From the NCBI RefSeq assembly GCF_001510655.1, contig NZ_LMVC01000003.1, positions 318,389 to 382,388 on the forward strand: DNA of 64,000 nucleotides. The letters are read 5' to 3'. The notes beneath the pieces were generated by a model. That model was not told the origin of the DNA. It ran no database searches and worked only from the letters and a program-made list of their open reading frames with translations. A program made the position numbers and the translations under genes. Source of the stretch: Fictibacillus sp. FJAT-27399 (lineage in GTDB: Bacteria > Bacillota > Bacilli > Bacillales > Fictibacillaceae). Below, piece after piece: positions 1 to 64,000 of the stretch. Position 1 is the first letter of the stretch; every line of letters begins with the position of its first letter.

Positions 1-111
1 CTTGCACCAAAAAGTAGGCGTTCACGCCGGTAAGGCTCACCGCACGCCCCGCGGAAAGCGAGCAGCCTGGAACGGAAATCAACAGCTTACAGACTTCTTG
101 GACAGCCCCTT
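1..111 (+). repeat. Right end of dispersed repeat family B (cut by window edge)
   Basis: The stretch carries the core shared with copies near 32.3, 53.4 and 56.1 kb (GCACGCCCCGCGGAAAGC followed by GAGCAGCCTGGAACGGAAAT). It ends with GACTTCTTGGACAGCCCCTT at 92-111, the reverse complement of the left terminus of the 32300-32588 copy. The T-run after it may act as a terminator. The left part lies outside the window. Confidence 0.75.
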
Positions 112-115
112 TTTC

Positions 116-235
116 TTACTTTCCTTTTTTTACGGACAGGATGAAACGTACCAGCAATGTTTCGAGCTGCTCATCCTTTATCTTCTTTGTGTTGAAATGC
201 TGGTGAATGCGTTTTTTTAGCACTTCACTGCTCAT
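116..235 (-). CDS. Small 39-residue protein, function unknown
   Basis: A 39-codon frame with an ATG at 235 and an AAAGGAGA ribosome site just upstream on the minus strand. The product is basic and looks helical, beginning MSSEVLKKRIHQHF and ending in SVKKGK. I do not recognise a family. The stop codon abuts the end of the repeat at 1-111, so the gene may have been cut short by that insertion. Two further ATG/GTG codons lie 3-6 bases upstream, but 235 has the best spacing. It could also be a chance frame. Confidence 0.4.
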   Translation of the reverse strand: MSSEVLKKRIHQHFNTKKIKDEQLETLLVRFILSVKKGK

Positions 236-540
236 CACCATTCTCCTTTCCTCTTTGTTTTCCTACTTTTTTCTTTCCTTTGAAGATTATACCTGCTAGT
301 TGTCGAAAGAAGGGGTAATATGTCTTATGCGCTATATGTAATGGGCCCGAATTTTTATGATTTTATTACCATGCTTGCTTGATAATATTTCCGGATTTTA
401 GCAGATTGAAACGTGGAATTGGCAATAAAACGAAAATTCTGTTCGTATAAAGGGGAAATTGGATCCCTTCGCTTACTCTTTGATAAAAATCATGATAAAC
501 TTGGATTATACATTAATTGTAAATGGCGAGGGGGTTGGTT

Positions 541-566
541 TGAAACGGCACTTATAAGTAAACGTC
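541..566 (+). promoter_or_regulatory. ECF-sigma-type promoter (sigW/sigM/sigX-like)
   Basis: TGAAAC at 541-546, a 16-base spacer and CGTC at 563-566 match the consensus known for B. subtilis extracytoplasmic-function sigma factors. It lies about 70 bases before the GNAT gene at 636. The rest of the gap 242-635 shows no gene that I can support; it is AT-rich, with no clear second promoter. Confidence 0.6.
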
Positions 567-635
567 GTGCAGTCTTTCAGTTTTAAGAGATTATGCAGAG
601 TGCAAAAATCTTAAAACAAGGGAGAATGGATCAAT

Positions 636-1466
636 ATGATTTATGAATTGCCTCTAAAACGATACGATAAGGTAAGAAAACTTATTAAAGAACAAAACGA
701 TCATCCAGTCATACAAGGAGTCATTTCAGGGATAAATCGCGGAAAAATCTTTGTTGATGATGTTGAATCTCCTTCAACTGCATTAATCTGGGCGGTTAAT
801 GAAATGTTTTATTTGGGAGGAGACCATACGAACCACACATTCAACTCCTTTCTGCAGCCATTCATAATAGAAAGAATAAAACCTGATGCCCTTGAACTCG
901 GCGAAAATGATTTTAATCTTGAAGTATATCCTCCTCAAGGCTGGCAGGAAGTAATATCCTCGCTTTTTCCTGCAGGATTAAAAATAGGTGAACGAGTGCC
1001 CTTCAAGTTTAACCGTGAACATTTTTTATCTTCAAAATTAAACAATGCTATACCTGAAGAGTACATAGTATCGAGAATTACTCAAGATTTCCTTTTGAAG
1101 GATCCACTCCAGACGATCAATAAAGAGATTAAGAAATTCTGGGTCTCGGAGGAAAGCTTTTTAGAACACGGTCTAGGCTGGTGTGCCATGCATAAAAGCA
1201 AAGTCATCGGAACGTGCATCAGTGTGTTAGCGTGTGGGGGTGACGTGGAGATTGGCATAAATGTTTATGAAACAGAACATCGAGGCAGAGGGCTTGCAAC
1301 GAGAATGGCCCGTGGTTTTATCAATGACTGCTTAAAAAGTGGCAGGAAACCCCATTGGACAACAGAAACCTTTAGGCATGATTCGATTGCAATCGCAGAA
1401 AAACTTGGTTTTGAAAGACTTCCCAATTATCAAGTATACTTTCTTCCTTTTCATGAGTTTAAGTAA
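636..1466 (+). CDS. GNAT-family N-acetyltransferase
   Basis: 276 residues. The C-terminal half has the GNAT acetyl-CoA loop HRGRGLATRMA at about residues 215-225, followed by a conserved-looking H-D-S-I-A-I-AEKLGF stretch typical of the last GNAT helix and strand. The N-terminal half (about 1-130) is less conserved, as in the two-part GNAT_acetyltran (PF12746) type. It should transfer an acetyl group from acetyl-CoA to an amine; the substrate is not visible. The start at 636 follows AAGGGAGAATGG. An ECF-type promoter (541-566) suggests induction by envelope stress or antibiotics (inference). It is monocistronic, with a terminator right behind it. Confidence 0.85.
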   Translation: MIYELPLKRYDKVRKLIKEQNDHPVIQGVISGINRGKIFVDDVESPSTALIWAVNEMFYLGGDHTNHTFNSFLQPFIIERIKPDALELGENDFNLEVYPPQGWQEVISSLFPAGLKIGERVPFKFNREHFLSSKLNNAIPEEYIVSRITQDFLLKDPLQTINKEIKKFWVSEESFLEHGLGWCAMHKSKVIGTCISVLACGGDVEIGINVYETEHRGRGLATRMARGFINDCLKSGRKPHWTTETFRHDSIAIAEKLGFERLPNYQVYFLPFHEFK

Positions 1467-1467
1467 A

Positions 1468-1493
1468 GTCAGTATTTAATGCTGGCTTTTTTT
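1468..1493 (+). terminator. Rho-independent terminator after GNAT gene
   Basis: Stem GTCAGTAT/ATGCTGGC with a 3-base loop and G-T pairs, followed by seven T. Confidence 0.7.
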
Positions 1494-1744
1494 ATAGACA
1501 AAAGATTAAGATATAAGCTATACTCAATATAAGAACAAATGTTCGGTTAACTACTCTCATTATTCCTCAGAATCTCTCCTTTGTAAAGTGTCTTAAAAAA
1601 AATTTCCATCTTCACTTCTTAAACCCATACATAAATTATTAGGAAATTGTGTGAAATCAGCAGGAATTTCAATCTTCTTTGCAGTAATTGTGCTATCATC
1701 AATTGTTGAAGTCAGTGATCAAGCTGAAAGGAGCCTGCTTTTAC

Positions 1745-2416
1745 ATGAACATTCTGGTAGCGGAAGACGATTTGCATCTTGGAAAGTTGATTGTCCATAT
1801 GCTGAAAAAGAATCAACATCATGTAGAGTGGGTGTCAAATGGAGAAGATGCCTATGAGACCGCGATAGCATCTGATTTTGATATTGTGATCCTGGATTGG
1901 ATGATGCCGGGGCAAACGGGATTGGAAGTTTGCAGGCGATTACGGTCTGGGGGCTATTCTCAAGCTATTCTGATGCTGACAGCAAAAGATTCAGTTCAGG
2001 ACAGGATCCATGGACTGGATGCAGGAGCCGATGACTACCTTGTCAAACCCTTTGAAATTGACGAGCTTCTTGCAAGGCTTCGTGCTCTGTCGAGAAGGAA
2101 TTTTGCTCCTATTGTTGAAGAAAAGGTCGTTCTTTATGATATTGTGTTGAATCGTACAAGTTATATAGTAAATTCAGCTAAGCGTGAGATACAGCTGACC
2201 CCAAGGGAATTTCAGCTGTTTGACCTTCTTGTGCGGAATAAAGGCCAAGTACTTCCGAGGGAAACCATCCTTGACCGGATCTGGGGTTTCGATGCAGATG
2301 TCTCGGCAAAGACTGTGGATGCCACTGTGAAATTGCTTCGGAAAAAACTTGGAAAGCTCACAAAAAAAGAAATTATTGAAAGTGTGCGCGGGGTGGGGTA
2401 TCGCCTTGAAAACTAG
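1745..2416 (+). CDS. OmpR-family response regulator
   Basis: 223 residues, starting at MNILVAEDD with GAAAGGAGCC about 8 bases upstream; longer in-frame starts lack a ribosome site. The receiver domain (1-115) has the acidic pair EDD (7-9), phospho-acceptor Asp51 in VILDWMMPG, and Lys101 in DYLVKPF. The C-terminal winged helix (about 128-222) carries LTPREFQLFDLLVRNKGQVLPRE and VDATVKLLRKKL, typical of OmpR/PhoB members. It overlaps the kinase gene by 11 bases, so the two form a translationally coupled pair. The next gene is ltaS, which may be a target (inference). The input signal is unknown. Confidence 0.92.
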   Translation: MNILVAEDDLHLGKLIVHMLKKNQHHVEWVSNGEDAYETAIASDFDIVILDWMMPGQTGLEVCRRLRSGGYSQAILMLTAKDSVQDRIHGLDAGADDYLVKPFEIDELLARLRALSRRNFAPIVEEKVVLYDIVLNRTSYIVNSAKREIQLTPREFQLFDLLVRNKGQVLPRETILDRIWGFDADVSAKTVDATVKLLRKKLGKLTKKEIIESVRGVGYRLEN

Positions 2417-3767
2417 ACTTTTTACCCGCTGGAATCTATTGAAAAACTTGAACCTGATCAGCCGTACACAGTGGCGGCTGACGATGATTTATACAGGCAT
2501 TCTGATGCTGTTCTTAATTCTTTTTATGGTCATCGTTTATTTCTTGCTATACGGAGTGATTGTCAGCAGCCAGGAGGATCAGCTGAAGAAGCTCGTGGAC
2601 CAGGAAGTAAGTGTGATCAAAGAAAAAATGATAAAAGGCAAAAAACCTTCCATACAAAACTTTGTCATGCTTTCTGACGAACAGTTCTTCTATTACGTCG
2701 TCGATGCCAAAGGAAAGCTTTTAACGGGTGATGAACTTTACCATCATCTCCGTCCGAAGCTGTATAAGAAACTAGAGGGCTGGAATCCAAATCCAAAAGA
2801 GATCCGGTATGAAAACTTAAAAGTCTCTTATTTTGTTCCGTGGCAAGAGGATTTGAATAAACGAAACATCGACCTCATGATGGCTGGCCGCAAAATTTAT
2901 AAAGGAAATCAATTCATTGGCATTTTATATGTTGGGAAAAGCATATCTAATAGGGTGGAGCTATTTGACTGGCTATTGAACATTTTTGCCATCATGCTTA
3001 TCATCTTTTCCTTTGTTTCCTTTTTTATCAGCTATTTTATGTCGAAGCGAGCCATGTCACCTATTATCAGGTCCTATATGAAGCAGCGTGAATTTGCCGC
3101 CGATGCTTCACATGAGCTTCGAACCCCGCTGAGTGTCATATTATCTTCTATTAATGCGCTGGAGATGGAAAAACACGTGCAGGAAGATGAATTTTCACAC
3201 TCTGTTCTATCTAATATGAAATATGAAGTAAAGCGGATGATAAAGCTTGTAGGAGATTTACTCACTCTGGCCCGTTCTGATGCAGAAAACACGGAAGTAA
3301 GAAAAGAAGTGTTTGATTTTCATCAGCTTGCTCAAAAAGCGGTTCACTCTATTGAAACGCTTGCGGATGAAAAACGTATAACATTAAAGCTGAATGCACC
3401 TGCCCAGCTTTTTGTGTATGGCAACCGTGAGCGTTTGGATCAGCTTCTTTATATTCTGCTGGAGAACGCCATCAAGTATTCTCCTGAAAATGCTGAGGTT
3501 AACCTTGAACTTTCGCTGAAAAAAGAAGAAAAAATTAAATTGCTGGTTATATTGGTTGAAGATCAGGGTATAGGGATAAAGCCTGAAGAACGCGAACGGA
3601 TATTTGAGCGATTTTACCGGACGGATAAATCCCGGTCAAAACAGCTTGGAGGCCACGGTTTGGGGCTTGCGATTGCAAAATGGATTGTGGATTCCCACGG
3701 CGGCTGGATCCAGGTTGCGGGCAAGTCCGGAAAAGGAAGCGTTTTTACAATCAAAATACCGCAATAA
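2406..3767 (+). CDS. Sensor histidine kinase
   Basis: 453 residues from a TTG at 2406 with GGGGTGGGG upstream, inside the end of the regulator gene. One membrane segment lies near residues 25-48, then an extracytoplasmic domain of about 140 residues, and a second segment near 195-217. The HisKA box FAADASHELRTPLS contains phospho-acceptor His236. The HATPase part shows the N box (LLENAIKYSPENA), the G1 box (VEDQGIGI), the F box (ERFYRTDKSRS) and the G2 box (GGHGLGLAIAKWI). It autophosphorylates and passes phosphate to the regulator encoded just upstream. No HAMP or PAS domain is obvious. The ligand is unknown; the proximity to ltaS suggests an envelope signal (inference). Confidence 0.92.
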   Translation: MKTRLFTRWNLLKNLNLISRTQWRLTMIYTGILMLFLILFMVIVYFLLYGVIVSSQEDQLKKLVDQEVSVIKEKMIKGKKPSIQNFVMLSDEQFFYYVVDAKGKLLTGDELYHHLRPKLYKKLEGWNPNPKEIRYENLKVSYFVPWQEDLNKRNIDLMMAGRKIYKGNQFIGILYVGKSISNRVELFDWLLNIFAIMLIIFSFVSFFISYFMSKRAMSPIIRSYMKQREFAADASHELRTPLSVILSSINALEMEKHVQEDEFSHSVLSNMKYEVKRMIKLVGDLLTLARSDAENTEVRKEVFDFHQLAQKAVHSIETLADEKRITLKLNAPAQLFVYGNRERLDQLLYILLENAIKYSPENAEVNLELSLKKEEKIKLLVILVEDQGIGIKPEERERIFERFYRTDKSRSKQLGGHGLGLAIAKWIVDSHGGWIQVAGKSGKGSVFTIKIPQ

Positions 3768-3856
3768 TAAACGAAAACCATGGCTAGAGCTAGTAATTTT
3801 AAGGAAAAATAAACAAAAATAAAATTAAATCTTAGCTTTTCATCATATTTTCACTT

Positions 3857-3885
3857 TTGCTATTTATAATAAAATAGACTAAAAT
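3857..3885 (+). promoter_or_regulatory. Putative sigma-A promoter for ltaS
   Basis: TTGCTA at 3857-3862, a 17-base spacer and TAAAAT at 3880-3885, about 65 bases before the ltaS start. Confidence 0.45.
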
Positions 3886-3949
3886 TTACAGGTGCGAATA
3901 AAAGTGATTAGACAATAAAGTTATAGAGGTACTAGAAGAGGTGAAAGAA

Positions 3950-5962
3950 TTGAAAGGTCTTTTAAAAGCTGGCCAAAATGTTGTCCAAAAGCATCTTGGT
4001 TTTTTCATTTTAGCTGTTGTTCTTTTTTGGCTAAAAACGTATACAGGCTATCTTGTTGAATTTAATCTTGGTATAGAAAATGCAATGCAGAAGTTCTTGC
4101 TGCTGATAAACCCGATCAGTTCAGCCATATTCTTTTTTGGATTGGCACTATTTGCAAAAGGTAAAAGAGCGTATATATGGACCATTGTCCTTAACTTTTT
4201 CCTTTCCTTTGTTTTATATGCAAATATCGTGTATTACCGATTCTTTAATGATTTCATTACGATGCCGACCCTGACTCAAACGAAAAACTTTGGAGATCTT
4301 GGAGGAAGCATCTGGGAACTGCTTAAACCTTATGACCCGCTGTATTTCATTGATACCATCATTCTAACTGTTCTCGTAGCTGCAAAATTCATCAAGCCCG
4401 AGCCGGTTCGCATGGCTCGTAAGAAAGTGCAGCTTGTGCTGGTTTCAGCGATTGCCTTGCTTGTCATTAACATCGGCTTGGCGGAAACAGATCGTCCGCA
4501 GCTTTTGACGCGTACATTTGACCGCAACTACTTGGTGAAATACCTCGGCACATACAACTATGTGATATATGATGCTATTCAAAGCATGCGTATTTCCGCG
4601 CAAAAGGCATCTGCAGATTCAAGCGATATGGGTGACGTCCTTAACTATAAAGACGCTAACTATGCAAAGCCTAACCCTGCTTACTTTGGCAAGGCAAAAG
4701 GCATGAATGTGATTTACATTCATTTAGAATCTTTCCAGAACTTTATGATCAATTACAAACTGAAGGGTGAAGAAGTTACACCTTATTTAAACTCATTCAC
4801 AAAAGATAAGAATACGTTATACTTTGATAACTTTTTCCACCAAACAGGACAGGGCAAAACATCCGATGCAGAATTCATGCTGGAAAATTCCATTTATGGA
4901 CTTCCGCAAGGCTCAGTATTTACCACCAACGGAAATAACACATTCCAAGCCGCACCTGCTATTTTAGGACAAAAAGGTTACACTTCCGCAGTATTCCACG
5001 GAAACTACAAAACGTTCTGGAACCGGGATGAGACCTACAAATCATTTGGTTATGACAAGTTCTTTGATGCGAGCCACTACCAAATGAAGGATGAAGATGT
5101 TGTAAACTACGGACTAAAAGATAAACCATTCTTTGAAGAGTCTCTTCCAATGTTGAAAACATTGAAAGAACCTTTCTATACGAAATTTATTACATTGTCC
5201 AACCACTTCCCGTATCCGATTGATGACGCGGAAGCAAGCATCGGACCAGATGATACGGGTGACGGATCAGTTGACCGTTACTTCCAGACAGCTCGTTACC
5301 TCGATGAATCGGTTAAGAGCTTCATGGACCAATTAAAAGCTTCTGGGCTGTATGACCGTTCTGTTATCGTCATGTACGGAGACCATTATGGTATTTCCGA
5401 AAACCATAACGATGCCATGGCTAAAGTATTGAACAAAGAAGCAATCACTCCTTATGACAATGCCCAGCTGCAGCGTGTTCCGTTCATGGTTCACGTACCT
5501 GGCATGAAAGGCGGAGTGAAGCATGAATATGGTGGACAGATTGACGTTCTGCCTACGCTTCTTCACTTGCTTGGCATTGATACAAAAGAGTATGTCCAAT
5601 TTGGAACAGATTTGCTGTCCAAAGATCATCAACAGGTTGTTCCATTCCGTAACGGAAGCTTTGTCAGTCCAAAGGTTACCGCTATCAATGGAAAATACTT
5701 TGATGCCAAAACTGGGGAACCGGTTAAAAAGAATAAAGAAATTCAGAAAGAACAGGAATTTGCTGAAAATTCTCTTCAACTTTCTGACAAAGTTGTTTAT
5801 GGAGATCTGCTTCGCTTCTATACTCCACGTGATTTTAAACCAGTGGACCGCTCGAAGTACGATTACAATAACCGTGATGAAAATAAAAATAAAGCAAAAA
5901 CTGAAGATCAGACTAAACAGGAAGAAGCACCTGCTGCTGATCAAAAGCAAGAACAGAACTAA
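3950..5962 (+). CDS. ltaS: Lipoteichoic acid synthase (LtaS, polyglycerolphosphate polymerase)
   Basis: 670 residues. Five membrane segments fill roughly residues 10-190, followed by the extracellular sulfatase-like domain. The catalytic Thr304 lies in QTGQGKTSDAEF, and the metal/substrate motifs VIYIHLESFQNF, FWNRDE and MYGDHYGISENH are present. The family polymerises glycerol phosphate from phosphatidylglycerol onto a glycolipid anchor outside the membrane. Long stretches match what I recall of B. subtilis LtaS (for example NIVYYRFFNDFITMP and TRTFDRNYLVKYLGTYN). The C-terminal tail of about 30 residues is rich in Lys, Glu and Gln. The start is taken as TTG 3950 behind GAGGTGA; GTG 3941 in frame is the alternative. 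A terminator follows. Confidence 0.95.
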   Translation: MKGLLKAGQNVVQKHLGFFILAVVLFWLKTYTGYLVEFNLGIENAMQKFLLLINPISSAIFFFGLALFAKGKRAYIWTIVLNFFLSFVLYANIVYYRFFNDFITMPTLTQTKNFGDLGGSIWELLKPYDPLYFIDTIILTVLVAAKFIKPEPVRMARKKVQLVLVSAIALLVINIGLAETDRPQLLTRTFDRNYLVKYLGTYNYVIYDAIQSMRISAQKASADSSDMGDVLNYKDANYAKPNPAYFGKAKGMNVIYIHLESFQNFMINYKLKGEEVTPYLNSFTKDKNTLYFDNFFHQTGQGKTSDAEFMLENSIYGLPQGSVFTTNGNNTFQAAPAILGQKGYTSAVFHGNYKTFWNRDETYKSFGYDKFFDASHYQMKDEDVVNYGLKDKPFFEESLPMLKTLKEPFYTKFITLSNHFPYPIDDAEASIGPDDTGDGSVDRYFQTARYLDESVKSFMDQLKASGLYDRSVIVMYGDHYGISENHNDAMAKVLNKEAITPYDNAQLQRVPFMVHVPGMKGGVKHEYGGQIDVLPTLLHLLGIDTKEYVQFGTDLLSKDHQQVVPFRNGSFVSPKVTAINGKYFDAKTGEPVKKNKEIQKEQEFAENSLQLSDKVVYGDLLRFYTPRDFKPVDRSKYDYNNRDENKNKAKTEDQTKQEEAPAADQKQEQN

Positions 5963-5968
5963 ACAAGT

Positions 5969-6003
5969 AAAGCATTGCCTGGAAACAGGCAGTGCTTTTT
6001 TTA
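5969..6003 (+). terminator. Rho-independent terminator of ltaS
   Basis: Stem AAAGCATTGCCTG / CAGGCAGTGCTTT with a GAAA loop and seven or more T. Confidence 0.9.
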
Positions 6004-6079
6004 TTAAATAAAACAAGCACCCTTCACATAGTAACGGGTTCGGTTAATGGGGAGAAAACAGTAAATAATAGCGTAATTA

Positions 6080-6118
6080 GGGACACAATTCACAATATGA
6101 ATTGGTGTCCCTCTTTTT
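6080..6118 (+). terminator. Hairpin with T-run at the left end of the island
   Basis: GGGACAC-A-AATTCA pairs with TGAATT-G-GTGTCCC around a short loop and is followed by CTCTTTTTG. No gene ends just before it, so it may be a leftover or a boundary structure. Confidence 0.5.
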
Positions 6119-6182
6119 GTTGTTAAATCAATACTTTTAACGGAATTAATGGGCTAATTAGCATACCAATTCACAAACAAAG

Positions 6183-6216
6183 CAACAACACCGCATAAAT
6201 TTATGCGGTGTTGTTG
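6183..6216. repeat. Perfect 34-bp palindrome
   Basis: Seventeen bases (CAACAACACCGCATAAA) are followed directly by their exact reverse complement. There is no T-run on either side, so it is not an ordinary terminator. It lies about 75 bases before the frameshifted gene at 6290. Confidence 0.8.
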
Positions 6217-6289
6217 ATACCAGTGCTAAAACCATTGCGAATTGGATATTCTAATTGTATGACCAATTTCAGACAGGAGATAGATAAGG

Positions 6290-6542
6290 ATGAAGTTCAT
6301 TAAACCCAAAAATCACAATGCAGAAAAGGTAGATTGGCTCATATCAGAACGAGCAAGAAATATCGTCAAAAGCTATTGCAGAATACACAGAGCATAGCGA
6401 GAGTGAAGTCGTCAATTTATTTCTTCTCAACCTTTTAGAAGACGAAGATTTTATCGCTTGGATTGAAAATAAGAGGAATAACAGAAGGATGGTTAAGCAA
6501 CTTGGAATTGAAGATTTAGTAGGTGACGAAAAGATTGGCTAA
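6290..6542 (+). pseudogene. Frameshifted small ORF, mobile-element-type accessory protein
   Basis: ATG 6290 follows CAGGAGA. The frame reads MKFIKPKNHNAEKVDWL and then leaves the coding track; a +1 shift around 6340-6350 restores a frame (EQEISSKAIAEYTEHSESEVV...) that runs to TAA at 6540. The joined product would be about 83 residues. Its charged, helical look resembles small ribbon-helix-helix-like proteins carried on Gram-positive conjugative elements, but I cannot assign it with certainty. The region length (253 bases, one over a multiple of three) fits a single-base shift. Confidence 0.5.
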
Positions 6543-6597
6543 ATTAAAGCGATTGGCTACCAAAGAAGATAATTTAGTCGAGGTTCTATCCCCTCTT

Positions 6598-7125
6598 TCA
6601 ACGAGTGAAATTGAGGATAGAACGAAAATTAACCAAATCAACCCTTGCTTGAATAAATTCTTCACGAACCTGTTTTCGAGTTTTTGCCCTATCTGTTTGG
6701 CACAAAAAATGATGGGCATCACTGAGACAAATTTCCTTCGAGAATACTCGATTGATAGATGTCATAAGGGAATTGTCCTCATCGGTCACAAAACGCCACT
6801 CAGGGGATTTTACGAGTTGCTTAATGAGCCATAGATGTGCAGCTGTCGTATAAGTCGAACCAACGTGTAATCCATCCGTATATTTCATTCTCCGTTCCGC
6901 ATGTACCAATTCTTTATACTCCGTTTTACTTTGCGTATCGTTTGCCGAAGGCGGCATCGGGTAGTGCGAATATTTCGGGTATCTTGCATATTTTTTTGCA
7001 AACTCATTCAGATGGTCCTCTTTTTGTAGAACCGTATCTAAGGCAATATCTCCGAGTGTAATCTCCCAATCATAAGCGACATCACCACGAAACACATATC
7101 GAGTTAATACATCAGCCGACACCAA
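6598..7125 (-). pseudogene. Probable transposase-like remnant
   Basis: A 175-residue minus-strand frame with no convincing ribosome site. It contains acid-rich segments (VAYDWEITLGDIALDT, WRFVTDEDNSLMTS) spaced as in DDE-type recombinases, and a C-terminal part rich in Lys and Arg. The preceding frame at 7230-7457 on the same strand may be an upstream piece of the same ancestral gene, separated by an AT-rich gap with stops. I do not recognise the insertion-sequence family, so the call rests on composition and context. Confidence 0.35.
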
Positions 7126-7229
7126 AATATCCTAAAATACCTTTCAAATAAAAAAAGATAATAGAACATAACCGCTCGGCTATCTAAGGTAAATAATATC
7201 TTTTAGAGAAAATTGCTTGTCTGTTAAAC

Positions 7230-7457
7230 CTAATCGTTAACATCTTTTGGTTCCAATGAAGATAGGTTTGTCGTACAATCTACGGAACGCAAACCTCTAT
7301 CAATTGTTGCAAGAGGATGCAAGATAGGATTATCTTCATATTCTAAGTGCGTACCCGATGAAGTGAAAACTTTCTTGTGAAAATGATGATGTTCGAACAG
7401 CTCTTGTAATTGCAGAAATGCCAATTTTCTTAGGGAACCTGTTCCAAACCCTCGCAT
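7230..7457 (-). pseudogene. Broken minus-strand ORF fragment
   Basis: About 75 residues, open a little further upstream to about 7499 but without a ribosome site. The product (MRGFGTGSLRKLAFLQLQEL...) is not recognised. Its place inside the island and upstream of another broken frame on the same strand suggests a relic of a mobile-element gene. Confidence 0.3.
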
Positions 7458-7494
7458 TGTTCCCCAATATAAAATCTGAATTGTCCGAAAAACA

Positions 7495-7520
7495 CGAAAC
7501 TATTATTGTGATTTTTCGTC
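7495..7520 (+). promoter_or_regulatory. ECF-sigma-type promoter candidate before the lipoprotein
   Basis: CGAAAC at 7495-7500, a 16-base spacer and CGTC at 7517-7520: one mismatch from TGAAAC-N16-CGTC. The predicted RNA start would lie only about 25 bases before the lipoprotein start, just ahead of its ribosome site. Confidence 0.45.
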
Positions 7521-7551
7521 TAATTCTTTAAGGGGGGGAGTTAAAATTAAT

Positions 7552-8049
7552 ATGATAAGAAAATTACCGATTGTGTTAGTTTTTTTAAGTTTATTATTCT
7601 TGGCAGCTTGCACATCGAATGAAACAAATAGTGAGGTATCATTACCAGAAGGTGTTCCTGATTTTGTTCAAGAAAGTGATTTTGAAAAAATTAATTGGGA
7701 TAAAAAAGCAGTCACATTCAATGGCAACATTATTGGGAATGAAAATAAGTCAGGAGTTATCGGTGCAGACGCTCCAAGTTTAATCAATGGTCAAAAATGG
7801 ATGTGGCATCTTTGGGGAATCGAAAACACAAGGCAAACAGAATTAACAGTAGTCGGTTATCATAAAGAAACAGGTATTGTTCATCAAATATTAACAACTG
7901 GTTGGACAATAGGACTTGGAGGAGAAAATAATGGAGCAGATGCTCACGCACCTTCAAGTGTAAAGATTCCTAAGTCGGGAGAATGGGCAATTCTACTTTA
8001 TACTGATGGAAAATTATTTGATACGTTGATTTATGAAATCAATGAATAA
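7552..8049 (+). CDS. Secreted lipoprotein, possibly DUF4871-like
   Basis: 165 residues. The N-terminus is a lipoprotein signal: MIRK, a hydrophobic stretch, and the lipobox LAAC with lipidated Cys20. The mature part contains WMWHLWGIEN and a Gly-rich segment (TTGWTIGLGGENNGADAH) and is probably a small beta-rich extracytoplasmic domain; the W-rich motif reminds me of DUF4871 proteins of bacilli, from memory only. The ribosome site is AAGGGGGGGAG. It is the only intact gene in the inverted-repeat-bounded island. A possible ECF promoter suggests an envelope-stress role (inference). A terminator follows. Confidence 0.75.
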   Translation: MIRKLPIVLVFLSLLFLAACTSNETNSEVSLPEGVPDFVQESDFEKINWDKKAVTFNGNIIGNENKSGVIGADAPSLINGQKWMWHLWGIENTRQTELTVVGYHKETGIVHQILTTGWTIGLGGENNGADAHAPSSVKIPKSGEWAILLYTDGKLFDTLIYEINE

Positions 8050-8082
8050 GAAATAAATTGAATGACATTTTATTTTCTTGCA

Positions 8083-8116
8083 AAACCCGCTCAGAAATAT
8101 AACTGAGCGGGTTTTA
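8083..8116 (+). terminator. Terminator after lipoprotein gene
   Basis: AAACCCGCTCAG pairs with CTGAGCGGGTTT, loop AAATATAA, followed by T-rich sequence. Confidence 0.8.
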
Positions 8117-8309
8117 TTATTAATTATTGGAATTCTAAAATTGCTTTCCTTAAATAAACCTGTTATAACGAATAACCGTGCTTTTTCTATTGCTAATTAA
8201 CATACAAATTTACTGTGAATTACTTTGTGAATTCGATTGAGAATTGTCATTTTCTCCTCGTCAACCGAACCCGTTTTTCAAATAGGGTGCTTTGCTGATT
8301 TTTACATTT

Positions 8310-9563
8310 TTATCTGGATAGCAGGTAATCAATGACTCGGTCTGAGGAATTGCCGTCATGCATGCCGCAGAATGTTTTATAAAAATCCTTATATTCAGGA
8401 GAGTTGTCTTTTAAGACTTTAGGCAGTGTTTGCAGCAATTCTTCTTCAGTGTAGCAAATCTCTCCTGCTCGCTGCTCACTTAATTCAAAATAAGCTCCTC
8501 GTACTGAGCCGACATATTGGTCGTAATCAGGGACATAATAAATAACGGGTTTTAGGCTGCAGTACCAGTCAAACACGATCGATGAGTAATCTGTAATGAG
8601 AACATCAGCTGCGCACATAAGTTCAATGGCATCGTCCCAGCCACTGACGTCAATTACACGGCCAGCGAGACTTGTTAATTTATCATCAGAGCTGCTCATA
8701 TGATGAGAGCGGATAAGCAGGATAGCGTCTTCAGGAGCATGCTCTATAAATTTAAATGGATCTAGCATTAAATTGAATTCAAACATTGAGTTCCCAAGGT
8801 GTTTACCGTCCCGCCAAGTTGGAGCATAAAGGTAGATGGGAGCATTGTTATTTTGCACTCCGAGTTTTGCTCTTATTTTTTCTCTGACGTTTGAGTACCT
8901 TCTTTTGTCATAGAAAATATCATTGGAAGGATAACCGTATTCAACGATTTCTCCTTCGTATCTAAAAGCAGATTGGAATATCTCTGTAGAATAATGATTG
9001 GGAGATAATAAGGCATCCCATTTGGTTGATTTCACATAAAATTCAGGCGTCGACCGTTTTTCTAATGGACGTGATGAAATGTCCCAGTGCAGTCTTTTGA
9101 ACGGTGTGCCGTGCCATGTTTGAAAGTAGAAGGTCTCTGGCCGGTGGTACCAAAGCGGAAATGTTGTGTTATTAATGATAAACCGTGATCTGGCAAGAAA
9201 GTTATAGTAATCAGCGGATGCTCTATCAACAATGATTGGATCTCCGGGAATCTTTTCGTTGCCGGCATAGCACCAGACATATGTATAATTCGGATAACGT
9301 TCGATCATGCGTTCATAAATGTACCTTGGATTCCCGGTATACTGTTTGCCTAAGTTACTTTCAAAGAAGAACATGCGCTGATCAACTTTATTGGACTCTG
9401 CTGCTTTTTTGTATTGCCAAGGTATTCCGAATCCGCGTGACTGCGCAATTAAATTAAAGACTTCCGGATATTTAGGGAATACATCCTTCTTTAAGTCATC
9501 TTGAGAAATAGTCGAAAAATAGTCCAAAACAAAGGGGTTTAAATCCAAAGAATCAGTTTTCAT
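8310..9563 (-). CDS. CDP-glycerol glycerophosphotransferase family protein
   Basis: 417 residues, PF04464-type GT-B fold. Visible family motifs are FESNLGKQYTGNPRYIYE, the catalytic-region FQTWHGTPFKRL, LLSPNHYSTEIFQSAFRYEG, YAPTWRDG, LLIRSHH and VLITDYSSIVFDWY. Members transfer glycerol phosphate from CDP-glycerol to a lipid-linked or sugar acceptor at the inner membrane face. This one lacks the long N-terminal domain of TagF. It starts with ATG behind GGAGGTGG. It stands apart from the main teichoic locus and next to an acyltransferase transcribed the same way, so it may decorate a different glycan. Whether it polymerises or adds single units cannot be told. Confidence 0.88.
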   Translation of the reverse strand: MKTDSLDLNPFVLDYFSTISQDDLKKDVFPKYPEVFNLIAQSRGFGIPWQYKKAAESNKVDQRMFFFESNLGKQYTGNPRYIYERMIERYPNYTYVWCYAGNEKIPGDPIIVDRASADYYNFLARSRFIINNTTFPLWYHRPETFYFQTWHGTPFKRLHWDISSRPLEKRSTPEFYVKSTKWDALLSPNHYSTEIFQSAFRYEGEIVEYGYPSNDIFYDKRRYSNVREKIRAKLGVQNNNAPIYLYAPTWRDGKHLGNSMFEFNLMLDPFKFIEHAPEDAILLIRSHHMSSSDDKLTSLAGRVIDVSGWDDAIELMCAADVLITDYSSIVFDWYCSLKPVIYYVPDYDQYVGSVRGAYFELSEQRAGEICYTEEELLQTLPKVLKDNSPEYKDFYKTFCGMHDGNSSDRVIDYLLSR

Positions 9564-9674
9564 TTCTCCACCTCCAGTGGCATTTGAAAAACATTTTTAT
9601 CCATTGTTATCTTTTACCTATTATACAGTAAGCCTAAACATCCGCCAACGAAGTGTTCGAGGGATGAATGGCCG

Positions 9675-9711
9675 TAAAAAAACAGATGTCTTGGAGGGGA
9701 CATCTGCTTTT
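9675..9711 (-). terminator. Terminator of the acyltransferase gene
   Basis: On the minus strand GCAGATGTC / GACATCTG with an 8-base loop, then seven T. Confidence 0.85.
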
Positions 9712-9719
9712 GGGAGAAG

Positions 9720-10751
9720 CTATGCTGTTTTGACCAGTTTCGGAGATATCGTTTTTATTTTACGGTTAGTATTGCCTACCACATACGATCCAAACGGCAG
9801 TAAGGATATTACTTTTATGATCGCCATTGAAATTAAAAGCGTTATAAAGAAGAGCGAAAATACTTGCAGATGGGTTTGGTCGAACCATTGAGCCGTATAG
9901 GGTGCAAGATAGCGCTGAACCTGCCAGTGGATGAGATAAATGCCAAAAGAGTAATTGCTGATCAAGTTCACGATTTTAATATTTGGCAGCAATTGGCCCC
10001 AAGCCAGAACGAGGAGACTAAGCGATACGGTTAATGGAAACAGATCTAAACGCTTCGATCCGACGCTGACATAACCTGATTTGTAAAAAATCAAGACAAT
10101 TGCGAGACTCAGAACTGCCCCAAAGAGCGTGTGGTATCGGTATTCTTGCAGCTTGGCAGCGATCGATTTGTAATTTTTTCCAATCGCATAAGCAATGGTA
10201 AAATACGCAAACCATGCCGTAAACGGAATTTTTAAATACGATAAATTCTCTTTGATCCATGGGTGCTGGCCTTCCATCAATTTAAAATGAAGGCTCATAA
10301 CAAGAATGCTGATTGGGATCAGCCAGTTCATCTTGATGTTGTATTTCGTGACAAAATAATGCAGGATATAAAATTGAAAAATGATCAGAACGAAGTATCC
10401 TTCGTAATTTCCAAGTAGATTGTTTTTAATCATAACAGCAATATCGATATTCGGGTTGAGATGATAGCTGACCAGTGCATCGATCACCGCAAAGGCGAGA
10501 AACGGAGCAAGAATCCACTTCACACGCTTTTTCCAAAAGTTTTTCGGAAGCTGATCGGGATAGCGGTTTGCAAGGATGATCTCAGACAGGATGACAAACG
10601 TCGGTGTGGCATAACAAAGAGCGATACGCAGCAGGCTGTAAACCCCGGACGCAGGATAACCTCCGACAGAGACAGCTGTCAGCGATGTACTGTGCAGAAA
10701 TACAATGCTTAAACAGGCTAGGGTGCGTAACAGGTTCCATTCTTTAATCAA
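9720..10751 (-). CDS. Acyltransferase family 3 membrane protein
   Basis: 343 residues with about ten hydrophobic segments. The N-terminal WNLLRTLACLSIVFLHS carries the conserved His of acyltransferase-3 (PF01757) proteins, and a later FGIYLIHW is also typical. Such proteins O-acetylate (or otherwise acylate) exported sugars or polymers at the membrane. The start is TTG at 10751 with AAAGGGGGA upstream. It is transcribed towards the CDP-glycerol transferase gene but has its own terminator, so the two are probably separate units. The substrate is unknown. Confidence 0.85.
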   Translation of the reverse strand: MIKEWNLLRTLACLSIVFLHSTSLTAVSVGGYPASGVYSLLRIALCYATPTFVILSEIILANRYPDQLPKNFWKKRVKWILAPFLAFAVIDALVSYHLNPNIDIAVMIKNNLLGNYEGYFVLIIFQFYILHYFVTKYNIKMNWLIPISILVMSLHFKLMEGQHPWIKENLSYLKIPFTAWFAYFTIAYAIGKNYKSIAAKLQEYRYHTLFGAVLSLAIVLIFYKSGYVSVGSKRLDLFPLTVSLSLLVLAWGQLLPNIKIVNLISNYSFGIYLIHWQVQRYLAPYTAQWFDQTHLQVFSLFFITLLISMAIIKVISLLPFGSYVVGNTNRKIKTISPKLVKTA

Positions 10752-10900
10752 GGGTATTTTCCCCCTTTCCTGAAAAATGTGGCGTTCCTAAGCAATTCAT
10801 GAACACCATAACAATGAAGAAGGAAAGAGAGCAACAGAATTCGACATTCTTAATAATTATTTATAGAAACTTTATAAAATATTTAAAAAGAAACGTACTG

Positions 10901-10944
10901 AAAAGACGGCAGTTCCTTGATGGTTCAGGAAATTGCCGTCTTCT
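10901..10944 (-). terminator. Terminator of the AraC-type regulator gene
   Basis: AAGACGGCAATTTCCT / AGGAACTGCCGTCTT (one mismatch) with a T-rich end on the minus strand. Confidence 0.8.
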
Positions 10945-10951
10945 TTGCAGG

Positions 10952-11830
10952 TTATTTTATAGGGACCAGAATGTCCATCTGTTTGGATTCAGGGCTTATG
11001 CTTCGTTCATCGTACAGCTCGATCTCAACTCCGCCGGCATGTTCGTAGCCGGAAGAAGGGAACCATTCTTTGAAAATGTACTGCCATGTCGCCTGAATGC
11101 TGTCGGAAAACTCGTTTTCTGCAACTTTCGGGGTAGTGAATACGGCATACTTGGTTTCTGGGAACGTCCTGGCCACAAGGCCTTCAGGAACGTTATTGGA
11201 ATCCGTAACTTCAGAGCAGATCAGGTAACTGAACGAGCCGTTTTCCTGGTTAAAATCTGTGCAGATGCCGAGTTCCACTGAAGGGTCCATCTTGTTGGGG
11301 ATAGCTTCTCTCATCTTATTGTTTTGTAAATAGGTCTGCCAAAAGACAGGGATTTCTTTTAGATTTTTACCATCTTCAGAAGTGGTTTTGAGTTCATAAC
11401 CGATGACGTTAAATTCAGGCTTCATATAAATTTTCGGCTGCATAAATGGTCCTCCAACAATAGGTTTTTTGATGAGGGCGGCTTTTTCAGGAAGCGTAAA
11501 GGTGTACAGCTTCTCTTTTCGGAACTGTGTGGGTGTCACCGCGAATAGCTTTTTGAAAGCTCGGTTAAAGGATTCGTGGGAAGAAAACCCGCAGCTGAAG
11601 GCAATGTCCACAATCTTAAGCTCTGAATGGACAAGCAGGTCCGCTGCGTGCGCAAGTCTTCTTTTCCGGATGTAGTCCATCACCGGGTGGCCGACCAGCA
11701 TCAAAAAGACGCGGTGAAAGTGAAAAGGCGAAAAGCAGGCAATCCTGGCGAGGTCCGGAAGCGTCAAGGGTTCTTCCAAGTTCTCCTCGATATAGTCAAT
11801 CGTATTCTGAATGCTGTTGAAGTAATCCAT
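10952..11830 (-). CDS. AraC-family regulator with GyrI-like effector domain
   Basis: 292 residues. The N-terminal AraC double helix-turn-helix (about 5-105) has LPDLARIACFSPFHFHRVFLMLVG and VDIAFSCGFSSHESFNRAFKKLF. The C-terminal part (about 130-290, from PKIYMKPEFNVIGYELKTT to the end) looks like the AraC_E_bind/GyrI-like domain, which binds small hydrophobic or cationic drugs in relatives such as Rob and SbmC. The start is ATG 11830 behind GGGAGGCGG. The divergent hydrolase gene at 12102 is a possible target (inference), but a REP-like element lies between them. Confidence 0.88.
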   Translation of the reverse strand: MDYFNSIQNTIDYIEENLEEPLTLPDLARIACFSPFHFHRVFLMLVGHPVMDYIRKRRLAHAADLLVHSELKIVDIAFSCGFSSHESFNRAFKKLFAVTPTQFRKEKLYTFTLPEKAALIKKPIVGGPFMQPKIYMKPEFNVIGYELKTTSEDGKNLKEIPVFWQTYLQNNKMREAIPNKMDPSVELGICTDFNQENGSFSYLICSEVTDSNNVPEGLVARTFPETKYAVFTTPKVAENEFSDSIQATWQYIFKEWFPSSGYEHAGGVEIELYDERSISPESKQMDILVPIK

Positions 11831-11918
11831 ACGTCCGCCTCCCTCATGACTCTATCTTAATGTGCAGCAGATATTAATTCTTAACCTTTTTTGCTGTGTT
11901 TCGGAGTTTTGTTATTTT

Positions 11919-11969
11919 GGTGCCAGGCACCCGCGTTTTGACATGTGTGTAATCGTGGTGCCTGGCACC
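11919..11969. repeat. REP-like palindromic element 1
   Basis: GGTGCCAGGCACC at 11919-11931 and GGTGCCTGGCACC at 11957-11969 flank an inner TTTTGACATGTGTGTAA core. Belongs to the about 50-bp family seen six more times up to 26.7 kb. Confidence 0.9.
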
Positions 11970-12054
11970 AATTTCTTATTCGGCAAATGGGTGAATGAAG
12001 CCTTCTTTTCAGGAAGTAATGTTAAAATGAGGATAAGAATAGAAGACAAAATTG

Positions 12055-12067
12055 GGTGCCAGGCACC
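12055..12067. repeat. Solitary REP half-element
   Basis: One GGTGCCAGGCACC arm followed by a degenerate GATGGCACCG, only 35 bases before the hydrolase start. Confidence 0.7.
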
Positions 12068-12101
12068 ACGCGATGGCACCGTCAATGAAAGGGCGATGTA
12101 C

Positions 12102-12944
12102 ATGTTTTGCGATCTTGGAGATATTCAGGTTCATTATGAGGTACATGGGGAAGGGAAGCCCATCATCATGATTCATGGTTTCTCGCCGGATTACCGGTTG
12201 ATGGAAGGCTGTATGGAGCCGGTTTTTAAAGACCGAAGCGGGTTTCAGCGAATCTATTTGGATCTGCCGGGGATGGGCCGGACCAAAGGGGAGTATTGGC
12301 TGACCGGGACGGATGATATGCTGGATGTTGTGTTGCGTTTTATTGAAAAAGTAATACCCGGACAATCTTTTTTACTTGCTGGTGAATCCTATGGAGGCTA
12401 TCTGGCGAGAGGCGTCATGACTAAAATGGGGGATAGGGTAGAAGGCTTGCTCACGATTTGTTCACCGATCTACGCAGAACATGAAAAAAGAGAGCTGCCG
12501 GAGCATACGGTCATTAAAACAGATGAGCAGCTAATCGCATCCCTTCCGTTGGAAGAAGCCAGGGAGTTTGCGTCTATAGCAGTTGTACAGGATGAATATG
12601 TACTGAAACGAACGAGGGAAGAAATCATACCAGGTGTGATGCTGGCAGATCCTGTTTTTCTGGAAAAAATAAAGCAAAACTACGCTTTTACCTTTTCTAT
12701 CGACTTACAGAAACCCTTTGAGAAGCCTGTGCTGTTTTTTACTGGCAGGCAGGATGCTGTTGTCGGCTTCAAAGATCATTGGGCCATCATGGATCAATTT
12801 CCTCGTGCATCTTTTGCTGTATTGGACCGGGCGGGGCACAACCTGCAGATTGAACAGCCCGCAGTCTTCAATGCTTTAGTTGCCGACTGGCTGGACCGAT
12901 CAGAAGAAGCCCTTCACCTAAAAAAAGAGCATATTGCAAAATGA
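12102..12944 (+). CDS. Alpha/beta hydrolase
   Basis: 280 residues. Visible are the oxyanion-side motif MIHGFSPDYR, the nucleophile elbow GESYGG (Ser about 95), an acid in GRQDAVVGF, and the catalytic His in RAGHNLQIEQP near the C-terminus. This is the alpha/beta-hydrolase fold typical of esterases and lactonases; the substrate is unknown. The start is ATG 12102, with GAAAGGG 8 bases upstream; longer frames run through the REP half-element and are unlikely. The gap of 79 bases to the next gene allows co-transcription. Confidence 0.85.
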   Translation: MFCDLGDIQVHYEVHGEGKPIIMIHGFSPDYRLMEGCMEPVFKDRSGFQRIYLDLPGMGRTKGEYWLTGTDDMLDVVLRFIEKVIPGQSFLLAGESYGGYLARGVMTKMGDRVEGLLTICSPIYAEHEKRELPEHTVIKTDEQLIASLPLEEAREFASIAVVQDEYVLKRTREEIIPGVMLADPVFLEKIKQNYAFTFSIDLQKPFEKPVLFFTGRQDAVVGFKDHWAIMDQFPRASFAVLDRAGHNLQIEQPAVFNALVADWLDRSEEALHLKKEHIAK

Positions 12945-13023
12945 CTTGTGATATAATGGCTTTTTCCAAAGAATAACTATTTTGCAAAAAGAATTGAAAC
13001 AAAAAAGGTAAGGTGAAAGAGGC

Positions 13024-13689
13024 ATGAGAATCGGAGAAATAAAAAAGGAAGCAAGGGTTGCCCTGGAAAACAAATGGGGCTTTGCGGTTCTATTGACGTT
13101 CCTTTTGGGAATCTTTACGTTTTTTCTTCCTAACTTGATTGATTTTTTTCTATTGGGAGGAAAGGACGAATTTAATGGAGCTGAACGAAATCTATCAGCA
13201 TATATTTTTTCTTGGATTATTAACGGTTTTGTTTACCCAATCACGATTGGCTTTAGCTGGGTCTTTCTGAGCCTCATAAGGCGTGAGCCTCAAGAAGTGA
13301 AGAACATGTTTCAGCCTTTCTTGGACATCGGTACGTTCTTAAAGATTATTGGAACAACGATCCTGGTATGGATTTTCACAGTTCTTTGGACCCTGCTATT
13401 GATTGTTCCGGGTATTATCAAAGGGCTTGCATATTCGCAAACATTCTATGTCTTGAAAGACAACCCGGGGATTTCGATTACGGGTGCCATCACCGAAAGC
13501 CGCAGATTAATGGACGGCTACAAGTGGAAGTACTTCCTTCTTCAGCTTAGTTTTATCGGCTGGGTGATCCTGGCGGTTGTGACACTGTTTATCGGGTTTC
13601 TATGGCTGATGCCTTATATGTCCGCATCTTCAGCTGAATTTTACAATGAAATCCGCCAGGCTAAAAACAATGATTCTTTAGAGGCTTAA
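13024..13689 (+). CDS. DUF975-like integral membrane protein
   Basis: 221 residues with five or six membrane segments. The N-terminal MRIGEIKKEARVALENKWGFAV and the internal LLIVPGIIKGLAYSQTFYVLKDNPGISITGAI...SRRLMDGYKWKYFLL match the DUF975 pattern of membrane proteins of unknown role. The start follows AGGTGAAAGAGGC. A strong terminator follows. Confidence 0.8.
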   Translation: MRIGEIKKEARVALENKWGFAVLLTFLLGIFTFFLPNLIDFFLLGGKDEFNGAERNLSAYIFSWIINGFVYPITIGFSWVFLSLIRREPQEVKNMFQPFLDIGTFLKIIGTTILVWIFTVLWTLLLIVPGIIKGLAYSQTFYVLKDNPGISITGAITESRRLMDGYKWKYFLLQLSFIGWVILAVVTLFIGFLWLMPYMSASSAEFYNEIRQAKNNDSLEA

Positions 13690-13696
13690 AATAAGA

Positions 13697-13732
13697 AAGG
13701 CATCTGTGCAACGAAGCACGGATGCCTTTTTT
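13697..13732 (+). terminator. Terminator after DUF975-like gene
   Basis: AAGGCATCTGTGC / GCACGGATGCCTT around AACGAA, then six T. Confidence 0.9.
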
Positions 13733-13748
13733 GTGATGAAATGGAGCC

Positions 13749-14045
13749 TTACTCTTTCAATAATAAAAATTCCCCTGTCTCGAGGTGGTTTCCGTAATGT
13801 TCCGCTTCTTTATGATCTACTCCTAGAAAGACGAGTCTCTCTTTTCCTGAGAGATTCTGTGAGAAGGATGAGTTGTCGGATTGGTCCAAAAAATGCTGTA
13901 TGATCTCCTCGTTATCTTCTTTTTCTTCAATGGTCTCATAAGGCCCAACGACTAAAAATGTGCTGTTTTCGTTTTTCGGTTTCAGTTGATTCCGTTCTTC
14001 CACTGCTTCTTGTTCTGTCTTATAAACACCAACTACCTTAAACAT
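13749..14045 (-). CDS. Small cytoplasmic protein, possibly YflT/GSP17M-like
   Basis: 98 residues, acidic. The opening MFKVVGVYKTEQEAVEERNQL resembles the start of general stress proteins of the YflT/17M type (a short beta strand, then a helix with E-E-A), but the rest is not recognised. A strong site TAAGGGAGGGG precedes ATG 14045. The minus-strand upstream region holds GTTTAA but no properly spaced GGGTAT, so sigma-B control is not supported. Confidence 0.6.
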   Translation of the reverse strand: MFKVVGVYKTEQEAVEERNQLKPKNENSTFLVVGPYETIEEKEDNEEIIQHFLDQSDNSSFSQNLSGKERLVFLGVDHKEAEHYGNHLETGEFLLLKE

Positions 14046-14141
14046 TTTTCTTCCCCTCCCTTACAAGTGTGAAATATTTAAACGATGAAAATAACTTTCC
14101 AATCAATACCCGTAATGCTTCAATTTGTAACATTATGTCAC

Positions 14142-14174
14142 AAAAAAAATCCTCTTGGCAGCTTCAAGAGGATT
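14142..14174 (-). terminator. Terminator of the LysE-family gene
   Basis: AATCCTCTTG / CAAGAGGATT with a 7-base loop and eight T on the minus strand. Confidence 0.85.
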
Positions 14175-14186
14175 GGTGAGCGTTGT

Positions 14187-14828
14187 TTAGTTCTGCTTTT
14201 CTAAAGCGAGTTTCATGCCGAAGCCGATGAGTACCACACCCGTTACTCCCTGCATGACACGCTGAGACGCCGGCCTTTTCATAAAGACACTGATCTGGTT
14301 GATCAAATAGACGTAAAAGAAAAACCAGGCCGCTGTCAGAAGTGTGTAGGTGAGACCCATAATGGAAAATTGCACAAAGGCGTTGCTGCCGCGTTCAAGA
14401 AATTGCGGAAGGAACGTTAGGAAGAAAAGTGCGACCTTTGGGTTTAGAAGATTTGTAAGGAATCCCTGTCTGAAACAAGATGAGGACTTTCGGATTCCGG
14501 GTGTTTGATCTGCAGGTTCCGCAGAATAGGCTGTTTCAATATTCCGGTCCTTTAATGACCAGAGCGACTTTATTCCGATGTAGATCAGATAGACCGCCCC
14601 AGCATACTTGAAAATAGAAAAAAGCATTGCCGATTTCACAATGATGGCAGACAGGCCTACAACAGCTGCTACGGTGTGAATGAGCAAGGCGCCGCATGTT
14701 CCAAGCATGGTTTTAAAACCGCCAGTCTTTCCTAGAGATAACGTGTTTTTCGTGGCAATGGCTGTATCAGGGCCGGGAAGAATAATCAGGCAAACCGCCA
14801 TGACCACAAAAAGAAGAAAATGCTCCAT
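14187..14828 (-). CDS. LysE-family amino-acid/metabolite exporter
   Basis: 213 residues with about six membrane segments. It shows the family signatures LPGPDTAIATKNTLSLGKTGGFKTMLGTCGALL and GFLTNLLNPKVALFFLTFLPQF. LysE/RhtB proteins export amino acids or related small molecules by proton exchange; the substrate is unknown. The start is ATG 14828 with GGGGAAGGCGG upstream; a longer frame to 14876 lacks a ribosome site. Confidence 0.9.
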   Translation of the reverse strand: MEHFLLFVVMAVCLIILPGPDTAIATKNTLSLGKTGGFKTMLGTCGALLIHTVAAVVGLSAIIVKSAMLFSIFKYAGAVYLIYIGIKSLWSLKDRNIETAYSAEPADQTPGIRKSSSCFRQGFLTNLLNPKVALFFLTFLPQFLERGSNAFVQFSIMGLTYTLLTAAWFFFYVYLINQISVFMKRPASQRVMQGVTGVVLIGFGMKLALEKQN

Positions 14829-14886
14829 CGTTTTATACCGCCTTCCCCTGTTAAATTTTATTCCAATGTACCACACCCTAATATCT

Positions 14887-14936
14887 GGTGCCAGGCACCG
14901 CGATTACACATATGTCAAAACGCGGTGCCTGGCACC
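14887..14936. repeat. REP-like palindromic element 2
   Basis: Arms GGTGCCAGGCACC and GGTGCCTGGCACC around GCGATTACACATATGTCAAAACGC. It lies between divergent genes (LysE exporter and amidase). Confidence 0.9.
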
Positions 14937-15027
14937 TGAATTTTTAGTAGAATTTTGGTGGATTTTTCCGTCGATTTGCCGATAGAAATAGTAGAAGATA
15001 GAAAGTAAGAAAGGGGGCTTACAGCTT

Positions 15028-16737
15028 TTGAGAAAGTTTACTTCACTGGCTCTCATCCTGGCATTTATTTTATCTCTTTTTACCACACATGCAGACGCTG
15101 CAGCGAGCCAAACAAAAGCAAAAGTTACAGCATCGATTCTAAATGTCAGATCGAAGCCCAGTACCAGCAGCAGTATTATCGATAAACTGAAAAAGGATGC
15201 AGCCGTTACGATTAAGGCAGAGTCTAACGGATGGTCTCAGGTGACTTTGAAAAAGGGGACAGGCTGGGTATCATCAAAATATCTGAAAAAAATCAGCGTA
15301 TCCGCATCCTCTGCAACAAAAACAGGATACGTGACGGCTTCCTCTCTCAATCTGAGGGAAAAGGCCACGACCTCCAGCAAATCCGTTTTGCTATTGAAAA
15401 AAGGAAACAAGGTTACCATCTTAAAAACGTCAGGTTCTTGGTATTATATTCAGGCAGCCGGAAGCAAGAAAGGCTATGTGTCCAAGAGCTACATCTCTAC
15501 GAAAGTTCCTGTGCCATCTTCAGCACCAAAGGCAAAAACAGTGTATGGCTATGTGAACGCTTCTTCTTTTTTAACGCTGAGAGAGAAGGCATCAACGACA
15601 AGCAAATCTCTGATGCAGCTGAAGAGAGGAACAAAGATTACCATCCTGAAAACATCAGGTTCCTGGCACAATGCAAAGGCTCCTAATGGAAAAACAGGCT
15701 GGGTTCTTAAAAGCTATGTAGCCAGCAAGGCCCCTGCCCCTGCCCCGGCTAAAACGGTTTATGCCTATGTTAATACTGACTCTTTGAACCTAAGAGAGAA
15801 GGCAACAACCTCAAGCAAGTCGTTGATGACCTTGAAAAAAGGCCAGCAGGTAAAGGTTTTGGACCCGGGAAGCACATGGAGCTATATCCAGGCTTCAAAC
15901 GGCACAAAAGGATGGTTGTCTAAAAAATACTTATCAGCGACTGCTCCGGTAACCGTACAGCCTTCTGTTAAAAAAGGATACGTCACGACGAATGATTTAA
16001 ATGTAAGAGAAAACGCGGGTACATCTTACAAGATCTTGGCTAAGCTGAATACCGGAGCCGAAGTGCAAGTGTACTCAAGCAAAGGAGACTGGCTGAACAT
16101 CAAAACATCCAGCGGAATAAAAGGCTGGGTACATAAAGCCTACATCACCTTTACCAAAATTAATGACAATAACCTTTCTCTCCCTTCAAGTTTCCCCAGC
16201 CTAAGAGGGAAGAAAATCATGATTGACCCCGGGCACGGCGGCTATGACGTAGGGGCTGTAGGTGCGGGCTACGGTACATATGAAAAAAATGTAACGTTAT
16301 CCACCGCGCTTATTTTAGCTCAGAAGCTGCGAGCGGCAGGAGCCAAGGTCTATATGACACGCTCCACCGATACAGCCATCGCGTTAACTTCACGCCCGCA
16401 ATTAAGCAATAATTATTTGGTCGATGCGTTTGTAAGCATTCACTATAATTCAGGGCCTTCTGCCGGAACAGGAATTGAAACGTTCTATCAGCCCGGTTCT
16501 GTATACAGCGGACTGGCTTCCCTTGTACAGCAGGGCGTTGTGAAATATACAGGATTTAAGAGCCGTGGAATTGCTGGGAAAAACCTTCAAGTTCTGCGTA
16601 CCAACAAGCGTCCATGTGTTCTTGTCGAGCTCGGGTTCTTATCCAATAAAAGTGAAGAGCAGATCGTCCGAACATCCGCTCATCAGCAAAAAGCAGCCGC
16701 CGGCATCGCCGAAGGACTGAACAGCTACTTTAGATAA
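15028..16737 (+). CDS. Secreted N-acetylmuramoyl-L-alanine amidase with five SH3b repeats
   Basis: 569 residues. A signal peptide (1-25, cut near ADAAA) is followed by five bacterial SH3 repeats at about 31-90, 98-157, 171-232, 244-303 and 314-373, each with the LNLREKATTSS...KGWVSKKY pattern. The C-terminal Amidase_3 domain (about 394-569) has zinc ligands in IDPGHGGYD, a Glu in TYEKNVTL, SIHYNS, and the catalytic Glu in VLVELGFLSN. It cuts the MurNAc-L-Ala bond of peptidoglycan; SH3b repeats bind the wall. The start is TTG 15028 behind AAAGGGGGC. A GCCGATAG at 14978 resembles a sigma-D -10 but lacks a TAAA partner. Monocistronic between REP elements. Confidence 0.93.
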   Translation: MRKFTSLALILAFILSLFTTHADAAASQTKAKVTASILNVRSKPSTSSSIIDKLKKDAAVTIKAESNGWSQVTLKKGTGWVSSKYLKKISVSASSATKTGYVTASSLNLREKATTSSKSVLLLKKGNKVTILKTSGSWYYIQAAGSKKGYVSKSYISTKVPVPSSAPKAKTVYGYVNASSFLTLREKASTTSKSLMQLKRGTKITILKTSGSWHNAKAPNGKTGWVLKSYVASKAPAPAPAKTVYAYVNTDSLNLREKATTSSKSLMTLKKGQQVKVLDPGSTWSYIQASNGTKGWLSKKYLSATAPVTVQPSVKKGYVTTNDLNVRENAGTSYKILAKLNTGAEVQVYSSKGDWLNIKTSSGIKGWVHKAYITFTKINDNNLSLPSSFPSLRGKKIMIDPGHGGYDVGAVGAGYGTYEKNVTLSTALILAQKLRAAGAKVYMTRSTDTAIALTSRPQLSNNYLVDAFVSIHYNSGPSAGTGIETFYQPGSVYSGLASLVQQGVVKYTGFKSRGIAGKNLQVLRTNKRPCVLVELGFLSNKSEEQIVRTSAHQQKAAAGIAEGLNSYFR

Positions 16738-16741
16738 CTAT

Positions 16742-16791
16742 GGTGCCAGGCACCGCTTTTACACACTTGTGTAATCGCGGTGCCTGGCACC
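16742..16791. repeat. REP-like palindromic element 3
   Basis: Arms at 16742-16754 and 16779-16791; inner core TTTTACACACTTGTGTAA. It begins five bases after the amidase stop codon, and is the left neighbour of the RAYT gene. Confidence 0.92.
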
Positions 16792-16916
16792 ATATATTTT
16801 TTTCTTGCCTTAGGCAGGGAAGTGAGAAAGGCTGTAGAACATAATATTTTACCTCTTCGTTTTGCATCAATCTCTCCCCATCATTTAATCCCCCAATTCC
16901 TGAAAGGAGCCCCGTA

Positions 16917-17492
16917 ATGCCGCGCAAACAACGAACCTGGTTTCCGGGTGCGATCTACCACATTACCTGCAGAGGAAACCGTAAAACACCTATTTTTCAT
17001 GAACGTGAAGATTACCTCTATTACTTATATTTGCTGAGAAAGACAAACAAGCGCCATCCTTTTAACCTTCATGCTTATTGCCTCATGCCCAACCACACCC
17101 ATCTCCTTCTGGAAACAACCGTAAGCCCCCCTGGTGAAGCTATGGGATACCTGAATACACAATATGCAAAGTACATTAATCGAAAATACGATCAGGTGGG
17201 ACATGTGTTTCAGGGCCGTTATGGCGCTTCTCTCATTGATTCCATGATGTATTTAATTGATGTCAGCCGGTACATCCATCAAAACCCTGTAGCGGCTAAG
17301 ATGGTATGCAATGCAGAAGATTACGAGTGGACGAGTTACAGGCACTATATCTCCGTGGGAATAGACCAAGGAGTAAAAGTGAAAACCGATTACATCCTCT
17401 CTCAATTCCCAACCCCTAAGCAGGACAATTATAAGAGTTTCATAGAGGGAGCAGAATATGGCGAGATCGTGAGAAGGACACCGGTGCTGTAA
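16917..17492 (+). CDS. REP-associated tyrosine transposase (RAYT, Y1_Tnp)
   Basis: 191 residues. It shows the family opening RTWFPGAIYHITCRGN, the HUH metal motif in CLMPNHTHLLLE (about 58-69), a long helix with YLNTQYAKYINRKYDQVGHVFQGRY and SRYIHQNPVAAKM, whose Tyr residues include the likely nucleophile. RAYTs are single-strand endonucleases held responsible for spreading REP palindromes; they seldom move themselves. The start is ATG 16917 behind AAAGGAG. REP-like elements lie on both sides (16742-16791 and 17512-17561), the classical arrangement of a resident RAYT, so it is the likely source of the repeats in this window (inference). Confidence 0.93.
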   Translation: MPRKQRTWFPGAIYHITCRGNRKTPIFHEREDYLYYLYLLRKTNKRHPFNLHAYCLMPNHTHLLLETTVSPPGEAMGYLNTQYAKYINRKYDQVGHVFQGRYGASLIDSMMYLIDVSRYIHQNPVAAKMVCNAEDYEWTSYRHYISVGIDQGVKVKTDYILSQFPTPKQDNYKSFIEGAEYGEIVRRTPVL

Positions 17493-17511
17493 CTTTTAGT
17501 GATTTGAGTTT

Positions 17512-17561
17512 GGTGCCTGGCACCGGCTTTTGACACTTGTGTAATCGCGGTGCCTGGCACC
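17512..17561. repeat. REP-like palindromic element 4
   Basis: Two arms of the same orientation, GGTGCCTGGCACC at 17512-17524 and 17549-17561, with the hybrid core TTTTGACACTTGTGTAA. Just behind it, ACCGCACACCAAC occurs twice in tandem (17574-17599). Confidence 0.9.
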
Positions 17562-17694
17562 ACACATCATGGCACCGCACACCAACACCGCACACCAACA
17601 AAATTTCCAATATTTTTAAGATATTTCATTTTACTAGAAAAGAAAAATGATATAATAAAGCTTGCATAAAATTAGACAAAAGATGGGGAAGAGA

Positions 17695-19581
17695 ATGAAT
17701 ACATTTAAACGCACGATGTCCATTTTAACCGCTGGATTGGTAGGTACAAGCCTATTAGGAACAGCTGTCCATGCGCAAGGAACAGAGCTTGCTAAAAGAA
17801 ACCTATTCTTTAGCACACAAACGATAGAACAGCCGTCCGAATCCATAGATCTAGCTAACGTTAATAAAAGAGAAATTATTGTAAAAACGAAAGAAGGAAA
17901 CGCGTTTACACCTTCTTCATACGGCCTGGAAACCACCTCGGCACCTTCTATCCTGAAAGAAGAAGGAATCAGTGTTTACCAGGTTCCTAACGACAAAAAC
18001 TATGAAAGAACACTGTCACAGATCAAAGCTGATCAAGCTGTGGAATATGCTGAACCGAACTACCTTTCAAAAAGAACAGCTGAGACGGTAAAGCCAAACG
18101 ATAAACTGTATGACCAGCAGTGGGCATTAAAAAAGATCAACTGGGCAAAAGATCTAGTGAATCCGCCAGCAGGACAGAAACCGGTCATCGTTGCTGTTTT
18201 GGACACAGGAGTTAATGCTGCTCATCCCGACCTAAAAGGGAAGGTGCTCAAGGGCAAAGACTTTGTGAACAACCTTAAAACGGCCAATGATACGGTCGGC
18301 CACGGGACTGAGGTCTCCGGAATCATAGCCGCAGCGACTGACAATAAGATCGGCATCAGCGGTTTAAACAATCATGTTCAGATTCTTCCTGTACGGGTTG
18401 GCGGGAAAGTAAGCATTCCTAATTCAAGCGCGATCGCCGGTCTTCATTACGCTATAGACCACGGTGCGAAAGTCATTAATATGAGCTTTGGATCTGCCGA
18501 ACCGAGCCAGGCAGAATATGATGCCATCATGGAAGCTGTCCACAAAGGAATTATTCTGGTAGCGGCTTCAGGTAACGAGAATCCAGTGTACGGTGTGAAC
18601 TATCCGGCTGCCTATCCGCAGGTCATCAGTGTCGGTGCGACGAGATACAACGATGTTATCGCTCCGTTCTCGAGCAGAGGGCCAGAACTCGATGTTGTCG
18701 CTCCAGGAACAAACATCATGACGACGCTTATGAACGGGAAATACGGCTCACAGGATGTTTCAGGGACATCATTTTCCGCGCCGATGGTTTCAGGACTGGC
18801 ATCTCTTTTACTAACGAAAAATCAAGCGCTGACACCTCAGCAAGTCGAATATATGATTGAAAAATCAGCATTCAAGCCTGATCGTGAGGGCTATAAAAAC
18901 GCTGCCGGGCTGACTGATTTTTATGGATACGGAAGAATTGATGCAGCCAAAGCTTTAGAGACGAAATTTCCTTCTCTTGCTGGAGATACAACGGATATTC
19001 CGGCAAAAGCCAAGTGGATGAGCAAGGGAACGGTTTACAAAGATAAGTTTGATGTTCCGTTTGATGGGGACATGTACCGTTTTAAATTAACGAAAGAATA
19101 CAATGTGAAGATTGAAGTATCAGCCACAGCAGGCATGGATCCAGTCGTTGCCGTAGACAGAATCACAGCTGACGGAAAGCTGACGTATGAAAAAATTGCT
19201 GATAAAAGCGGTGTGGGCAAAGCAGAAACATGGTATGCCAAACTGAAACCGGGCATTAATTATGTGACCGTTTATGAAGCGAACAACCACTGGTCAGCAA
19301 AGCCTTACAGCGTTAAATTCACTACCTTCGAAGCTGTTGCTCCGGCTGCTCCCAAGGTAAACAAAGTCGATAGTAACGATAAATACGTTACCGGAAAAGC
19401 AGAAAAAAAATCAAAAATAGAAGTTAAAAAAGGGAAGACTGTTATCGGAAAAGCGGCGGCGAGCTCTTTAGGTGCCTACAAAGCTCCGATCAAAGCCCAA
19501 AAACGCGGAACGGTTCTCTATGTGACCGCGACTGATGCAGCAGGCAACAAAAGCAAATCTACTAAAGTTACTGTAAAATAA
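17695..19581 (+). CDS. Secreted subtilisin-like serine protease (S8) with C-terminal Ig-like domain
   Basis: 628 residues. The signal peptide ends near VHAQG (about 25). A propeptide-like part follows (about 50-125, IIVKTKEG...YAEPNYL). The S8 domain has catalytic Asp170 (VAVLDTGVN), His203 (GHGTEVSG) and Ser359 (SGTSFSAPM). The next stretch (about 440-545) is probably a pre-peptidase beta domain, and the last 70 residues (VTGKAEKKSKIEVKKG...YVTATDAAGNKSKST) form a Big_6-like domain. It cleaves proteins outside the cell or in the wall. The start is ATG 17695 behind GGGGAAGAG. A TATAAT lies at 17651-17656, with only a weak -35 upstream. Confidence 0.92.
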   Translation: MNTFKRTMSILTAGLVGTSLLGTAVHAQGTELAKRNLFFSTQTIEQPSESIDLANVNKREIIVKTKEGNAFTPSSYGLETTSAPSILKEEGISVYQVPNDKNYERTLSQIKADQAVEYAEPNYLSKRTAETVKPNDKLYDQQWALKKINWAKDLVNPPAGQKPVIVAVLDTGVNAAHPDLKGKVLKGKDFVNNLKTANDTVGHGTEVSGIIAAATDNKIGISGLNNHVQILPVRVGGKVSIPNSSAIAGLHYAIDHGAKVINMSFGSAEPSQAEYDAIMEAVHKGIILVAASGNENPVYGVNYPAAYPQVISVGATRYNDVIAPFSSRGPELDVVAPGTNIMTTLMNGKYGSQDVSGTSFSAPMVSGLASLLLTKNQALTPQQVEYMIEKSAFKPDREGYKNAAGLTDFYGYGRIDAAKALETKFPSLAGDTTDIPAKAKWMSKGTVYKDKFDVPFDGDMYRFKLTKEYNVKIEVSATAGMDPVVAVDRITADGKLTYEKIADKSGVGKAETWYAKLKPGINYVTVYEANNHWSAKPYSVKFTTFEAVAPAAPKVNKVDSNDKYVTGKAEKKSKIEVKKGKTVIGKAAASSLGAYKAPIKAQKRGTVLYVTATDAAGNKSKSTKVTVK

Positions 19582-19601
19582 CGAAATCCAGTCATCAGCT
19601 T

Positions 19602-19636
19602 AAAAAGCTCTCCGATTAGTATCCGGAGAGCTTTTT
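19602..19636 (+). terminator. Terminator of the S8 protease gene
   Basis: AAAAAGCTCTCCG / CGGAGAGCTTTTT stem with a short loop. Confidence 0.9.
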
Positions 19637-19656
19637 GTATGTGGTGCAATTGATTG

Positions 19657-19707
19657 GGTGCCAGGCACCGCCATTTACACACTTGTGTAACGATGGTGCC
19701 TGGCACC
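19657..19707. repeat. REP-like palindromic element 5
   Basis: Arms at 19657-19669 and 19695-19707; inner palindrome TTTACACACTTGTGTAA. It lies directly behind the protease terminator. Confidence 0.9.
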
Positions 19708-19774
19708 CTTATAATCAATTAGACCTAAGTCTCCTTCGTTCTACCCAAATATACAAAAAAGTTAAAAAATTCAC

Positions 19775-19804
19775 TTGTCATCTGCCAGTTTCTTCCGATA
19801 TATT
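19775..19804 (+). promoter_or_regulatory. Sigma-A-like promoter of the NlpC/P60 gene
   Basis: TTGTCA at 19775-19780, an 18-base spacer and TATATT at 19799-19804. TCCGATAT at 19794 also resembles a sigma-D -10, but no TAAA stands 15 bases upstream. Confidence 0.5.
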
Positions 19805-19848
19805 TAGTAGTATATGGCACTTATGGTCGAATAAGGAGGGATACGCAT

Positions 19849-21333
19849 TTGAAAAAGGGTAACACGAACGCGGTTAAAACTCTGGTCATTTCCTCTGCTT
19901 GTGCGGGGGCAATTCTGCTTCTTCCGTCCAAAGGAGAGGCAGCATTAGGAGATCAAGTGTTACGGAACGGTATGAAGCATCCGGATGTTAAGGAACTGCA
20001 GCGGGCGCTTTTGCATCAAGGCTATTTAAAGTCTTCACATGTTACAGGTTATTACGGGCCGGTTACCACAAACGCGGTAAAAGAGTTTCAGAAAAAGCAC
20101 CGTCTTGTGATTGATGGCATAACAGGCAAGATGACCGTCCGGGCGATCACACAGAAACCAGTGGTCAAACCGCCTGCCAGTACTCCAAAAACGGTGAAAG
20201 CCACCTATAAAACGCTGAAACAAGGCTCTCAAGGGAATGAGGTAGAGCAGCTCCAGCGGAAGCTGAAGGAGCTTAAGTACTTTAAATACCCTAAGATCAC
20301 AGGTTATTTCGGCAGAGTGACAGCCGATGCTGTAAAGGCTTATCAGAAGGAAAAGAAAATATCGGCATCGGGAATAGCGGATGATAAGACACAAAGATTA
20401 CTCTTTAAGGCATCATCAGCATCTCCCGTGAAAAGCCAAAAGCCTGTCCCAGCTAAGCCGAAGCCGGCTAACGAGTCTTCGTTCATCCTTCGCTTGAATT
20501 CGATAGGTTCCGAAGTCCATGAGCTCCAATCTGATTTGAAAGCTCTTGGTTTTTACAATTATAGCCTGGACAGGATTTTCGGAAAAAAGACAGAGGCAAG
20601 CGTCAAGTCATTCCAAAAAGCGTATAAGCTACCGGTTACAGGAGTGGCGGACAGCAAGACCCTCACGATAATCAGTGCCGAAGCAAAGAAAAAAGAAGAT
20701 GAAACGGCACCTCCTTCATCTGCAGATCTGCGGCTGCATTCGGTAGGTCCCAAGGTTTATCAGCTTCAATCCGACTTAAAAGTGCTTGGTTTTTATACAT
20801 ATAAGGTAGATAACATTTTTGGAAAGATGACAGAGATGAGTGTCAAATCATTTCAAAAAGCCTATAAGCTTTCCGTTACGGGAGTAGCCGACAGCAAGAC
20901 CATTGAAAAAATCAAAGCTGAAGTAAAAAAGAAGGGGATTGAACCGGCTAAACCGCAAACAACGGCCAAGCCATTCAGCGTTATTAATCTAGTAGGTGAT
21001 GCAGCAGAGCTTGTCGGAACGCCTTATACGTGGGGAGGCGAAACGGTGGAAGAAGGCTTTGACTGCAGCGGATTCCTTGTATACCTGTTTAAAAAGCAAA
21101 ATGTACAGCTGCCAAGAACGGTAGCTTCTATTTGGGATGCTGGAAAAACGGTAAGCCAGCCGAAAGTGGGAGACATCGTATTTTTTGAAACCTATAAAAA
21201 AGGGCCATCCCATGCGGGCATCTATATCGGCAATAACAATTTTGTCCACAGCGGCTCTCGCGGCGTAGCAGTCAGCGACATTAGGCTGTCCTACTGGACC
21301 GACCGCTATCTAGGGGCTAAACAACTTTATTAA
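19849..21333 (+). CDS. Secreted NlpC/P60 peptidase with four peptidoglycan-binding repeats
   Basis: 494 residues. Signal peptide about 1-32 (cut after GEAA). Four PG_binding_1 repeats lie near 38-98, 122-180, 203-265 and 285-348, each with the VK(E/A)(L/F)Q...G(V/I)ADSKT pattern; repeats three and four are close copies. The NlpC/P60 domain (about 375-494) has catalytic Cys406 (FDCSGF), His455 (SHAGIYIG) and His467 (FVHSGS). It should cleave D-Glu-meso-DAP-type stem peptide bonds as an autolysin. The start is TTG 19849 behind AAGGAGGG. REP elements lie on both sides. Confidence 0.93.
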   Translation: MKKGNTNAVKTLVISSACAGAILLLPSKGEAALGDQVLRNGMKHPDVKELQRALLHQGYLKSSHVTGYYGPVTTNAVKEFQKKHRLVIDGITGKMTVRAITQKPVVKPPASTPKTVKATYKTLKQGSQGNEVEQLQRKLKELKYFKYPKITGYFGRVTADAVKAYQKEKKISASGIADDKTQRLLFKASSASPVKSQKPVPAKPKPANESSFILRLNSIGSEVHELQSDLKALGFYNYSLDRIFGKKTEASVKSFQKAYKLPVTGVADSKTLTIISAEAKKKEDETAPPSSADLRLHSVGPKVYQLQSDLKVLGFYTYKVDNIFGKMTEMSVKSFQKAYKLSVTGVADSKTIEKIKAEVKKKGIEPAKPQTTAKPFSVINLVGDAAELVGTPYTWGGETVEEGFDCSGFLVYLFKKQNVQLPRTVASIWDAGKTVSQPKVGDIVFFETYKKGPSHAGIYIGNNNFVHSGSRGVAVSDIRLSYWTDRYLGAKQLY

Positions 21334-21345
21334 TCTATAAAATTG

Positions 21346-21395
21346 GGTGCCAGGCACCGCCTTTTGACATATGTCAAAACGTGGTGCCTGGCACC
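21346..21395. repeat. REP-like palindromic element 6
   Basis: Arms at 21346-21358 and 21383-21395; perfect inner palindrome TTTTGACATATGTCAAAA. It is the only structure between two convergent genes and may serve as a two-way terminator. Confidence 0.92.
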
Positions 21396-21419
21396 CTTTT
21401 TTAAACTTGAACTTGCTTT

Positions 21420-22124
21420 TTATTTCTTCATCCCGAGCATTTCGGGAACGGTGACAAAGGTGTATCCTTGCTTTTTGAGGCGCTCGATGATTTTGGGTAA
21501 GGCTACTGTTGTGTTGCTCATATTTTTATGGGGGATGGTGTGCTGGAGGATGATCGCTCCAGGACGGGTCTCCTTTTTTACTGTATTCAGGATGGTGCCT
21601 GTAGAAACACCAGACCAGTCGCGGGTATCCACTGACCAGATGACGACTTTCATGTGGGCACGCTTCGCTTCAGAGATGACGAGATTGTTATAGCTTCCGT
21701 ATGGAGGTCTCATAACGGCTGGCTGATATCCGATGAGGGGGTGCAGGAGTTGATTGGTCTTGGTTAGTTCAGAGCGGATTTTGGTGCGGTTTGACTTGGT
21801 AAGGGAAGGATGGCTGTAGGTGTGGTTGCCGATATAATGGCCGTCTTTGTGGATCCGTTTAATAACTGATGGATAGGCTTTCACCTGTTTTCCGACAACA
21901 AAAAAGGTGGCTTTAACATGATATTTTTTTAAAATGTAAAGAATCTGATCGGTTGTTTTTCCATCAGGGCCGTCATCGAAGGTAAGGGCTGCTACCTTTT
22001 TCGTTTTTGGACCGGAAGTGTATACTTCAGATGATTTTGAGGCTGTAACGGATTGGTTTGGAAGGATGAAGGAGCTTGCGAGCAATAAAGCAAATAACCC
22101 TAAGAAAAATATCCCCTTTTTCAT
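21420..22124 (-). CDS. Secreted polysaccharide deacetylase (CE4, NodB domain)
   Basis: 234 residues. Signal peptide about 1-29. The CE4 motifs appear in order: TFDDGPDG (Asp pair), HTYSHPSL (two His ligands), RPPYGSYN, VIWSVDTRDW, and ILQH near the end. Such enzymes remove N-acetyl groups from peptidoglycan or other GlcNAc/MurNAc polymers at the cell surface, which can raise lysozyme resistance. The start is ATG 22124 behind AAAAGGGAGA. An ECF-sigma-type promoter lies about 120 bases upstream (22243-22268), which fits a wall-stress gene. Confidence 0.93.
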   Translation of the reverse strand: MKKGIFFLGLFALLLASSFILPNQSVTASKSSEVYTSGPKTKKVAALTFDDGPDGKTTDQILYILKKYHVKATFFVVGKQVKAYPSVIKRIHKDGHYIGNHTYSHPSLTKSNRTKIRSELTKTNQLLHPLIGYQPAVMRPPYGSYNNLVISEAKRAHMKVVIWSVDTRDWSGVSTGTILNTVKKETRPGAIILQHTIPHKNMSNTTVALPKIIERLKKQGYTFVTVPEMLGMKK

Positions 22125-22242
22125 GTTTTGATCTCCCTTTTCTCAAATGAGTTGCAATGGACAGCAGGCCTTATAGGTACGTGCTGTCCGTGTTTACCAT
22201 CATTCGTCCCTTCATAAGAAATGAGCTGCATTTATAAGATTA

Positions 22243-22268
22243 GACGGCGGATTTTCCGAAAGGTTTCA
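22243..22268 (-). promoter_or_regulatory. ECF-sigma-type promoter of the deacetylase
   Basis: On the minus strand TGAAAC (22268-22263), a 16-base spacer and CGTC (22246-22243): an exact match to the sigM/sigW/sigX-type pattern. Confidence 0.65.
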
Positions 22269-22316
22269 TTGTCCAAATAAATTCATGAAATCTTTGAAAA
22301 ATCGGTTGGAGAGTTA

Positions 22317-22345
22317 TTGACTTTTTACCCGTTCGTTACCATAAT
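22317..22345 (+). promoter_or_regulatory. Sigma-A-like promoter of the 22435 gene
   Basis: TTGACT at 22317-22322, a 17-base spacer and CATAAT at 22340-22345. Confidence 0.55.
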
Positions 22346-22434
22346 AGGAATATAGTACTCTATTTTTGGATAATAAATGGTAATATTATATTAAAATACT
22401 ACTGGAATATGTAATTGAGGGAAGGGTCCACACC

Positions 22435-23211
22435 ATGAAGGCAGGGGCAATTGAAGTCCATGACTGGAAAAGTAATATTGTTCCTCATCAAACAAACGAA
22501 TGGTACTATCATTCTTTTAAAACCTTGCTTGGATTGAGGATAAAAGGATATCAAAACCGCCATCGTAATTACTTTTCTCTATATAAAAAAAACATTCGAA
22601 CATTATATATAACGAAGCATGCGGCTTACCGATGGAACATACGCATTGGTCCGAACATGAGTCTTGTTTCCCTGCAATCATTTATGAATACGTTATGGTG
22701 TGAACCGGAACGGATGGTGATCGTCGGACGGAATACCGCCATTATTGACAATGAGATCGTCTTTACCTTTGAAGTCGAGAACGACAGCATGATCGTTACG
22801 ACTTTCTATGGAAGGATCTCTATTCTGCCTGCCCTGCAAAGCATCACAAACCTGCATAAATTGAATGATTATCCTCATCAGCTGCTTGATCTTTATCTGC
22901 CGGAACATGTTTTGCGCCATCAGATGCTGCCGATCCTGCCAATGAATTCAATGATGTTCTCTGGCTCGCGTTTTTCGTATAAACTGGAGGAATTTCTGTT
23001 TGACCGCAATACTCAAAAATTGATAAGCGGGTACCGCCATTCCCTTGAAGGCTATGAACGAAAATGGTTCTTGTATACATTTATGAACAGCGGCCAGCTT
23101 ACGGTAAAGGAATTAATACCGGGGCAAAAGCTTGGTAAAAGTGTGAACAGTGCGCTTCGTCTTTTAGGTCAGCCTCAGATGAAGCACAAGATGGAACTGC
23201 AGACGCAATAA
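22435..23211 (+). CDS. Protein of unknown function, 258 residues
   Basis: I do not recognise this protein. It has no signal peptide and no clear membrane segment and is rich in Tyr, His and Arg. A middle part (about 85-145, RMVIVGRNTAIIDNEIVFTFEVENDSMIV...) looks beta-rich, and the C-terminus (TVKELIPGQKLGKSVNSAL) is basic. Expression is credible: a good promoter, GAGGGAAGG before ATG 22435, and a shared terminator with the convergent slaP gene. It is divergent from the deacetylase. It might work with the neighbouring wall or Sec genes, but nothing in the sequence shows this. Confidence 0.75.
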   Translation: MKAGAIEVHDWKSNIVPHQTNEWYYHSFKTLLGLRIKGYQNRHRNYFSLYKKNIRTLYITKHAAYRWNIRIGPNMSLVSLQSFMNTLWCEPERMVIVGRNTAIIDNEIVFTFEVENDSMIVTTFYGRISILPALQSITNLHKLNDYPHQLLDLYLPEHVLRHQMLPILPMNSMMFSGSRFSYKLEEFLFDRNTQKLISGYRHSLEGYERKWFLYTFMNSGQLTVKELIPGQKLGKSVNSALRLLGQPQMKHKMELQTQ

Positions 23212-23213
23212 AT

Positions 23214-23249
23214 GAAAAAGGAGAAACCCAGCCGGGGTTTCTCCTTTTG
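23214..23249. terminator. Bidirectional terminator between convergent genes
   Basis: AAAAAGGAGAAACCC / GGGTTTCTCCTTTT; serves the 22435 gene and, on the minus strand, slaP-secA2. Confidence 0.85.
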
Positions 23250-23251
23250 CT

Positions 23252-24157
23252 TTATGATTGTGGAGGATAGACCTTCCACGCCGATAGATCAGGTGTTTTG
23301 TTAAGAAGAAGCGCCTCCGGAAAAATGAAGGTCCATGGCTTGCTCGTATTGGCCTTCACTTCAAAATCGGTAAGCTGGAATGCTCCTTTGGCGGTCAGCT
23401 CGCCGCTTGCGTCTTCAAAGCATAACGGCAGCTGCTCCACCTTGATGTCCTTGTCGCTTCCGTTGCGGATGAGCAGGGTAACAGACAGATCGCTGTTTTC
23501 ACCGATACGGGCTTCGATTCCCATAAAGTTGATCTCACCGGCTGTAAGAGGAGGAAGGTTATTCACCATCTCATAGAGCCTCGTTTTCTGCATGTCATTC
23601 AAGCTGTTTTCCCAGCTTTCATGGAGCATGAGCTGGTGCTCAGACGGTGCTTTCTTCTTAAGTTCGAACGCAATTCTCCACTCTTCTTCGGCTGGAAAGC
23701 CGTTTCCGAGCAGGTCTTCTTCAGAAAACAGGAAGATCCACGGCTGGCAAGTGTTAGCCGGCAGATCGCCCATGAGCTCGAGGTCAAAGGTTTTCCGTGC
23801 GAAGACGGTTCCTTCAGTATCAAGAAGGAGCAATGTGACTTCCTCAAAACGGATGCTCTTTGACAGGGTGTTGCGGATAAACGCGTTCACCATAAAACTG
23901 TCGTCATCGGATACAACATCAATTTTGGAGATCGAAATCTGGTTCGGTTTTAATTTAGGCAGCTGGGCATGATGAAACTGATACACGTAGCGCTCCTGAA
24001 CGGTGATATCCCATTCCGGATGGATGTGCAGTACAGTTTCAGCCACTTCAGCAACGGGATCCTGGCTCGCATCCGTATCTTGAACCGGCTCTACGACCGC
24101 CACGGGTGCCTCGTTTGTATCTTTACTATTTGTGCTTTTTTTGAAAAAGGATAGCAT
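23252..24157 (-). CDS. slaP: Accessory Sec S-layer assembly protein (SlaP-like)
   Basis: 301 residues, cytoplasmic, opening MLSFFKKSTNSKD. It contains two similar halves (about 70-175 and 195-300), each with an ISISKIDVVSDDDSFMVNAFIRNT- or INFMGIEARIGENSDLSVTLLIRNG-like strand pattern ending in KPW-F-FPE or QPWIFLFSEE. This duplicated domain and the position next to secA2 match the SlaP protein, which in B. anthracis works with SecA2 to secrete S-layer proteins. ATG 24157 overlaps the secA2 stop codon by one base (TAATG), so translation is coupled. A longer frame to 24232 lies inside secA2 and is rejected. Confidence 0.85.
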   Translation of the reverse strand: MLSFFKKSTNSKDTNEAPVAVVEPVQDTDASQDPVAEVAETVLHIHPEWDITVQERYVYQFHHAQLPKLKPNQISISKIDVVSDDDSFMVNAFIRNTLSKSIRFEEVTLLLLDTEGTVFARKTFDLELMGDLPANTCQPWIFLFSEEDLLGNGFPAEEEWRIAFELKKKAPSEHQLMLHESWENSLNDMQKTRLYEMVNNLPPLTAGEINFMGIEARIGENSDLSVTLLIRNGSDKDIKVEQLPLCFEDASGELTAKGAFQLTDFEVKANTSKPWTFIFPEALLLNKTPDLSAWKVYPPQS

Positions 24158-26535
24158 TACTGTCCTCCGGTTAATTCCGTTTGGCTGTATTGAACAACAG
24201 GCGCAAACTGGATGGTAATTTCTTGGTTCCATTCTCTATGCATGTCCAAAAAGGCTTCGTACGCGTCTTTTTCAAACATGCGGTAAGGATCTTCCTGAGA
24301 ATAGCTCTTCAGGTGCATGCCTTCTTTTATAAAATTCATCGTTTCGAGGTGGCGCAGCCAGAGGGTATCGAGAGACCGGAGGATAAAGCCTTTCACCTCA
24401 TGGTCACGCTCCATGTTCTCCTCTGCAGCCAAGCGTTCCATCAGGCTGTTCCTCTCAGCCAAAAACCCATCAACAACATCCTGGATCTCATCTTTTTCCA
24501 TATCGTTAAACATAGAATCGGTCAACGTCTGTTCTGGAAAAATCTTTTGAAGGTCAGCCCGTAAACCATTAAGATCCCAATCCTCAAAAGGCAGTTCTTC
24601 CACACAATAGGTGTCGACCACATGTGTGGCATATTCCTTAGTACTGTCCTGGATGAGAGGGTAAACCGATGGTTCGTCCAGGATTCGGTTGCGCAGCGCA
24701 TAAACGACCTTGCGCTGCTGATCGGAAACGTTATCCACCTTCAGCAGGTGTTCACGTGCGGAATAGAAGATTCCCTCAATCGAAAGCTGTACTTTGTTCA
24801 CAAATTTAAGAGGGTCAGGCTTGATAACTTCCCCTGTACTGTTTGTTTCGGCTTTTTTGATCCATTTTTCAATTTCTTCTTTATCCATCTTGCTGAAGAG
24901 CTCGTCCTCAAGAGACAGAATGAACTGGGAGGAACCTGGGTCTCCCTGGCGTCCGGCACGTCCGCGCAGCTGGTTATCAATACGCCGGCTTTCATGGCGT
25001 TCCGTTCCAATAATATGGAGTCCGCCGAGATCAGATACGTCTTCACCAAGCAGGATATCGGTACCGCGTCCGGCCATGTTCGTCGCGATCATGATCGTTC
25101 CTTTTTGCCCGGCCATGGAAATGATGCGCGCTTCCTGTTCTTCGCTTTTTGCGTTCAGGATCAGGTATGGCAGGCTCTCCTTGTCGAGAAGGGAAGCCAG
25201 GTGTTCGGATTGCTCGATGGAGGTTGTTCCAACAAGGATCGGACGTTTGGTCGCGTGAAATGATTTGATATCGGTCACGATTCGTTTGAACTTATCAGCA
25301 AGTGTGCGGTAGACAACATCTGGCAGGTCAACACGCTGTCTCGGGCGGTTCGTAGGAATCTCAACGACATTCAAATGATACGTGTTGTAAAATTCCTGTT
25401 TTTCCGTAGACGCTGTACCTGTCATGCCGGACAGTTTGCTGTAGATTCTAAAATAGTTCTGGATGGTAATGGTCGCCTGGGTCTCGTTCTCGTCTTTGAT
25501 CTCAAGCCCTTCTTTTGCTTCGATCGCCTGCTGCAGCCCGTCACTGTAGCTTCGTCCTTCCATAACGCGTCCAGTGAACGAATCAACAAGCATTACTTCC
25601 CCATCTCTTACGATGTAATCCACATCGCGTTTCATGACCGCGTGGGCACGAAGAGATTGAAGAACAAAATGGAACAGCAGCTGATGCTCTTCATCAAAGA
25701 GGTTGGAGATGCCGAAAGAACGCTCGATCGTCTGGACACCTTTCTCGGTAAGGAAGAGCTGCTTCGTATCCGCAACAAGTTCATAATGATCATCTCTTTT
25801 AAACATGGAGACGATCTGGTTTGTAATAAAGAAAAGATCAGCTGATAGCTGTGATTTATTGGCGATGATCAGCGGAGTTCTTGCTTCATCGATTAAAATA
25901 GAATCAATTTCATCGACAATCGCATATTGAAGCGGGCGCTGCACTTTTTCAGAAGAGTGAAGCACCATATGATCGCGCAAATAGTCAAAACCGAACTCAT
26001 TGCCCGTTCCGTATGTAATGTCGGCGGCATAGGCCCTTTGCTTCTCTTCTTTAGAGATCTGTGATGTGTTCAAACCGACCTCAAGGCCAAGGAAACGATG
26101 GATCTTCCCAATGGTTTCAAAGTCACGGCTTGCGAGATATTCATTGACTGTGATAACGTGAACGCCTTTTCCTTCAAGCGCGTTCAGATAGCTTGGCAGT
26201 GAGGCAACGAGTGTTTTCCCTTCCCCTGTCTGCATTTCGGCGATCGAGCCCTCATGGAGGACGAGTCCCCCGAGAAGCTGTACGTCATAGTGGCGCTGGC
26301 CGAGGATCCGTTTGCCGGCTTCACGAACAACCGCGAAAGCTTCCAGCTTGATATCCTCCAGCGTCTTTCCGCTGTTCAGCAATTCTTTAAAATAAGGTGT
26401 CTTCTGCTGCAGCTCCTCATCCGATAAGAGTGAAATTTGGGCTTCCAGCTCATTGATTTGCTGTACTTGCTTGTTAAATCGTTTAATATCTGCGGAAGAG
26501 TATCCTTCCATAACCTTTTTTACTATTCCCAGCAT
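24157..26535 (-). CDS. secA2: Accessory preprotein translocase ATPase SecA2
   Basis: 792 residues. NBD1 has Walker A in MQTGEGKTLVASLPS (GEGKT 104-108) and the DEAD-like VDEIDSILIDEARTPL; the cross-linking domain and NBD2 follow (TNMAGRGTDILLG, QLRGRAGRQGDPG). The protein ends after the helical scaffold and lacks the C-terminal CxCxSGK..CH zinc motif usual in housekeeping SecA, and with slaP directly downstream this marks it as SecA2. It drives ATP-dependent export of a subset of surface proteins through SecYEG. The start is ATG 26535 behind AAAGGGAG. No S-layer gene is in the window; possible clients include the wall enzymes nearby (inference). Confidence 0.92.
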   Translation of the reverse strand: MLGIVKKVMEGYSSADIKRFNKQVQQINELEAQISLLSDEELQQKTPYFKELLNSGKTLEDIKLEAFAVVREAGKRILGQRHYDVQLLGGLVLHEGSIAEMQTGEGKTLVASLPSYLNALEGKGVHVITVNEYLASRDFETIGKIHRFLGLEVGLNTSQISKEEKQRAYAADITYGTGNEFGFDYLRDHMVLHSSEKVQRPLQYAIVDEIDSILIDEARTPLIIANKSQLSADLFFITNQIVSMFKRDDHYELVADTKQLFLTEKGVQTIERSFGISNLFDEEHQLLFHFVLQSLRAHAVMKRDVDYIVRDGEVMLVDSFTGRVMEGRSYSDGLQQAIEAKEGLEIKDENETQATITIQNYFRIYSKLSGMTGTASTEKQEFYNTYHLNVVEIPTNRPRQRVDLPDVVYRTLADKFKRIVTDIKSFHATKRPILVGTTSIEQSEHLASLLDKESLPYLILNAKSEEQEARIISMAGQKGTIMIATNMAGRGTDILLGEDVSDLGGLHIIGTERHESRRIDNQLRGRAGRQGDPGSSQFILSLEDELFSKMDKEEIEKWIKKAETNSTGEVIKPDPLKFVNKVQLSIEGIFYSAREHLLKVDNVSDQQRKVVYALRNRILDEPSVYPLIQDSTKEYATHVVDTYCVEELPFEDWDLNGLRADLQKIFPEQTLTDSMFNDMEKDEIQDVVDGFLAERNSLMERLAAEENMERDHEVKGFILRSLDTLWLRHLETMNFIKEGMHLKSYSQEDPYRMFEKDAYEAFLDMHREWNQEITIQFAPVVQYSQTELTGGQ

Positions 26536-26579
26536 AATAAATTTGCTCCCTTTGTCACTTGCATATATATGGCATTTCT

Positions 26580-26608
26580 ATCATATAAAACTATTTATTG
26601 GATGTCTA
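26580..26608 (-). promoter_or_regulatory. Sigma-A-like promoter of secA2-slaP
   Basis: Minus strand TAGACA (26608-26603), 17-base spacer, TATGAT (26585-26580), about 45 bases before the start. Confidence 0.5.
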
Positions 26609-26641
26609 TTCCAAATCAATAATATATTAACAGAATTTATC

Positions 26642-26691
26642 GGTGCCTGGCACCCTGTTTTGACAATTGTCAAAAAGAGGTGCCAGGCACC
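26642..26691. repeat. REP-like palindromic element 7
   Basis: Arms at 26642-26654 and 26679-26691 with perfect inner palindrome TTTTGACAATTGTCAAAA. The arm order (CCTGG first) is inverted compared with most other copies. Confidence 0.92.
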
Positions 26692-26879
26692 ACTTTTTTG
26701 TTTTAAAGGTATTCAAAAATAGAGAAAACCTGCCGATATAACGACTATAAATCTCTGCAAATGCCTTAGCGTTTAAGTCTGTCTTTTCATCCATCAACAT
26801 TCATCATCCAATCAGCCTTTTTATTTCAAGATAAAAACCTCCTGGAAAACGATCAGCACACCAAGTTGATAGAAAGGCA

Positions 26880-27254
26880 GTGCTTGCGGCCATATTAGCC
26901 GTCTTGCATTCGGATGAGGATAGAAAGGCAGTGAGAGATCCATTGCGTTCAAAGCTGAATATACTTATTCGTCCAATTCCTGTGAAGAAGTCTGTAAATC
27001 TGGAGATCCTTACAAAAACCGCTGTGAAGTTATTTCAAAAGAAACACAGACTCAATGAAACAGGAATACCGGATGCCAGCACCCGATTTTTGCTGGCAAG
27101 CAAGTTACTGGAGCTGCACAAAAAGCAAACAGCAGCCCAGCCAGCTTTATCGCAGAATGCCGTGTATGCTGAGCCTGCAGGACAGGTCAGCATTCCGGCT
27201 CCTTTTATACGTGTCCTTCAAAAAGGAAAGAGTAATAGATTTGGCGGGGGATAG
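26880..27254 (+). pseudogene. Remnant of a peptidoglycan-binding-repeat protein
   Basis: The frame holds part of a PG_binding_1 repeat (LTKTAVKLFQKKHRLNETGIPDASTRFLL) but no signal peptide, no catalytic domain and no ribosome site. The middle repeats of the two intact proteins at 19849 and 27400 are the nearest relatives in the window, so this is probably a decayed paralogue. GATAGAAAGGCAGTG occurs at 26868 and again 51 bases on at 26919, so a short duplication has also happened here. The remaining gap 26692-26879 shows no gene. Confidence 0.55.
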
Positions 27255-27399
27255 ATGCCCTTGCTCTATCTATGTCGAATGAAAATTTTACAAAATTTAA
27301 AATAATTGTAGAAAAATGGGCTATTTTTCCTTACTATGTAATTAGTCGTAATTAAATACATATTTATACAATTTATAAGGACTTATGCAGGGGGAGAAG

Positions 27400-29196
27400 A
27401 TGAAGAAAAAGAAGTTTCAAAGTTTACTGGTTTTATCCATGGCCATTTCCATTGCCTTTCCGTCTGCCGAGGCAGCGGCAGCGGATTCGCCTGCTTTAAA
27501 AATGGGGAGCAAGGGCACAAGTGTGAAACAGCTCCAGCTGGACCTGAAGAAAGAAACCGCCCCCAAAAAAGCACAAAAAGCTGCCTTTCCATCAGGCTTC
27601 AGAAGGGATCTAAAAAAGGGGATGAGCGGAAATGATGTCGGCAAGCTCCAGTCCTTTCTGATTAAGCTTGGACAAACCCTTAAGGCGGACAAGAAATTCG
27701 GAACTCAAACCTATAATGCGGTGGTCAGCTTTCAGAAAAAGAATAAGCTGAACGCTACTGGAACGGCAGATCTCATAACATTAAACGCCATCGTAAAGGC
27801 AAATACAACGGCATCAGCGGCAAAGCCCCTGGCTCCAGCTGTACCGGTGCCTTACCCGGAAGGCTTTAAGCGGACACTAAAATCTGGCCACCAGGGACCT
27901 GATGTCCGGCTGCTTCAGGCTTACCTGACGAAAGCGGGATACAGGGTAGGTGTTGACGAAGTGTTTGGGAAAAATACGTTTGAAGCCCTTCGTAAATTCC
28001 AGCAGTCCATCAAGTATAAAGACAACGGGATTGCCGGACCGAAAACGCTGACGAGGCTCGTGCTGAAAGCCACTGTTTCGCCTGCCTACAAAGGCTATTC
28101 TTTCTCCGGAAAAGGGTGGGGCCACGCCGTTGGAATGACGCAATGGGGAGCACTCGGCATGGCGCAAAAAGGCTTCGGTTATCATGATATCCTGAAGTAT
28201 TATTACACCGGGGTTGATTTTAAAAAAATCGACACGTCGAAACAGAATATTCGTGTCTGCCTCTCAAAAGAAAAAACATCGGTTGACTTGAACGGAACAG
28301 GGAGCTATTCCATCCAGGACATGCAGGGCAATGTATTATTTGAACCGGCTGCTCAAACTCCAACGAACGTTACCGTGGAAGACGGGGAGTTTCTACTTAC
28401 TAACGGGGACGAAACGGCCTATATTGATCAGCCTTTTAAAGTGGTTTCTGTAAAAGGAAAATATTTGTCTCATAAGAAAATGAATTACAATGGTGTGCTG
28501 GAAGTGTCGTTTTCCGACAATAAAAAGAAACGAATCAATGTCATCAACCGCCTAAACGTGGAAACGTATCTGCAGGGAGTGGTGCCATCAGAGGTCAGTT
28601 CCAAATGGCATCCTGAAGCCATCAAGGCCCAAACACTCGCTGCTAGAACCTATGCATTAAAGCACCTTAGTCCAGCAGGCAAATGGGACGTTTACGACAC
28701 AGTCGATTCACAGGTTTATAAAGGTGTGGGCCAGGAAGCAGCCAACGTCAATGCCATCATCAATGGGGAGACAAAAGGCGAGGTCATCACCTACAAAGGT
28801 GCCTTGATCAATGCTTACTTTTCTGCCTCAGCCGGCGGGTACACGGTGGGTTCTGGATTCGTCTGGAGTACGGATTTTCCTTATTTAGTCGGTAAGCCAG
28901 ATCCTTATGATCAGTCGAAATACGCGAAAAACTGGTGGACGTACGAACTAAGTTTTGAAGAGATCAGCAAAAGGACTGCTTCGTTCAATATTGGCGAGGT
29001 AGTCGATATCAAGATCGTGGAAAAAAAGTACACCCGGCCTACGAAGGTAAGAATCACAGGGTTTAATGGAACAATTGAAGTATCAGGTTCTGCGTTCCGA
29101 AAACTAATGAACGGGGAAGCCATGAAATCGGCCATTTATTCAGCAGATCTCGTTAAAAATGAACCAGTAGAAAAAGAGAGTTATCCAAAAGGATAA
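27400..29196 (+). CDS. Secreted SpoIID/LytB-domain protein with peptidoglycan-binding repeats
   Basis: 598 residues. Signal peptide about 1-25. One partial and two full PG_binding_1 repeats lie near 30-45, 68-130 and 155-220. The SpoIID/LytB part follows in this order: first GWGHAVGMTQWGALGMAQKG (about 240-260), then the strand region, then VETYLQGVVPSEVSSKWHPEAIKAQTLAARTYAL (about 388-420) with the likely catalytic Glu, DTVDSQVYKG, and SASAGGYTVGSGFVW. SpoIID is a lytic transglycosylase of denuded glycan and LytB an amidase modifier, so a role in wall turnover is likely; the exact activity is open. ATG 27400 follows AGGGGGAGA. A terminator overlaps the stop codon. Confidence 0.88.
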   Translation: MKKKKFQSLLVLSMAISIAFPSAEAAAADSPALKMGSKGTSVKQLQLDLKKETAPKKAQKAAFPSGFRRDLKKGMSGNDVGKLQSFLIKLGQTLKADKKFGTQTYNAVVSFQKKNKLNATGTADLITLNAIVKANTTASAAKPLAPAVPVPYPEGFKRTLKSGHQGPDVRLLQAYLTKAGYRVGVDEVFGKNTFEALRKFQQSIKYKDNGIAGPKTLTRLVLKATVSPAYKGYSFSGKGWGHAVGMTQWGALGMAQKGFGYHDILKYYYTGVDFKKIDTSKQNIRVCLSKEKTSVDLNGTGSYSIQDMQGNVLFEPAAQTPTNVTVEDGEFLLTNGDETAYIDQPFKVVSVKGKYLSHKKMNYNGVLEVSFSDNKKKRINVINRLNVETYLQGVVPSEVSSKWHPEAIKAQTLAARTYALKHLSPAGKWDVYDTVDSQVYKGVGQEAANVNAIINGETKGEVITYKGALINAYFSASAGGYTVGSGFVWSTDFPYLVGKPDPYDQSKYAKNWWTYELSFEEISKRTASFNIGEVVDIKIVEKKYTRPTKVRITGFNGTIEVSGSAFRKLMNGEAMKSAIYSADLVKNEPVEKESYPKG

Positions 29197-29205
29197 CTCT
29201 CTTTT
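29171..29205 (+). terminator. Terminator overlapping the end of the SpoIID/LytB gene
   Basis: AAAAGAGAGTTATCC / GGATAACTCTCTTTT with an AAAA loop. The last eight codons form the left arm and loop; the stop codon lies in the right arm. Confidence 0.85.
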
Positions 29206-29409
29206 CAGGGGTTAGGGGTTAGGTGGTGGTTATATTAGCTATGTACCCCGCCTGTCTCTCATCTAAACCTAATTGAACAAATTTTTTTAAGATGCTGCGA
29301 AAACTTATTTATAAATCGCATACTGACGCTTTTTCAATAATAAGGGGTGATAGCTGGCGGTTCAATCACACCGGATTTACAAAAAATTGAAATACTGATT
29401 GTGGCTTGA

Positions 29410-29438
29410 TTGACTACAGCGTAAAATAAAGGTAGCAT
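29410..29438 (+). promoter_or_regulatory. Sigma-A-like promoter of mnaA
   Basis: TTGACT at 29410-29415, a 17-base spacer and TAGCAT at 29433-29438, 55 bases before the start codon. Confidence 0.5.
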
Positions 29439-29492
29439 GAATCATTAATGAATACATACAGCCTACACAGTTGTACTGAGCGAGGTATAAAT

Positions 29493-30638
29493 ATGAAGAA
29501 GAAAATTAAAGTAATGACGATTTTCGGCACTCGGCCTGAAGCCGTTAAAATGGCTCCGCTCGTCATGGAGCTGAAAAAGTACAAGGAAGAGATCGAGCCT
29601 GTTGTGACAGTAACGGCTCAGCATAGACAGATGCTTGATTCGGTGCTCGATACGTTTAACATCACACCCGACTACGATCTTAATATCATGCAGGACCGGC
29701 AGACGCTAAGCCAGATTACGACGAAGGCACTTACCGGACTGGAAGGGATCCTGATCGATGTCAAACCGAACCTTGTGCTGGTCCATGGGGATACAACGAC
29801 GACGTTTGTGGCGAGCTTGGCCGCTTATTATCAGCAGATCGCGGTCGGCCATGTTGAGGCAGGATTGCGGACGCATAACAAGTTCTCACCGTTTCCTGAG
29901 GAGCTGAACCGCCAGCTTACCGGTGTGATCGCTGACCTCCATTTTTCACCGACGCCGGCTGCTGCCCGCAACCTGCTGGATGAAAATAAACAGGGAGACA
30001 GTATCTTCGTAACAGGAAATACCGCGATTGATGCGTTAGCCACGACCATTCAGGACGTCTACACGCATGAAGTCCTTGAAAAGGTGGGAAATGACCGCCT
30101 CATTCTTGTCACGGCTCACCGCAGGGAAAATCTCGGAGAACCAATGCGAAATATTTTCCGCGCCATTAAAAGAATGGTGGAAGACTTCTCTGATGTGCAG
30201 GTCGTCTATCCTGTTCACTTGAACCCAGCCGTTCAAGAGCTGGCTAACGAAATTTTAGGTGACGATCCAAGAATTCACTTGATCGAACCGCTCGGCGTCA
30301 TCGATTTTCATAACTTCGCTTCACGTGCCCATTTGATTTTGACAGACAGCGGCGGTGTGCAGGAAGAAGCACCGTCACTCGGTGTTCCGGTGCTCGTGCT
30401 CCGCAACAACACGGAACGTCCGGAAGGAATCGGAGCAGGAACGTTAAGGCTTGCCGGAACAGAAGAAGAAAACATCTATACGATCACAAAAGAATTGTTA
30501 ACCAACAGCCAGGCCTATGAGGAAATGGCGAAAGCGTCCAATCCATACGGAGATGGACAGGCATCACGCCGGATCGTCGAGGCTATACTCTACCATTTCG
30601 GTTTGCGTACCGAGCGGCCGGATTCCTTTCATGCATAA
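29493..30638 (+). CDS. mnaA: UDP-N-acetylglucosamine 2-epimerase (non-hydrolysing)
   Basis: 381 residues, the usual size of MnaA/WecB. Motifs are FGTRPEAVKMAPLV, TAQHRQMLD, VHGDTTTTFVASLAAYY, GHVEAGLRT, FPEELNRQLT, VTAHRRENLG and DSGGVQEEAPSLGVPVLVLRNNTERPEG. It interconverts UDP-GlcNAc and UDP-ManNAc in the cytoplasm. UDP-ManNAc is the donor for TagA, encoded at 37265-38014, so this enzyme feeds the teichoic acid linkage unit; it might also act on the di-acetamido uronic acid made by the genes at 53.7-60.8 kb, as WbpI does elsewhere (inference). The start is ATG 29493 behind GCGAGGT. A terminator follows. Confidence 0.95.
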   Translation: MKKKIKVMTIFGTRPEAVKMAPLVMELKKYKEEIEPVVTVTAQHRQMLDSVLDTFNITPDYDLNIMQDRQTLSQITTKALTGLEGILIDVKPNLVLVHGDTTTTFVASLAAYYQQIAVGHVEAGLRTHNKFSPFPEELNRQLTGVIADLHFSPTPAAARNLLDENKQGDSIFVTGNTAIDALATTIQDVYTHEVLEKVGNDRLILVTAHRRENLGEPMRNIFRAIKRMVEDFSDVQVVYPVHLNPAVQELANEILGDDPRIHLIEPLGVIDFHNFASRAHLILTDSGGVQEEAPSLGVPVLVLRNNTERPEGIGAGTLRLAGTEEENIYTITKELLTNSQAYEEMAKASNPYGDGQASRRIVEAILYHFGLRTERPDSFHA

Positions 30639-30662
30639 TACTTTTACTATATAGTCCGCATG

Positions 30663-30692
30663 CCTTCATGAATTTTTCATGAAGGTTTTTTA
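30663..30692 (+). terminator. Terminator of mnaA
   Basis: CCTTCATGAA / TTCATGAAGG with a TTT loop, then six T. Confidence 0.9.
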
Positions 30693-30760
30693 TGTTTTAT
30701 TAAGGAGCCATCTGGGGAACATAAGGCCGTATGTATTCAATATTTTATTGGAGGGATCGT

Positions 30761-32293
30761 ATGTCTTCACCTTTTCGCCAGACAGCCAGAGAAATACTTC
30801 AGAGTGATAAAATCGAAATCGTGAATCACCCTTCGAGGAGGCTGGCCAAATGGTTTGGCCGCAAAAAGAAAATAACCGTCGTTACAGCGGCTTACAATGT
30901 AGAGACGTTTATTCAGAAGACCGTTGATTCAGTCATCCAACAAACCATGGACTTTGATGACATAGAATATATTATCGTGGACGACTGCTCCACGGATAAG
31001 ACGAAGGAAATTCTTCATCAGTATGCGTCTATGCATAAAAACATATGTGTGGTTTCCTTAAAAGAAAACACAGGAACACCTGGTACTCCGCGTAACATTG
31101 GGATCGAGCTAGCAACGGGAACGTACATCACGTTTTTAGACGGAGACGATTGGCTTGAGCCAGACGGGCTGGAGACGCTCGTGAACATCCTGGAGGAAAC
31201 CGGTGATGATTATGCGGTCGGGAAAACGATCAAAGTCACTTCGGATTCTGAGACTGTGATCGGCGAGCATGAGTCGGTAAAAGAGAGGCGCAGCATCACA
31301 CCGTACGAGATTCCCCGCATGTTTTACCATATGGGACCACGGGCGAGGGCGGTAAAGCTGGATCTTCTCAAAGAGCATGATATCGGCTTCCCGGATATGA
31401 AGTTTGGGGAGGACAAGCAGTTTTTCTGTGATGTCTTTTTCCATGTAGAAACGATTTCTACGACAACAAAGCCGGTGTTTTACGTCAACCGGACTGACGA
31501 AAATCCTGGTTCACTCACAAAGGTCACTTCTGTGCTGGATAAACGGCGCTGCGATCTGAAGGTCATACAGCATATTAAAGCGCAGAATTTGCCTGTTGAA
31601 AAAGAGAGAGCAGCGTTAACACGTCTGTACGAAATCGATATGTTCAAGACCTTTGACAGCCAGGTGTTTGTAAAATCGGATGAAAAAGAGGCGTTTGTTG
31701 ACGTGCTCCGCGAGGCGATGGCAATGGCCAAAGACCTTCGCTATGACATCAGGGAGTCTTTCCAGGTTCCATTCTACCGAGCGGCCGCTGATCTTTTTCT
31801 GGAGGACCGGATCGATGATTTCATCAGGCTGTTCACGTGGCTGAAAAGAGAAAAGAACAAAAAATACGTGATCAAAGAAGGGCTTCCGTATTATGAGCTT
31901 CCTTTTTTAAAAGACAAGTATCAGCACATCCGGATCCCGATGCTTGCACGGGCTATCGATTCCTATACCGAAAATGAAGAGTATGTGCAGACCTTCGAAA
32001 TTTACGGCGATTACCTTGCCAATGTAAACACGGTGTTGATCAGGGACAGAAAAAACTATGTTAATGAAATTCAAGCGGATTTCAAGATCAGCGGCAATAA
32101 AGGAGAATTCCGTATCCCATATGAGAAGCTGAACGAATTGAAGACAGCATTCTTTACGGTTTTCATCCGGTACAACGATTATGAACTGATCAATATCAAA
32201 CGTATCTTAAAAAACGAAATCAACTATAAGGACCGCAAATTTGATTTTTACTCTACAAAAGCAAATAATATCGGACTGAAAATAACGGAATAA
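30761..32293 (+). CDS. Family 2 glycosyltransferase, TarS/GgaA-like wall teichoic acid glycosyltransferase
   Basis: 510 residues. The GT-A domain (about 40-270) has VTAAYNVETFIQKTVDSVI, IIVDDCSTDKTKE, GTPGTPRNIGIELATG and the metal-binding FLDGDDWLEPD, then KFGEDKQFF, which carries the base-like acidic residue. The C-terminal 230 residues have no named motif. The NTGTPGTPRN and GEDKQFF elements resemble S. aureus TarS, which puts GlcNAc on wall teichoic acid; B. subtilis GgaA is another relative. As no TagE lies in the tag cluster, this may be the side-chain sugar transferase (inference). The start is ATG 30761 behind GGAGGG. A dispersed repeat begins seven bases after the stop. Confidence 0.82.
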   Translation: MSSPFRQTAREILQSDKIEIVNHPSRRLAKWFGRKKKITVVTAAYNVETFIQKTVDSVIQQTMDFDDIEYIIVDDCSTDKTKEILHQYASMHKNICVVSLKENTGTPGTPRNIGIELATGTYITFLDGDDWLEPDGLETLVNILEETGDDYAVGKTIKVTSDSETVIGEHESVKERRSITPYEIPRMFYHMGPRARAVKLDLLKEHDIGFPDMKFGEDKQFFCDVFFHVETISTTTKPVFYVNRTDENPGSLTKVTSVLDKRRCDLKVIQHIKAQNLPVEKERAALTRLYEIDMFKTFDSQVFVKSDEKEAFVDVLREAMAMAKDLRYDIRESFQVPFYRAAADLFLEDRIDDFIRLFTWLKREKNKKYVIKEGLPYYELPFLKDKYQHIRIPMLARAIDSYTENEEYVQTFEIYGDYLANVNTVLIRDRKNYVNEIQADFKISGNKGEFRIPYEKLNELKTAFFTVFIRYNDYELINIKRILKNEINYKDRKFDFYSTKANNIGLKITE

Positions 32294-32299
32294 CCTAGC

Positions 32300-32588
32300 A
32301 AGGGGCTGTCCAAGAAGTCTGTAAGCTGTTGATTTCCGTTCCAGGCTGCTCGCTTTCCGCGGGGCGTGCGGTGAGCCTCTTGGTGCAAGTACCGGCGGGA
32401 GTCTCACCTGTCACGCTAGTCCCGCAGGACAAGGAAGGCTCCGGCAGCTTTTTATCGCACGAAGAAAATGTGAAGTTCATTTTCGAGGAGTCTCGCATCT
32501 TCCACTTCAATTAACTTTTCATTGAAGATTTTTCAAGCCAAAAAGGGGCTGCCTGAAGGTCAATTTTCGACTTTCTGGACAGCCCCTT
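32300..32588. mobile_element. MITE-like copy of dispersed repeat family B (289 bp)
   Basis: The ends are 20-bp inverted repeats, AAGGGGCTGTCCAAGAAGTC (left) and, as reverse complement, AAGGGGCTGTCCAGAAAGTC (right), 18 of 20 matching. Inside lies the core shared with the copies at 1, 53350 and 56122. It has no coding frame of its own. The right end also folds as a terminator (32544-32588, GGGGCTG.../...CAGCCCC plus about ten T), ending the upstream glycosyltransferase transcript. Behind it, 32629-32669 holds a hairpin CTCTTAC..CAACAC/GTGTTG..GTAAGAG of unknown role. Confidence 0.65.
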
Positions 32589-32818
32589 TTTTTTTTTTAG
32601 CTTCAGCATAGTTCCTCGAGACGCTTCACTCTTACCTCTCAACACAAAAAACGTGTTGCTGTGTAAGAGCTCCAGCGCTTGTCGAACCTTTGCAGGGCGC
32701 TTCAGCTTTTCGTAATTTCCAGAAGTTTGAACTAAAAAGATGGAAACCGGTTGTCAAAAAACCAATTATCTCTAAGAATACTATGAGTGGAAAGAAATTT
32801 GTCGAATTTTTGGGGGCA

Positions 32819-32846
32819 TTTACGGCTTCTTTAAAAAATGTTTACA
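32819..32846 (+). promoter_or_regulatory. PhoP-box-like array before the MBOAT gene
   Basis: TTTACG (32819), TTTAAA (32830) and TTTACA (32841) stand exactly 11 bp apart. It is the weakest array by sequence and lies only 31 bases before the start codon, so it may act by repression if real. Confidence 0.35.
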
Positions 32847-32877
32847 AAATAAAGTACAAACGAAAGGACTTTTTTTT

Positions 32878-34302
32878 ATGCTTTTTAGTTCAACTGTATT
32901 CTTGTTTTTATTCTTGCCAATCGTATTGGTGCTTTATTTCCTTTCTCCGCGTCCGTTTAAGAATACGGTATTGCTCGGTGCTAGTTTGTTTTTTTATGCA
33001 TGGGGTGAACCGCGGTTTGCCATTATCATGCTCTTTTCCACCGCGATGAACTATGTGTTTGCACTGATCGTCGATGCGAAGCGTGAGGACACAACGAAGG
33101 TGAAGTGGATCATGGGAGCCATGGTTGTTTCTAACCTGCTTCTACTTGGCGTGTTTAAGTATTCGAACTTTATCGTGGATAATATTAACGCAATGTTGGG
33201 GACGGGCATCGATATTCCTAAGATTCCGCTGCCGTTGGGAATCTCCTTCTTTACGTTTCACGCCATAAGCTATGTGATCGATGTCTACCATAAAGAAAAA
33301 GCGCAGAAAAACCCGATCAACCTGGCGCTTTATATCGCGTTTTTTCCACAGCTGATCGCAGGGCCAATCGTCCGATATCATACGATTTCTGACCAGCTTA
33401 AAATGCGTTTTGAGACGTTCCAGCGGTTTGCTTACGGAACAAAGCGGTTCATTATGGGGTTGGGAAAAAAAATGATCCTCGCCAACGGCTGCGCTTATGT
33501 GGCTGACCATATTTTCGCCCAGAACCCGGGAAGCATGTCGACTAGTCTTGCCTGGATCGGAATCATCGCCTACTCCCTTCAGATTTACTTTGATTTTTCG
33601 GGGTATTCCGATATGGCCATCGGGCTGGCCAAGATGTTTGGCTTTGACTTTCTTGAAAACTTCAACTATCCATACATCTCACGTTCCATCAGTGAGTTCT
33701 GGCGCCGCTGGCATATCTCGCTTGGCTCCTGGTTCCGTGATTATGTTTACATTCCTCTCGGGGGAAACCGAAAAGGGGAGATGAGGACGTATTGGAACCT
33801 GTTCATTGTCTGGATGGCAACCGGAATCTGGCATGGAGCCAGTTGGACCTTTATCGCCTGGGGTCTGTATTATGGAGCATTCATCATGCTTGAAAAGGCG
33901 TTCCTCGGAAAGCTGCTCAAACAGCTGCCGCGTTTTATCCAGCACTCTTATGCTGTTTTTATCGTGATTATCGGCTGGGTGTTCTTCCGTTCTGAAACGT
34001 TCAGTTACGCTTATGCTTACATTCAGACCATGTTTGGATTCAATGGTACAGGTCTTTGGGACACACATGTTTCTTATTATCTTACCCAGTATGGAGTAGT
34101 CATCCTGCTCGCCATCATTGGATCAACGCCATTATTAAAGCTCTTGATCGACAAGGTCGAGGACAAAGCGGAAATATCCCAAGGAATCCGTATTTTCGGC
34201 CGGGATATCGCGGTGACAAGCTATTATGCTGTCATCCTCGTCATTACCGTCGTTTACATGGTGTCTAATTCGTTTAACCCATTCATTTATTTCCGTTTCT
34301 AA
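32878..34302 (+). CDS. MBOAT-family O-acyltransferase (DltB/AlgI-like)
   Basis: 474 residues with about ten membrane segments. Signatures are LPLGISFFTFHAISYVIDVY, FFPQLIAGPIVRY, FDFSGYSDMAIGLAKMFGF, SISEFWRRWHISLGSWFRDYVYIPLGG and the invariant His in TGIWHGASWTF. MBOAT proteins pass acyl (usually acetyl) groups across the membrane to exported polymers: AlgI for alginate, PatA for peptidoglycan, DltB for D-alanine. No dltA or dltC is present, so D-alanylation is unlikely. The next gene encodes a DHHW/AlgJ-like partner, giving the classical two-part O-acetylation pair, probably for teichoic acid or the second polymer (inference). The start has CGAAAGGAC upstream. Confidence 0.9.
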   Translation: MLFSSTVFLFLFLPIVLVLYFLSPRPFKNTVLLGASLFFYAWGEPRFAIIMLFSTAMNYVFALIVDAKREDTTKVKWIMGAMVVSNLLLLGVFKYSNFIVDNINAMLGTGIDIPKIPLPLGISFFTFHAISYVIDVYHKEKAQKNPINLALYIAFFPQLIAGPIVRYHTISDQLKMRFETFQRFAYGTKRFIMGLGKKMILANGCAYVADHIFAQNPGSMSTSLAWIGIIAYSLQIYFDFSGYSDMAIGLAKMFGFDFLENFNYPYISRSISEFWRRWHISLGSWFRDYVYIPLGGNRKGEMRTYWNLFIVWMATGIWHGASWTFIAWGLYYGAFIMLEKAFLGKLLKQLPRFIQHSYAVFIVIIGWVFFRSETFSYAYAYIQTMFGFNGTGLWDTHVSYYLTQYGVVILLAIIGSTPLLKLLIDKVEDKAEISQGIRIFGRDIAVTSYYAVILVITVVYMVSNSFNPFIYFRF

Positions 34303-34334
34303 AAGATTTCATAGAGAAAGGAGAGGATCAAGTC

Positions 34335-35528
34335 ATGAAGAAAAAAGCTGCTGATATTGTTTTGGTTGGATTTTTGCTGCTGTTCATCTTTGGCTTCGGA
34401 TTATGGACATGGCTGAAGGATGATCAGCACGTGTCAGCCTTGGAGAACAGGGATTTGAAAATGCGCCCAGATGCGACGGTTCAGAGGCTGCTTTCCGGGG
34501 ATTATTTTAAACAATTTGAAGCATATTTTAATGATCAATTCCCGGGCAGACAGGCCTTTATTGAAGCCAATGCATCGGTTGATAAATACATCATGCAGAA
34601 GGATGAGATACGGGATGTGTATTCTCTAAAGAATGGCTACCTGATCAATCCGGTGCATCCGAAAGATAAGACGAAGGAAGTAAACGATAAGGTCAATTCC
34701 TTCGCTCATACGCTGAAAAAGAAAAACATTGATGTGTATTTTGCATTGCCACCGAATAAATCCACCATTATGGAGAAAAAACTCCCGGATTACATCGAGG
34801 CTCACGGCAATGAACTGTCGGACAAGCTGATGGCAGGTTTCTCAAAGGATGTTCATGCGATGGATTTAAGGCCGACTATTCAGCCTCATCTTCAAGAGGA
34901 CAATATGTATTTCCACACCGACCATCACTGGAAACCGCGTGCAGCACATTATGCGTATGAAAAGGTTATTGATGAAATGAGCAAACAGCATCCTGGTGTC
35001 GGCAAGCCGATTCCGAAAAGCCAGTTTACATGGAAAGAGGCTCCTGAGACATTTTATGGATCCGACGCACGGAAAACAACGAAGTCGTATGCTTCCAAAT
35101 CGGATACGATCACGATTGCTAAGCCGAAGTTCAAAGAAAAGCCGATTTCCATCTGTTATCGAAAAACGTGCGGCCATAAATTTTATGACATGTCCAAGTT
35201 AAAGTCAGAAGGGACATATGCCAACCGTTATGAGACTTATTTCTCTGGAGATGTATCGGAGGCTGTCATCAAGAACCCCAACAAGCCAAAAGGACCTAAA
35301 GTGCTGATTCTGAAGGATTCGTATGTGAACCCGATGATTCAGTTCGTGTCCCGCAACTTTAGCGAGACACGGATCATAGATATGCGCCACTACAAACAGA
35401 AGAGCGTCTATGAATACATTGACCAGCATGATATTGATGCCGTCTTATTCGTGCACAATATCAACTCCATCAACATCACGCCAGCCTTTGTAGACTTCAA
35501 ACACCCAGGCGGCGGAGAGAACCAATAA
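34335..35528 (+). CDS. DHHW/AlgX-AlgJ-like SGNH-type O-acetylation partner
   Basis: 397 residues with one N-terminal membrane anchor (about 8-28) and an extracytoplasmic domain. The motif YFHTDHHWKPRAAHYAYE (about residues 192-210) is the name-giving DHHW signature; ILKDSYVNPMIQF near 317-330 holds the likely nucleophile Ser, and the DHHW region supplies the Asp/His. Relatives receive acetyl groups from an MBOAT protein and move them to a polysaccharide outside the membrane. It is 32 bases downstream of the MBOAT gene, with AAAGGAGAGG before ATG 34335. A short degenerate REP-like half (35559-35571) and a terminator follow. Confidence 0.87.
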   Translation: MKKKAADIVLVGFLLLFIFGFGLWTWLKDDQHVSALENRDLKMRPDATVQRLLSGDYFKQFEAYFNDQFPGRQAFIEANASVDKYIMQKDEIRDVYSLKNGYLINPVHPKDKTKEVNDKVNSFAHTLKKKNIDVYFALPPNKSTIMEKKLPDYIEAHGNELSDKLMAGFSKDVHAMDLRPTIQPHLQEDNMYFHTDHHWKPRAAHYAYEKVIDEMSKQHPGVGKPIPKSQFTWKEAPETFYGSDARKTTKSYASKSDTITIAKPKFKEKPISICYRKTCGHKFYDMSKLKSEGTYANRYETYFSGDVSEAVIKNPNKPKGPKVLILKDSYVNPMIQFVSRNFSETRIIDMRHYKQKSVYEYIDQHDIDAVLFVHNINSINITPAFVDFKHPGGGENQ

Positions 35529-35594
35529 CCGTGTTAATGGCGCGGTGCTAATTGTCGCGGTGTCAGGCACCGCTAATAGACAAATTGAGAAAAC

Positions 35595-35639
35595 CATCCA
35601 TACCGGGAGGACAGCCTCCTGGGAGTGGATGTTTTTTTT
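35595..35639 (+). terminator. Terminator of the MBOAT-DHHW unit
   Basis: CATCCA..CCGGGAGG / CCTCCTGG..TGGATG followed by eight T. Confidence 0.8.
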
Positions 35640-35754
35640 CTTTTTAAAATCGAAAAGGACGGCTGGGGCAGCAGTTTTTTTAAAAAAGGACTAATTAGGG
35701 GTTTTAAAGCTTACTCAGGGGCAACTAAAGCTGCTTTTTGGAGCTGAAATACTC

Positions 35755-35856
35755 ATTTACTGTCCAAAACACATGATTTACCCGCCAAAACAGAGAAAAT
35801 ACTGTCCAAAATAAGAAAATACAAGCCAAAATCGAAAAAATACGAGCCAAACGGAC
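35755..35856. repeat. Five tandem 20-21-bp degenerate repeats
   Basis: Units start at 35755, 35776, 35797, 35817 and 35838. Each reads roughly (A/T)(A/T)(A/T)TAC-NNN-CCAAAA-N5-GA. No gene is visible between 35640 and 35920. ACTAATTAGGG(G)TTTA just upstream (35691) recurs inverted at about 47.97 kb, so both may be relics of one intergenic repeat. Confidence 0.6.
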
Positions 35857-35919
35857 ATTATGGAAACTAACATACGGCCAGGGGCATTCACAAAAAAAAG
35901 ACATCCAGCCAGACTCGCC

Positions 35920-35953
35920 AAAAAACCCCCTCTCCGCCAAGGAGAGGGGGTTT
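35920..35953 (-). terminator. Terminator of tagO
   Basis: Minus strand AACCCCCTCTCC / GGAGAGGGGGTT with a TTGGC loop and six T. Confidence 0.92.
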
Positions 35954-35963
35954 CACTTTCTTC

Positions 35964-37007
35964 CTATTTATTAGGCCGCCTGATGGCGTTCAATACGGGT
36001 CTGTAATTTTGGCCAACCAGTCCGACTCCCTCGACAACAAGCTCAATGCCTAGGGTAAGTATGGCGATAATGAACAATGAGCCCCAAAGCGTTGATGTAG
36101 AGAAGAGGATCGCTGCAATTCCGAATACTGCGCTCATCGCATAGATGAGCAATACGGTTGTGCGGTGGGAGTATCCCAGGCGCAGCAGGCAGTGATGCAG
36201 ATGCGATTTATCTGGTGCGGACAGCGGCTGCTTTTGCAGAATCCGTCTGATGATCGCAAAGATCGTATCAGATATGGGAACACCAAGGATGATCACCGGG
36301 ACCACAAGGGAAAACAACGTAACGTTTTTAAACCCGAGGAGTGATACGACCGAGATGATAAATCCTAAGAACAATGCTCCCGTATCCCCCATGAAAATTT
36401 TAGCGGGATGAAAGTTGTAGAACAAAAATCCAAGAGTTCCAGCTAAAACGATACCTGCAATAGCCATAACAAGGACGTTGCCCATAATAAATGCCATTGC
36501 GGCAATCGTAAACAGTACTATAGAAGAAACACCTGCAGCAAGCCCGTCCAAACCGTCAATCAGGTTGATCGCGTTAGTGATTGCCAGGATCCACAGAACC
36601 GTTAGCGGAATGCTGAACCAGCCCAGCTCCAGGCGCCCATCGAAGGGGAGGTTGATGAAATGTACCTGAATGCCTCCGGAAACGACAACACACAGAGCAG
36701 CTGCGATCTGGCCAGCCAGTTTTACTTTTGGTGATAATTCGTAAATATCATCGAGTAAACCGGTTATAATAATGATAGCTGACCCCATTAGGATGGGCAT
36801 GGTATATGGGCTTTCCGGGTGTAAAATCCAGAAGCCGATTAAAAAGCTGATAAAAATAGCGAGTCCGCCTGCACGAGGCATCACTTTCGCATGTACTTTT
36901 CGGTTGTTGGGATTATCGACCGCTCCGATGAAGAAGGCGGCTTTTTTTACTAAAGGTGTTAGTATGATCGATGCTAGAAAACATACGAACAGTGTAACGT
37001 AAAGCAT
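35964..37007 (-). CDS. tagO: UDP-GlcNAc:undecaprenyl-phosphate GlcNAc-1-phosphate transferase (TagO/WecA type)
   Basis: 347 residues and about ten membrane segments. Family motifs are VDNPNNRKVHAKVMPRAGGLAIF, the Asp pair in GLLDDIYELSPKVKLAGQ, NAINLIDGLDGLAAG, NFHPAKIFMGDTGALFLGF, and the His cluster SHLHHCLLRLGYSHR. It starts undecaprenyl-linked glycan synthesis by adding GlcNAc-1-P. Next to tagA it is the obvious initiator of wall teichoic acid. A second gene of the family begins at 63303. The start is ATG 37007 behind GAGGTG; an upstream in-frame ATG at 37028 has no ribosome site. No clear promoter was found in 37008-37200. Confidence 0.93.
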   Translation of the reverse strand: MLYVTLFVCFLASIILTPLVKKAAFFIGAVDNPNNRKVHAKVMPRAGGLAIFISFLIGFWILHPESPYTMPILMGSAIIIITGLLDDIYELSPKVKLAGQIAAALCVVVSGGIQVHFINLPFDGRLELGWFSIPLTVLWILAITNAINLIDGLDGLAAGVSSIVLFTIAAMAFIMGNVLVMAIAGIVLAGTLGFLFYNFHPAKIFMGDTGALFLGFIISVVSLLGFKNVTLFSLVVPVIILGVPISDTIFAIIRRILQKQPLSAPDKSHLHHCLLRLGYSHRTTVLLIYAMSAVFGIAAILFSTSTLWGSLFIIAILTLGIELVVEGVGLVGQNYRPVLNAIRRPNK

Positions 37008-37202
37008 ATGACACCTCATCAATTTCAAGATATGTTTCTGTATACTCTCATAAGGGTCGAAAAGAATTGTCTATTCTTGTAGGTTGCAACAGAAACAACA
37101 TGGTTATTGTCAAAATTTTTATTTTTGTCTATCGAATTATATCATAGAAATTCCAATCTAATGTATAAAAATATAAATATTTGGAAATACTGCACAGTCC
37201 AA

Positions 37203-37250
37203 TAAAAAATCCCCGGCAGGAGAAGCAAGAATGCTTTCCTTTCCAGGGAT
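37203..37250 (-). terminator. Terminator of tagA
   Basis: Minus strand ATCCCTGG / CCGGGGAT around a long loop, then six T. Confidence 0.7.
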
Positions 37251-37264
37251 GGTTTGATGAAATT

Positions 37265-38014
37265 TTATCGGACTGGAACTTTCGTCATCTGCTGCATTTT
37301 GAGTTGAAGAACTTTAAAAGCAAATTGCGGAAGAGCGATCTGCCGTTTCCAGCGGGATGGCTGCTTCACTAGGCGGTAGAACCACTCCAGGTTCATCTTC
37401 TGCCAAACTTCTGGTGCACGCTGCACTTCTCCGGCAAGAACATCAAATGTGCCGCCGACTCCCATGAAGATACCGTGTTCGAAGCGGGAAAGATGCTGGC
37501 TGATCCAGGCTTCCTGGCGGCCGGCACCTAGAGCAACCAGGACGATGTCCGGTTTAATGTGCTCGATCGTGCTCGGGATTTTATCATCGTTCAGATCAAA
37601 GAATCCATGATGGTAACCGGCGATGGTCACGTTTGGATATTCCGCTTCAATCGCTTCTGCAGCTTTTTCAATCACCTTATCCTGACCGCCAAGCAGATAA
37701 ACACTGTAGTTTTTCTCATTCGCAAGGCTTAGCAGGCGAAGGGTCAGATCAAAACCAGTCACGCGTTCAGGGAGCGGAAGTCCGAGAAGTCCTGCTGATT
37801 TAATGATGCCGATTCCATCTGCTGTCACGTAGTCCGCGTTTTTGATGACACTCATAAAATCTTCTTCTTTACGCGCCTTCATCACGACTTCAGGGTTCGC
37901 CGTTACGACGAATGCCTTCTTACGGTCCTCAAGGTGAGATTGAAGTGTATTTATAAAGTTGTTAATCGTTGTATTTAGAAAGTCTATTCCTAATATGTTC
38001 ACTGTATTGTTCAT
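37265..38014 (-). CDS. tagA: N-acetylmannosaminyltransferase TagA (WecG/TagA/CpsF family)
   Basis: 249 residues. Motifs are FVVTANPEVVMKARKEEDF (with the catalytic-region Asp further on), NADYVTADGIGIIKSAGLLG, ERVTGFDL, YLLGGQDKVIEKAAEAI, KPDIVLVALGAGRQEAWI and MGVGGTFDVLAGEVQRAPEVWQKMNLEWFYRL. It adds ManNAc from UDP-ManNAc to lipid-linked GlcNAc-1-P, giving the teichoic acid linkage disaccharide. The start is ATG 38014 behind GTGGGGA. It is divergent from tagD, as in B. subtilis, with PhoP-box-like arrays in the 552-base gap. Confidence 0.95.
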   Translation of the reverse strand: MNNTVNILGIDFLNTTINNFINTLQSHLEDRKKAFVVTANPEVVMKARKEEDFMSVIKNADYVTADGIGIIKSAGLLGLPLPERVTGFDLTLRLLSLANEKNYSVYLLGGQDKVIEKAAEAIEAEYPNVTIAGYHHGFFDLNDDKIPSTIEHIKPDIVLVALGAGRQEAWISQHLSRFEHGIFMGVGGTFDVLAGEVQRAPEVWQKMNLEWFYRLVKQPSRWKRQIALPQFAFKVLQLKMQQMTKVPVR

Positions 38015-38262
38015 AGTTAATTCCCCACTTTTAGTGATTAAATCATGCACAGCCTCTGCAAAAGGACTAGGTTTGTCCGACGTCCTGTCTGCAGCTAAAT
38101 GCCTAGAGCATTCAACAGCTGTTTAATATGTGAGTTGCATTTATTCCGAATGAATCGAGTGAGCAAGAAATAAATGTCATTGTTTATTAAGACCTTGTAA
38201 AAAGACCTTAAAGATTATATTATAAGTATTGACGTTCCAAAGGGGAACATCTTTTAAAACCT

Positions 38263-38314
38263 AGTATACCATGAAACTTCTAAGTTTGTAAAAAGTATAT
38301 TAAGATTTCGTTAA
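38263..38314 (-). promoter_or_regulatory. PhoP-box-like array and promoter of tagA
   Basis: On the minus strand TTAACG (38314), TTAATA (38303) and TTTACA (38292) are exactly 11 bp apart. The last hexamer can be a -35, followed by an 18-base spacer and TATACT at 38268-38263. This would give a leader of about 245 bases. Confidence 0.55.
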
Positions 38315-38414
38315 CGTAAGGCTGAAATGAGCTTATTGTCGGCCGCGCAGTGCTTTAACGCTATTATATAAAGAAGCTTTTAATTTGTATTCCCTTTATA
38401 TTATTCATAAAACA

Positions 38415-38514
38415 TTTACAATAAGTTAATAAAACGTCAAATCCATGCGAAGAGATTAATAGCGAGAGAGACAAGCATCGATATAATTTACAAAATATTT
38501 ACCTGTTATTAATT
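38415..38514 (+). promoter_or_regulatory. PhoP-box-like arrays before tagD
   Basis: TTTACA (38415) and TTAATA (38426), then TTTACA (38487), TTTACC (38498) and TTAATT (38509), each pair 11 bp apart. A TATAAT at 38482-38487 touches the second array. The remaining gap 38015-38566 contains no gene. Confidence 0.55.
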
Positions 38515-38566
38515 TATTGGAAGAAGGGTAAATACAACTAGATCAATTTAAGGAGAGGATTGTAAG

Positions 38567-38965
38567 ATGAAAAAGGTGTTAACATACGGTACATTTGACC
38601 TGCTTCATTGGGGGCATATCAACTTATTGAGAAGAGCAAAAGATCTTGGTGACCATCTGACTGTTGGTTTATCAGCAGATGAGTTCAATGCGATCAAAAA
38701 TAAAAAATCATACCATAGCTTTGAGAATCGTAAAATGATTTTGGAGTCCATCCGTTATGTGGATGAAGTCATTGCGGAAAAGACTTGGGACCAAAAAATC
38801 TCTGATGTCGTAGATAACAACATCGATATTTTTGTAATGGGTGACGATTGGGAAGGGAAATTTGACTTCTTGAAAGAGTATTGTGAAGTGGTTTATTTGC
38901 CGCGTACGATCGGAATCTCGACTTCTCAGATCAAAAAAGATCTACTTACTGTTAAAAATGGTTAA
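38567..38965 (+). CDS. tagD: Glycerol-3-phosphate cytidylyltransferase
   Basis: 132 residues, full length for the family. The nucleotidyltransferase motifs are TYGTFDLLHWGHINLL (HxGH at about 14-17) and RTIGISTSQIK (RTxGxST at about 113-119). It makes CDP-glycerol from glycerol-3-phosphate and CTP, the donor for TagB, TagF and the other glycerophosphotransferases in this window. The ribosome site is AAGGAGAGG. Its end overlaps tagB by eight bases. Confidence 0.97.
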   Translation: MKKVLTYGTFDLLHWGHINLLRRAKDLGDHLTVGLSADEFNAIKNKKSYHSFENRKMILESIRYVDEVIAEKTWDQKISDVVDNNIDIFVMGDDWEGKFDFLKEYCEVVYLPRTIGISTSQIKKDLLTVKNG

Positions 38966-40157
38966 AGAAATAGCTATCTGGCTGTATCTGTTTTACTTCA
39001 AGCTTCAGTTTACATTTTGTAAACTGTTTCCTGTGCGGAAGAATAAGGTAACCTTTGTTGTCTCTTTTGGGGATAACTCCGTGTTTCTTTATGAAGAATT
39101 GAAGAAGCTGCAGCCGGATAGCCATATTGTTTTTTTGGCGGCGAAAAAAGCGATTCCTAAATTGCAGCCCTACCAAAACAGTGCAAAACTTATCACCTTT
39201 GAAAATTCGATAATGAGCATGGCCAGGTCGGCGTATCACCTGGCAACTTCCAGAGTGGTCCTGGTAGATAATTATTTTGGTTTCCTGTCAGTCACCAATT
39301 TTAAGAAAGAAACAGAATGCATACAGCTTTGGCATGCCGCGGGCGCTATTAAAACGTTTGGACTGAAGGATGAATCCATTTCCTTTAGAAGCCGGCGTGC
39401 GCATAAGCGGTTTTTACATGTTTACAAAAACTTTCACAAAGTCGTTGTTGGATCGGACGCGATGGCTGATATATTTAAAGAAGCTTTTCAACTTTCATCC
39501 GCCAATTTTTTACGGACCGGTGTACCAAGAACCGATCTTTTTTTTAGTGGAAATCGGACGAAAGCTGTTAAAGAAAAACTATATCGGGAAAATACTGTTC
39601 TGAAAGACAAAAAAGTGATTTTGTACGCACCGACCTATCGGGATGACCAGTTGGATGAGTTTGAACTGCAGCTTGATCTTGATATGCTGCAGCGTGAACT
39701 TGGAGCAGAATATGTGCTTCTGATCCGCAGCCATCCAGTACTTAAGAATAAAATAAATGTTGAAGAGCAGTATCCCGGCTTTGCATTTGATTATTCCACC
39801 GGTTCTGATATTAATGAAATTTTATTGATTACCGATATTTTAATTAGTGATTATTCTTCCATTCCTTATGAATTTTCATTATTAAACAGACCGATGATTT
39901 TTTACCCGTACGATCTAAAAGAGTATAGTAAAACAAGGGGGCTTTGGGACAGCTATGAAAAACTCGTCCCGGGGCCGATCGTGTTTGACAGCCTCGAAAT
40001 GGTAAAGGTAATTAAAGAAAAGGGTTATGACATGAATAAGGTTCAGCAATTTTCGGCCATGTGGAACCAATATCACTTCGGGCACTCGAGCCGGTTATTG
40101 GCTGAATATATTCTTGAAACAGAAAGAGAGAGAAACGTAAATGCAAGCGGAAGCTAA
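38958..40157 (+). CDS. tagB: Teichoic acid primase TagB (CDP-glycerol glycerophosphotransferase)
   Basis: 399 residues. After an amphipathic/hydrophobic N-terminus (IAIWLYLFYFKLQFTFCKLF) comes the Glyphos_transf domain with LWHAAGAIKTFGLKD (His about 126), GSDAMADIF, TGVPRTDLFF, LYAPTYRDDQLDE, LLIRSHPVL (His about 259) and ILISDYSSIPYEFSLL. TagB adds the first glycerol phosphate to the ManNAc-GlcNAc linkage unit. The HAAG form rather than HGTP, and the size, agree with TagB rather than TagF. ATG 38958 lies inside the tagD end; the tail overlaps tagF by 17 bases. Confidence 0.9.
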   Translation: MVKEIAIWLYLFYFKLQFTFCKLFPVRKNKVTFVVSFGDNSVFLYEELKKLQPDSHIVFLAAKKAIPKLQPYQNSAKLITFENSIMSMARSAYHLATSRVVLVDNYFGFLSVTNFKKETECIQLWHAAGAIKTFGLKDESISFRSRRAHKRFLHVYKNFHKVVVGSDAMADIFKEAFQLSSANFLRTGVPRTDLFFSGNRTKAVKEKLYRENTVLKDKKVILYAPTYRDDQLDEFELQLDLDMLQRELGAEYVLLIRSHPVLKNKINVEEQYPGFAFDYSTGSDINEILLITDILISDYSSIPYEFSLLNRPMIFYPYDLKEYSKTRGLWDSYEKLVPGPIVFDSLEMVKVIKEKGYDMNKVQQFSAMWNQYHFGHSSRLLAEYILETERERNVNASGS

Positions 40158-42459
40158 CTTACAGATCCAAGAAGGTTTTGCACCCACCAAAAGAAGAAAA
40201 TGTATTCTTCATAATATTGAATTCAAACAAGATATTGCTATCGTAAAATATCTTTTGAAATACAATCCAGTCTTTCAGGAGCCTTTAGCCGGGCACCTTC
40301 TATTTGTTGAGCGTATGTCAGGCCGTGAATGGCAGATTCCTTTTATGGTGTTAGAGGCAAATGAACAATATTATGTCCTTGAATCCAGGCTGGATCAGGC
40401 TGAAATGGTAAAAGGGCTTGTTTGGGACGTTTACCTCATCATTCATGCGGAACAAGCAGTGTCTCCTGACGAACAGGAACAGCCAGGAGACGTTAATGCA
40501 GATGATGACGCAGACGAAGGGGAAGCTGCTGAAGAAGAAACAGCAACGGATGCTGACAGTGACAGCGTAAACGAAAATGACAGTGAAGATGATCCCGAAC
40601 CGGAAGAAACCATTGAAGAGTTTGGAGTTATCGAAAAGAAATACCGTATGAGGACGAAGCATTCATTCCTTGAACTTGGTTCTATAGTCGATCCTGAAAC
40701 GAAGCAGGCGATTACACCTTATACGACGAACAAAGGAAACCTTTCCTTTAAAGTTCATAACCGCGGTCCAGTTGTTAAAGTGGAAAATGCGGAGCTTGAT
40801 AAAAGAGGAAACGTGACGCTGGAAGGGTTCTATTTTTCTCCTTTTCCATACGAAAATGAAGAACTGGAAAAAACGTTAGTCATCGGAGGCCCTGAAGGCT
40901 TTGAAGAACGTGTGATTCCGTTCGAGAACGTTGTACGGGAAGATCTTAATCCTTACTATCAGGTGCAGCAGCCATATAAAGCAAAAGGCTTTAAGGTGCA
41001 CCTCCATGTAAAGGATCTGTGCAATACAGATGAGACTTCATTGACATTCCGCCTCTATTTCAAGTGGGAGGATGAGGACACTGCGGGGCCGGATCAAGGA
41101 GATTTGGCAATTCCGCTTCAGCTGATTTCTTTTAAAAGAAGGATCAACAAGTATATTATTCTCAATACGGACAGCGGAAAGAAGAAGGTCTCACTCATTG
41201 CACGGAAGAAAACGAGATCGATGCTCATTAAGGTGGTTCAATACAGCTTTGTGCAAGAGCTGAAAAAGAAAGTTCGCCGCACAATAACAAAGGCAAAACA
41301 GCACAAAAAGACGAAAAAAGCTTATATGGTTGCCTTTAAGATGGCTGGCTATCTGCCTGTTAAGAAGAACCTGGTCATGTTTGAAAGTTTTCTCGGCAAG
41401 CAGTACAGCTGTAATCCGCGTGCGATCTACGAATATTTAAAAGAGAACCGTCCTGAACTTGAGCTTGTCTGGAGTGTTGATGGAAGAAGTATCAGCAAGT
41501 TTGAGAATGCCGGCATCCCTTATGCCAAACGCTTCTCAATAAAATGGCTCTTTAAGATGGCACGCGCCCGCTATTGGGTGACCAACAGCAGGATGCCGCT
41601 ATGGATTCCAAAAGCCAAACATACGGTTTATTTCCAAACGTGGCATGGAACACCGCTTAAGCGTCTGGCCGCTGATATGGATGAAGTTCATATGCCTGGA
41701 ACGAACACAAAGAAATATAAAGCGAACTTCCATAAAGAATCAAGCAAATGGGACTATCTTCTATCACCTAACGCTTATTCGACCGAGATTTTCCGTCGCG
41801 CGTTTAATTTCAATAAAGAAGTAGTGGAAGTCGGCTATCCGCGGAACGATGTACTCTACACGAAGAACAATCCTGCGGCCATCAAGGAACTTAGAGAAAA
41901 ACTTGAGCTTCCTCAAGATAAAAAGATTATCCTTTATGCGCCAACATGGCGTGATGACCAGTTCTACGGCAAAGGACGATATAAGTTTGATCTTGAGCTG
42001 GACCTTCTGCAATTGAAGGAAAAATTTGGGGAAGATTATGTTATAGTGTTAAGGATGCATTATCTTGTGGCGGAGAACTTTGATCTGTCGCCATACGAAG
42101 GTTTCGCTTATGATTTCTCTTACCATGGGGACATCAATGAGCTTTATCTCGTATCTGACGTCATGATTACCGACTATTCTTCTGTGTTCTTCGATTATGC
42201 GAACCTGAAGCGGCCGATGATTTTCTTTGTTTATGATATCGAATCGTACCGCGATAAGCTGAGGGGCTTCTATTTTGACTTTGAACAGCTTGCTCCGGGT
42301 CCGCTCGTGAAGACAACAAATGATGTCATTGCAGCAATAGAGAAATTTGAGTCAGACGGATTTACGATTCATTCAGAGATCTTTGATGACTTTTATGAAC
42401 GATTTTGCTACCTGGAAAATGGACAATCTTCTCACAAAGCCGTTCAAAAAGTATTCTAA
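40141..42459 (+). CDS. tagF: Teichoic acid polymerase TagF
   Basis: 772 residues. The N-terminal part (1-390) matches the beta-rich membrane-associating half of TagF, followed by a basic helical stretch. The catalytic GT-B half has FESFLGKQYSCNPRAIYEYL, FQTWHGTPLKRLA (His about 502), LLSPNAYSTEIFRRAF, YAPTWRDDQFYG, LRMHYLV (His about 640) and VMITDYSSVFFDYANL. It extends the poly(glycerol phosphate) chain from CDP-glycerol. Residues about 110-160 form an acidic low-complexity insert, about half Asp and Glu, which I do not recall from other TagF proteins. It overlaps tagB by 17 bases. Confidence 0.93.
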   Translation: MQAEANLQIQEGFAPTKRRKCILHNIEFKQDIAIVKYLLKYNPVFQEPLAGHLLFVERMSGREWQIPFMVLEANEQYYVLESRLDQAEMVKGLVWDVYLIIHAEQAVSPDEQEQPGDVNADDDADEGEAAEEETATDADSDSVNENDSEDDPEPEETIEEFGVIEKKYRMRTKHSFLELGSIVDPETKQAITPYTTNKGNLSFKVHNRGPVVKVENAELDKRGNVTLEGFYFSPFPYENEELEKTLVIGGPEGFEERVIPFENVVREDLNPYYQVQQPYKAKGFKVHLHVKDLCNTDETSLTFRLYFKWEDEDTAGPDQGDLAIPLQLISFKRRINKYIILNTDSGKKKVSLIARKKTRSMLIKVVQYSFVQELKKKVRRTITKAKQHKKTKKAYMVAFKMAGYLPVKKNLVMFESFLGKQYSCNPRAIYEYLKENRPELELVWSVDGRSISKFENAGIPYAKRFSIKWLFKMARARYWVTNSRMPLWIPKAKHTVYFQTWHGTPLKRLAADMDEVHMPGTNTKKYKANFHKESSKWDYLLSPNAYSTEIFRRAFNFNKEVVEVGYPRNDVLYTKNNPAAIKELREKLELPQDKKIILYAPTWRDDQFYGKGRYKFDLELDLLQLKEKFGEDYVIVLRMHYLVAENFDLSPYEGFAYDFSYHGDINELYLVSDVMITDYSSVFFDYANLKRPMIFFVYDIESYRDKLRGFYFDFEQLAPGPLVKTTNDVIAAIEKFESDGFTIHSEIFDDFYERFCYLENGQSSHKAVQKVF

Positions 42460-42488
42460 ACCAATCTCTTTGGGAGAGGATTACGAAA

Positions 42489-43307
42489 ATGATTTCAGCT
42501 TTTAAAGTACTAACAGAACAACTTAACAGCTTTTACCTGATGATGCGTTTGTCCATGTATGAGCTTAAAATTAAAAACAACAATAACTATTTGGGGATGC
42601 TTTGGGAGATCCTGAATCCTGCCATACAGATCAGTGTGTATTGGATCGTCTTTGGGATGGGAATGCGAAGCAACCGTTCGGTCGATGGTGTGCCTTTCCT
42701 ACAATGGCTTGTTGCAGGGATTGTCATCTGGTTTTTTATCAGCCCGGCCATCCTGCAAGGGTCAAAATCGATTTATACACGAATTAAAATTATCGCGAAG
42801 ATGAACTTTCCATTAAGTGTTATTCCAAGCTATGTTATATTTTCGATTCTATATCCTAATGCTATATTATTGGGAATCATAGCAGTTATCTTTCAATTTA
42901 CTGAAAAAGGAAAGATCTCATTATATTATTTGCAGCTTCCTTATTACATGCTAGCTGCGGTAGCACTCGTTTTTTCACTGTCATTGATCACCTCGACACT
43001 GTCAACGATCGTACGCGATGTACAGATGTTTGTGCAATCCATCATGCGGATGCTGTTTTATGTGACTCCAATTCTTTGGGATCCATTTAACAATCCAAAA
43101 TTGCCGCATTTTCTAAAATTGATTGTAGAAGCCAATCCTTTTACTTATATTGTAGAAGGGTACCGGGATGCCCTCTTAAGCAAAGGCTGGTTTTTCGGTG
43201 ATAAACTCGAATACACGCTGTATTTCTGGGGACTGGTGCTGGTTCTGTTCCTTATTGGTTCCACGCTGCATGTGAAATTAAGAAACCGATTCGTGGATTA
43301 CTTATGA
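42489..43307 (+). CDS. tagG: Teichoic acid ABC transporter, membrane subunit
   Basis: 272 residues with six membrane segments; ABC-2 family. The N-terminal motif ELKIKNNNNYLGMLWEILNPAIQISVYWIVFG and the C-terminal PFTYIVEGYRDALLSKGWFFG are typical of TagG/Wzm permeases. With TagH it moves completed lipid-linked teichoic acid across the membrane. The start is ATG 42489 behind GGGAGAGGA; longer frames run back into tagF. Confidence 0.94.
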   Translation: MISAFKVLTEQLNSFYLMMRLSMYELKIKNNNNYLGMLWEILNPAIQISVYWIVFGMGMRSNRSVDGVPFLQWLVAGIVIWFFISPAILQGSKSIYTRIKIIAKMNFPLSVIPSYVIFSILYPNAILLGIIAVIFQFTEKGKISLYYLQLPYYMLAAVALVFSLSLITSTLSTIVRDVQMFVQSIMRMLFYVTPILWDPFNNPKLPHFLKLIVEANPFTYIVEGYRDALLSKGWFFGDKLEYTLYFWGLVLVLFLIGSTLHVKLRNRFVDYL

Positions 43308-43322
43308 TGCGGAGAGATGGAC

Positions 43323-44150
43323 ATGAGTAAAACTGTTGTAGTACGCAATGTAACGAAAAAATTTAAAATGTATAAAAAGCCCGCTGAAAAGCTGCTGGAC
43401 ATCATTCTGCCCAACGGATATGGCGAAGATTTTTATGCGATTCAAAATATAAGCTTTGAGGCAGATCAAGGCGATGTCATCGGCATCGTCGGGGTCAATG
43501 GATCAGGGAAATCCACGCTTTCCAACTTGATCTCCGGGATTATCCCGCCGACGTCGGGTACAATCGATCTAAAGGGAGAGGTATCGCTTATTGCGATCGC
43601 CTCTGGCCTGAACAACGAGCTGACCGGCCGTGAAAACATTGAGCTGAAATGCTTGATGCTTGGCTTCAGCAAGCAGGATATCAAAAAGCTTGAACCGGAG
43701 ATCATAGAGTTTGCTGAAATCGGAAAGTTTATCGATCAGCCGGTTAAAAAATATTCGAGCGGGATGAAGTCGCGTCTCGGGTTTGCTATTTCTGTGACGG
43801 TTGATCCTGACATCCTCGTGATTGACGAAGCGCTTTCTGTCGGTGACCAGACGTTTGCCGATAAGTGTCTCGACAAGATGAACGAATTCAAAGAGCGTGG
43901 AAAAACGATCTTTTTTATCAGCCACTCCATGGGGCAGGTAAAGAAGTTCTGTGAAAAGATTCTTTGGCTAGAATACGGAGAAGTCAGGGATTACGGCCCA
44001 ATGAAGGACGTACTTCCGAAGTATCAGGCATTTTTAAAAGAATATAAGGCGATGACAAAAGAAGAGAAGAAACGATTTAAAGAACAAGTGCAAAGAAAGC
44101 AAAGCGGACAGCCGCCAGTGGATAAAAAAGAGTTGCAATCAACGAAATAA
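43323..44150 (+). CDS. tagH: Teichoic acid ABC transporter, ATPase subunit
   Basis: 275 residues. Walker A GVNGSGKST (about 56-64), ABC signature KYSSGMKSRLGFA, Walker B DILVIDEALSVGD, and switch His in FFISHSMGQV. It powers TagG. The length resembles S. aureus TarH (about 264) and lacks the long extracellular C-terminus of B. subtilis TagH (about 527). ATG 43323 is chosen because GGAGAG stands seven bases before it; ATG 43317 is too close. A terminator-like hairpin follows. Confidence 0.94.
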   Translation: MSKTVVVRNVTKKFKMYKKPAEKLLDIILPNGYGEDFYAIQNISFEADQGDVIGIVGVNGSGKSTLSNLISGIIPPTSGTIDLKGEVSLIAIASGLNNELTGRENIELKCLMLGFSKQDIKKLEPEIIEFAEIGKFIDQPVKKYSSGMKSRLGFAISVTVDPDILVIDEALSVGDQTFADKCLDKMNEFKERGKTIFFISHSMGQVKKFCEKILWLEYGEVRDYGPMKDVLPKYQAFLKEYKAMTKEEKKRFKEQVQRKQSGQPPVDKKELQSTK

Positions 44151-44170
44151 TATATAACTGAAAATAAATT

Positions 44171-44210
44171 GGGTGCTGCTCTTGAAAAAGAGAATGCATC
44201 CTATTTTTTT
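44171..44210 (+). terminator. Terminator after tagH
   Basis: GGGTGC..CTCTT / AAGAG..GCATCC with a GAAA loop, then eight T. Confidence 0.7.
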
Positions 44211-44327
44211 TAGACAAGATAAGGGAACTTGATACAGTTTCTAACCATAATTTTTCTTTAAACGAAAATGAAAAAACAGATAATGATCTACGGCAACACA
44301 AAGGTTCATTTAGAAAAAGGAGAAGTA

Positions 44328-47300
44328 ATGATGAAGAGACAAGGGGATTTCCTAAATCGTATGATTAAGCCTTTTACACCACAACCCAAGATAAAAAAAA
44401 GAAACTCTTATAAACAAGCCTTGACGATCCATCAGGACTACGAAATTATTAGGCTGACCGGCCGGTTGGGTAAAGCAGATATTATTGCAAAAGAACTGCT
44501 TCTTTCCTCGAGGGAAGATGGAGAGATGATTAAAGTAGCAGAAGGAGGCACTTCGCCAGATTTCACTTTTGAATTCTCCATTCAGCAGATTCTTCCCTAT
44601 TTTAAAGAAGGGGAAAAGAGCAATTTTGATCTGTATCTAAATATACAGCGACCTAAAGAACACTTTACCGAAGAATCCTTTACAAAGATTGAAGAACGGG
44701 CGGTTTTGCAAACGAGAGACGATGAAGGTACAGATGTCATCTACCCCGTCCGCCTCGGCCGTTTTAACGAAATGGAGGTACTGCATTACGTTCCTTATGA
44801 GGATCAAGGTCTGCAGACGTTCATTTACGTAACAAAGAAAGGCAACGTGTCGCTGGCTGCCAACGCTATGGTCAGGCTCAAGCCAAAGGTGCAGATCGAT
44901 GAGATTGTCATCCGTAATCACCAGCTATCCTTTAACGGAAAGCTATTTACAAGGGATGCAAGCATCAAGAAAGCTGTATTGCTGCTGAAAGGGCGCGATA
45001 CAAATAATGAAGTAAGAATAGATGTTACTACGGAAAAATTAAGTGAACAGACGTTGAATAAATACGGGATGCACCGTTATAAGTACGAAGTGGAAGCTGA
45101 CTTTCAAAGGATTTATGAAGATTTGGCGTTCGGACAGGACATCTATGATTTCTTCTTTGAACTAACCTTTGATTTTGCTGAAGAACCTCTGCTGATCCGT
45201 ATAGGAAAACCACGTTTTAGAGCGAGGAACTTCTTAAAAGATGGCTATGTTGAAAGAGGACAGAATATCTATGCTTTGACCCCGTATTTCACATTTAAAG
45301 GATTTAATCTATCCCTTCAGGCAGATGAATTCTCTCACGAGGCTTACTGGTATATGAAGAAAATTAAGCGATGGTCATGGCTCCTGCGCCCATTTTACCG
45401 CAGCCAAAACATATGGCTTGTCGGTGAGCGGCCTTATAAAGCACAAGATACAGGATTTCATTTCTTTAAATATCTCAGGGAGAAGCATCCGAAAAGAAAA
45501 GCGTATTACGTGATCGAAGAAACGTCGCCTGAATTAAATCATGTGAAACCGCTTGGCAATGTTCTCTATTATAAGTCCAAGGAGCATATATTCCATGCAT
45601 TTATGGCAAGAAAAGTGATTGGGTCTCATCATCCTGATTATCTGTTTCCATTACGCACGAAAAGCTATAAAAAGGCGATTAAAGCAACAAAAGTCTTTTT
45701 GCAGCACGGTATTATGGGAACAAAGAACATGGTCGCCAATTATGGAAAGAGAGCACCGGGATTTGATACAGATCTATTTCTTGTCAGTTCTGATTTTGAA
45801 AAAAATATGATTGTCCGTGACTTTGGCTACCCTTACGATGAGGTTAAAGTTACGGGGCTCTCAAGGTTTGACAGCCTTCTTGCAGGAGACGTGGAGACGA
45901 AACGCCAGATTCTCATCATCCCTACATGGCGGGACTGGATCATCAATGACGATATCTTTTTGGAAAGTGAGTATTTTGAAAGATACCGGGAACTGATCAA
46001 TCATCCAAAACTGCATGAACTGGCCGACAAACTGGGTTTTGAATTGATCTTCTGCCTTCATCCTAACATGCAGAAATTCACTTCCTATTTTACAGGTACG
46101 CGCGTGCGCATCATCAGCCAGGGGGAAGTGGATGTCCAGCGGCTTTTGAAAGAATCGGCTATGATGATTACCGATTATTCATCGGTCGGTTTCGACTTCA
46201 GTTTTCTTCATAAGCCCATTTTGTATTATCAGTTTGACAAGAACCGTTTTATCGGGAAAAGACGCTCACACCTTGATCTTGAAAACGATTTACCCGGTCA
46301 GATTGTCTATGAAGTGGATGACATTCTTGATGAAGTAGAAAAGTATGCGAATCAGCAATTTAAAGCTGAAGAAGAGTATATTCAGCGTTCGGCTAAGTTT
46401 TTAAAATACCGCGATCGGCATCATAATGATCGGATCTATGAAGCGATTCAAGAATTTGAACCCCGTAAGAACTGGTTTGTGAAGCTTAAAGAAAGTGAGC
46501 TTTTTCAGGTGTTGTTTAAACGGTACAGAAAGAGCAAATATTATTTTCCTACCATGCGTTTGTTCTATAATGCTGCGCGGCGGTTGATGCCTGTTGACCC
46601 AAACCTGATCGTTTTTGAAAGCGGGGTAGGCAAGCAGTATGCCGACAGCCCGCGGGCGATCTATGAAGAAATCGTCAGCCGGGGATTGAACTATAAGAAG
46701 GTATGGATCTATAACAAGAATATTAGATTTTCCGATGAGAACACGAAGATTGTTAAGCGGCTCAGCCCGAGCTATTATTACTATCTCGCTAAAGCACGCT
46801 ACTGGGTGAACAATCAGAACTTCCCGACCTATCTTGGGAAACGCCCGCAAACGACGTATATCCAGACATGGCACGGAACACCGCTCAAGAAAATGCTGTT
46901 TGATATCGAAAAGGTTGAAGGCCGTGATGAAGGTTATGTTGAGCGTGTGCATCGGGCGACGAAGACATGGGATTATCTCATCTCACCAAGTGCCTATGCA
47001 ACGAAAGCCTTCCGCAGTGCGTTCCGCTATGAAGGCGAGTTGCTGGAGATCGGCTATCCGCGCAACGATATCTTTTACCGCGATGACCGCGAGCAGCTGG
47101 CCGAAAGGATCCTCCAGCGCCTGAACATCCCAGAGGGAAAAAAGGTTATTCTCTACGCGCCGACCTTCCGGGATAACCAGACGTCGAAAAACAATAAGTT
47201 TACGTTCGAGCTGCAGTTTGATTTTGAACAGATGCAGCGAGAACTCGGCGATGAGTATGTGCTGCTGCTTAGGATGCACGTCGTTGTCAGCAATAAAGTG

Positions 47301-47681
47301 TACATTCCGGAAGAATATCGAGACTTTGTGTACAATGTATCGAACTATCCAGATATTCAGGAACTTTATCTTGTGACTGATGTTTTGATCACCGACTATT
47401 CTTCGGTCATGTTTGACTTTGCGAACATGAACCGCCCGATTCTGTTCTTCACCTATGATTTCGAGATGTACCGTGATCAGCTCCGCGGCTTTTATATGGA
47501 CTTTGAAAATGAAGCGCCCGGCCCGCTGCTGCGCACATCTGATGAAGTAACAGCGGCGATCAAGAACATTGATCAGGTGAAGCATGACTATGAAGGCCGT
47601 TATCAAGCCTTTCATGAGAAGTTTTGTTCACTGGAAGACGGGCATGCGGCAAGCCGTGTAGTGGATCGGTTTTTTGATTAA
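44328..47681 (+). CDS. Two-module CDP-glycerol glycerophosphotransferase-family protein
   Basis: 1117 residues. A TagF-like beta-rich N-terminus (about 1-330) leads to a first GT-B module (about 370-720) with LREKHPKRKAYYVIEE, FLQHGIMGTKNM (His about 459), FCLHPNMQ and MMITDYSSVGFDFSFLH. A second, complete module (about 765-1117) has FESGVGKQYADSPRAIYEE, IQTWHGTPLKKML (His about 848), YAPTFRDNQTSKN, LRMHVVV (His about 984) and VLITDYSSVMFDFANM. Each module type transfers glycerol- or polyol-phosphate from a CDP donor. Two active sites could add alternating units, or one could prime and one extend (inference). ATG 44328 follows AAAGGAG. It is monocistronic behind the tagH terminator. Confidence 0.88.
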   Translation: MMKRQGDFLNRMIKPFTPQPKIKKRNSYKQALTIHQDYEIIRLTGRLGKADIIAKELLLSSREDGEMIKVAEGGTSPDFTFEFSIQQILPYFKEGEKSNFDLYLNIQRPKEHFTEESFTKIEERAVLQTRDDEGTDVIYPVRLGRFNEMEVLHYVPYEDQGLQTFIYVTKKGNVSLAANAMVRLKPKVQIDEIVIRNHQLSFNGKLFTRDASIKKAVLLLKGRDTNNEVRIDVTTEKLSEQTLNKYGMHRYKYEVEADFQRIYEDLAFGQDIYDFFFELTFDFAEEPLLIRIGKPRFRARNFLKDGYVERGQNIYALTPYFTFKGFNLSLQADEFSHEAYWYMKKIKRWSWLLRPFYRSQNIWLVGERPYKAQDTGFHFFKYLREKHPKRKAYYVIEETSPELNHVKPLGNVLYYKSKEHIFHAFMARKVIGSHHPDYLFPLRTKSYKKAIKATKVFLQHGIMGTKNMVANYGKRAPGFDTDLFLVSSDFEKNMIVRDFGYPYDEVKVTGLSRFDSLLAGDVETKRQILIIPTWRDWIINDDIFLESEYFERYRELINHPKLHELADKLGFELIFCLHPNMQKFTSYFTGTRVRIISQGEVDVQRLLKESAMMITDYSSVGFDFSFLHKPILYYQFDKNRFIGKRRSHLDLENDLPGQIVYEVDDILDEVEKYANQQFKAEEEYIQRSAKFLKYRDRHHNDRIYEAIQEFEPRKNWFVKLKESELFQVLFKRYRKSKYYFPTMRLFYNAARRLMPVDPNLIVFESGVGKQYADSPRAIYEEIVSRGLNYKKVWIYNKNIRFSDENTKIVKRLSPSYYYYLAKARYWVNNQNFPTYLGKRPQTTYIQTWHGTPLKKMLFDIEKVEGRDEGYVERVHRATKTWDYLISPSAYATKAFRSAFRYEGELLEIGYPRNDIFYRDDREQLAERILQRLNIPEGKKVILYAPTFRDNQTSKNNKFTFELQFDFEQMQRELGDEYVLLLRMHVVVSNKVYIPEEYRDFVYNVSNYPDIQELYLVTDVLITDYSSVMFDFANMNRPILFFTYDFEMYRDQLRGFYMDFENEAPGPLLRTSDEVTAAIKNIDQVKHDYEGRYQAFHEKFCSLEDGHAASRVVDRFFD

Positions 47682-47700
47682 GTGGATTTAAGAGGATTGG

Positions 47701-47751
47701 AGCCCGGATCTGGGTGCTGCTTGAGGGCAGTGTTCAGGTTCGGGTTTTTTT
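47701..47751 (+). terminator. Terminator of the two-module transferase gene
   Basis: AGCCCGGATCTG / CAGGTTCGGGTT with inner GCTGC/GGCAG pairs, then seven T. Confidence 0.75.
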
Positions 47752-48098
47752 GTTGTGGGGAGGTGGGGCTTTGACGAAATCATTGTGTTAGAACCGGTCG
47801 AACGATGTCGAGCTTATCTTGTTCGATAATATATTGGGCGTTTTCGATAATATAAGATAGCTGCGATCCCGGACGACAGATGTTTCCCTCTGATATGCCT
47901 GATTTTGGCCGAAATAACTCGAGAAATGCTCTAAATTAGCTGACATAAGGCTGACGGAAAAGAATAAACCCTAATTAGTCTTCATTTTTATATAAAAACT
48001 CACCCAAAACAAACTGAAAGCCAACTAAATCATACAAAATCGCACATCCGCAGCAAAGCCCCAACATCCTATCAAACCCATCACTTCACCAAACCCCC
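47752..48098. other. Non-coding gap with short repeats
   Basis: No gene is visible. TTCGATAATATA occurs twice (47829 and 47848) inside a loose inverted repeat AGCTTATCTT/AAGATAGCT. The part 47880-47990 carries CCTAATTAGTC, the inverse of a motif at 35.69 kb. It looks like decayed intergenic repeat material. Confidence 0.4.
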
Positions 48099-48127
48099 AA
48101 AAAAAAGCCGGCCCCGATGGCCGGCTT
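48099..48127 (-). terminator. Terminator of the LCP gene
   Basis: Minus strand AAGCCGGCC / GGCCGGCTT with a short loop, then eight T. Confidence 0.92.
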
Positions 48128-48131
48128 AAAC

Positions 48132-49199
48132 TTAATTTCCGTTGCTTGCTTCCGAAGTGCTATCTGTAGTGGAATCGGTACTGCTGGAATCTGTTCCGGT
48201 ACCCGTTCCGCTGTCCTGTGTGCCTGAGCCGTCATAAGCAAGATGCTCTTTCAGCTGGGCGGACACATTTTGTACGGATTGTTCGTTTAAGGAATAGTAA
48301 TAAATATTATTGATTCTTGCGTCTGTTCCTTCTAATTTAAGCGATTCGACATCCCCTATGGATTTCGCGTATTTGAGAAGTGCGAGCATGTTGCCGAACG
48401 TAAAGTTGGTGGACATGTTGTCGCCGACGTTCTCGATAAGCTTGCCGTATTTAGGAATCGATTTGATCTGTGTTGATTCTTTAAGGATAGCTTCGACAAT
48501 CTGTTTTTGCCTGTCTCCGCGCATGATGTCTGAGTCGGCATGACGCGTACGCGCGTATGCGAGAGCTTCCTCAGCGTTTAGCCTTTGCTGGCCTGGCTCG
48601 ATTGTGATGGCTCTAGGACGGTCCTTGCTGTCCTGTTCGACGATTTTCTTCTGTACGTCGACATCAACGCCGCCAAGTGTATCTACAATCTGCAAGAATG
48701 CATCAAAGTTTACTCTTACATAGTAGTCGACCGGGATGTTGAACAGATGTTCCACTGTATCCACGGTAAGATCCATGCCGCCGAACGCGTGGGCGTGGGT
48801 GATCTTGTCCTTGTTGATGCGCCCCGGAATCGTAACGTAGGAGTCACGAGGGATGCTGACCATTTTTACGGATTTTTGATCACGGTTGAAGGTAGCAAGG
48901 ATGAGGGCGTCTGTCCGGTTGCCTTCAAATCCCTTTTCTCCTTTACGGTGTTTGCTGTCATCGATCCCTGCGATAAGGACGGAAAAGTTGTCCTTGCCCG
49001 GGTCGACTTCATTCATACGCAGCTCGGATTTATCCCCCCGTGAAAGGGTCTCCTGTGCTTTGGATGATGCATTGGCTAATTTATAGGTTAAATAAGATCC
49101 GAAACCGACTGTTCCTAAAAGAATCAGAATCAATGGGAAGACGATAAACTTTATACGTCTCTTTTTCTTCTTCTTTTTCCGCATTTGTTGACGGTCCAT
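48132..49199 (-). CDS. tagU: LytR-CpsA-Psr (LCP) family glycopolymer ligase, TagU-like
   Basis: 355 residues. A Lys/Arg-rich cytoplasmic head (MRKKKKKKRRIKF), one membrane anchor (about 17-40) and the LCP domain with FSVLIAGIDDSKHRKGEKGFEGNRTDALILATF, VSIPRDSYVTIPG, DKITHAHAFGG, VNFDAFLQIVDTLGGVDV and ALAYARTRHADSDIMRGDRQKQIVEAIL (pyrophosphate-contacting Arg). LCP enzymes attach lipid-linked anionic polymers to peptidoglycan outside the membrane. Lying between two polymer loci it could serve either. The tail is Ser/Thr/Asp/Gly-rich. ATG 49199 follows AAGGAGA. Confidence 0.93.
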   Translation of the reverse strand: MDRQQMRKKKKKKRRIKFIVFPLILILLGTVGFGSYLTYKLANASSKAQETLSRGDKSELRMNEVDPGKDNFSVLIAGIDDSKHRKGEKGFEGNRTDALILATFNRDQKSVKMVSIPRDSYVTIPGRINKDKITHAHAFGGMDLTVDTVEHLFNIPVDYYVRVNFDAFLQIVDTLGGVDVDVQKKIVEQDSKDRPRAITIEPGQQRLNAEEALAYARTRHADSDIMRGDRQKQIVEAILKESTQIKSIPKYGKLIENVGDNMSTNFTFGNMLALLKYAKSIGDVESLKLEGTDARINNIYYYSLNEQSVQNVSAQLKEHLAYDGSGTQDSGTGTGTDSSSTDSTTDSTSEASNGN

Positions 49200-49459
49200 C
49201 TATAGTAATCTCCTTTTCTTCTCTACATCTATATCTATGGTTTTGTTGGTCTGTTATTTTCTTTTCTGGTGACAGAATAGGATCGTACAGACAAAGCAAC
49301 TTCGTAATCCTTGTCGAAATGGCTCGACATAAGGAACGTAAATTTATGGAAGCATACAATAAAGATACCTTTAAAGTTGTGTAAATACAATAAAAATCAT
49401 ATAAAGAATATTACAGTTTAATGAAGAATTCGGTAACTGTAAAGACAATCGGACAAAGA

Positions 49460-49498
49460 TTTACAAAAGCTTCATGAGAAATTTAAGTTGAGTTAATA
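49460..49498 (+). promoter_or_regulatory. PhoP-box-like array before the Wzx operon
   Basis: TTTACA (49460), TTCATG (49471), TTTAAG (49482) and TTAATA (49493): four hexamers at exactly 11-bp steps, two of them perfect. A possible -10 TATCAT lies at 49508. The gap 49200-49663 holds no other gene. Confidence 0.5.
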
Positions 49499-49663
49499 AA
49501 TGACCCCTATCATGATAGTTCAGGCCTCCGTTAGGCTTTTTATGCGAAAAACGGAATTGCAAAAATAAAAATCGGCCTGCGAAAGATTAAGAGAACAGCC
49601 TTATACATGCTCTTTTTGGCAAGAATGATTAAGAGCTTCAGGATTCAAAGGATGGTGAACACA

Positions 49664-50929
49664 TTGCAGAATGGCATAAAAACAGCAAGAGAGCACATGA
49701 TCCTGATAACCAACCGTTATCCTTACCTGCCCGGGGAGCAGTTTTTAGAAACCGAAATGAAATACATGGAACACTTATTTGAAAAGATTGAAGTTGCTGC
49801 TGTAAACGGAACCGGAGAGCAGCGGCCTGTTCCTGAAAAAGTGCAAGTCCACCAGCTGCCGGGAAGGCCTGGGGGCCCAAAAAAGTACATTCATACGTTT
49901 TACAGTGTGACGGCAGATCCTCAGGGACGCCGCTGGCTTTCAAGAGAGCTTCCAAAAGCCCGTATGTTTGGCAGCAGAGGGTTGATGCAGGTGGCTAACT
50001 GGCTGAGCCATGCAATTCGGATCCGTGATGAAATCAAGAGAAAGTGGCTGGATGATCCGAATTTTGATATAAGCAATTCCGTTTTTTATTCGTACTGGCT
50101 GACGCCTTCAGCGGTAGCTCTTGCGATGCTGAAGGAAACGCACCGGGATCTTTTTGCGGTATCCCGCGCCCACGGAGGGGACGTGTACGATTACCGGCAT
50201 TCACTGCCTTATCTGCCGTTTCAGGAAAGAGTGATCTCGTCACTCGATTCGGTGCGGATGATTTCTGATGACGGAAAGAACTATTTTGAATCGAAATATC
50301 CAAACGCGAATGCTCATCTTCTCGTGAACCGGCTCGGGACTGAAAAACCTGGCTTTACCGCAGCCCCTTCACAAGACGGAATTCTCAGGATTGTTTCCTG
50401 TTCATACGTAAAGCCGGTAAAACGGCTGAATCTGTTGGTGCAGGCGTTAAAACAAACGGCATCTCCGATCCACTGGACGCATATTGGAGACGGTGAACAG
50501 CGGGAAGAGATCGAAAACAAAGCGAAAAATGAGCTGCCGGAACATGTTACCATCGATTTTAAAGGACATTGGAAGCAGCAGCAGATCTTTGAATTTTATC
50601 AGTCACAGCCGGTTGATCTTTTTGTGAACGTGAGCGAGAGTGAAGGAATTCCCGTGACCATTATGGAAGCGTTCAGTACTTCTATTCCGGTCATAGCGAC
50701 AGATGTCGGCGGTGTAAGGGAACTCGTTGATGAAAGCAATGGTTTCTTGGTTCCGTCAGAGGTATCGTCTGCTGAGCTGGCGGATGATATCGAGCGATTC
50801 GCCGCGCTGCCGGATGAAAAGAAAATGAAGTACCGTTCGAACGCCTTTGCAAAATGGGAAAAGGAATATGATGCAAAGAAAAATTACACAGACTTTTTAA
50901 AAAGTGTAAAGAAAGGGAGCGGATCGTGA
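49664..50929 (+). CDS. Family 4 glycosyltransferase
   Basis: About 421 residues, GT-B fold. The N-terminal NRYPYLPGEQFLETEMKYM and the C-terminal donor site (ESEGIPVTIMEAFSTSIPVIATDVGGVRELV) with SCSYVKPVKRLNLLVQAL are those of retaining GT4 enzymes. It adds a sugar from a nucleotide donor to a lipid-linked oligosaccharide in the cytoplasm. First gene of an operon with the flippase (one-base gap) and the epimerase. The start is uncertain: TTG 49664 has GGTGA five bases upstream; ATG 49652 and 49697 are alternatives. Confidence 0.85.
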   Translation: MQNGIKTAREHMILITNRYPYLPGEQFLETEMKYMEHLFEKIEVAAVNGTGEQRPVPEKVQVHQLPGRPGGPKKYIHTFYSVTADPQGRRWLSRELPKARMFGSRGLMQVANWLSHAIRIRDEIKRKWLDDPNFDISNSVFYSYWLTPSAVALAMLKETHRDLFAVSRAHGGDVYDYRHSLPYLPFQERVISSLDSVRMISDDGKNYFESKYPNANAHLLVNRLGTEKPGFTAAPSQDGILRIVSCSYVKPVKRLNLLVQALKQTASPIHWTHIGDGEQREEIENKAKNELPEHVTIDFKGHWKQQQIFEFYQSQPVDLFVNVSESEGIPVTIMEAFSTSIPVIATDVGGVRELVDESNGFLVPSEVSSAELADDIERFAALPDEKKMKYRSNAFAKWEKEYDAKKNYTDFLKSVKKGSGS

Positions 50930-50930
50930 T

Positions 50931-52259
50931 ATGAGCGACGGCAATCGAAGCTTCGTCAGAAACAGTTTCTTAACTTTTTCTAGACAGGTGACCAATATCG
51001 TCATCGGCATATTGCTGCTTGTCGTGCTGGCCAGGATTCTGGGACCTGCCGGACAAGGTAAGTATGCACTGATCACCCTGCTGCCGACAGTTCTGCTGAC
51101 CTTTTTGACGCTCGGCATCAACACGTCGACGATCTATTACATCAGCAGGGGAGACGTGAAGCTGAATACGGTCTACAACAATAACATCATCATCGGTACG
51201 CTTCTTAGCCTGGTCAGTATGGGGATCGGGGCGATTGTGATCTTCTTTTTTTCGGAAAAGTTTTTCAATCACACCCCTCATACGCTGCTGTACCTTTGCT
51301 TATTGGCATTGCCGTTCATGTTTTTGCGCGAGTATTTTCAGACGGTCTTTCAGGGCTTGCAGGATTTTAAACTGTTCAATACGGCCATGGTCGTGAACCA
51401 GGTGGGAATTCTCGGCTTTGTCGCTGTTTTCGTCCTTATTTTCAGGCTCGGCCTTCCAGGGGCGATTATGGCGTTCATCGCCGGGAACTTGATCAACGTC
51501 GCCTACATGGTCTATCAGCTGAAGAAAAAGCATAGACTGCGTTTTAATATCAGGGGATTCTCTTGGGAGTATTTCCGCAAATCTGTCAATTACGGGCTTA
51601 AAGCGCATATCAGTAACTTTGCGAGCTTTTTGAACTATCGTATCGTTGTTTTCCTCATCGGGTTTTTCATGGTGGATTCAGCGGTAGGGATCTACGTAAC
51701 CGCAATGAATATTGGGGAGAGGCTGACTATCTTTGCGGCTTCTATATCCAATGTCCTATACCCAAAAATCGCAGCCATTGAAACCGATGAAGAGAGAAAC
51801 CATCTTACTTCTCTCGTATCAAGAAACATTATGGCGATTACGTTAGTCATTGCGCTGATTGGGACTATTGTAGCAAAGGATCTGATCGTTACGCTTTTTG
51901 GACATCAGTATGAGAACAGTGCGAGCCTGCTTCAAATCACTCTGCCCGGTGTGGCGCTTCTGTCGGTCGAGAAGATTCTGTCCAATGACATTGCCGGCCG
52001 CGGAAAGCCCGAGTTAAACATGTATCTTTCCATCTTCAATGTGCTGTTTAATCTGGTGCTGAACGTGGTGCTCATTCCGAGGTATGGAGTGACCGGAGCC
52101 GCATTTTCTGCGACGATCACGTATTTTGTCAGCTTCCTCGTAAAGGTCGTCTTATACAAAAAAGTGACAAACGAGCCGTACCACCGCTTTTTGCTGATCA
52201 AGAAAAGCGACCTGCGGCTCTATAGAACGGTTATTCGAAAACTAAAACTCAGGTACTGA
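50931..52259 (+). CDS. Wzx-type oligosaccharide flippase
   Basis: 442 residues with 12 to 14 membrane segments. The N-terminus NSFLTFSRQVTNIVIGILLLVVLARILGPAGQGKYAL is the classical polysaccharide-biosynthesis (MOP) start. It moves undecaprenyl-linked repeat units to the outer face. Together with the Wzy-like protein at 60913 it shows that the second polymer uses the Wzx/Wzy route, unlike the TagGH route of teichoic acid. The start is ATG 50931 behind AAAGGGAGCGG. Confidence 0.92.
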   Translation: MSDGNRSFVRNSFLTFSRQVTNIVIGILLLVVLARILGPAGQGKYALITLLPTVLLTFLTLGINTSTIYYISRGDVKLNTVYNNNIIIGTLLSLVSMGIGAIVIFFFSEKFFNHTPHTLLYLCLLALPFMFLREYFQTVFQGLQDFKLFNTAMVVNQVGILGFVAVFVLIFRLGLPGAIMAFIAGNLINVAYMVYQLKKKHRLRFNIRGFSWEYFRKSVNYGLKAHISNFASFLNYRIVVFLIGFFMVDSAVGIYVTAMNIGERLTIFAASISNVLYPKIAAIETDEERNHLTSLVSRNIMAITLVIALIGTIVAKDLIVTLFGHQYENSASLLQITLPGVALLSVEKILSNDIAGRGKPELNMYLSIFNVLFNLVLNVVLIPRYGVTGAAFSATITYFVSFLVKVVLYKKVTNEPYHRFLLIKKSDLRLYRTVIRKLKLRY

Positions 52260-52273
52260 CGGGAGGATTCAGC

Positions 52274-53197
52274 ATGAATGTATTAGTAACGGGCGGAGCA
52301 GGATTCGTCGGGACATTTACGAAAAACGCACTGATGAAGGAAGGGCATACCCCGATTTTGGTGGATAACTTTCTGACGGGAAGCGAAAGCAATGTAAACA
52401 CGGAAGATGTGATCATCCAGAGTGATATTCTTGATCCCTCTCTGCCGGAACGGCTGCAGCCTTATGAAATTGACGCGATCATCCATCTGGCGGCCCAGAC
52501 AAGTGTGCCTTCTTCCGTAGCAGACCCGCTTAACGATATGAGGATGAACATTGAAGGGACGGTTCGGATGCTGGAGCTGGCCAAATCTCTGAATGTGAAG
52601 AAGTTTGTCTTCGCATCAACAGCGGCCATCTATGGCGATAATGAAAACGCGCCGCTCAAAGAGGGTGAGCATTTTCAGCCAACTGCTCCATACGGGATTT
52701 CAAAAGCTACATGTGAAATGTACATCGCCAACTTTTGCGAAACACACAGCATCGGCTACTCGATACTTCGCTATTCCAACATCTATGGACCGAAGCAGAC
52801 GAAGGATGGAGAAGGCGGCGTTATCAAGATTTTCCTTGATAAGCTGCTGAGCGGACAGCCGGTCTCCATTTATGGCGACGGCCATCAGACCCGTGATTTT
52901 ATCTTTGTTGAGGACGTGGCCCGGGCCAATACCGCTGCCTTGTTATGTAAGGACGGCATCTTTAACGTGAGCACGAACGAAGAGATCACGGTGAACGAGC
53001 TGTACCGCGTTATGGCGAAGGAAATGGACAGCAGCCTGGAGCCTGTTTACGGAGAGCCGCGTGAAGGTGATATCTACCGCAGCTGCCTCGACAACCGCAA
53101 GTTCATGGCGCTTGTGAACTGGAAGCCTGAGGTGCCCCTTGCAGAAGGTATCCAGGAGACAGTGAAACAGATGCAACGTGCAGAGAATTTAACATAA
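52274..53197 (+). CDS. NAD-dependent nucleotide-sugar epimerase (GalE/WbpP-like)
   Basis: 307 residues, extended short-chain dehydrogenase fold. NAD site VTGGAGFVGTFT (7-18), Asp in LVDNFLTG, HLAAQTSVPSS, catalytic Ser/Thr in FASTAAIYG, catalytic Tyr and Lys in YGISK, and RYSNIYGPKQ. Probably a UDP-hexose or UDP-HexNAc 4-epimerase supplying one sugar of the repeat unit. GGGAGGA precedes ATG 52274. Last gene of the operon; a terminator follows. Confidence 0.9.
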   Translation: MNVLVTGGAGFVGTFTKNALMKEGHTPILVDNFLTGSESNVNTEDVIIQSDILDPSLPERLQPYEIDAIIHLAAQTSVPSSVADPLNDMRMNIEGTVRMLELAKSLNVKKFVFASTAAIYGDNENAPLKEGEHFQPTAPYGISKATCEMYIANFCETHSIGYSILRYSNIYGPKQTKDGEGGVIKIFLDKLLSGQPVSIYGDGHQTRDFIFVEDVARANTAALLCKDGIFNVSTNEEITVNELYRVMAKEMDSSLEPVYGEPREGDIYRSCLDNRKFMALVNWKPEVPLAEGIQETVKQMQRAENLT

Positions 53198-53224
53198 ATG
53201 CACGGACAATAAGAATATATATAT

Positions 53225-53256
53225 AGCACTCTTCTTTTTACAGAGGGGTGCTTTTC
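53225..53256 (+). terminator. Terminator of the Wzx operon
   Basis: AGCACTC / GGGTGCT stem with T-rich ends. Confidence 0.65.
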
Positions 53257-53349
53257 TTATGGGCTCATCATGTTCTGCCTGTTTGAGGGGGTCGATTCAC
53301 ATCTGGGGAGAATCTGCTTTATTAGGCTGTTTTTCACTTCATTGACAGG

Positions 53350-53494
53350 TTAATTGGAGTGCAAGGTGCGAGACTCCTGCGGGGTAAGCGTGACAGGTGA
53401 GACCCAAAGGCGCTTGCGCCGTGGGGCTCAGCGCACGCCCCGCGGAAAGCGAGCAGCCTGGAACGGAAATTAACCACCCTCAAGAGCAACAAAG
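53350..53494 (+). repeat. Dispersed repeat family B, left bracket copy
   Basis: Reads GGAGTGCAAGGTGCGAGACT at the left, the common core at 53433-53469, and CTCAAGAGCAACAAAG at the right end. The same elements occur inverted at 56122-56225. This copy has about 45 extra bases in the middle, with GGCGCTTGCGCC as a small palindrome. Confidence 0.85.
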
Positions 53495-53599
53495 GTTGCG
53501 AAAAGAGCGTTTTATTAAGAAAATGTAAATCCTATACCGCATGGCACGACAAGCCTTATCGGAAAAAGCCCCATCCTGCACCGCCTTTTGTAAATGACC

Positions 53600-53627
53600 T
53601 TAACAATCTCTTAACCGAGAATTTACC
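53600..53627 (+). promoter_or_regulatory. PhoP-box-like array before the WbpB/WbpA pair
   Basis: TTAACA (53600), TTAACC (53611) and TTTACC (53622), exactly 11 bp apart, then TTCCTT at 53633. TAATAT at 53644 stands 16 bases behind the third hexamer and can be the -10. This is the best array by sequence. Confidence 0.6.
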
Positions 53628-53712
53628 TGAAATTCCTTGGAAATAATATAAAATGAACGAAGAAATCTAGTGAACAGAAAGTTATTGTTTTTAATCAAAA
53701 GGAGTTTTGTCG

Positions 53713-54747
53713 ATGCTTAATTTTGCGATTGTAGGATGCGGACATATTGCGAAGAAACATGCAGAAGCCATTGACCGGGCAGAAGGCGCAGCACTTGCTG
53801 CTGTATGTGACATGATCCCGGAAAACATGGAGTTCTATAAGGAAACGTATAACGCCAAAACGTATACAGATTATGCGGAGCTGCTGGCCGATAAGGACAT
53901 AGACGTGATTAACATTTGTACCCCGAGCGGCTTTCATGCAACGCTTGCCGTACAGGGAGCGGAAGCGAAAAAGCATATAGTCGTAGAAAAGCCGATTGCT
54001 CTTTTAATGGATGATACAAATGCCATCATCGAAGCGTGTGAACGCAACGATGTGAAGCTGGCGGTCGTTCACCCGAACCGATTCCGACCGGCGATGAAAA
54101 AGCTGAAAGAAGTGGTCGGGAGCGGCAAGCTGGGAAAGATCAGCCACATTAACGCAACGGTCCGCTGGAACAGAAACCAGGCATATTACGATCAGGCGCC
54201 ATGGAGAGGAACGAAAGGATTGGACGGCGGAGTACTCATGAATCAGGCCATTCATAACCTGGACCTCATGCTCTGGATGATGGGTGATGTGAACGAGGTG
54301 TTCAGCATGAGCGCCACTCGCATCCGTGACATCGAAGCAGAAGATGTCTGCACCGGGCTCGTGAAGTTTACGAGCGGAGCCCTTGGAGTGGTTGAAACAG
54401 CCACCACCATCTACCCGAAAAACTTTGAAGAATCACTCAGTATCTTTTGTGAAAAAGGAACCATTAAGATCGGCGGTCCTACTGCAGTCAACGTGGAACA
54501 CTGGAACGTTGAAGGCACGAGTGAAGAAGAAACGGCCGAACTTAAGAAAATGATAGAAGAAGATCCATTTGGAAAGCCCGGCCATCAATGCATCATCGAA
54601 GACATGGTCGAGGCAATAAAAGAGAACCGGGAGCCGATCGTAACAGGTGAGGATGGCAAAAAAGCGTTAGAACTGGTCCTTGCCATGTACGAATCAGCAG
54701 AAACCAATCAGCCTGTCAAAATGCAACCTCAGGAGGTTTTAAACTAA
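53713..54747 (+). CDS. UDP-sugar 3-dehydrogenase, WbpB/WlbA-like (Gfo/Idh/MocA)
   Basis: 344 residues. Rossmann site FAIVGCGHIAKKHAEAI, the family EKPIALLMDDT (Lys about 95) and VVHPNRFRPAMKKLKE; the C-terminal domain has RGTKGLDGGVLMNQAIHNLDLMLWMMG, whose His is catalytic in relatives. WbpB/WlbA oxidises C3 of UDP-GlcNAcA in the path to UDP-GlcNAc(3NAc)A. The gene is coupled by a one-base overlap to a UDP-sugar 6-dehydrogenase, and a WbpE-like aminotransferase and a WbpD-like acetyltransferase follow 4 kb further on, which supports the call. ATG 53713 follows AAAAGGAG. Confidence 0.87.
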   Translation: MLNFAIVGCGHIAKKHAEAIDRAEGAALAAVCDMIPENMEFYKETYNAKTYTDYAELLADKDIDVINICTPSGFHATLAVQGAEAKKHIVVEKPIALLMDDTNAIIEACERNDVKLAVVHPNRFRPAMKKLKEVVGSGKLGKISHINATVRWNRNQAYYDQAPWRGTKGLDGGVLMNQAIHNLDLMLWMMGDVNEVFSMSATRIRDIEAEDVCTGLVKFTSGALGVVETATTIYPKNFEESLSIFCEKGTIKIGGPTAVNVEHWNVEGTSEEETAELKKMIEEDPFGKPGHQCIIEDMVEAIKENREPIVTGEDGKKALELVLAMYESAETNQPVKMQPQEVLN

Positions 54748-56087
54748 TGGAAACTCTACAGACTACACAGCGAGATGTTACAAAGCAACTATTGAACAAG
54801 ATCGAAACGAAAGAGGCTGTCATCGGAGTGGTTGGCCTTGGTTATGTCGGACTGCCGCTTGCCGTTGAAAAAGCAAAAGCAGGCTACAAGGTAATTGGCT
54901 TTGACGTTCAGGAAAACCGTGTTGAAATGGTGAATGACGGAATCAATTATATCGGAGACGTTGTGGACGAAGAGCTGGCGATGCTTACTTCTTCAAAACA
55001 GATTCGTGCGACAACGGATTACTCTCTGATCTCAGAAGTGGATGCCGTTGCGATCTGCGTGCCGACTCCATTGGATATTTACCGCCAGCCGGATACATCC
55101 TATGTAGAGAGCTCAGGAAAAGAAATTGCACAGTTCCTTCACGAAGGCATGCTGATCGTCCTTGAAAGCACAACGTATCCAGGGACGACGGAAGAGTTGC
55201 TTCGCCCGATCCTTGAATCTTCAGGCTTCACGTGCGGAAAAGACTTTCACCTCGCATACTCGCCAGAGCGTGTCGATCCTGGAAACAAAGTGTTCAATAC
55301 GAAGAATACCCCGAAAGTGGTAGGCGGAGTAACTCCGGAATGTACAAAAGTGGCTTCTGCTCTCTACCGTGCTGTACTTGAAGGAGAAGTGCATGAAGTT
55401 TCCAGTCCTTCAGTGGCTGAGATGGAAAAAATTCTTGAGAATACCTTCCGAAACATTAACATCGGGCTGGCGAACGAAATGGCCATCCTTTGTGACAAGA
55501 TGAACATTAATGTTTGGGAAGTGATTGATGCCGCTAAAACGAAGCCATACGGATTCATGGCCTTCTATCCAGGACCTGGGCTTGGCGGACACTGCATTCC
55601 GATCGATCCATTCTACCTCACTTGGAAAGCACGTGAGTACAACTACCATACCCGCCTGATCGAAACAGCGGGGGAAATCAACAACAGCATGGCTGACTTC
55701 GTGATCGAACGCAGCATGAAAATTTTAAATGAGGAAAAGAAAGCGATGAACGGCGCGAAAGTCGTTATTCTAGGAGTCGCTTATAAAAAAGACATCGAGG
55801 ACATGAGGGAATCACCGGTCATTCCGATTCTTGAAAAGCTGGATGCAGCGGGAGCCAATTACACTGTTGTTGATCCGCACGTTAACACGTTCCGCTACAT
55901 GGGCGGTATCGTGGAAACTCATGACCTTTCCAAAGAAGTACTTGAAAGTGCCGACCTTGTTCTATTAACAACCGATCATACAACGTTTGACTATGAACTG
56001 ATCGCTGAACACAGCCCGGTATTGTTCGATACACGAAACGCGATGAAAGATCTGTCAGCGAAAGTGAAAAAGTATCACCTTCTATAA
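54747..56087 (+). CDS. UDP-N-acetyl-D-glucosamine 6-dehydrogenase (WbpA/WecC-like)
   Basis: 446 residues. GVVGLGYVGLPLAVEKAKAGYKVIGFD (NAD site, 29-55), VPTPLD, ESTTYPGTTEE, SPERVDPGN, and the catalytic Cys in PGPGLGGHCIPIDPFYL (about 280). It oxidises C6 of a UDP-HexNAc in two steps to the uronic acid. The GGHCIPIDP form is that of WbpA/WecC enzymes rather than the UDP-glucose type of TuaD. ATG 54747 shares one base with the stop of the preceding gene. A repeat B copy starts 35 bases behind the stop. Confidence 0.93.
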   Translation: METLQTTQRDVTKQLLNKIETKEAVIGVVGLGYVGLPLAVEKAKAGYKVIGFDVQENRVEMVNDGINYIGDVVDEELAMLTSSKQIRATTDYSLISEVDAVAICVPTPLDIYRQPDTSYVESSGKEIAQFLHEGMLIVLESTTYPGTTEELLRPILESSGFTCGKDFHLAYSPERVDPGNKVFNTKNTPKVVGGVTPECTKVASALYRAVLEGEVHEVSSPSVAEMEKILENTFRNINIGLANEMAILCDKMNINVWEVIDAAKTKPYGFMAFYPGPGLGGHCIPIDPFYLTWKAREYNYHTRLIETAGEINNSMADFVIERSMKILNEEKKAMNGAKVVILGVAYKKDIEDMRESPVIPILEKLDAAGANYTVVDPHVNTFRYMGGIVETHDLSKEVLESADLVLLTTDHTTFDYELIAEHSPVLFDTRNAMKDLSAKVKKYHLL

Positions 56088-56121
56088 GCTTGTACACTTA
56101 TAAGATGGTTGTATGTATAAT

Positions 56122-56225
56122 CTTTGTTGCTCTTGAGAGGGGTTGATTTCCGTTCCAGGCTGCTCGCTTTCCGCGGGGCGTGCGCTAAGCCCGCAGGAGT
56201 CTCGCACCTTGCACTCCAATCAACT
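56122..56225 (-). repeat. Dispersed repeat family B, right bracket copy
   Basis: Inverted relative to 53350-53494, with the same two ends (CTCAAGAGCAACAAAG and GGAGTGCAAGGTGCGAGACT on the minus strand) but without the extra middle. The two copies enclose exactly the WbpB/WbpA-like genes and their upstream region. Confidence 0.88.
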
Positions 56226-56281
56226 TGTCAAGGAAGATCTTACTAAAATCTTTCAAAGATCCAGTCTTTAGACCAAAAATA

Positions 56282-56311
56282 AAAAACCAGGCCAGCCAAG
56301 GTCTGGTTTTC
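56282..56311 (+). terminator. Terminator-like hairpin behind the cassette
   Basis: AAAACCAGGCC / GGTCTGGTTTT with loop AGCCAA; symmetrical, so it may act both ways. Confidence 0.7.
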
Positions 56312-56343
56312 CATGCGAATGGTTAACTCCCAAACCAAAGGTA

Positions 56344-57573
56344 GTGAACGTTGCCGTGAAAATCTGTCATTTAACTTCAGTACATCCCGCTGACGACATC
56401 CGTATTTTTGTGAAAGAATGCCGGTCACTAGCTCTTGCGGGACACGATGTATATTTAATAGCACCAAATACCGAAAATAAAATAATTGACGGCGTAAAAG
56501 TTGTTAGTGTGTCCTCAACGGCAAGCAACCGCTATTCACGGATGATTGCTGCTGCAAAAAGTGTGTATCAGGCGGCGATTGAAGTAGACGCCGATGTATA
56601 CCATTTCCATGATCCTGAGCTGATGATCATCGGTCTTCTCTTAAAAAAGAAAGGCAAGAAAGTCATCTATGATGTTCATGAAGATGTGCCTGAGCAGGTC
56701 CTCTCCAAACAGTGGATTCCGAAGCTGCTCAGAAAGAACATCTCGGTCTCGGTAAAAAAGATGGAGAAATACGCAGCCAGCAGGTTTGATGCCGTTGTGA
56801 CGGCCACACCGACGATCACGAAGCGTTTTAAAACGTATAACGCCAGCACGGTGACGGTTCACAACTTCCCGATCCTGCAAGAACTGATGGGAAATCCGTC
56901 AGAGAGCCATACTGCGAAACGGAAAGAAAACAGCTTCCTTTATATCGGGGGAATCACGGAACTTCGCGGCATCAAAGAGATGGTTTCGGCGATCGAAGTT
57001 CTGAACGGACAAGGAAAACAAGGCGAGCTCGTTCTCGCCGGCAAATTTGCTCCGGAACAGCTGGAACAGGAAATGAAGCAGCAGACAGGCTGGAGCCATG
57101 TCGACCATAAAGGCTGGCTCAGCCGAAACGAAGTAAAGGACGTGCTTGACGAGTCCACCGCCGGGCTCGTACTGATCCGGCCGGAACCGAGATACATGGT
57201 CTCCTACCCGATCAAATTGTTTGAATACATGGCAGCCGGACTTCCATCCATCGCTTCCAACTTCCCGCTCTGGGAGGATTTCGTCATCGGGAACCACTGC
57301 GGACTATGTGTGGACCCGCTCGATCCTGACGCGGTAGCCGATGCCATGAGATGGATCATGGAACATCCGGAGGAAGCGAAACAGATGGGTGAAAACGGCA
57401 GGAAGGCCGTCATTGAGAAGTACAACTGGGAAAAAGAAAGCCAAGAGCTGGTTGCGTTATACGAAAGGTTGGCCATGGCTGACAACAGGTCTTTAAAACG
57501 GGGTGAACAAGCAGATGAAGGTATGGATTTTAAATCACGTAGCGTTAAAACCGTCGGAAACAGGAATAACTAG
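56344..57573 (+). CDS. Family 4 glycosyltransferase
   Basis: 409 residues, GT-B fold. N-terminal LTSVHPADDIRIFVKECRSLALAGHDVYLI, then DVYHFHDPELMIIGL, DVHEDVPEQ, and the donor site with YIGGITELRGIKEM, SYPIKLFEYMAAGLPSIASNFPLW. It adds one sugar of the second polymer's repeat. The start GTG 56344 has only AAAGG close by; GTG 56356 is possible. The end overlaps the next gene by 59 bases, so the C-terminus may be a recent extension. Confidence 0.88.
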   Translation: MNVAVKICHLTSVHPADDIRIFVKECRSLALAGHDVYLIAPNTENKIIDGVKVVSVSSTASNRYSRMIAAAKSVYQAAIEVDADVYHFHDPELMIIGLLLKKKGKKVIYDVHEDVPEQVLSKQWIPKLLRKNISVSVKKMEKYAASRFDAVVTATPTITKRFKTYNASTVTVHNFPILQELMGNPSESHTAKRKENSFLYIGGITELRGIKEMVSAIEVLNGQGKQGELVLAGKFAPEQLEQEMKQQTGWSHVDHKGWLSRNEVKDVLDESTAGLVLIRPEPRYMVSYPIKLFEYMAAGLPSIASNFPLWEDFVIGNHCGLCVDPLDPDAVADAMRWIMEHPEEAKQMGENGRKAVIEKYNWEKESQELVALYERLAMADNRSLKRGEQADEGMDFKSRSVKTVGNRNN

Positions 57574-58777
57574 ACACTATGACATTGCCCATGAACTCGT
57601 AAAAAAAGACCATAAGATTCGGATTTTCGCAAGCAGCTTTCTGGCTTATCGCTTTGTCTGGAGAAACAAGCAGAAGAAGAATTACAAGGAAAACGTGAAC
57701 GGCGTTATTTTTGAATGGCTCTGGACATTGCCTTACAAAGGGAACGGGGTCATGCGGATCCTGAACATGATTTCCTTCTTTTTCATGGCGATGTGGCGCG
57801 GGATGATGAAAAAAGAGCGTCCTGATGCCATCGTAGGCTCATCGGTTCACTTGTTTGCCTGCCTGGCTGCCTACTTTTTAAGCAAATGGAAGAAGGCTGC
57901 TTACATTGTGGAGATCCGGGATCTATGGCCGCGGACGCTGATCGAACTCGGTTCGATGTCGAAGCACCATCCCGCAGTACTTATGTTCGGTGCAATCGAG
58001 AAGTTCGTGTATAAACGTGCGGACCAGATCATCGTTACGCTGCCGGGTGCGGCACAGTACATTAAGGAGATGGGAGTGGATGAAAAGATCATCCACGTCA
58101 TCCCGAACGGCATCAACATGGACCGTATGGAAGAAAAAGAGGGCAAAAGCTCGCTTGAGGATGAGATCAGCAAGATCAAAGAAAAGCACGGACACGTCGC
58201 GATGTATGTCGGCTCCCACGGTGTAGCCAACTCACTGGAAACGGTCGTGAACAGCGCCAAGTTTGTCTCTCCGGAGAAAACAGCCTATGTCCTTGTCGGA
58301 GACGGTCCGGAAAAAGACAATCTCAAAAATCTCGCCAGTGAATATGAGCACGTGTATTTCTTTGATGGCATTCCGAAAAAAGAAGTGATGCCAACACTTG
58401 CTCTTGCAGATGTATTGTTAGTTTCCATGCTGGATACCCAGCTTTATAAATACGGAATTTCGTTAAATAAACTGAACGATTACCTTCTGATCGGAAAACC
58501 GATCCTGTTTGCCGGCAATGTGTCCAACGACATTGTGGCAGAAGCGAAAGCCGGCAAGTCGGTTGCTCCTGAAAAGCCGGGAGAGTTTGCTGAAGGATTG
58601 GAAGAGTTATTGAATTTAAGTGAAGAAGAAAAAGCAGAGATTTCAAGGAACAGCTATCGGTATGTGAACGAGAAGCACAACATCACGAAGCTTGCTGACC
58701 GCTTCCTTGATATCTGCGCCTTCCAGGAAACCGGGAAAACTTCTAAGGCGTATCAGCTCAGTGTTAAAGAGAATTAA
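57515..58777 (+). CDS. Family 4 glycosyltransferase (WbuB/WbpH-like)
   Basis: 420 residues. N-terminal MKVWILNHVALKPSETGITRHYDIAHELVKKDH, EIRDLWPRTLIELG, VTLPGAAQYIKEMGV, IPNGINMDRM, VGSHGVANSLETVV and a C-terminal YGISLNKLNDYLLIGKPILFAG are characteristic of WbuB-type GT4 enzymes that handle HexNAc donors. It is probably the transferase following the initiating one. ATG 57515 has GGGGTGA nine bases upstream and lies inside the preceding gene. Confidence 0.88.
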   Translation: MKVWILNHVALKPSETGITRHYDIAHELVKKDHKIRIFASSFLAYRFVWRNKQKKNYKENVNGVIFEWLWTLPYKGNGVMRILNMISFFFMAMWRGMMKKERPDAIVGSSVHLFACLAAYFLSKWKKAAYIVEIRDLWPRTLIELGSMSKHHPAVLMFGAIEKFVYKRADQIIVTLPGAAQYIKEMGVDEKIIHVIPNGINMDRMEEKEGKSSLEDEISKIKEKHGHVAMYVGSHGVANSLETVVNSAKFVSPEKTAYVLVGDGPEKDNLKNLASEYEHVYFFDGIPKKEVMPTLALADVLLVSMLDTQLYKYGISLNKLNDYLLIGKPILFAGNVSNDIVAEAKAGKSVAPEKPGEFAEGLEELLNLSEEEKAEISRNSYRYVNEKHNITKLADRFLDICAFQETGKTSKAYQLSVKEN

Positions 58778-58783
58778 GTCATA

Positions 58784-58909
58784 GCATACTGCCGCTAAAA
58801 GAGACCCTCGAAGTCTCCCCTTCAGCGCGTGGCTGGGGTTCGCAAAGCGAGCCCCGCCTAGGCCAACCCGACTAAACATCGGTAGCAAAAGGTTTTAACA
58901 ACAGTATGC
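58784..58909. repeat. 126-bp structured element with terminal inverted repeats
   Basis: Ends: GCATACTGCCGCTAAAA and, as reverse complement, GCATACTGTTGTTAAAA (14 of 17). Inside are two stems, GAGAC/GTCTC and GGGGTTCGC/GCGAGCCCC. It occupies nearly the whole gap before the aminotransferase gene and has no coding frame. It could be a MITE or a structured leader RNA. Confidence 0.5.
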
Positions 58910-58943
58910 AATACAAATATAGAGGAAGAAAGAGGGATCATAG

Positions 58944-60092
58944 ATGAAAGTGCCTATGCTTGATCTATCAGAACAGTACCAATCATTGAAAGAGGAGATT
59001 TTTGCAAGCTTGGAAGATATCATGTCAGGGTCTCGCTTTATTTTGGGAGATAACGTTAAGAAACTGGAGCAGGATGTAGCAGAATACAGCGCGGCAAAGC
59101 ATGGTGTGGGCGTAGCGAACGGCAGTGACGCTCTGCACATTTCTTTGCTCGGATGCGGAGTGAAACAGGGGGATGAGGTCATCGTTCCTTCTTTTACGTT
59201 CTTTGCAACTGCAGGTGCGGTGGCTCGTGCAGGAGCTGTTCCTGTTTTTGTCGACATCGATCCTAAAACGTACAATATTGATCCAGCAAAAATTGAAGCA
59301 GCGGTAACAGAAAAAACGAAAGCAATCATCCCGGTTCACTTGTACGGCCAGATGGCAGACATGGAGCCGATCGCTGAAATCGCGAAGAAGCATAACCTGG
59401 CGATCATTGAGGATGCAGCTCAAGCCATCGGTTCCAAATACAAAGGGAAAAATGTCGGTGAGCTTGGCACGACAGCAACCTACAGCTTCTTCCCGACGAA
59501 AAACCTTGGCGGGTACGGTGACGGCGGCATGATCATCACGAATGATGAAGACATTGCTGAAACGATGCGTGTGATCCGTGTTCACGGCAGCAAGCCGAAA
59601 TACTATCACCACATCCTGGGGTACAACAGCCGTCTGGACGAGCTGCAGGCTGGAATCCTGAACGTTAAGTTTCCTCATCTGAACACATGGAGCGAAACAC
59701 GACGTGAAAAAGCTGCGATTTACACGGAACTGTTGAAGGAAAAGCTGGGTGATCTTGTTATCACTCCGTTTGTGGAAGAACACAACTATCATGTGTTCCA
59801 CCAATACACGATTCAAGTGCCAGACCGCAGCGGTTTGCAGGAGTTTTTGAAAGAGCAGGGAATTGGATCTATGATTTACTATCCAAAACCACTTCACCTT
59901 CAGCCGGTATTCAAAGAACTCGGCTACAAGGAAGGTGACCTGCCTGAAACTGAAAAAGCGGCAGACCGAGTACTTTCACTTCCGATGTTCCCTGAACTGA
60001 AGAGGGAGCAGCAGGAGTATGTCGTTGAACAGATCGCCGTTTATTTCAGCAAAAATCCTGTAAACGAATCAAAAGAAAAATCATTCGCATAA
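58944..60092 (+). CDS. PLP-dependent sugar aminotransferase, WbpE-like (DegT/DnrJ/EryC1/StrS)
   Basis: 382 residues. MLDLSEQYQSLKEEI, ANGSDALHISLLG, PSFTFFATAGAVARAGAVPVFVDID, EDAAQAIGSKYKG, and PLP Lys186 in SFFPTKNLGGYGDGGMI; C-terminal IYYPKPLHLQPVFKELGY. WbpE transfers an amino group to C3 of the 3-keto sugar made by WbpB. All residues expected for an active sugar aminotransferase are visible. ATG 58944 follows GAGGAAGAAAGAGGG. The acetyltransferase follows 35 bases on. Confidence 0.92.
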   Translation: MKVPMLDLSEQYQSLKEEIFASLEDIMSGSRFILGDNVKKLEQDVAEYSAAKHGVGVANGSDALHISLLGCGVKQGDEVIVPSFTFFATAGAVARAGAVPVFVDIDPKTYNIDPAKIEAAVTEKTKAIIPVHLYGQMADMEPIAEIAKKHNLAIIEDAAQAIGSKYKGKNVGELGTTATYSFFPTKNLGGYGDGGMIITNDEDIAETMRVIRVHGSKPKYYHHILGYNSRLDELQAGILNVKFPHLNTWSETRREKAAIYTELLKEKLGDLVITPFVEEHNYHVFHQYTIQVPDRSGLQEFLKEQGIGSMIYYPKPLHLQPVFKELGYKEGDLPETEKAADRVLSLPMFPELKREQQEYVVEQIAVYFSKNPVNESKEKSFA

Positions 60093-60127
60093 ACGCATTC
60101 AGCTTTTAGGAAGAAAGGGTGTTCTCA

Positions 60128-60841
60128 TTGACGGTCAGCCAGGGGAGTAATGTAGTATTAGGAAAAGACGTACAGCTCGGTTCAAACCTGATCATCGGGC
60201 ATAATGTGGTCATTTACGACGGAGTCTCCATCGGAGATAACTGCATCATCCAGGATAATGCGGTCATCGGCAAGCAGCCGGCAAGAGCAAAGAATTCAGC
60301 GCTGCCGGAATTAAAAACACTGCCGCCCGCAAAAATCGGTTCAGGGGTAACGATTGGAACCAATTCGATCATCTACGCCAGCGCAGAGCTGGCTGACGAT
60401 GTCTTCGTCGCTGACCTTGCGACCATCCGCGAGCGGGTGACGATCGGCCATAAAACGATTATCGGACGTGGCGCTGCGGTCGAGAACGACTGCGTCATCG
60501 GAGTAAAATGCAAGATTGAAACAAATGCTTACATTACGGCTTATTCCGAGCTTGAAGACCTCGTGTTCATCGCACCGGGTGTTGTTACGACCAATGACAA
60601 CTATATGGCCCGGTCCAAAGAACGGTTTAAACATTTTAAAGGCGTTACCGTAAAAAGAGGCGGGAGGATCGGAGCCAACTCCACGATTCTTCCCGGCAAA
60701 GTCATTGAACAAGAAGCAGCGGTGGCAGCCGGAAGCCTTGTTACAAAGGATGTAGAAAGCCAAGATCTCGTGGCCGGCCATCCGGCTAGAAAATTCAAAA
60801 GCGTGCCAGACGACCAGCTGCTGAAAAATCAAGAGGCGTAA
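60128..60841 (+). CDS. Left-handed beta-helix N-acetyltransferase, WbpD-like
   Basis: About 237 residues, mostly hexapeptide repeats ([LIV]-G-x-x-x-x), for example NLIIGHNVVIYDGVSIGDNCIIQ and IGHKTIIGRGAAVENDCVIG, then PGVVTTNDNY, GGRIGANSTILPG and a C-terminal GHPARKFKSVP. WbpD acetylates the 3-amino group with acetyl-CoA, the last step to UDP-GlcNAc(3NAc)A. This protein is longer than the roughly 190 residues I recall for WbpD. The start is TTG 60128 behind AAAGGG, or GTG 60119. Confidence 0.85.
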   Translation: MTVSQGSNVVLGKDVQLGSNLIIGHNVVIYDGVSIGDNCIIQDNAVIGKQPARAKNSALPELKTLPPAKIGSGVTIGTNSIIYASAELADDVFVADLATIRERVTIGHKTIIGRGAAVENDCVIGVKCKIETNAYITAYSELEDLVFIAPGVVTTNDNYMARSKERFKHFKGVTVKRGGRIGANSTILPGKVIEQEAAVAAGSLVTKDVESQDLVAGHPARKFKSVPDDQLLKNQEA

Positions 60842-60912
60842 TTTCCCGTGTTTCCCTTGAAAACAGCGATGAAACTTGCATCTATGAAGGAAAGGCGAAG
60901 GGAGGGAAGTAC

Positions 60913-62397
60913 ATGCCTGATTTGCGGAGTCTTTTTCAATCGAAAATTACACAGCTCATTCTGGCGTTATGCTTTGCGGCCATTACGGGCAGCTGGCTGA
61001 TCGACAGAGTGCCAGTCCAGTCACCGCTGCTTCTGACAGCGGCACTTGCAGGATACGTCGCTTTAATGGCTGTTTTTATCGCTATCAAACCGGTTGTGCA
61101 GCAGATTCCGATGATGAACTTGCTGCTTTATCTCCTGATTTTTTCATCATTCCTGGGCGCGGGAATCATGAGCATTCCCGTAGGGCCGATCTCGATGTTT
61201 CCGTACAGGATGATTTACGTTTTGATGGTTCCAGCCGTTCTTTATCTCGCCCTTTTTAGAAGAGACGTGCTGGAGTGGGAGAGGGTAAAGGTCAAACCTG
61301 TGCTCTACTTCCACCTGTTCTGGGTGCTGTACGCCCTCTTCTCCCTAAGCTGGAGCCGCTCCCTTTCAATGGGTGCGGTTGACCTGATCTTCTTGATCAT
61401 CGGGATTTCTCTCATCTTTTTTATGGTCTTTCTCATGAAAAAGGAAGAGGAGTTTAAGCATGTGTACTGGATCTGGCTTGGCATGTTCGCCGTGCTGACC
61501 GTGATCGGGCTGTGGAACCATGTGACGCATCATCATCTTGCCATCTCAAGGATCAATAAAGTGGCAGAGTATCAAAAGGGGATACCGACATCCGTTTTTG
61601 TGAACGAGAATGATTTTGCGAGCTTTATTTCGGTCAGTTTTTTTCTCGTATTAGCCTTTGTACACCGGACGAGGTCATGGCTTCTTAAGGCTGCGGGAAC
61701 CGTGTTGATGCTTCTCTCTCTTTATGTGATGGTCTTTACGTCATCCAGGGCGAATTTTATCGCGATCCCATTGGGTCTTGCCTTCTGGTTTGTCTTTTTA
61801 ACAAACAAGAAAGTGAAAAGGAGCCTTGTTATTCTCGGTTTCATAGGCATGGCCGCTTTGGTGGTTTTATTTAAAGAAAAGTTTGCTGCTGCCATCGGAA
61901 AAGTAGAAGGCATGCTCCACAGCTTGCTGGCAAGCGGTTCACAAGCCGAGATCGCCTCGGTCGATATCCGGTCCAACCTTATTAAGAACGGACTGCTTTT
62001 TTTTGAAAAAAGCTTTGGATTCGGCATCGGTTCGGGGAACTCTAAATACTATCTCATGCATTTTGCGGAATTTCCGACGAAGGGAATCATCAACGTCCAT
62101 AACTGGTGGATCGAGATTCTCGTCAATTACGGAGCTGTTATTTTTGCCGGTTATGTCCTCCTGTATCTCTGGGTCATCCTGCAGCTTTTCCGCATCTTCA
62201 GGCAAAGTGATACCCTTTATGAAAAAATGATCAGTGAAGGGCTGCTTGGCGGCATGATTGCTTTCTCGCTTTCCTGCATCAGCCCAAGCTCGCAAATTTC
62301 TCTAAACTACCTCTGGCTGCTTTTCGCATTCTCCATCAGCTATATTAATTTCTGGAGAGTGAAACAAAATGAGGTTCAATATCGACCAAAGAAGTAA
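60913..62397 (+). CDS. O-antigen ligase/polymerase-like membrane protein (Wzy)
   Basis: 494 residues with about 12 membrane segments. The long outer loop and the segment FGFGIGSGNSKYYL...VHNWWIEILVNYGAVIFAGYVLLYLW fit Wzy_C/O-antigen-ligase proteins. As the only such protein beside a Wzx flippase, it is the likely polymerase of the second polymer. AGGGAGGGAAG precedes ATG 60913. Confidence 0.85.
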   Translation: MPDLRSLFQSKITQLILALCFAAITGSWLIDRVPVQSPLLLTAALAGYVALMAVFIAIKPVVQQIPMMNLLLYLLIFSSFLGAGIMSIPVGPISMFPYRMIYVLMVPAVLYLALFRRDVLEWERVKVKPVLYFHLFWVLYALFSLSWSRSLSMGAVDLIFLIIGISLIFFMVFLMKKEEEFKHVYWIWLGMFAVLTVIGLWNHVTHHHLAISRINKVAEYQKGIPTSVFVNENDFASFISVSFFLVLAFVHRTRSWLLKAAGTVLMLLSLYVMVFTSSRANFIAIPLGLAFWFVFLTNKKVKRSLVILGFIGMAALVVLFKEKFAAAIGKVEGMLHSLLASGSQAEIASVDIRSNLIKNGLLFFEKSFGFGIGSGNSKYYLMHFAEFPTKGIINVHNWWIEILVNYGAVIFAGYVLLYLWVILQLFRIFRQSDTLYEKMISEGLLGGMIAFSLSCISPSSQISLNYLWLLFAFSISYINFWRVKQNEVQYRPKK

Positions 62398-62409
62398 GGG
62401 AGTAAGTGT

Positions 62410-63078
62410 ATGGACAAGCAAATGAAAGAAATCACGGAAAGTATCTGGCAGCGGTTCAAAAAATTCTTCGTTCTATTGCTGCTGATTCCTGTTTTAACGA
62501 CAGTGATCGCCTACTTTATGGCTTCAAAAGCGCCGAGCACGTCCCAGGCGACCGCGAAAGTGAAGCTGGGACAAGCTGAAAACTCCATCCTGAACACGCC
62601 GGACAGTGCGAAAGAGTACCTTACGAGCGAAGAGTTTTTACGTTCTGTCAAAGGTTTGAACAAGGATGAAGAAAAGGCGATGAAAGACAAACTTCAGGTC
62701 GTTCCTGAAACAGATACGATCATCACGCTGTCATTGATGGATGAGGATAAAAGCAAAGCAAAGTCCCAATTGAAGCCAGTGGTGAAAGAATTCATGAAAG
62801 AAAGCAACCACCAAACTGAAAAATGGAAAACAACACTGGAGGATCAAATCAAGAAGGTAGAAGGAACACAAGTCTCTGGTGAAGGCACCATTAAGAAAGA
62901 AGAATATTTATTTGACCTGAAAACAAGAGTGCTGAAAGTAAAAGAACCAAAGCTTCTTGAAAAAGTAGGTACGACAGACATGGCCGGGGATCCGAAAAGG
63001 AAGGCTGTGCTGGGTCTCCTGGTAGGACTGATGCTTAGCGCCTCCATTCTGCTGCTGCCGGAAATTTTTAAAAAGTAG
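62410..63078 (+). CDS. Wzz-like chain-length/tether protein
   Basis: 222 residues with a membrane segment near 19-40, an extracytoplasmic helical middle (about 45-195) with a coiled-coil feel, and a second segment near 202-218. This topology is that of Wzz/CapA chain-length regulators, but the protein is short, lacks a kinase domain, and its sequence is weakly conserved. It is 12 bases behind the polymerase gene, which supports the call. No BY-kinase is in the window. Confidence 0.7.
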   Translation: MDKQMKEITESIWQRFKKFFVLLLLIPVLTTVIAYFMASKAPSTSQATAKVKLGQAENSILNTPDSAKEYLTSEEFLRSVKGLNKDEEKAMKDKLQVVPETDTIITLSLMDEDKSKAKSQLKPVVKEFMKESNHQTEKWKTTLEDQIKKVEGTQVSGEGTIKKEEYLFDLKTRVLKVKEPKLLEKVGTTDMAGDPKRKAVLGLLVGLMLSASILLLPEIFKK

Positions 63079-63170
63079 CTTCAAACCTCTGTTTTAGTGG
63101 TAAAGAGTAGAGATGATCGGCAATTATGAAGCGGAAATTCCGGTTCTTCGCCGGACAAGCATAGTTTTAC

Positions 63171-63199
63171 TTTTGTTTATCACGGTTTCGAGATATAAT
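63171..63199 (+). promoter_or_regulatory. Putative promoter of the second tagO-like gene
   Basis: TTTTGT at 63171-63176, a 17-base spacer and a perfect TATAAT at 63194-63199, about 100 bases before the start. Confidence 0.5.
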
Positions 63200-63302
63200 T
63201 TCTGAAGAAGATGAATGCGAATTTTCATGGGGCGTTGTTGGGCAACATAAGCAGGAGGACCCTTGCTTAAATCCATTGAAGAGTTGGAAAAAGAGGGATA
63301 AC

Positions 63303-64000
63303 ATGAATGTTCAATTGATCATTGCTGCGGTGGTGTCGTTCGCGGTTGTCGTGGTCGCCATGCCTTTTATCATTAAGCTGGCGGTCCGCCTGAATGTGAC
63401 CGACAAACCAAATCAACGAAAAGTACATCAAAAATTAATGCCTCGCTGGGGCGGAGTCGGTATCTTCCTTGGCGTAGTTGTCGGATATTTTGTCTCGGGC
63501 CTGTATGAAATGCAGCTAACCGGGATTATTGTAGGTGCAGTTCTTATTGTCGTGATTGGCATGATTGACGATAAATACGAATTAAGTGCGAGAGTTAAGC
63601 TTGTCGGCCAGATTTTTGCGGCCCTTCTCGTAGCTTCTACAGGATTAACCATTGAATTGATCACCATACCTTTTGTTGGTACATTTCATTTAGGTCCATG
63701 GGCATACATCACGACTATCTTCTGGATTATCGCCATCACCAATGCGATCAATCTGATTGACGGCCTGGATGGCCTGGCAGCGGGTGTATCTGTCATCGTG
63801 ATGGTGACCATCGCGATCATGGCGGGATTAAACGGAAACATGATGATTCTTTCCCTCGCCCTCATCATCGCAGCTTCTACTGCAGGCTTCCTGATGTACA
63901 ACTTTAATCCGGCCAAAATCTTTATGGGTGATGCAGGATCTCTGTTCCTCGGCTACTCCATATCGATTCTGTCACTGCTCGGACTGTATAAAAGCGTTAC
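63303..64000 (+). CDS. Second TagO/WecA-type GlcNAc-1-phosphate transferase (partial, runs off window)
   Basis: The first 232 codons are present. Motifs are DKPNQRKVHQKLMPRWGGVGIFLG, the Asp pair in GMIDDKYELSARVKLVGQ, NAINLIDGLDGLAAG and NFNPAKIFMGDAGSLFLGYS. It is clearly paralogous to the tagO at 35964, yet differs over most membrane segments. Behind the Wzx/Wzy genes it may start the second polymer. ATG 63303 has AAAGAGGGATAA upstream. The C-terminal third is outside the window. Confidence 0.92.
   Translation, partial: MNVQLIIAAVVSFAVVVVAMPFIIKLAVRLNVTDKPNQRKVHQKLMPRWGGVGIFLGVVVGYFVSGLYEMQLTGIIVGAVLIVVIGMIDDKYELSARVKLVGQIFAALLVASTGLTIELITIPFVGTFHLGPWAYITTIFWIIAITNAINLIDGLDGLAAGVSVIVMVTIAIMAGLNGNMMILSLALIIAASTAGFLMYNFNPAKIFMGDAGSLFLGYSISILSLLGLYKSV

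Follow-up and report, generated by a model that had tools for sequence, protein, structure and literature searches.

In Bacillus subtilis, PhoPR represses tagAB and tagDEF and activates tuaA-H through hexamers spaced at 11 bp (PMC6232261, PMC13403408). A narrower PhoP consensus, TTHACA, is printed in PMC12404567, and PMC4168254 gives the box of another regulator, WalR (YycF), as TGTWAH-N5-TGTWAH. A preliminary description of the DNA analysed here (a stretch of 64 kb with a GC content of 0.44, hereafter the window, from the 4.5-Mb genome of a Fictibacillus) had noted the same control of tagA, tagD and the teichuronic operon in B. subtilis and proposed that a similar phosphate switch operates between two polymer loci lying side by side. 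Among the matches listed in a search of the open-access literature (titles and abstract beginnings), none dealt with a diacetamido-uronic wall polymer, or any polymer of Fictibacillus, as a target of PhoP.

Results

The Fictibacillus genome encodes PhoP and PhoR in a single locus (L039). The PhoR-type kinase scores over the curated PnpS cut-off; the regulator scores under the curated cut-offs of named models, and its receiver domain is closer to B. subtilis PhoP (1mvo, 4.7e-55) than to YycF (2zwm, 1e-40). The teichoic locus of the window contains a tagA-like gene (37265-38050, minus strand; WecG/TagA/CpsF superfamily, over cut-off) and tagD, encoding glycerol-3-phosphate cytidylyltransferase (38567-38965, plus strand; TIGR01518, over cut-off). 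Further on, the wzx operon (49607-53197, plus strand) encodes a GT4 glycosyltransferase, a Wzx-like flippase and an NDP-sugar epimerase, the flippase and glycosyltransferase models scoring under their curated cut-offs. It is followed by a uronic-acid operon (53707-63078, plus strand) encoding a WbpB/WlbA-like 3-dehydrogenase, a 6-dehydrogenase, two GT4 glycosyltransferases, a DegT aminotransferase, a hexapeptide acetyltransferase, a Wzy-type protein and a protein of unassigned function. The names Wbp and Wlb denote the pathway of 2,3-diacetamido-uronic acid sugars. Its 6-dehydrogenase, 3-dehydrogenase, aminotransferase and acetyltransferase are all represented in the operon, by relatives only, and the exact sugar is uncertain because the aminotransferase is a better match to the QdtB type than to WbpE, and QdtC is the match of the acetyltransferase. 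No TuaD over the curated cut-off was found in the seven genomes of the genus; six of them have TuaD-like dehydrogenases (462-566 bits vs a cut-off of 700) and the seventh, G006, has only the WbpA relative.

Arrays were sought as three units of TTHAYA at 11-bp steps, mismatches being counted against this consensus. The hexamers reported at 32819, 38314 (minus), 38487, 49460 and 53600 were all recovered, in arrays with 1-3 mismatches, and hexamers close to TT(A/T/C)A(C/T)A occur with 0-2 mismatches in three units before tagA, tagD, wbpB and the MBOAT gene, and with 3 mismatches in four units before the wzx operon. That each polymer transcription unit has one array was too strong a statement: tagA and tagD have two each, and other units have none of this strength. 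The upstream tagD array (38404-38431, plus; TTCATA-TTTACA-TTAATA) has no mismatch and is the only perfect three-unit match in the whole genome; a unit noted earlier at 38415 is correctly placed and is in fact the middle of this array, which is kept in G000, G004 and G006 only. The second tagD array (38487-38514, plus; TTTACA-TTTACC-TTAATT, 2 mismatches) shares its first base with the end of a TATAAT (38482-38487) and is kept in G004 and G006, its counterpart in G003 being out of register. On the other strand, the distal tagA array (38287-38314, minus; TTAACG-TTAATA-TTTACA, 1 mismatch) ends in a TTTACA that forms the -35 element, 18 bp before TATACT (38268-38263, a -10 element assigned by eye); a copy with 1 mismatch is present in six of the seven genus genomes and was not found in G003. 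The proximal tagA array (38185-38212, minus, 2 mismatches) starts one base after a TATAAT (38219-38214) and recurs with 2-3 mismatches in all seven; it had not been listed in the preliminary description.

The wzx operon is preceded by four hexamers (49460-49498, plus; TTTACA-TTCATG-TTTAAG-TTAATA, 3 mismatches in all), then 9 bp and TATCAT (49508-49513). The wbpB array (53600-53638, plus; TTAACA-TTAACC-TTTACC, 2 mismatches) has a poor fourth hexamer, with 2 mismatches of its own, followed by TATAAA at 8 bp or TAAAAT at 10 bp. These distances can be compared with those at phosphate genes: at pstS, phoA, a GDPD gene, a PAP2 gene and the 3' end of phoR, a four-unit array is likewise separated by 9 bp from the -10 element, and the pstS layout is kept in 7/7 genus genomes.

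The four gaps that carry the arrays, which were those picked in the preliminary description, contain seven three-unit arrays with at most 2 mismatches in 2,016 bp, vs 0.18 expected from the intergenic background of this genome, and only three matches altogether at the other periods from 7 to 15. The background itself (102,294 bp) has nine matches at period 11 (0.088 per kb) and a mean of 0.079 per kb at other periods, and so shows no excess at the spacing that had been offered as the main argument. With TTHACA, the gaps give four matches with up to 2 mismatches and none at other periods, vs two in the whole background. Chance in AT-rich intergenic DNA could be invoked, since the hexamers are short and degenerate, and matches are also found in 10851-10889, an unrelated gap of the window. 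Moreover, when 2 mismatches are allowed, the genome as a whole shows hardly any enrichment (160 matches vs 132 for the reversed pattern), so that single arrays of this quality prove little. However, two of the four gaps have a GC content of 0.44, that of the window, and of 1000 shuffles, none equalled the count observed in the tagA-tagD gap, 5 that of the MBOAT gap, 6 that of the wbpB gap and 27 that of the LCP-wzx gap. The match counted in this last gap lies at 49378 on the minus strand; the 49460 array was not recovered as a triplet with either consensus at the thresholds used. Chance as the source of all the arrays is thus extremely improbable, and the analysis confirmed that the arrays are real.

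Scans that count only mismatches discriminate too poorly across the genome once 2 are allowed, and a four-unit scan has background matches (with TATNNT, two in 696 kb, each with 3 mismatches); we therefore used a matrix built from the five phosphate promoters, with three TATAAT added to its -10 part. This training set is small: pstS, the phoR 3' end and phoA were chosen by gene identity after arrays had been seen there, and GDPD and PAP2 for their layout among the 23 genome matches, at 22 places, that had no more than 1 mismatch. In four of these places, namely pstS, GDPD, PAP2 and L030, four units that together have no more than 3 mismatches are followed 8-10 bp on by TANNNT; at L030 the next gene is not in the same direction. 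A three-unit form (L022) precedes a 109-aa reading frame without Pfam match. No clear array was seen at PhoD (L194) and a second alkaline phosphatase (L195), which were left out of the matrix. With scores of 23.5 and 20.2, the wzx and wbpB arrays exceed every one of the 321 background gaps (best 18.5) and fall inside the leave-one-out range of the training promoters (19.6-31.5), in which the GDPD and PAP2 values are optimistic because these two were selected for having the layout. With the period set to 10, the wzx gap still reaches 17.7. A score of 14.3 was obtained for an unrelated gap elsewhere in the window.

It might be argued that only the tagA-tagD arrays function as PhoP sites, those at wzx, wbpB and MBOAT being look-alike AT-rich promoter DNA: four of the seven matches and the sole perfect one of the genome sit in the tagA-tagD gap, the wzx array has 3 mismatches like the two four-unit sites with a -10 element in the 696-kb background, and G003 has no good copy of the wzx and wbpB arrays. 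Against this stand the matrix scores and the wbpB promoter, of which three hexamers are identical in six of the seven genomes despite diverged upstream DNA, and we consider such a restriction to tagA-tagD quite improbable.

The wzx and wbpB arrays hold in six of the seven genus genomes, but not in G003 and not clearly in other genera. The wzx matrix score is 23.5-27.4 in these six and 1.3 in G003; that of wbpB is 5.0 in G003 and 12.1-18.1 in G001, G002, G004 and G005, under the best background gap. Pooling the wzx, wbpB, MBOAT and proximal tagA arrays, hexamers vary less than spacers in two comparisons (5/78 vs 13/45, p=0.001; 19/78 vs 21/45, p=0.01); the p value is lowest at the true register, register shifts of -1 and -2 being nearly equal, and rises to 0.03 and 0.11 when MBOAT is removed. 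The tagD and distal tagA arrays were excluded because they are out of register in distant genomes, and tagD 38487 shows the opposite trend against G003 (changes in hexamers 7/18, in spacers 3/10). Conservation by register is modest, and weaker without MBOAT. We also surveyed 80 wbpB loci, 44 of which have a gap of 60 bp or more; five of these 44 have a match (G001, G002, G005, G006 and, on the minus strand, L147). Apart from that in L147, nothing was found before wbpB at the 39 other testable loci, and F. norfolkensis and two F. nanhaiensis have no array match at this place. Outside Fictibacillus, a scan of every gap in 72 loci yielded 20 matches at period 11; this is not convincing, since other periods averaged 10.4 matches and reached up to 18.

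The arrays could also be WalR/YycF sites, in which case the operons would respond to growth and wall stress rather than phosphate. The WalR box is also an 11-bp direct repeat of related hexamers and, read on the opposite strand (DTWACA), it overlaps with that of PhoP; moreover, PhoR is able to phosphorylate YycF in B. subtilis (PMC13403408). Mismatches to the two boxes are equal at MBOAT (2 and 2; 0 and 0 in G006) and in the three good wbpB units (2 and 2). Elsewhere PhoP fits better than WalR (tagD 38404, 0 vs 3; wzx, 3 vs 6; tagA, 1 vs 2 and 2 vs 3), as it does at the phosphate controls (pstS, 1 vs 3; phoA, 3 vs 7), and the wzx and tagD arrays differ from the WalR box by letters that belong to PhoP only (C at position 3, T at position 5). 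Furthermore, the -10 spacing is that of the phosphate genes, and the window has no exact WalR pair on either strand. We thus regard control of the arrays by WalR as unlikely.

The MBOAT array (32819-32846, plus; TTTACG-TTTAAA-TTTACA, 2 mismatches) lies 31 bp before the ATG, a position on which we rejected it as an activator site. The MBOAT gene is present in three of the seven genus genomes; the G006 array is a perfect triple TTTACA and also satisfies TGTWAH-N5-TGTWAH. PhoP and WalR fit this array equally, and the phosphate switch proposed at the MBOAT pair is not supported.

Discussion

The proposal of a phosphate switch between polymers thus loses its MBOAT part. For tagA, tagD, the wzx operon and wbpB it has good support, because (i), PhoPR is present, (ii), several phosphate genes of the genome have the same arrays, (iii), wzx and wbpB share with these genes the spacing to the -10 element, and (iv), the tag arrays lie on a -35 or at a -10. 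We infer that the wzx and wbpB arrays have an activator layout, and the tagA and tagD arrays, which cover the -35 or begin at the -10, a repressor layout. Based on homology, scarce phosphate would lead PhoR to phosphorylate PhoP, and PhoP~P would line up head to tail along a single face of the helix, one hexamer every 11 bp. In front of wbpB and the wzx operon, it would fill four positions ending 8-10 bp before the -10 and recruit RNA polymerase, in the manner of pstS; transcription of tagA and tagD would be blocked by PhoP~P sitting over the -35, or over the -10 and start region. Glycerol-phosphate wall teichoic acid would then decrease and a phosphate-free diacetamido-uronic acid polymer would be made in its place. 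We consider it probable that the four sets of arrays are PhoP sites that serve this exchange under low phosphate, where binding, direction of control and polymer chemistry are all predictions from the DNA. Repressor and activator layouts of one box stand side by side at the locus, and the rule is therefore directly testable.

The logic of the teichoic/teichuronic switch is already known from B. subtilis, and it seems to act here on another set of polymer genes. As in B. subtilis, tag genes and a phosphate-free uronic-acid polymer would here be under a single regulator that uses 11-bp-spaced hexamers, but the operons predicted to be activated here are of the Wbp/Wlb type and adjoin tag, instead of being tua. 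Compared with the Wbp/Wlb pathway, the operon has relatives of its four enzymes and differs in adjoining wall teichoic genes and in bearing PhoP-type promoters. It is tempting to speculate, although the odds may be slightly against it, that a non-orthologous diacetamido-uronic cluster beside tag fills the place of tua in the Fictibacillus group and gained PhoP activator promoters on two transcription units, the logic being kept and the chemistry swapped. If so, the teichoic-to-teichuronic exchange would be a regulatory principle that does not belong to the tua genes as such, and PhoP arrays could serve to predict which replacement polymer a genus makes.

Gene content of the polymer loci

In this 4.5 Mb genome (window at C7:318389-382388), a wall-teichoic part spans 37265-47681 and encodes tagA-like, tagD and TarB/F/L-like proteins, TagH and an ABC permease. 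After it come an LCP transferase gene on the minus strand (48132-49199), the wzx operon (49607-53197) and, last, a uronic-acid operon (53707-63078). TagD, TagH, the LCP domain and the nucleotide-sugar 6-dehydrogenase passed the curated cut-offs of their profile models, and many other models match locus proteins below their own cut-offs. The uronic-acid operon encodes proteins related to PDB 3q2i/3q2k (entries titled as a dehydrogenase and an oxidoreductase, which we take to be WlbA), to Cap5O, to QdtB and WbpE, and to QdtC, a gene set that points to 2,3-diacetamido-uronic acid in a presumed, phosphate-free polymer. Some kb ahead of the polymer genes, the minus strand carries genes for a 792-aa SecA-type ATPase and for a DUF3426 protein (23252-26535).

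Hexamer arrays and their background density

The preliminary description reported PhoP-box-like arrays, hexamers near TTHAYA (the reference for mismatches) at 11-bp steps, before the MBOAT pair (32819), tagA (38314, minus strand), tagD (38487; also 38415), the wzx operon (49460) and wbpB (53600); all five are present as described. The strongest array, at 38404-38431, which had been noticed only in part, is the sole zero-mismatch match in the genome, and a second tagA array (38212-38185) had been overlooked. In a background sample of 35 stretches of the same genome (696,001 bases; 102,294 intergenic bp in 355 segments), intergenic triplets with at most two mismatches occur at 0.088 per kb at period 11 and 0.079 at other periods. 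The four gaps with arrays (MBOAT, tagA-tagD, LCP-wzx and wbpB; 2,016 bp) hold seven such period-11 triplets against 0.177 expected (Poisson P = 9e-10), three of them outside tagA-tagD against 0.132 expected (P = 3e-4), in a test that is not blind because these gaps had been chosen beforehand. One of these three, at 49378 (minus strand), was not among the arrays first claimed, and the claimed wzx array has too many mismatches to enter the count. When the consensus is narrowed to TTHACA, the four gaps contain four matches with at most two mismatches (none at other periods) and the background two; 38404 then has two mismatches, so it is no longer perfect, and the wzx array is undetected. Away from the polymer genes, an AT-rich gap (10851-10889) carries period-11 triplets on both strands, the best with one mismatch.

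Activator and repressor layouts

The genome encodes PhoPR (locus L039, outside the window), and its phosphate genes served as internal controls. Upstream of pstS, in all seven genus genomes compared, four hexamers (one mismatch) precede 9 bp and TATNNT. At the phoR 3' end, four hexamers (two mismatches) starting 2 bp past the stop precede 9 bp and TATGCT (L039:4861-4914); in B. subtilis, PhoP boxes are reported to lie downstream of the phoR stop and ahead of the terminator (review, PMC6232261). The same four-hexamer/9-bp layout recurs at an alkaline phosphatase gene (L196), a GDPD gene (L026:1451-1580) and a PAP2 phosphatase gene (L021/L041:6253-6291), the latter two being likely Pho regulon members; the pstS-type layout was not found at the genes for PhoD (L194) and another alkaline phosphatase (L195).

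The wzx array likewise consists of four hexamers, 9 bp and TATCAT, and in an alignment inspected by eye the -10 is equally distant in all seven genomes (TATCAT, or TATAGT in G003). The wbpB array has three good hexamers and a poor fourth; its -10 is either TATAAA, 8 bp on, or TAAAAT, 10 bp on. An activator matrix trained on five phosphate promoters (pstS, phoR 3' end, phoA, GDPD and PAP2), all outside the window, scores wzx at 23.5 and wbpB at 20.2; the best of 321 background gaps reaches 18.5, ahead of a gene that, from its first residues, is presumably hemA. Two values weigh against this result: the wzx gap read at period 10 scores 17.7, and an unrelated window gap (10752-10951) scores 14.3. 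The tagA-tagD and MBOAT gaps score 14.3 and 12.3, values reached by 1/321 and 5/321 background gaps. With promoters placed by eye, the distal tagA array ends in a hexamer that is itself a -35, 18 bp ahead of TATACT, the proximal tagA array begins one base past TATAAT, and one tagD array begins on the final base of TATAAT. Built unlike the wzx and wbpB arrays, the tag arrays look like repressor positions.

These arrays might instead be read by WalR, whose box (PMC4168254) has the same 11-bp period and on the opposite strand covers most of the PhoP hexamer. The two models fit equally at the three good wbpB units and at MBOAT, but PhoP fits better at tagD 38404 (0 vs 3 mismatches) and wzx (3 vs 6), and slightly better at the tagA arrays (1 vs 2; 2 vs 3). 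The MBOAT array, perfect for both regulators in F. terranigra, ends 31 bp ahead of the ATG of a gene present in three of the seven genomes, and on these grounds was excluded from the switch claim.

Conservation

In MAFFT alignments, substitutions were less frequent in hexamers than in spacers: with F. enclensis (F. terranigra for MBOAT), 5/78 hexamer sites and 13/45 spacer sites changed (p=0.001); with G003 (again F. terranigra for MBOAT), 19/78 and 21/45 (p=0.01). The true register gave the lowest p of 11 register shifts in both sets, shifts -1 and -2 being close. Without MBOAT, p is 0.03 (F. enclensis set) and 0.11 (G003 set), so this support is modest. Matrix scores in six genomes are 23.5-27.4 for the wzx array and 12.1-20.2 for wbpB (1.3 and 5.0 in G003). 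The perfect tagD array occurs only in this genome, G004 and F. terranigra among the seven; the proximal tagA array is in all seven, with 2-3 mismatches. No convincing array signal was found ahead of wbpB in other loci, nor in 72 non-Fictibacillus loci: either the activator part arose locally, or elsewhere it has drifted past recognition.

In Peribacillus cavernae, a four-unit array (L114:449-487; one mismatch, possible -10) lies ~9.5 kb before a wbpB relative, and the nearest long reading frames face away. In the LCP-wzx gap, a block at 49310-49410 is strongly conserved in all seven genomes, G003 included, exceeding the wzx array; it includes a weak minus-strand array (49396-49358, four mismatches) and may represent the promoter of the LCP gene. 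The window also carries a dispersed repeat, at most ~190 bp long (53337-53523; also 32328-32429, 56119-56236 and 16-83), that is present in many copies: it gave 53 blastn matches in the 814 kb examined, query included and split matches counted separately. Its copy ahead of wbpB, absent there in F. terranigra, lies upstream of the array, which is intact.

Comparison with the Bacillus subtilis switch

The arrays are real, and the proposal that these adjacent wall-polymer loci carry a phosphate switch holds up for the most part: a PhoP-type switch is predicted from the tagA/tagD repressor layout and the activator layout of the wzx and wbpB operons, with MBOAT kept out. In B. subtilis, PhoP~P represses the tag genes and activates tuaA-H (PMC6232261 and PMC13403408); the B. 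spizizenii tar operon is described in PMC6232261 as outside PhoPR control, and control therefore differs among close relatives. TuaD exceeded its curated cut-off in none of the seven genus genomes, and dehydrogenases at 462-566 bits to that model occur in six. The two such loci in this genome have no array with at most two mismatches within 1.5-kb flanks, a farther promoter being possible. Compared with the B. subtilis switch, the version predicted here would be a variant with another replacement-polymer gene set.
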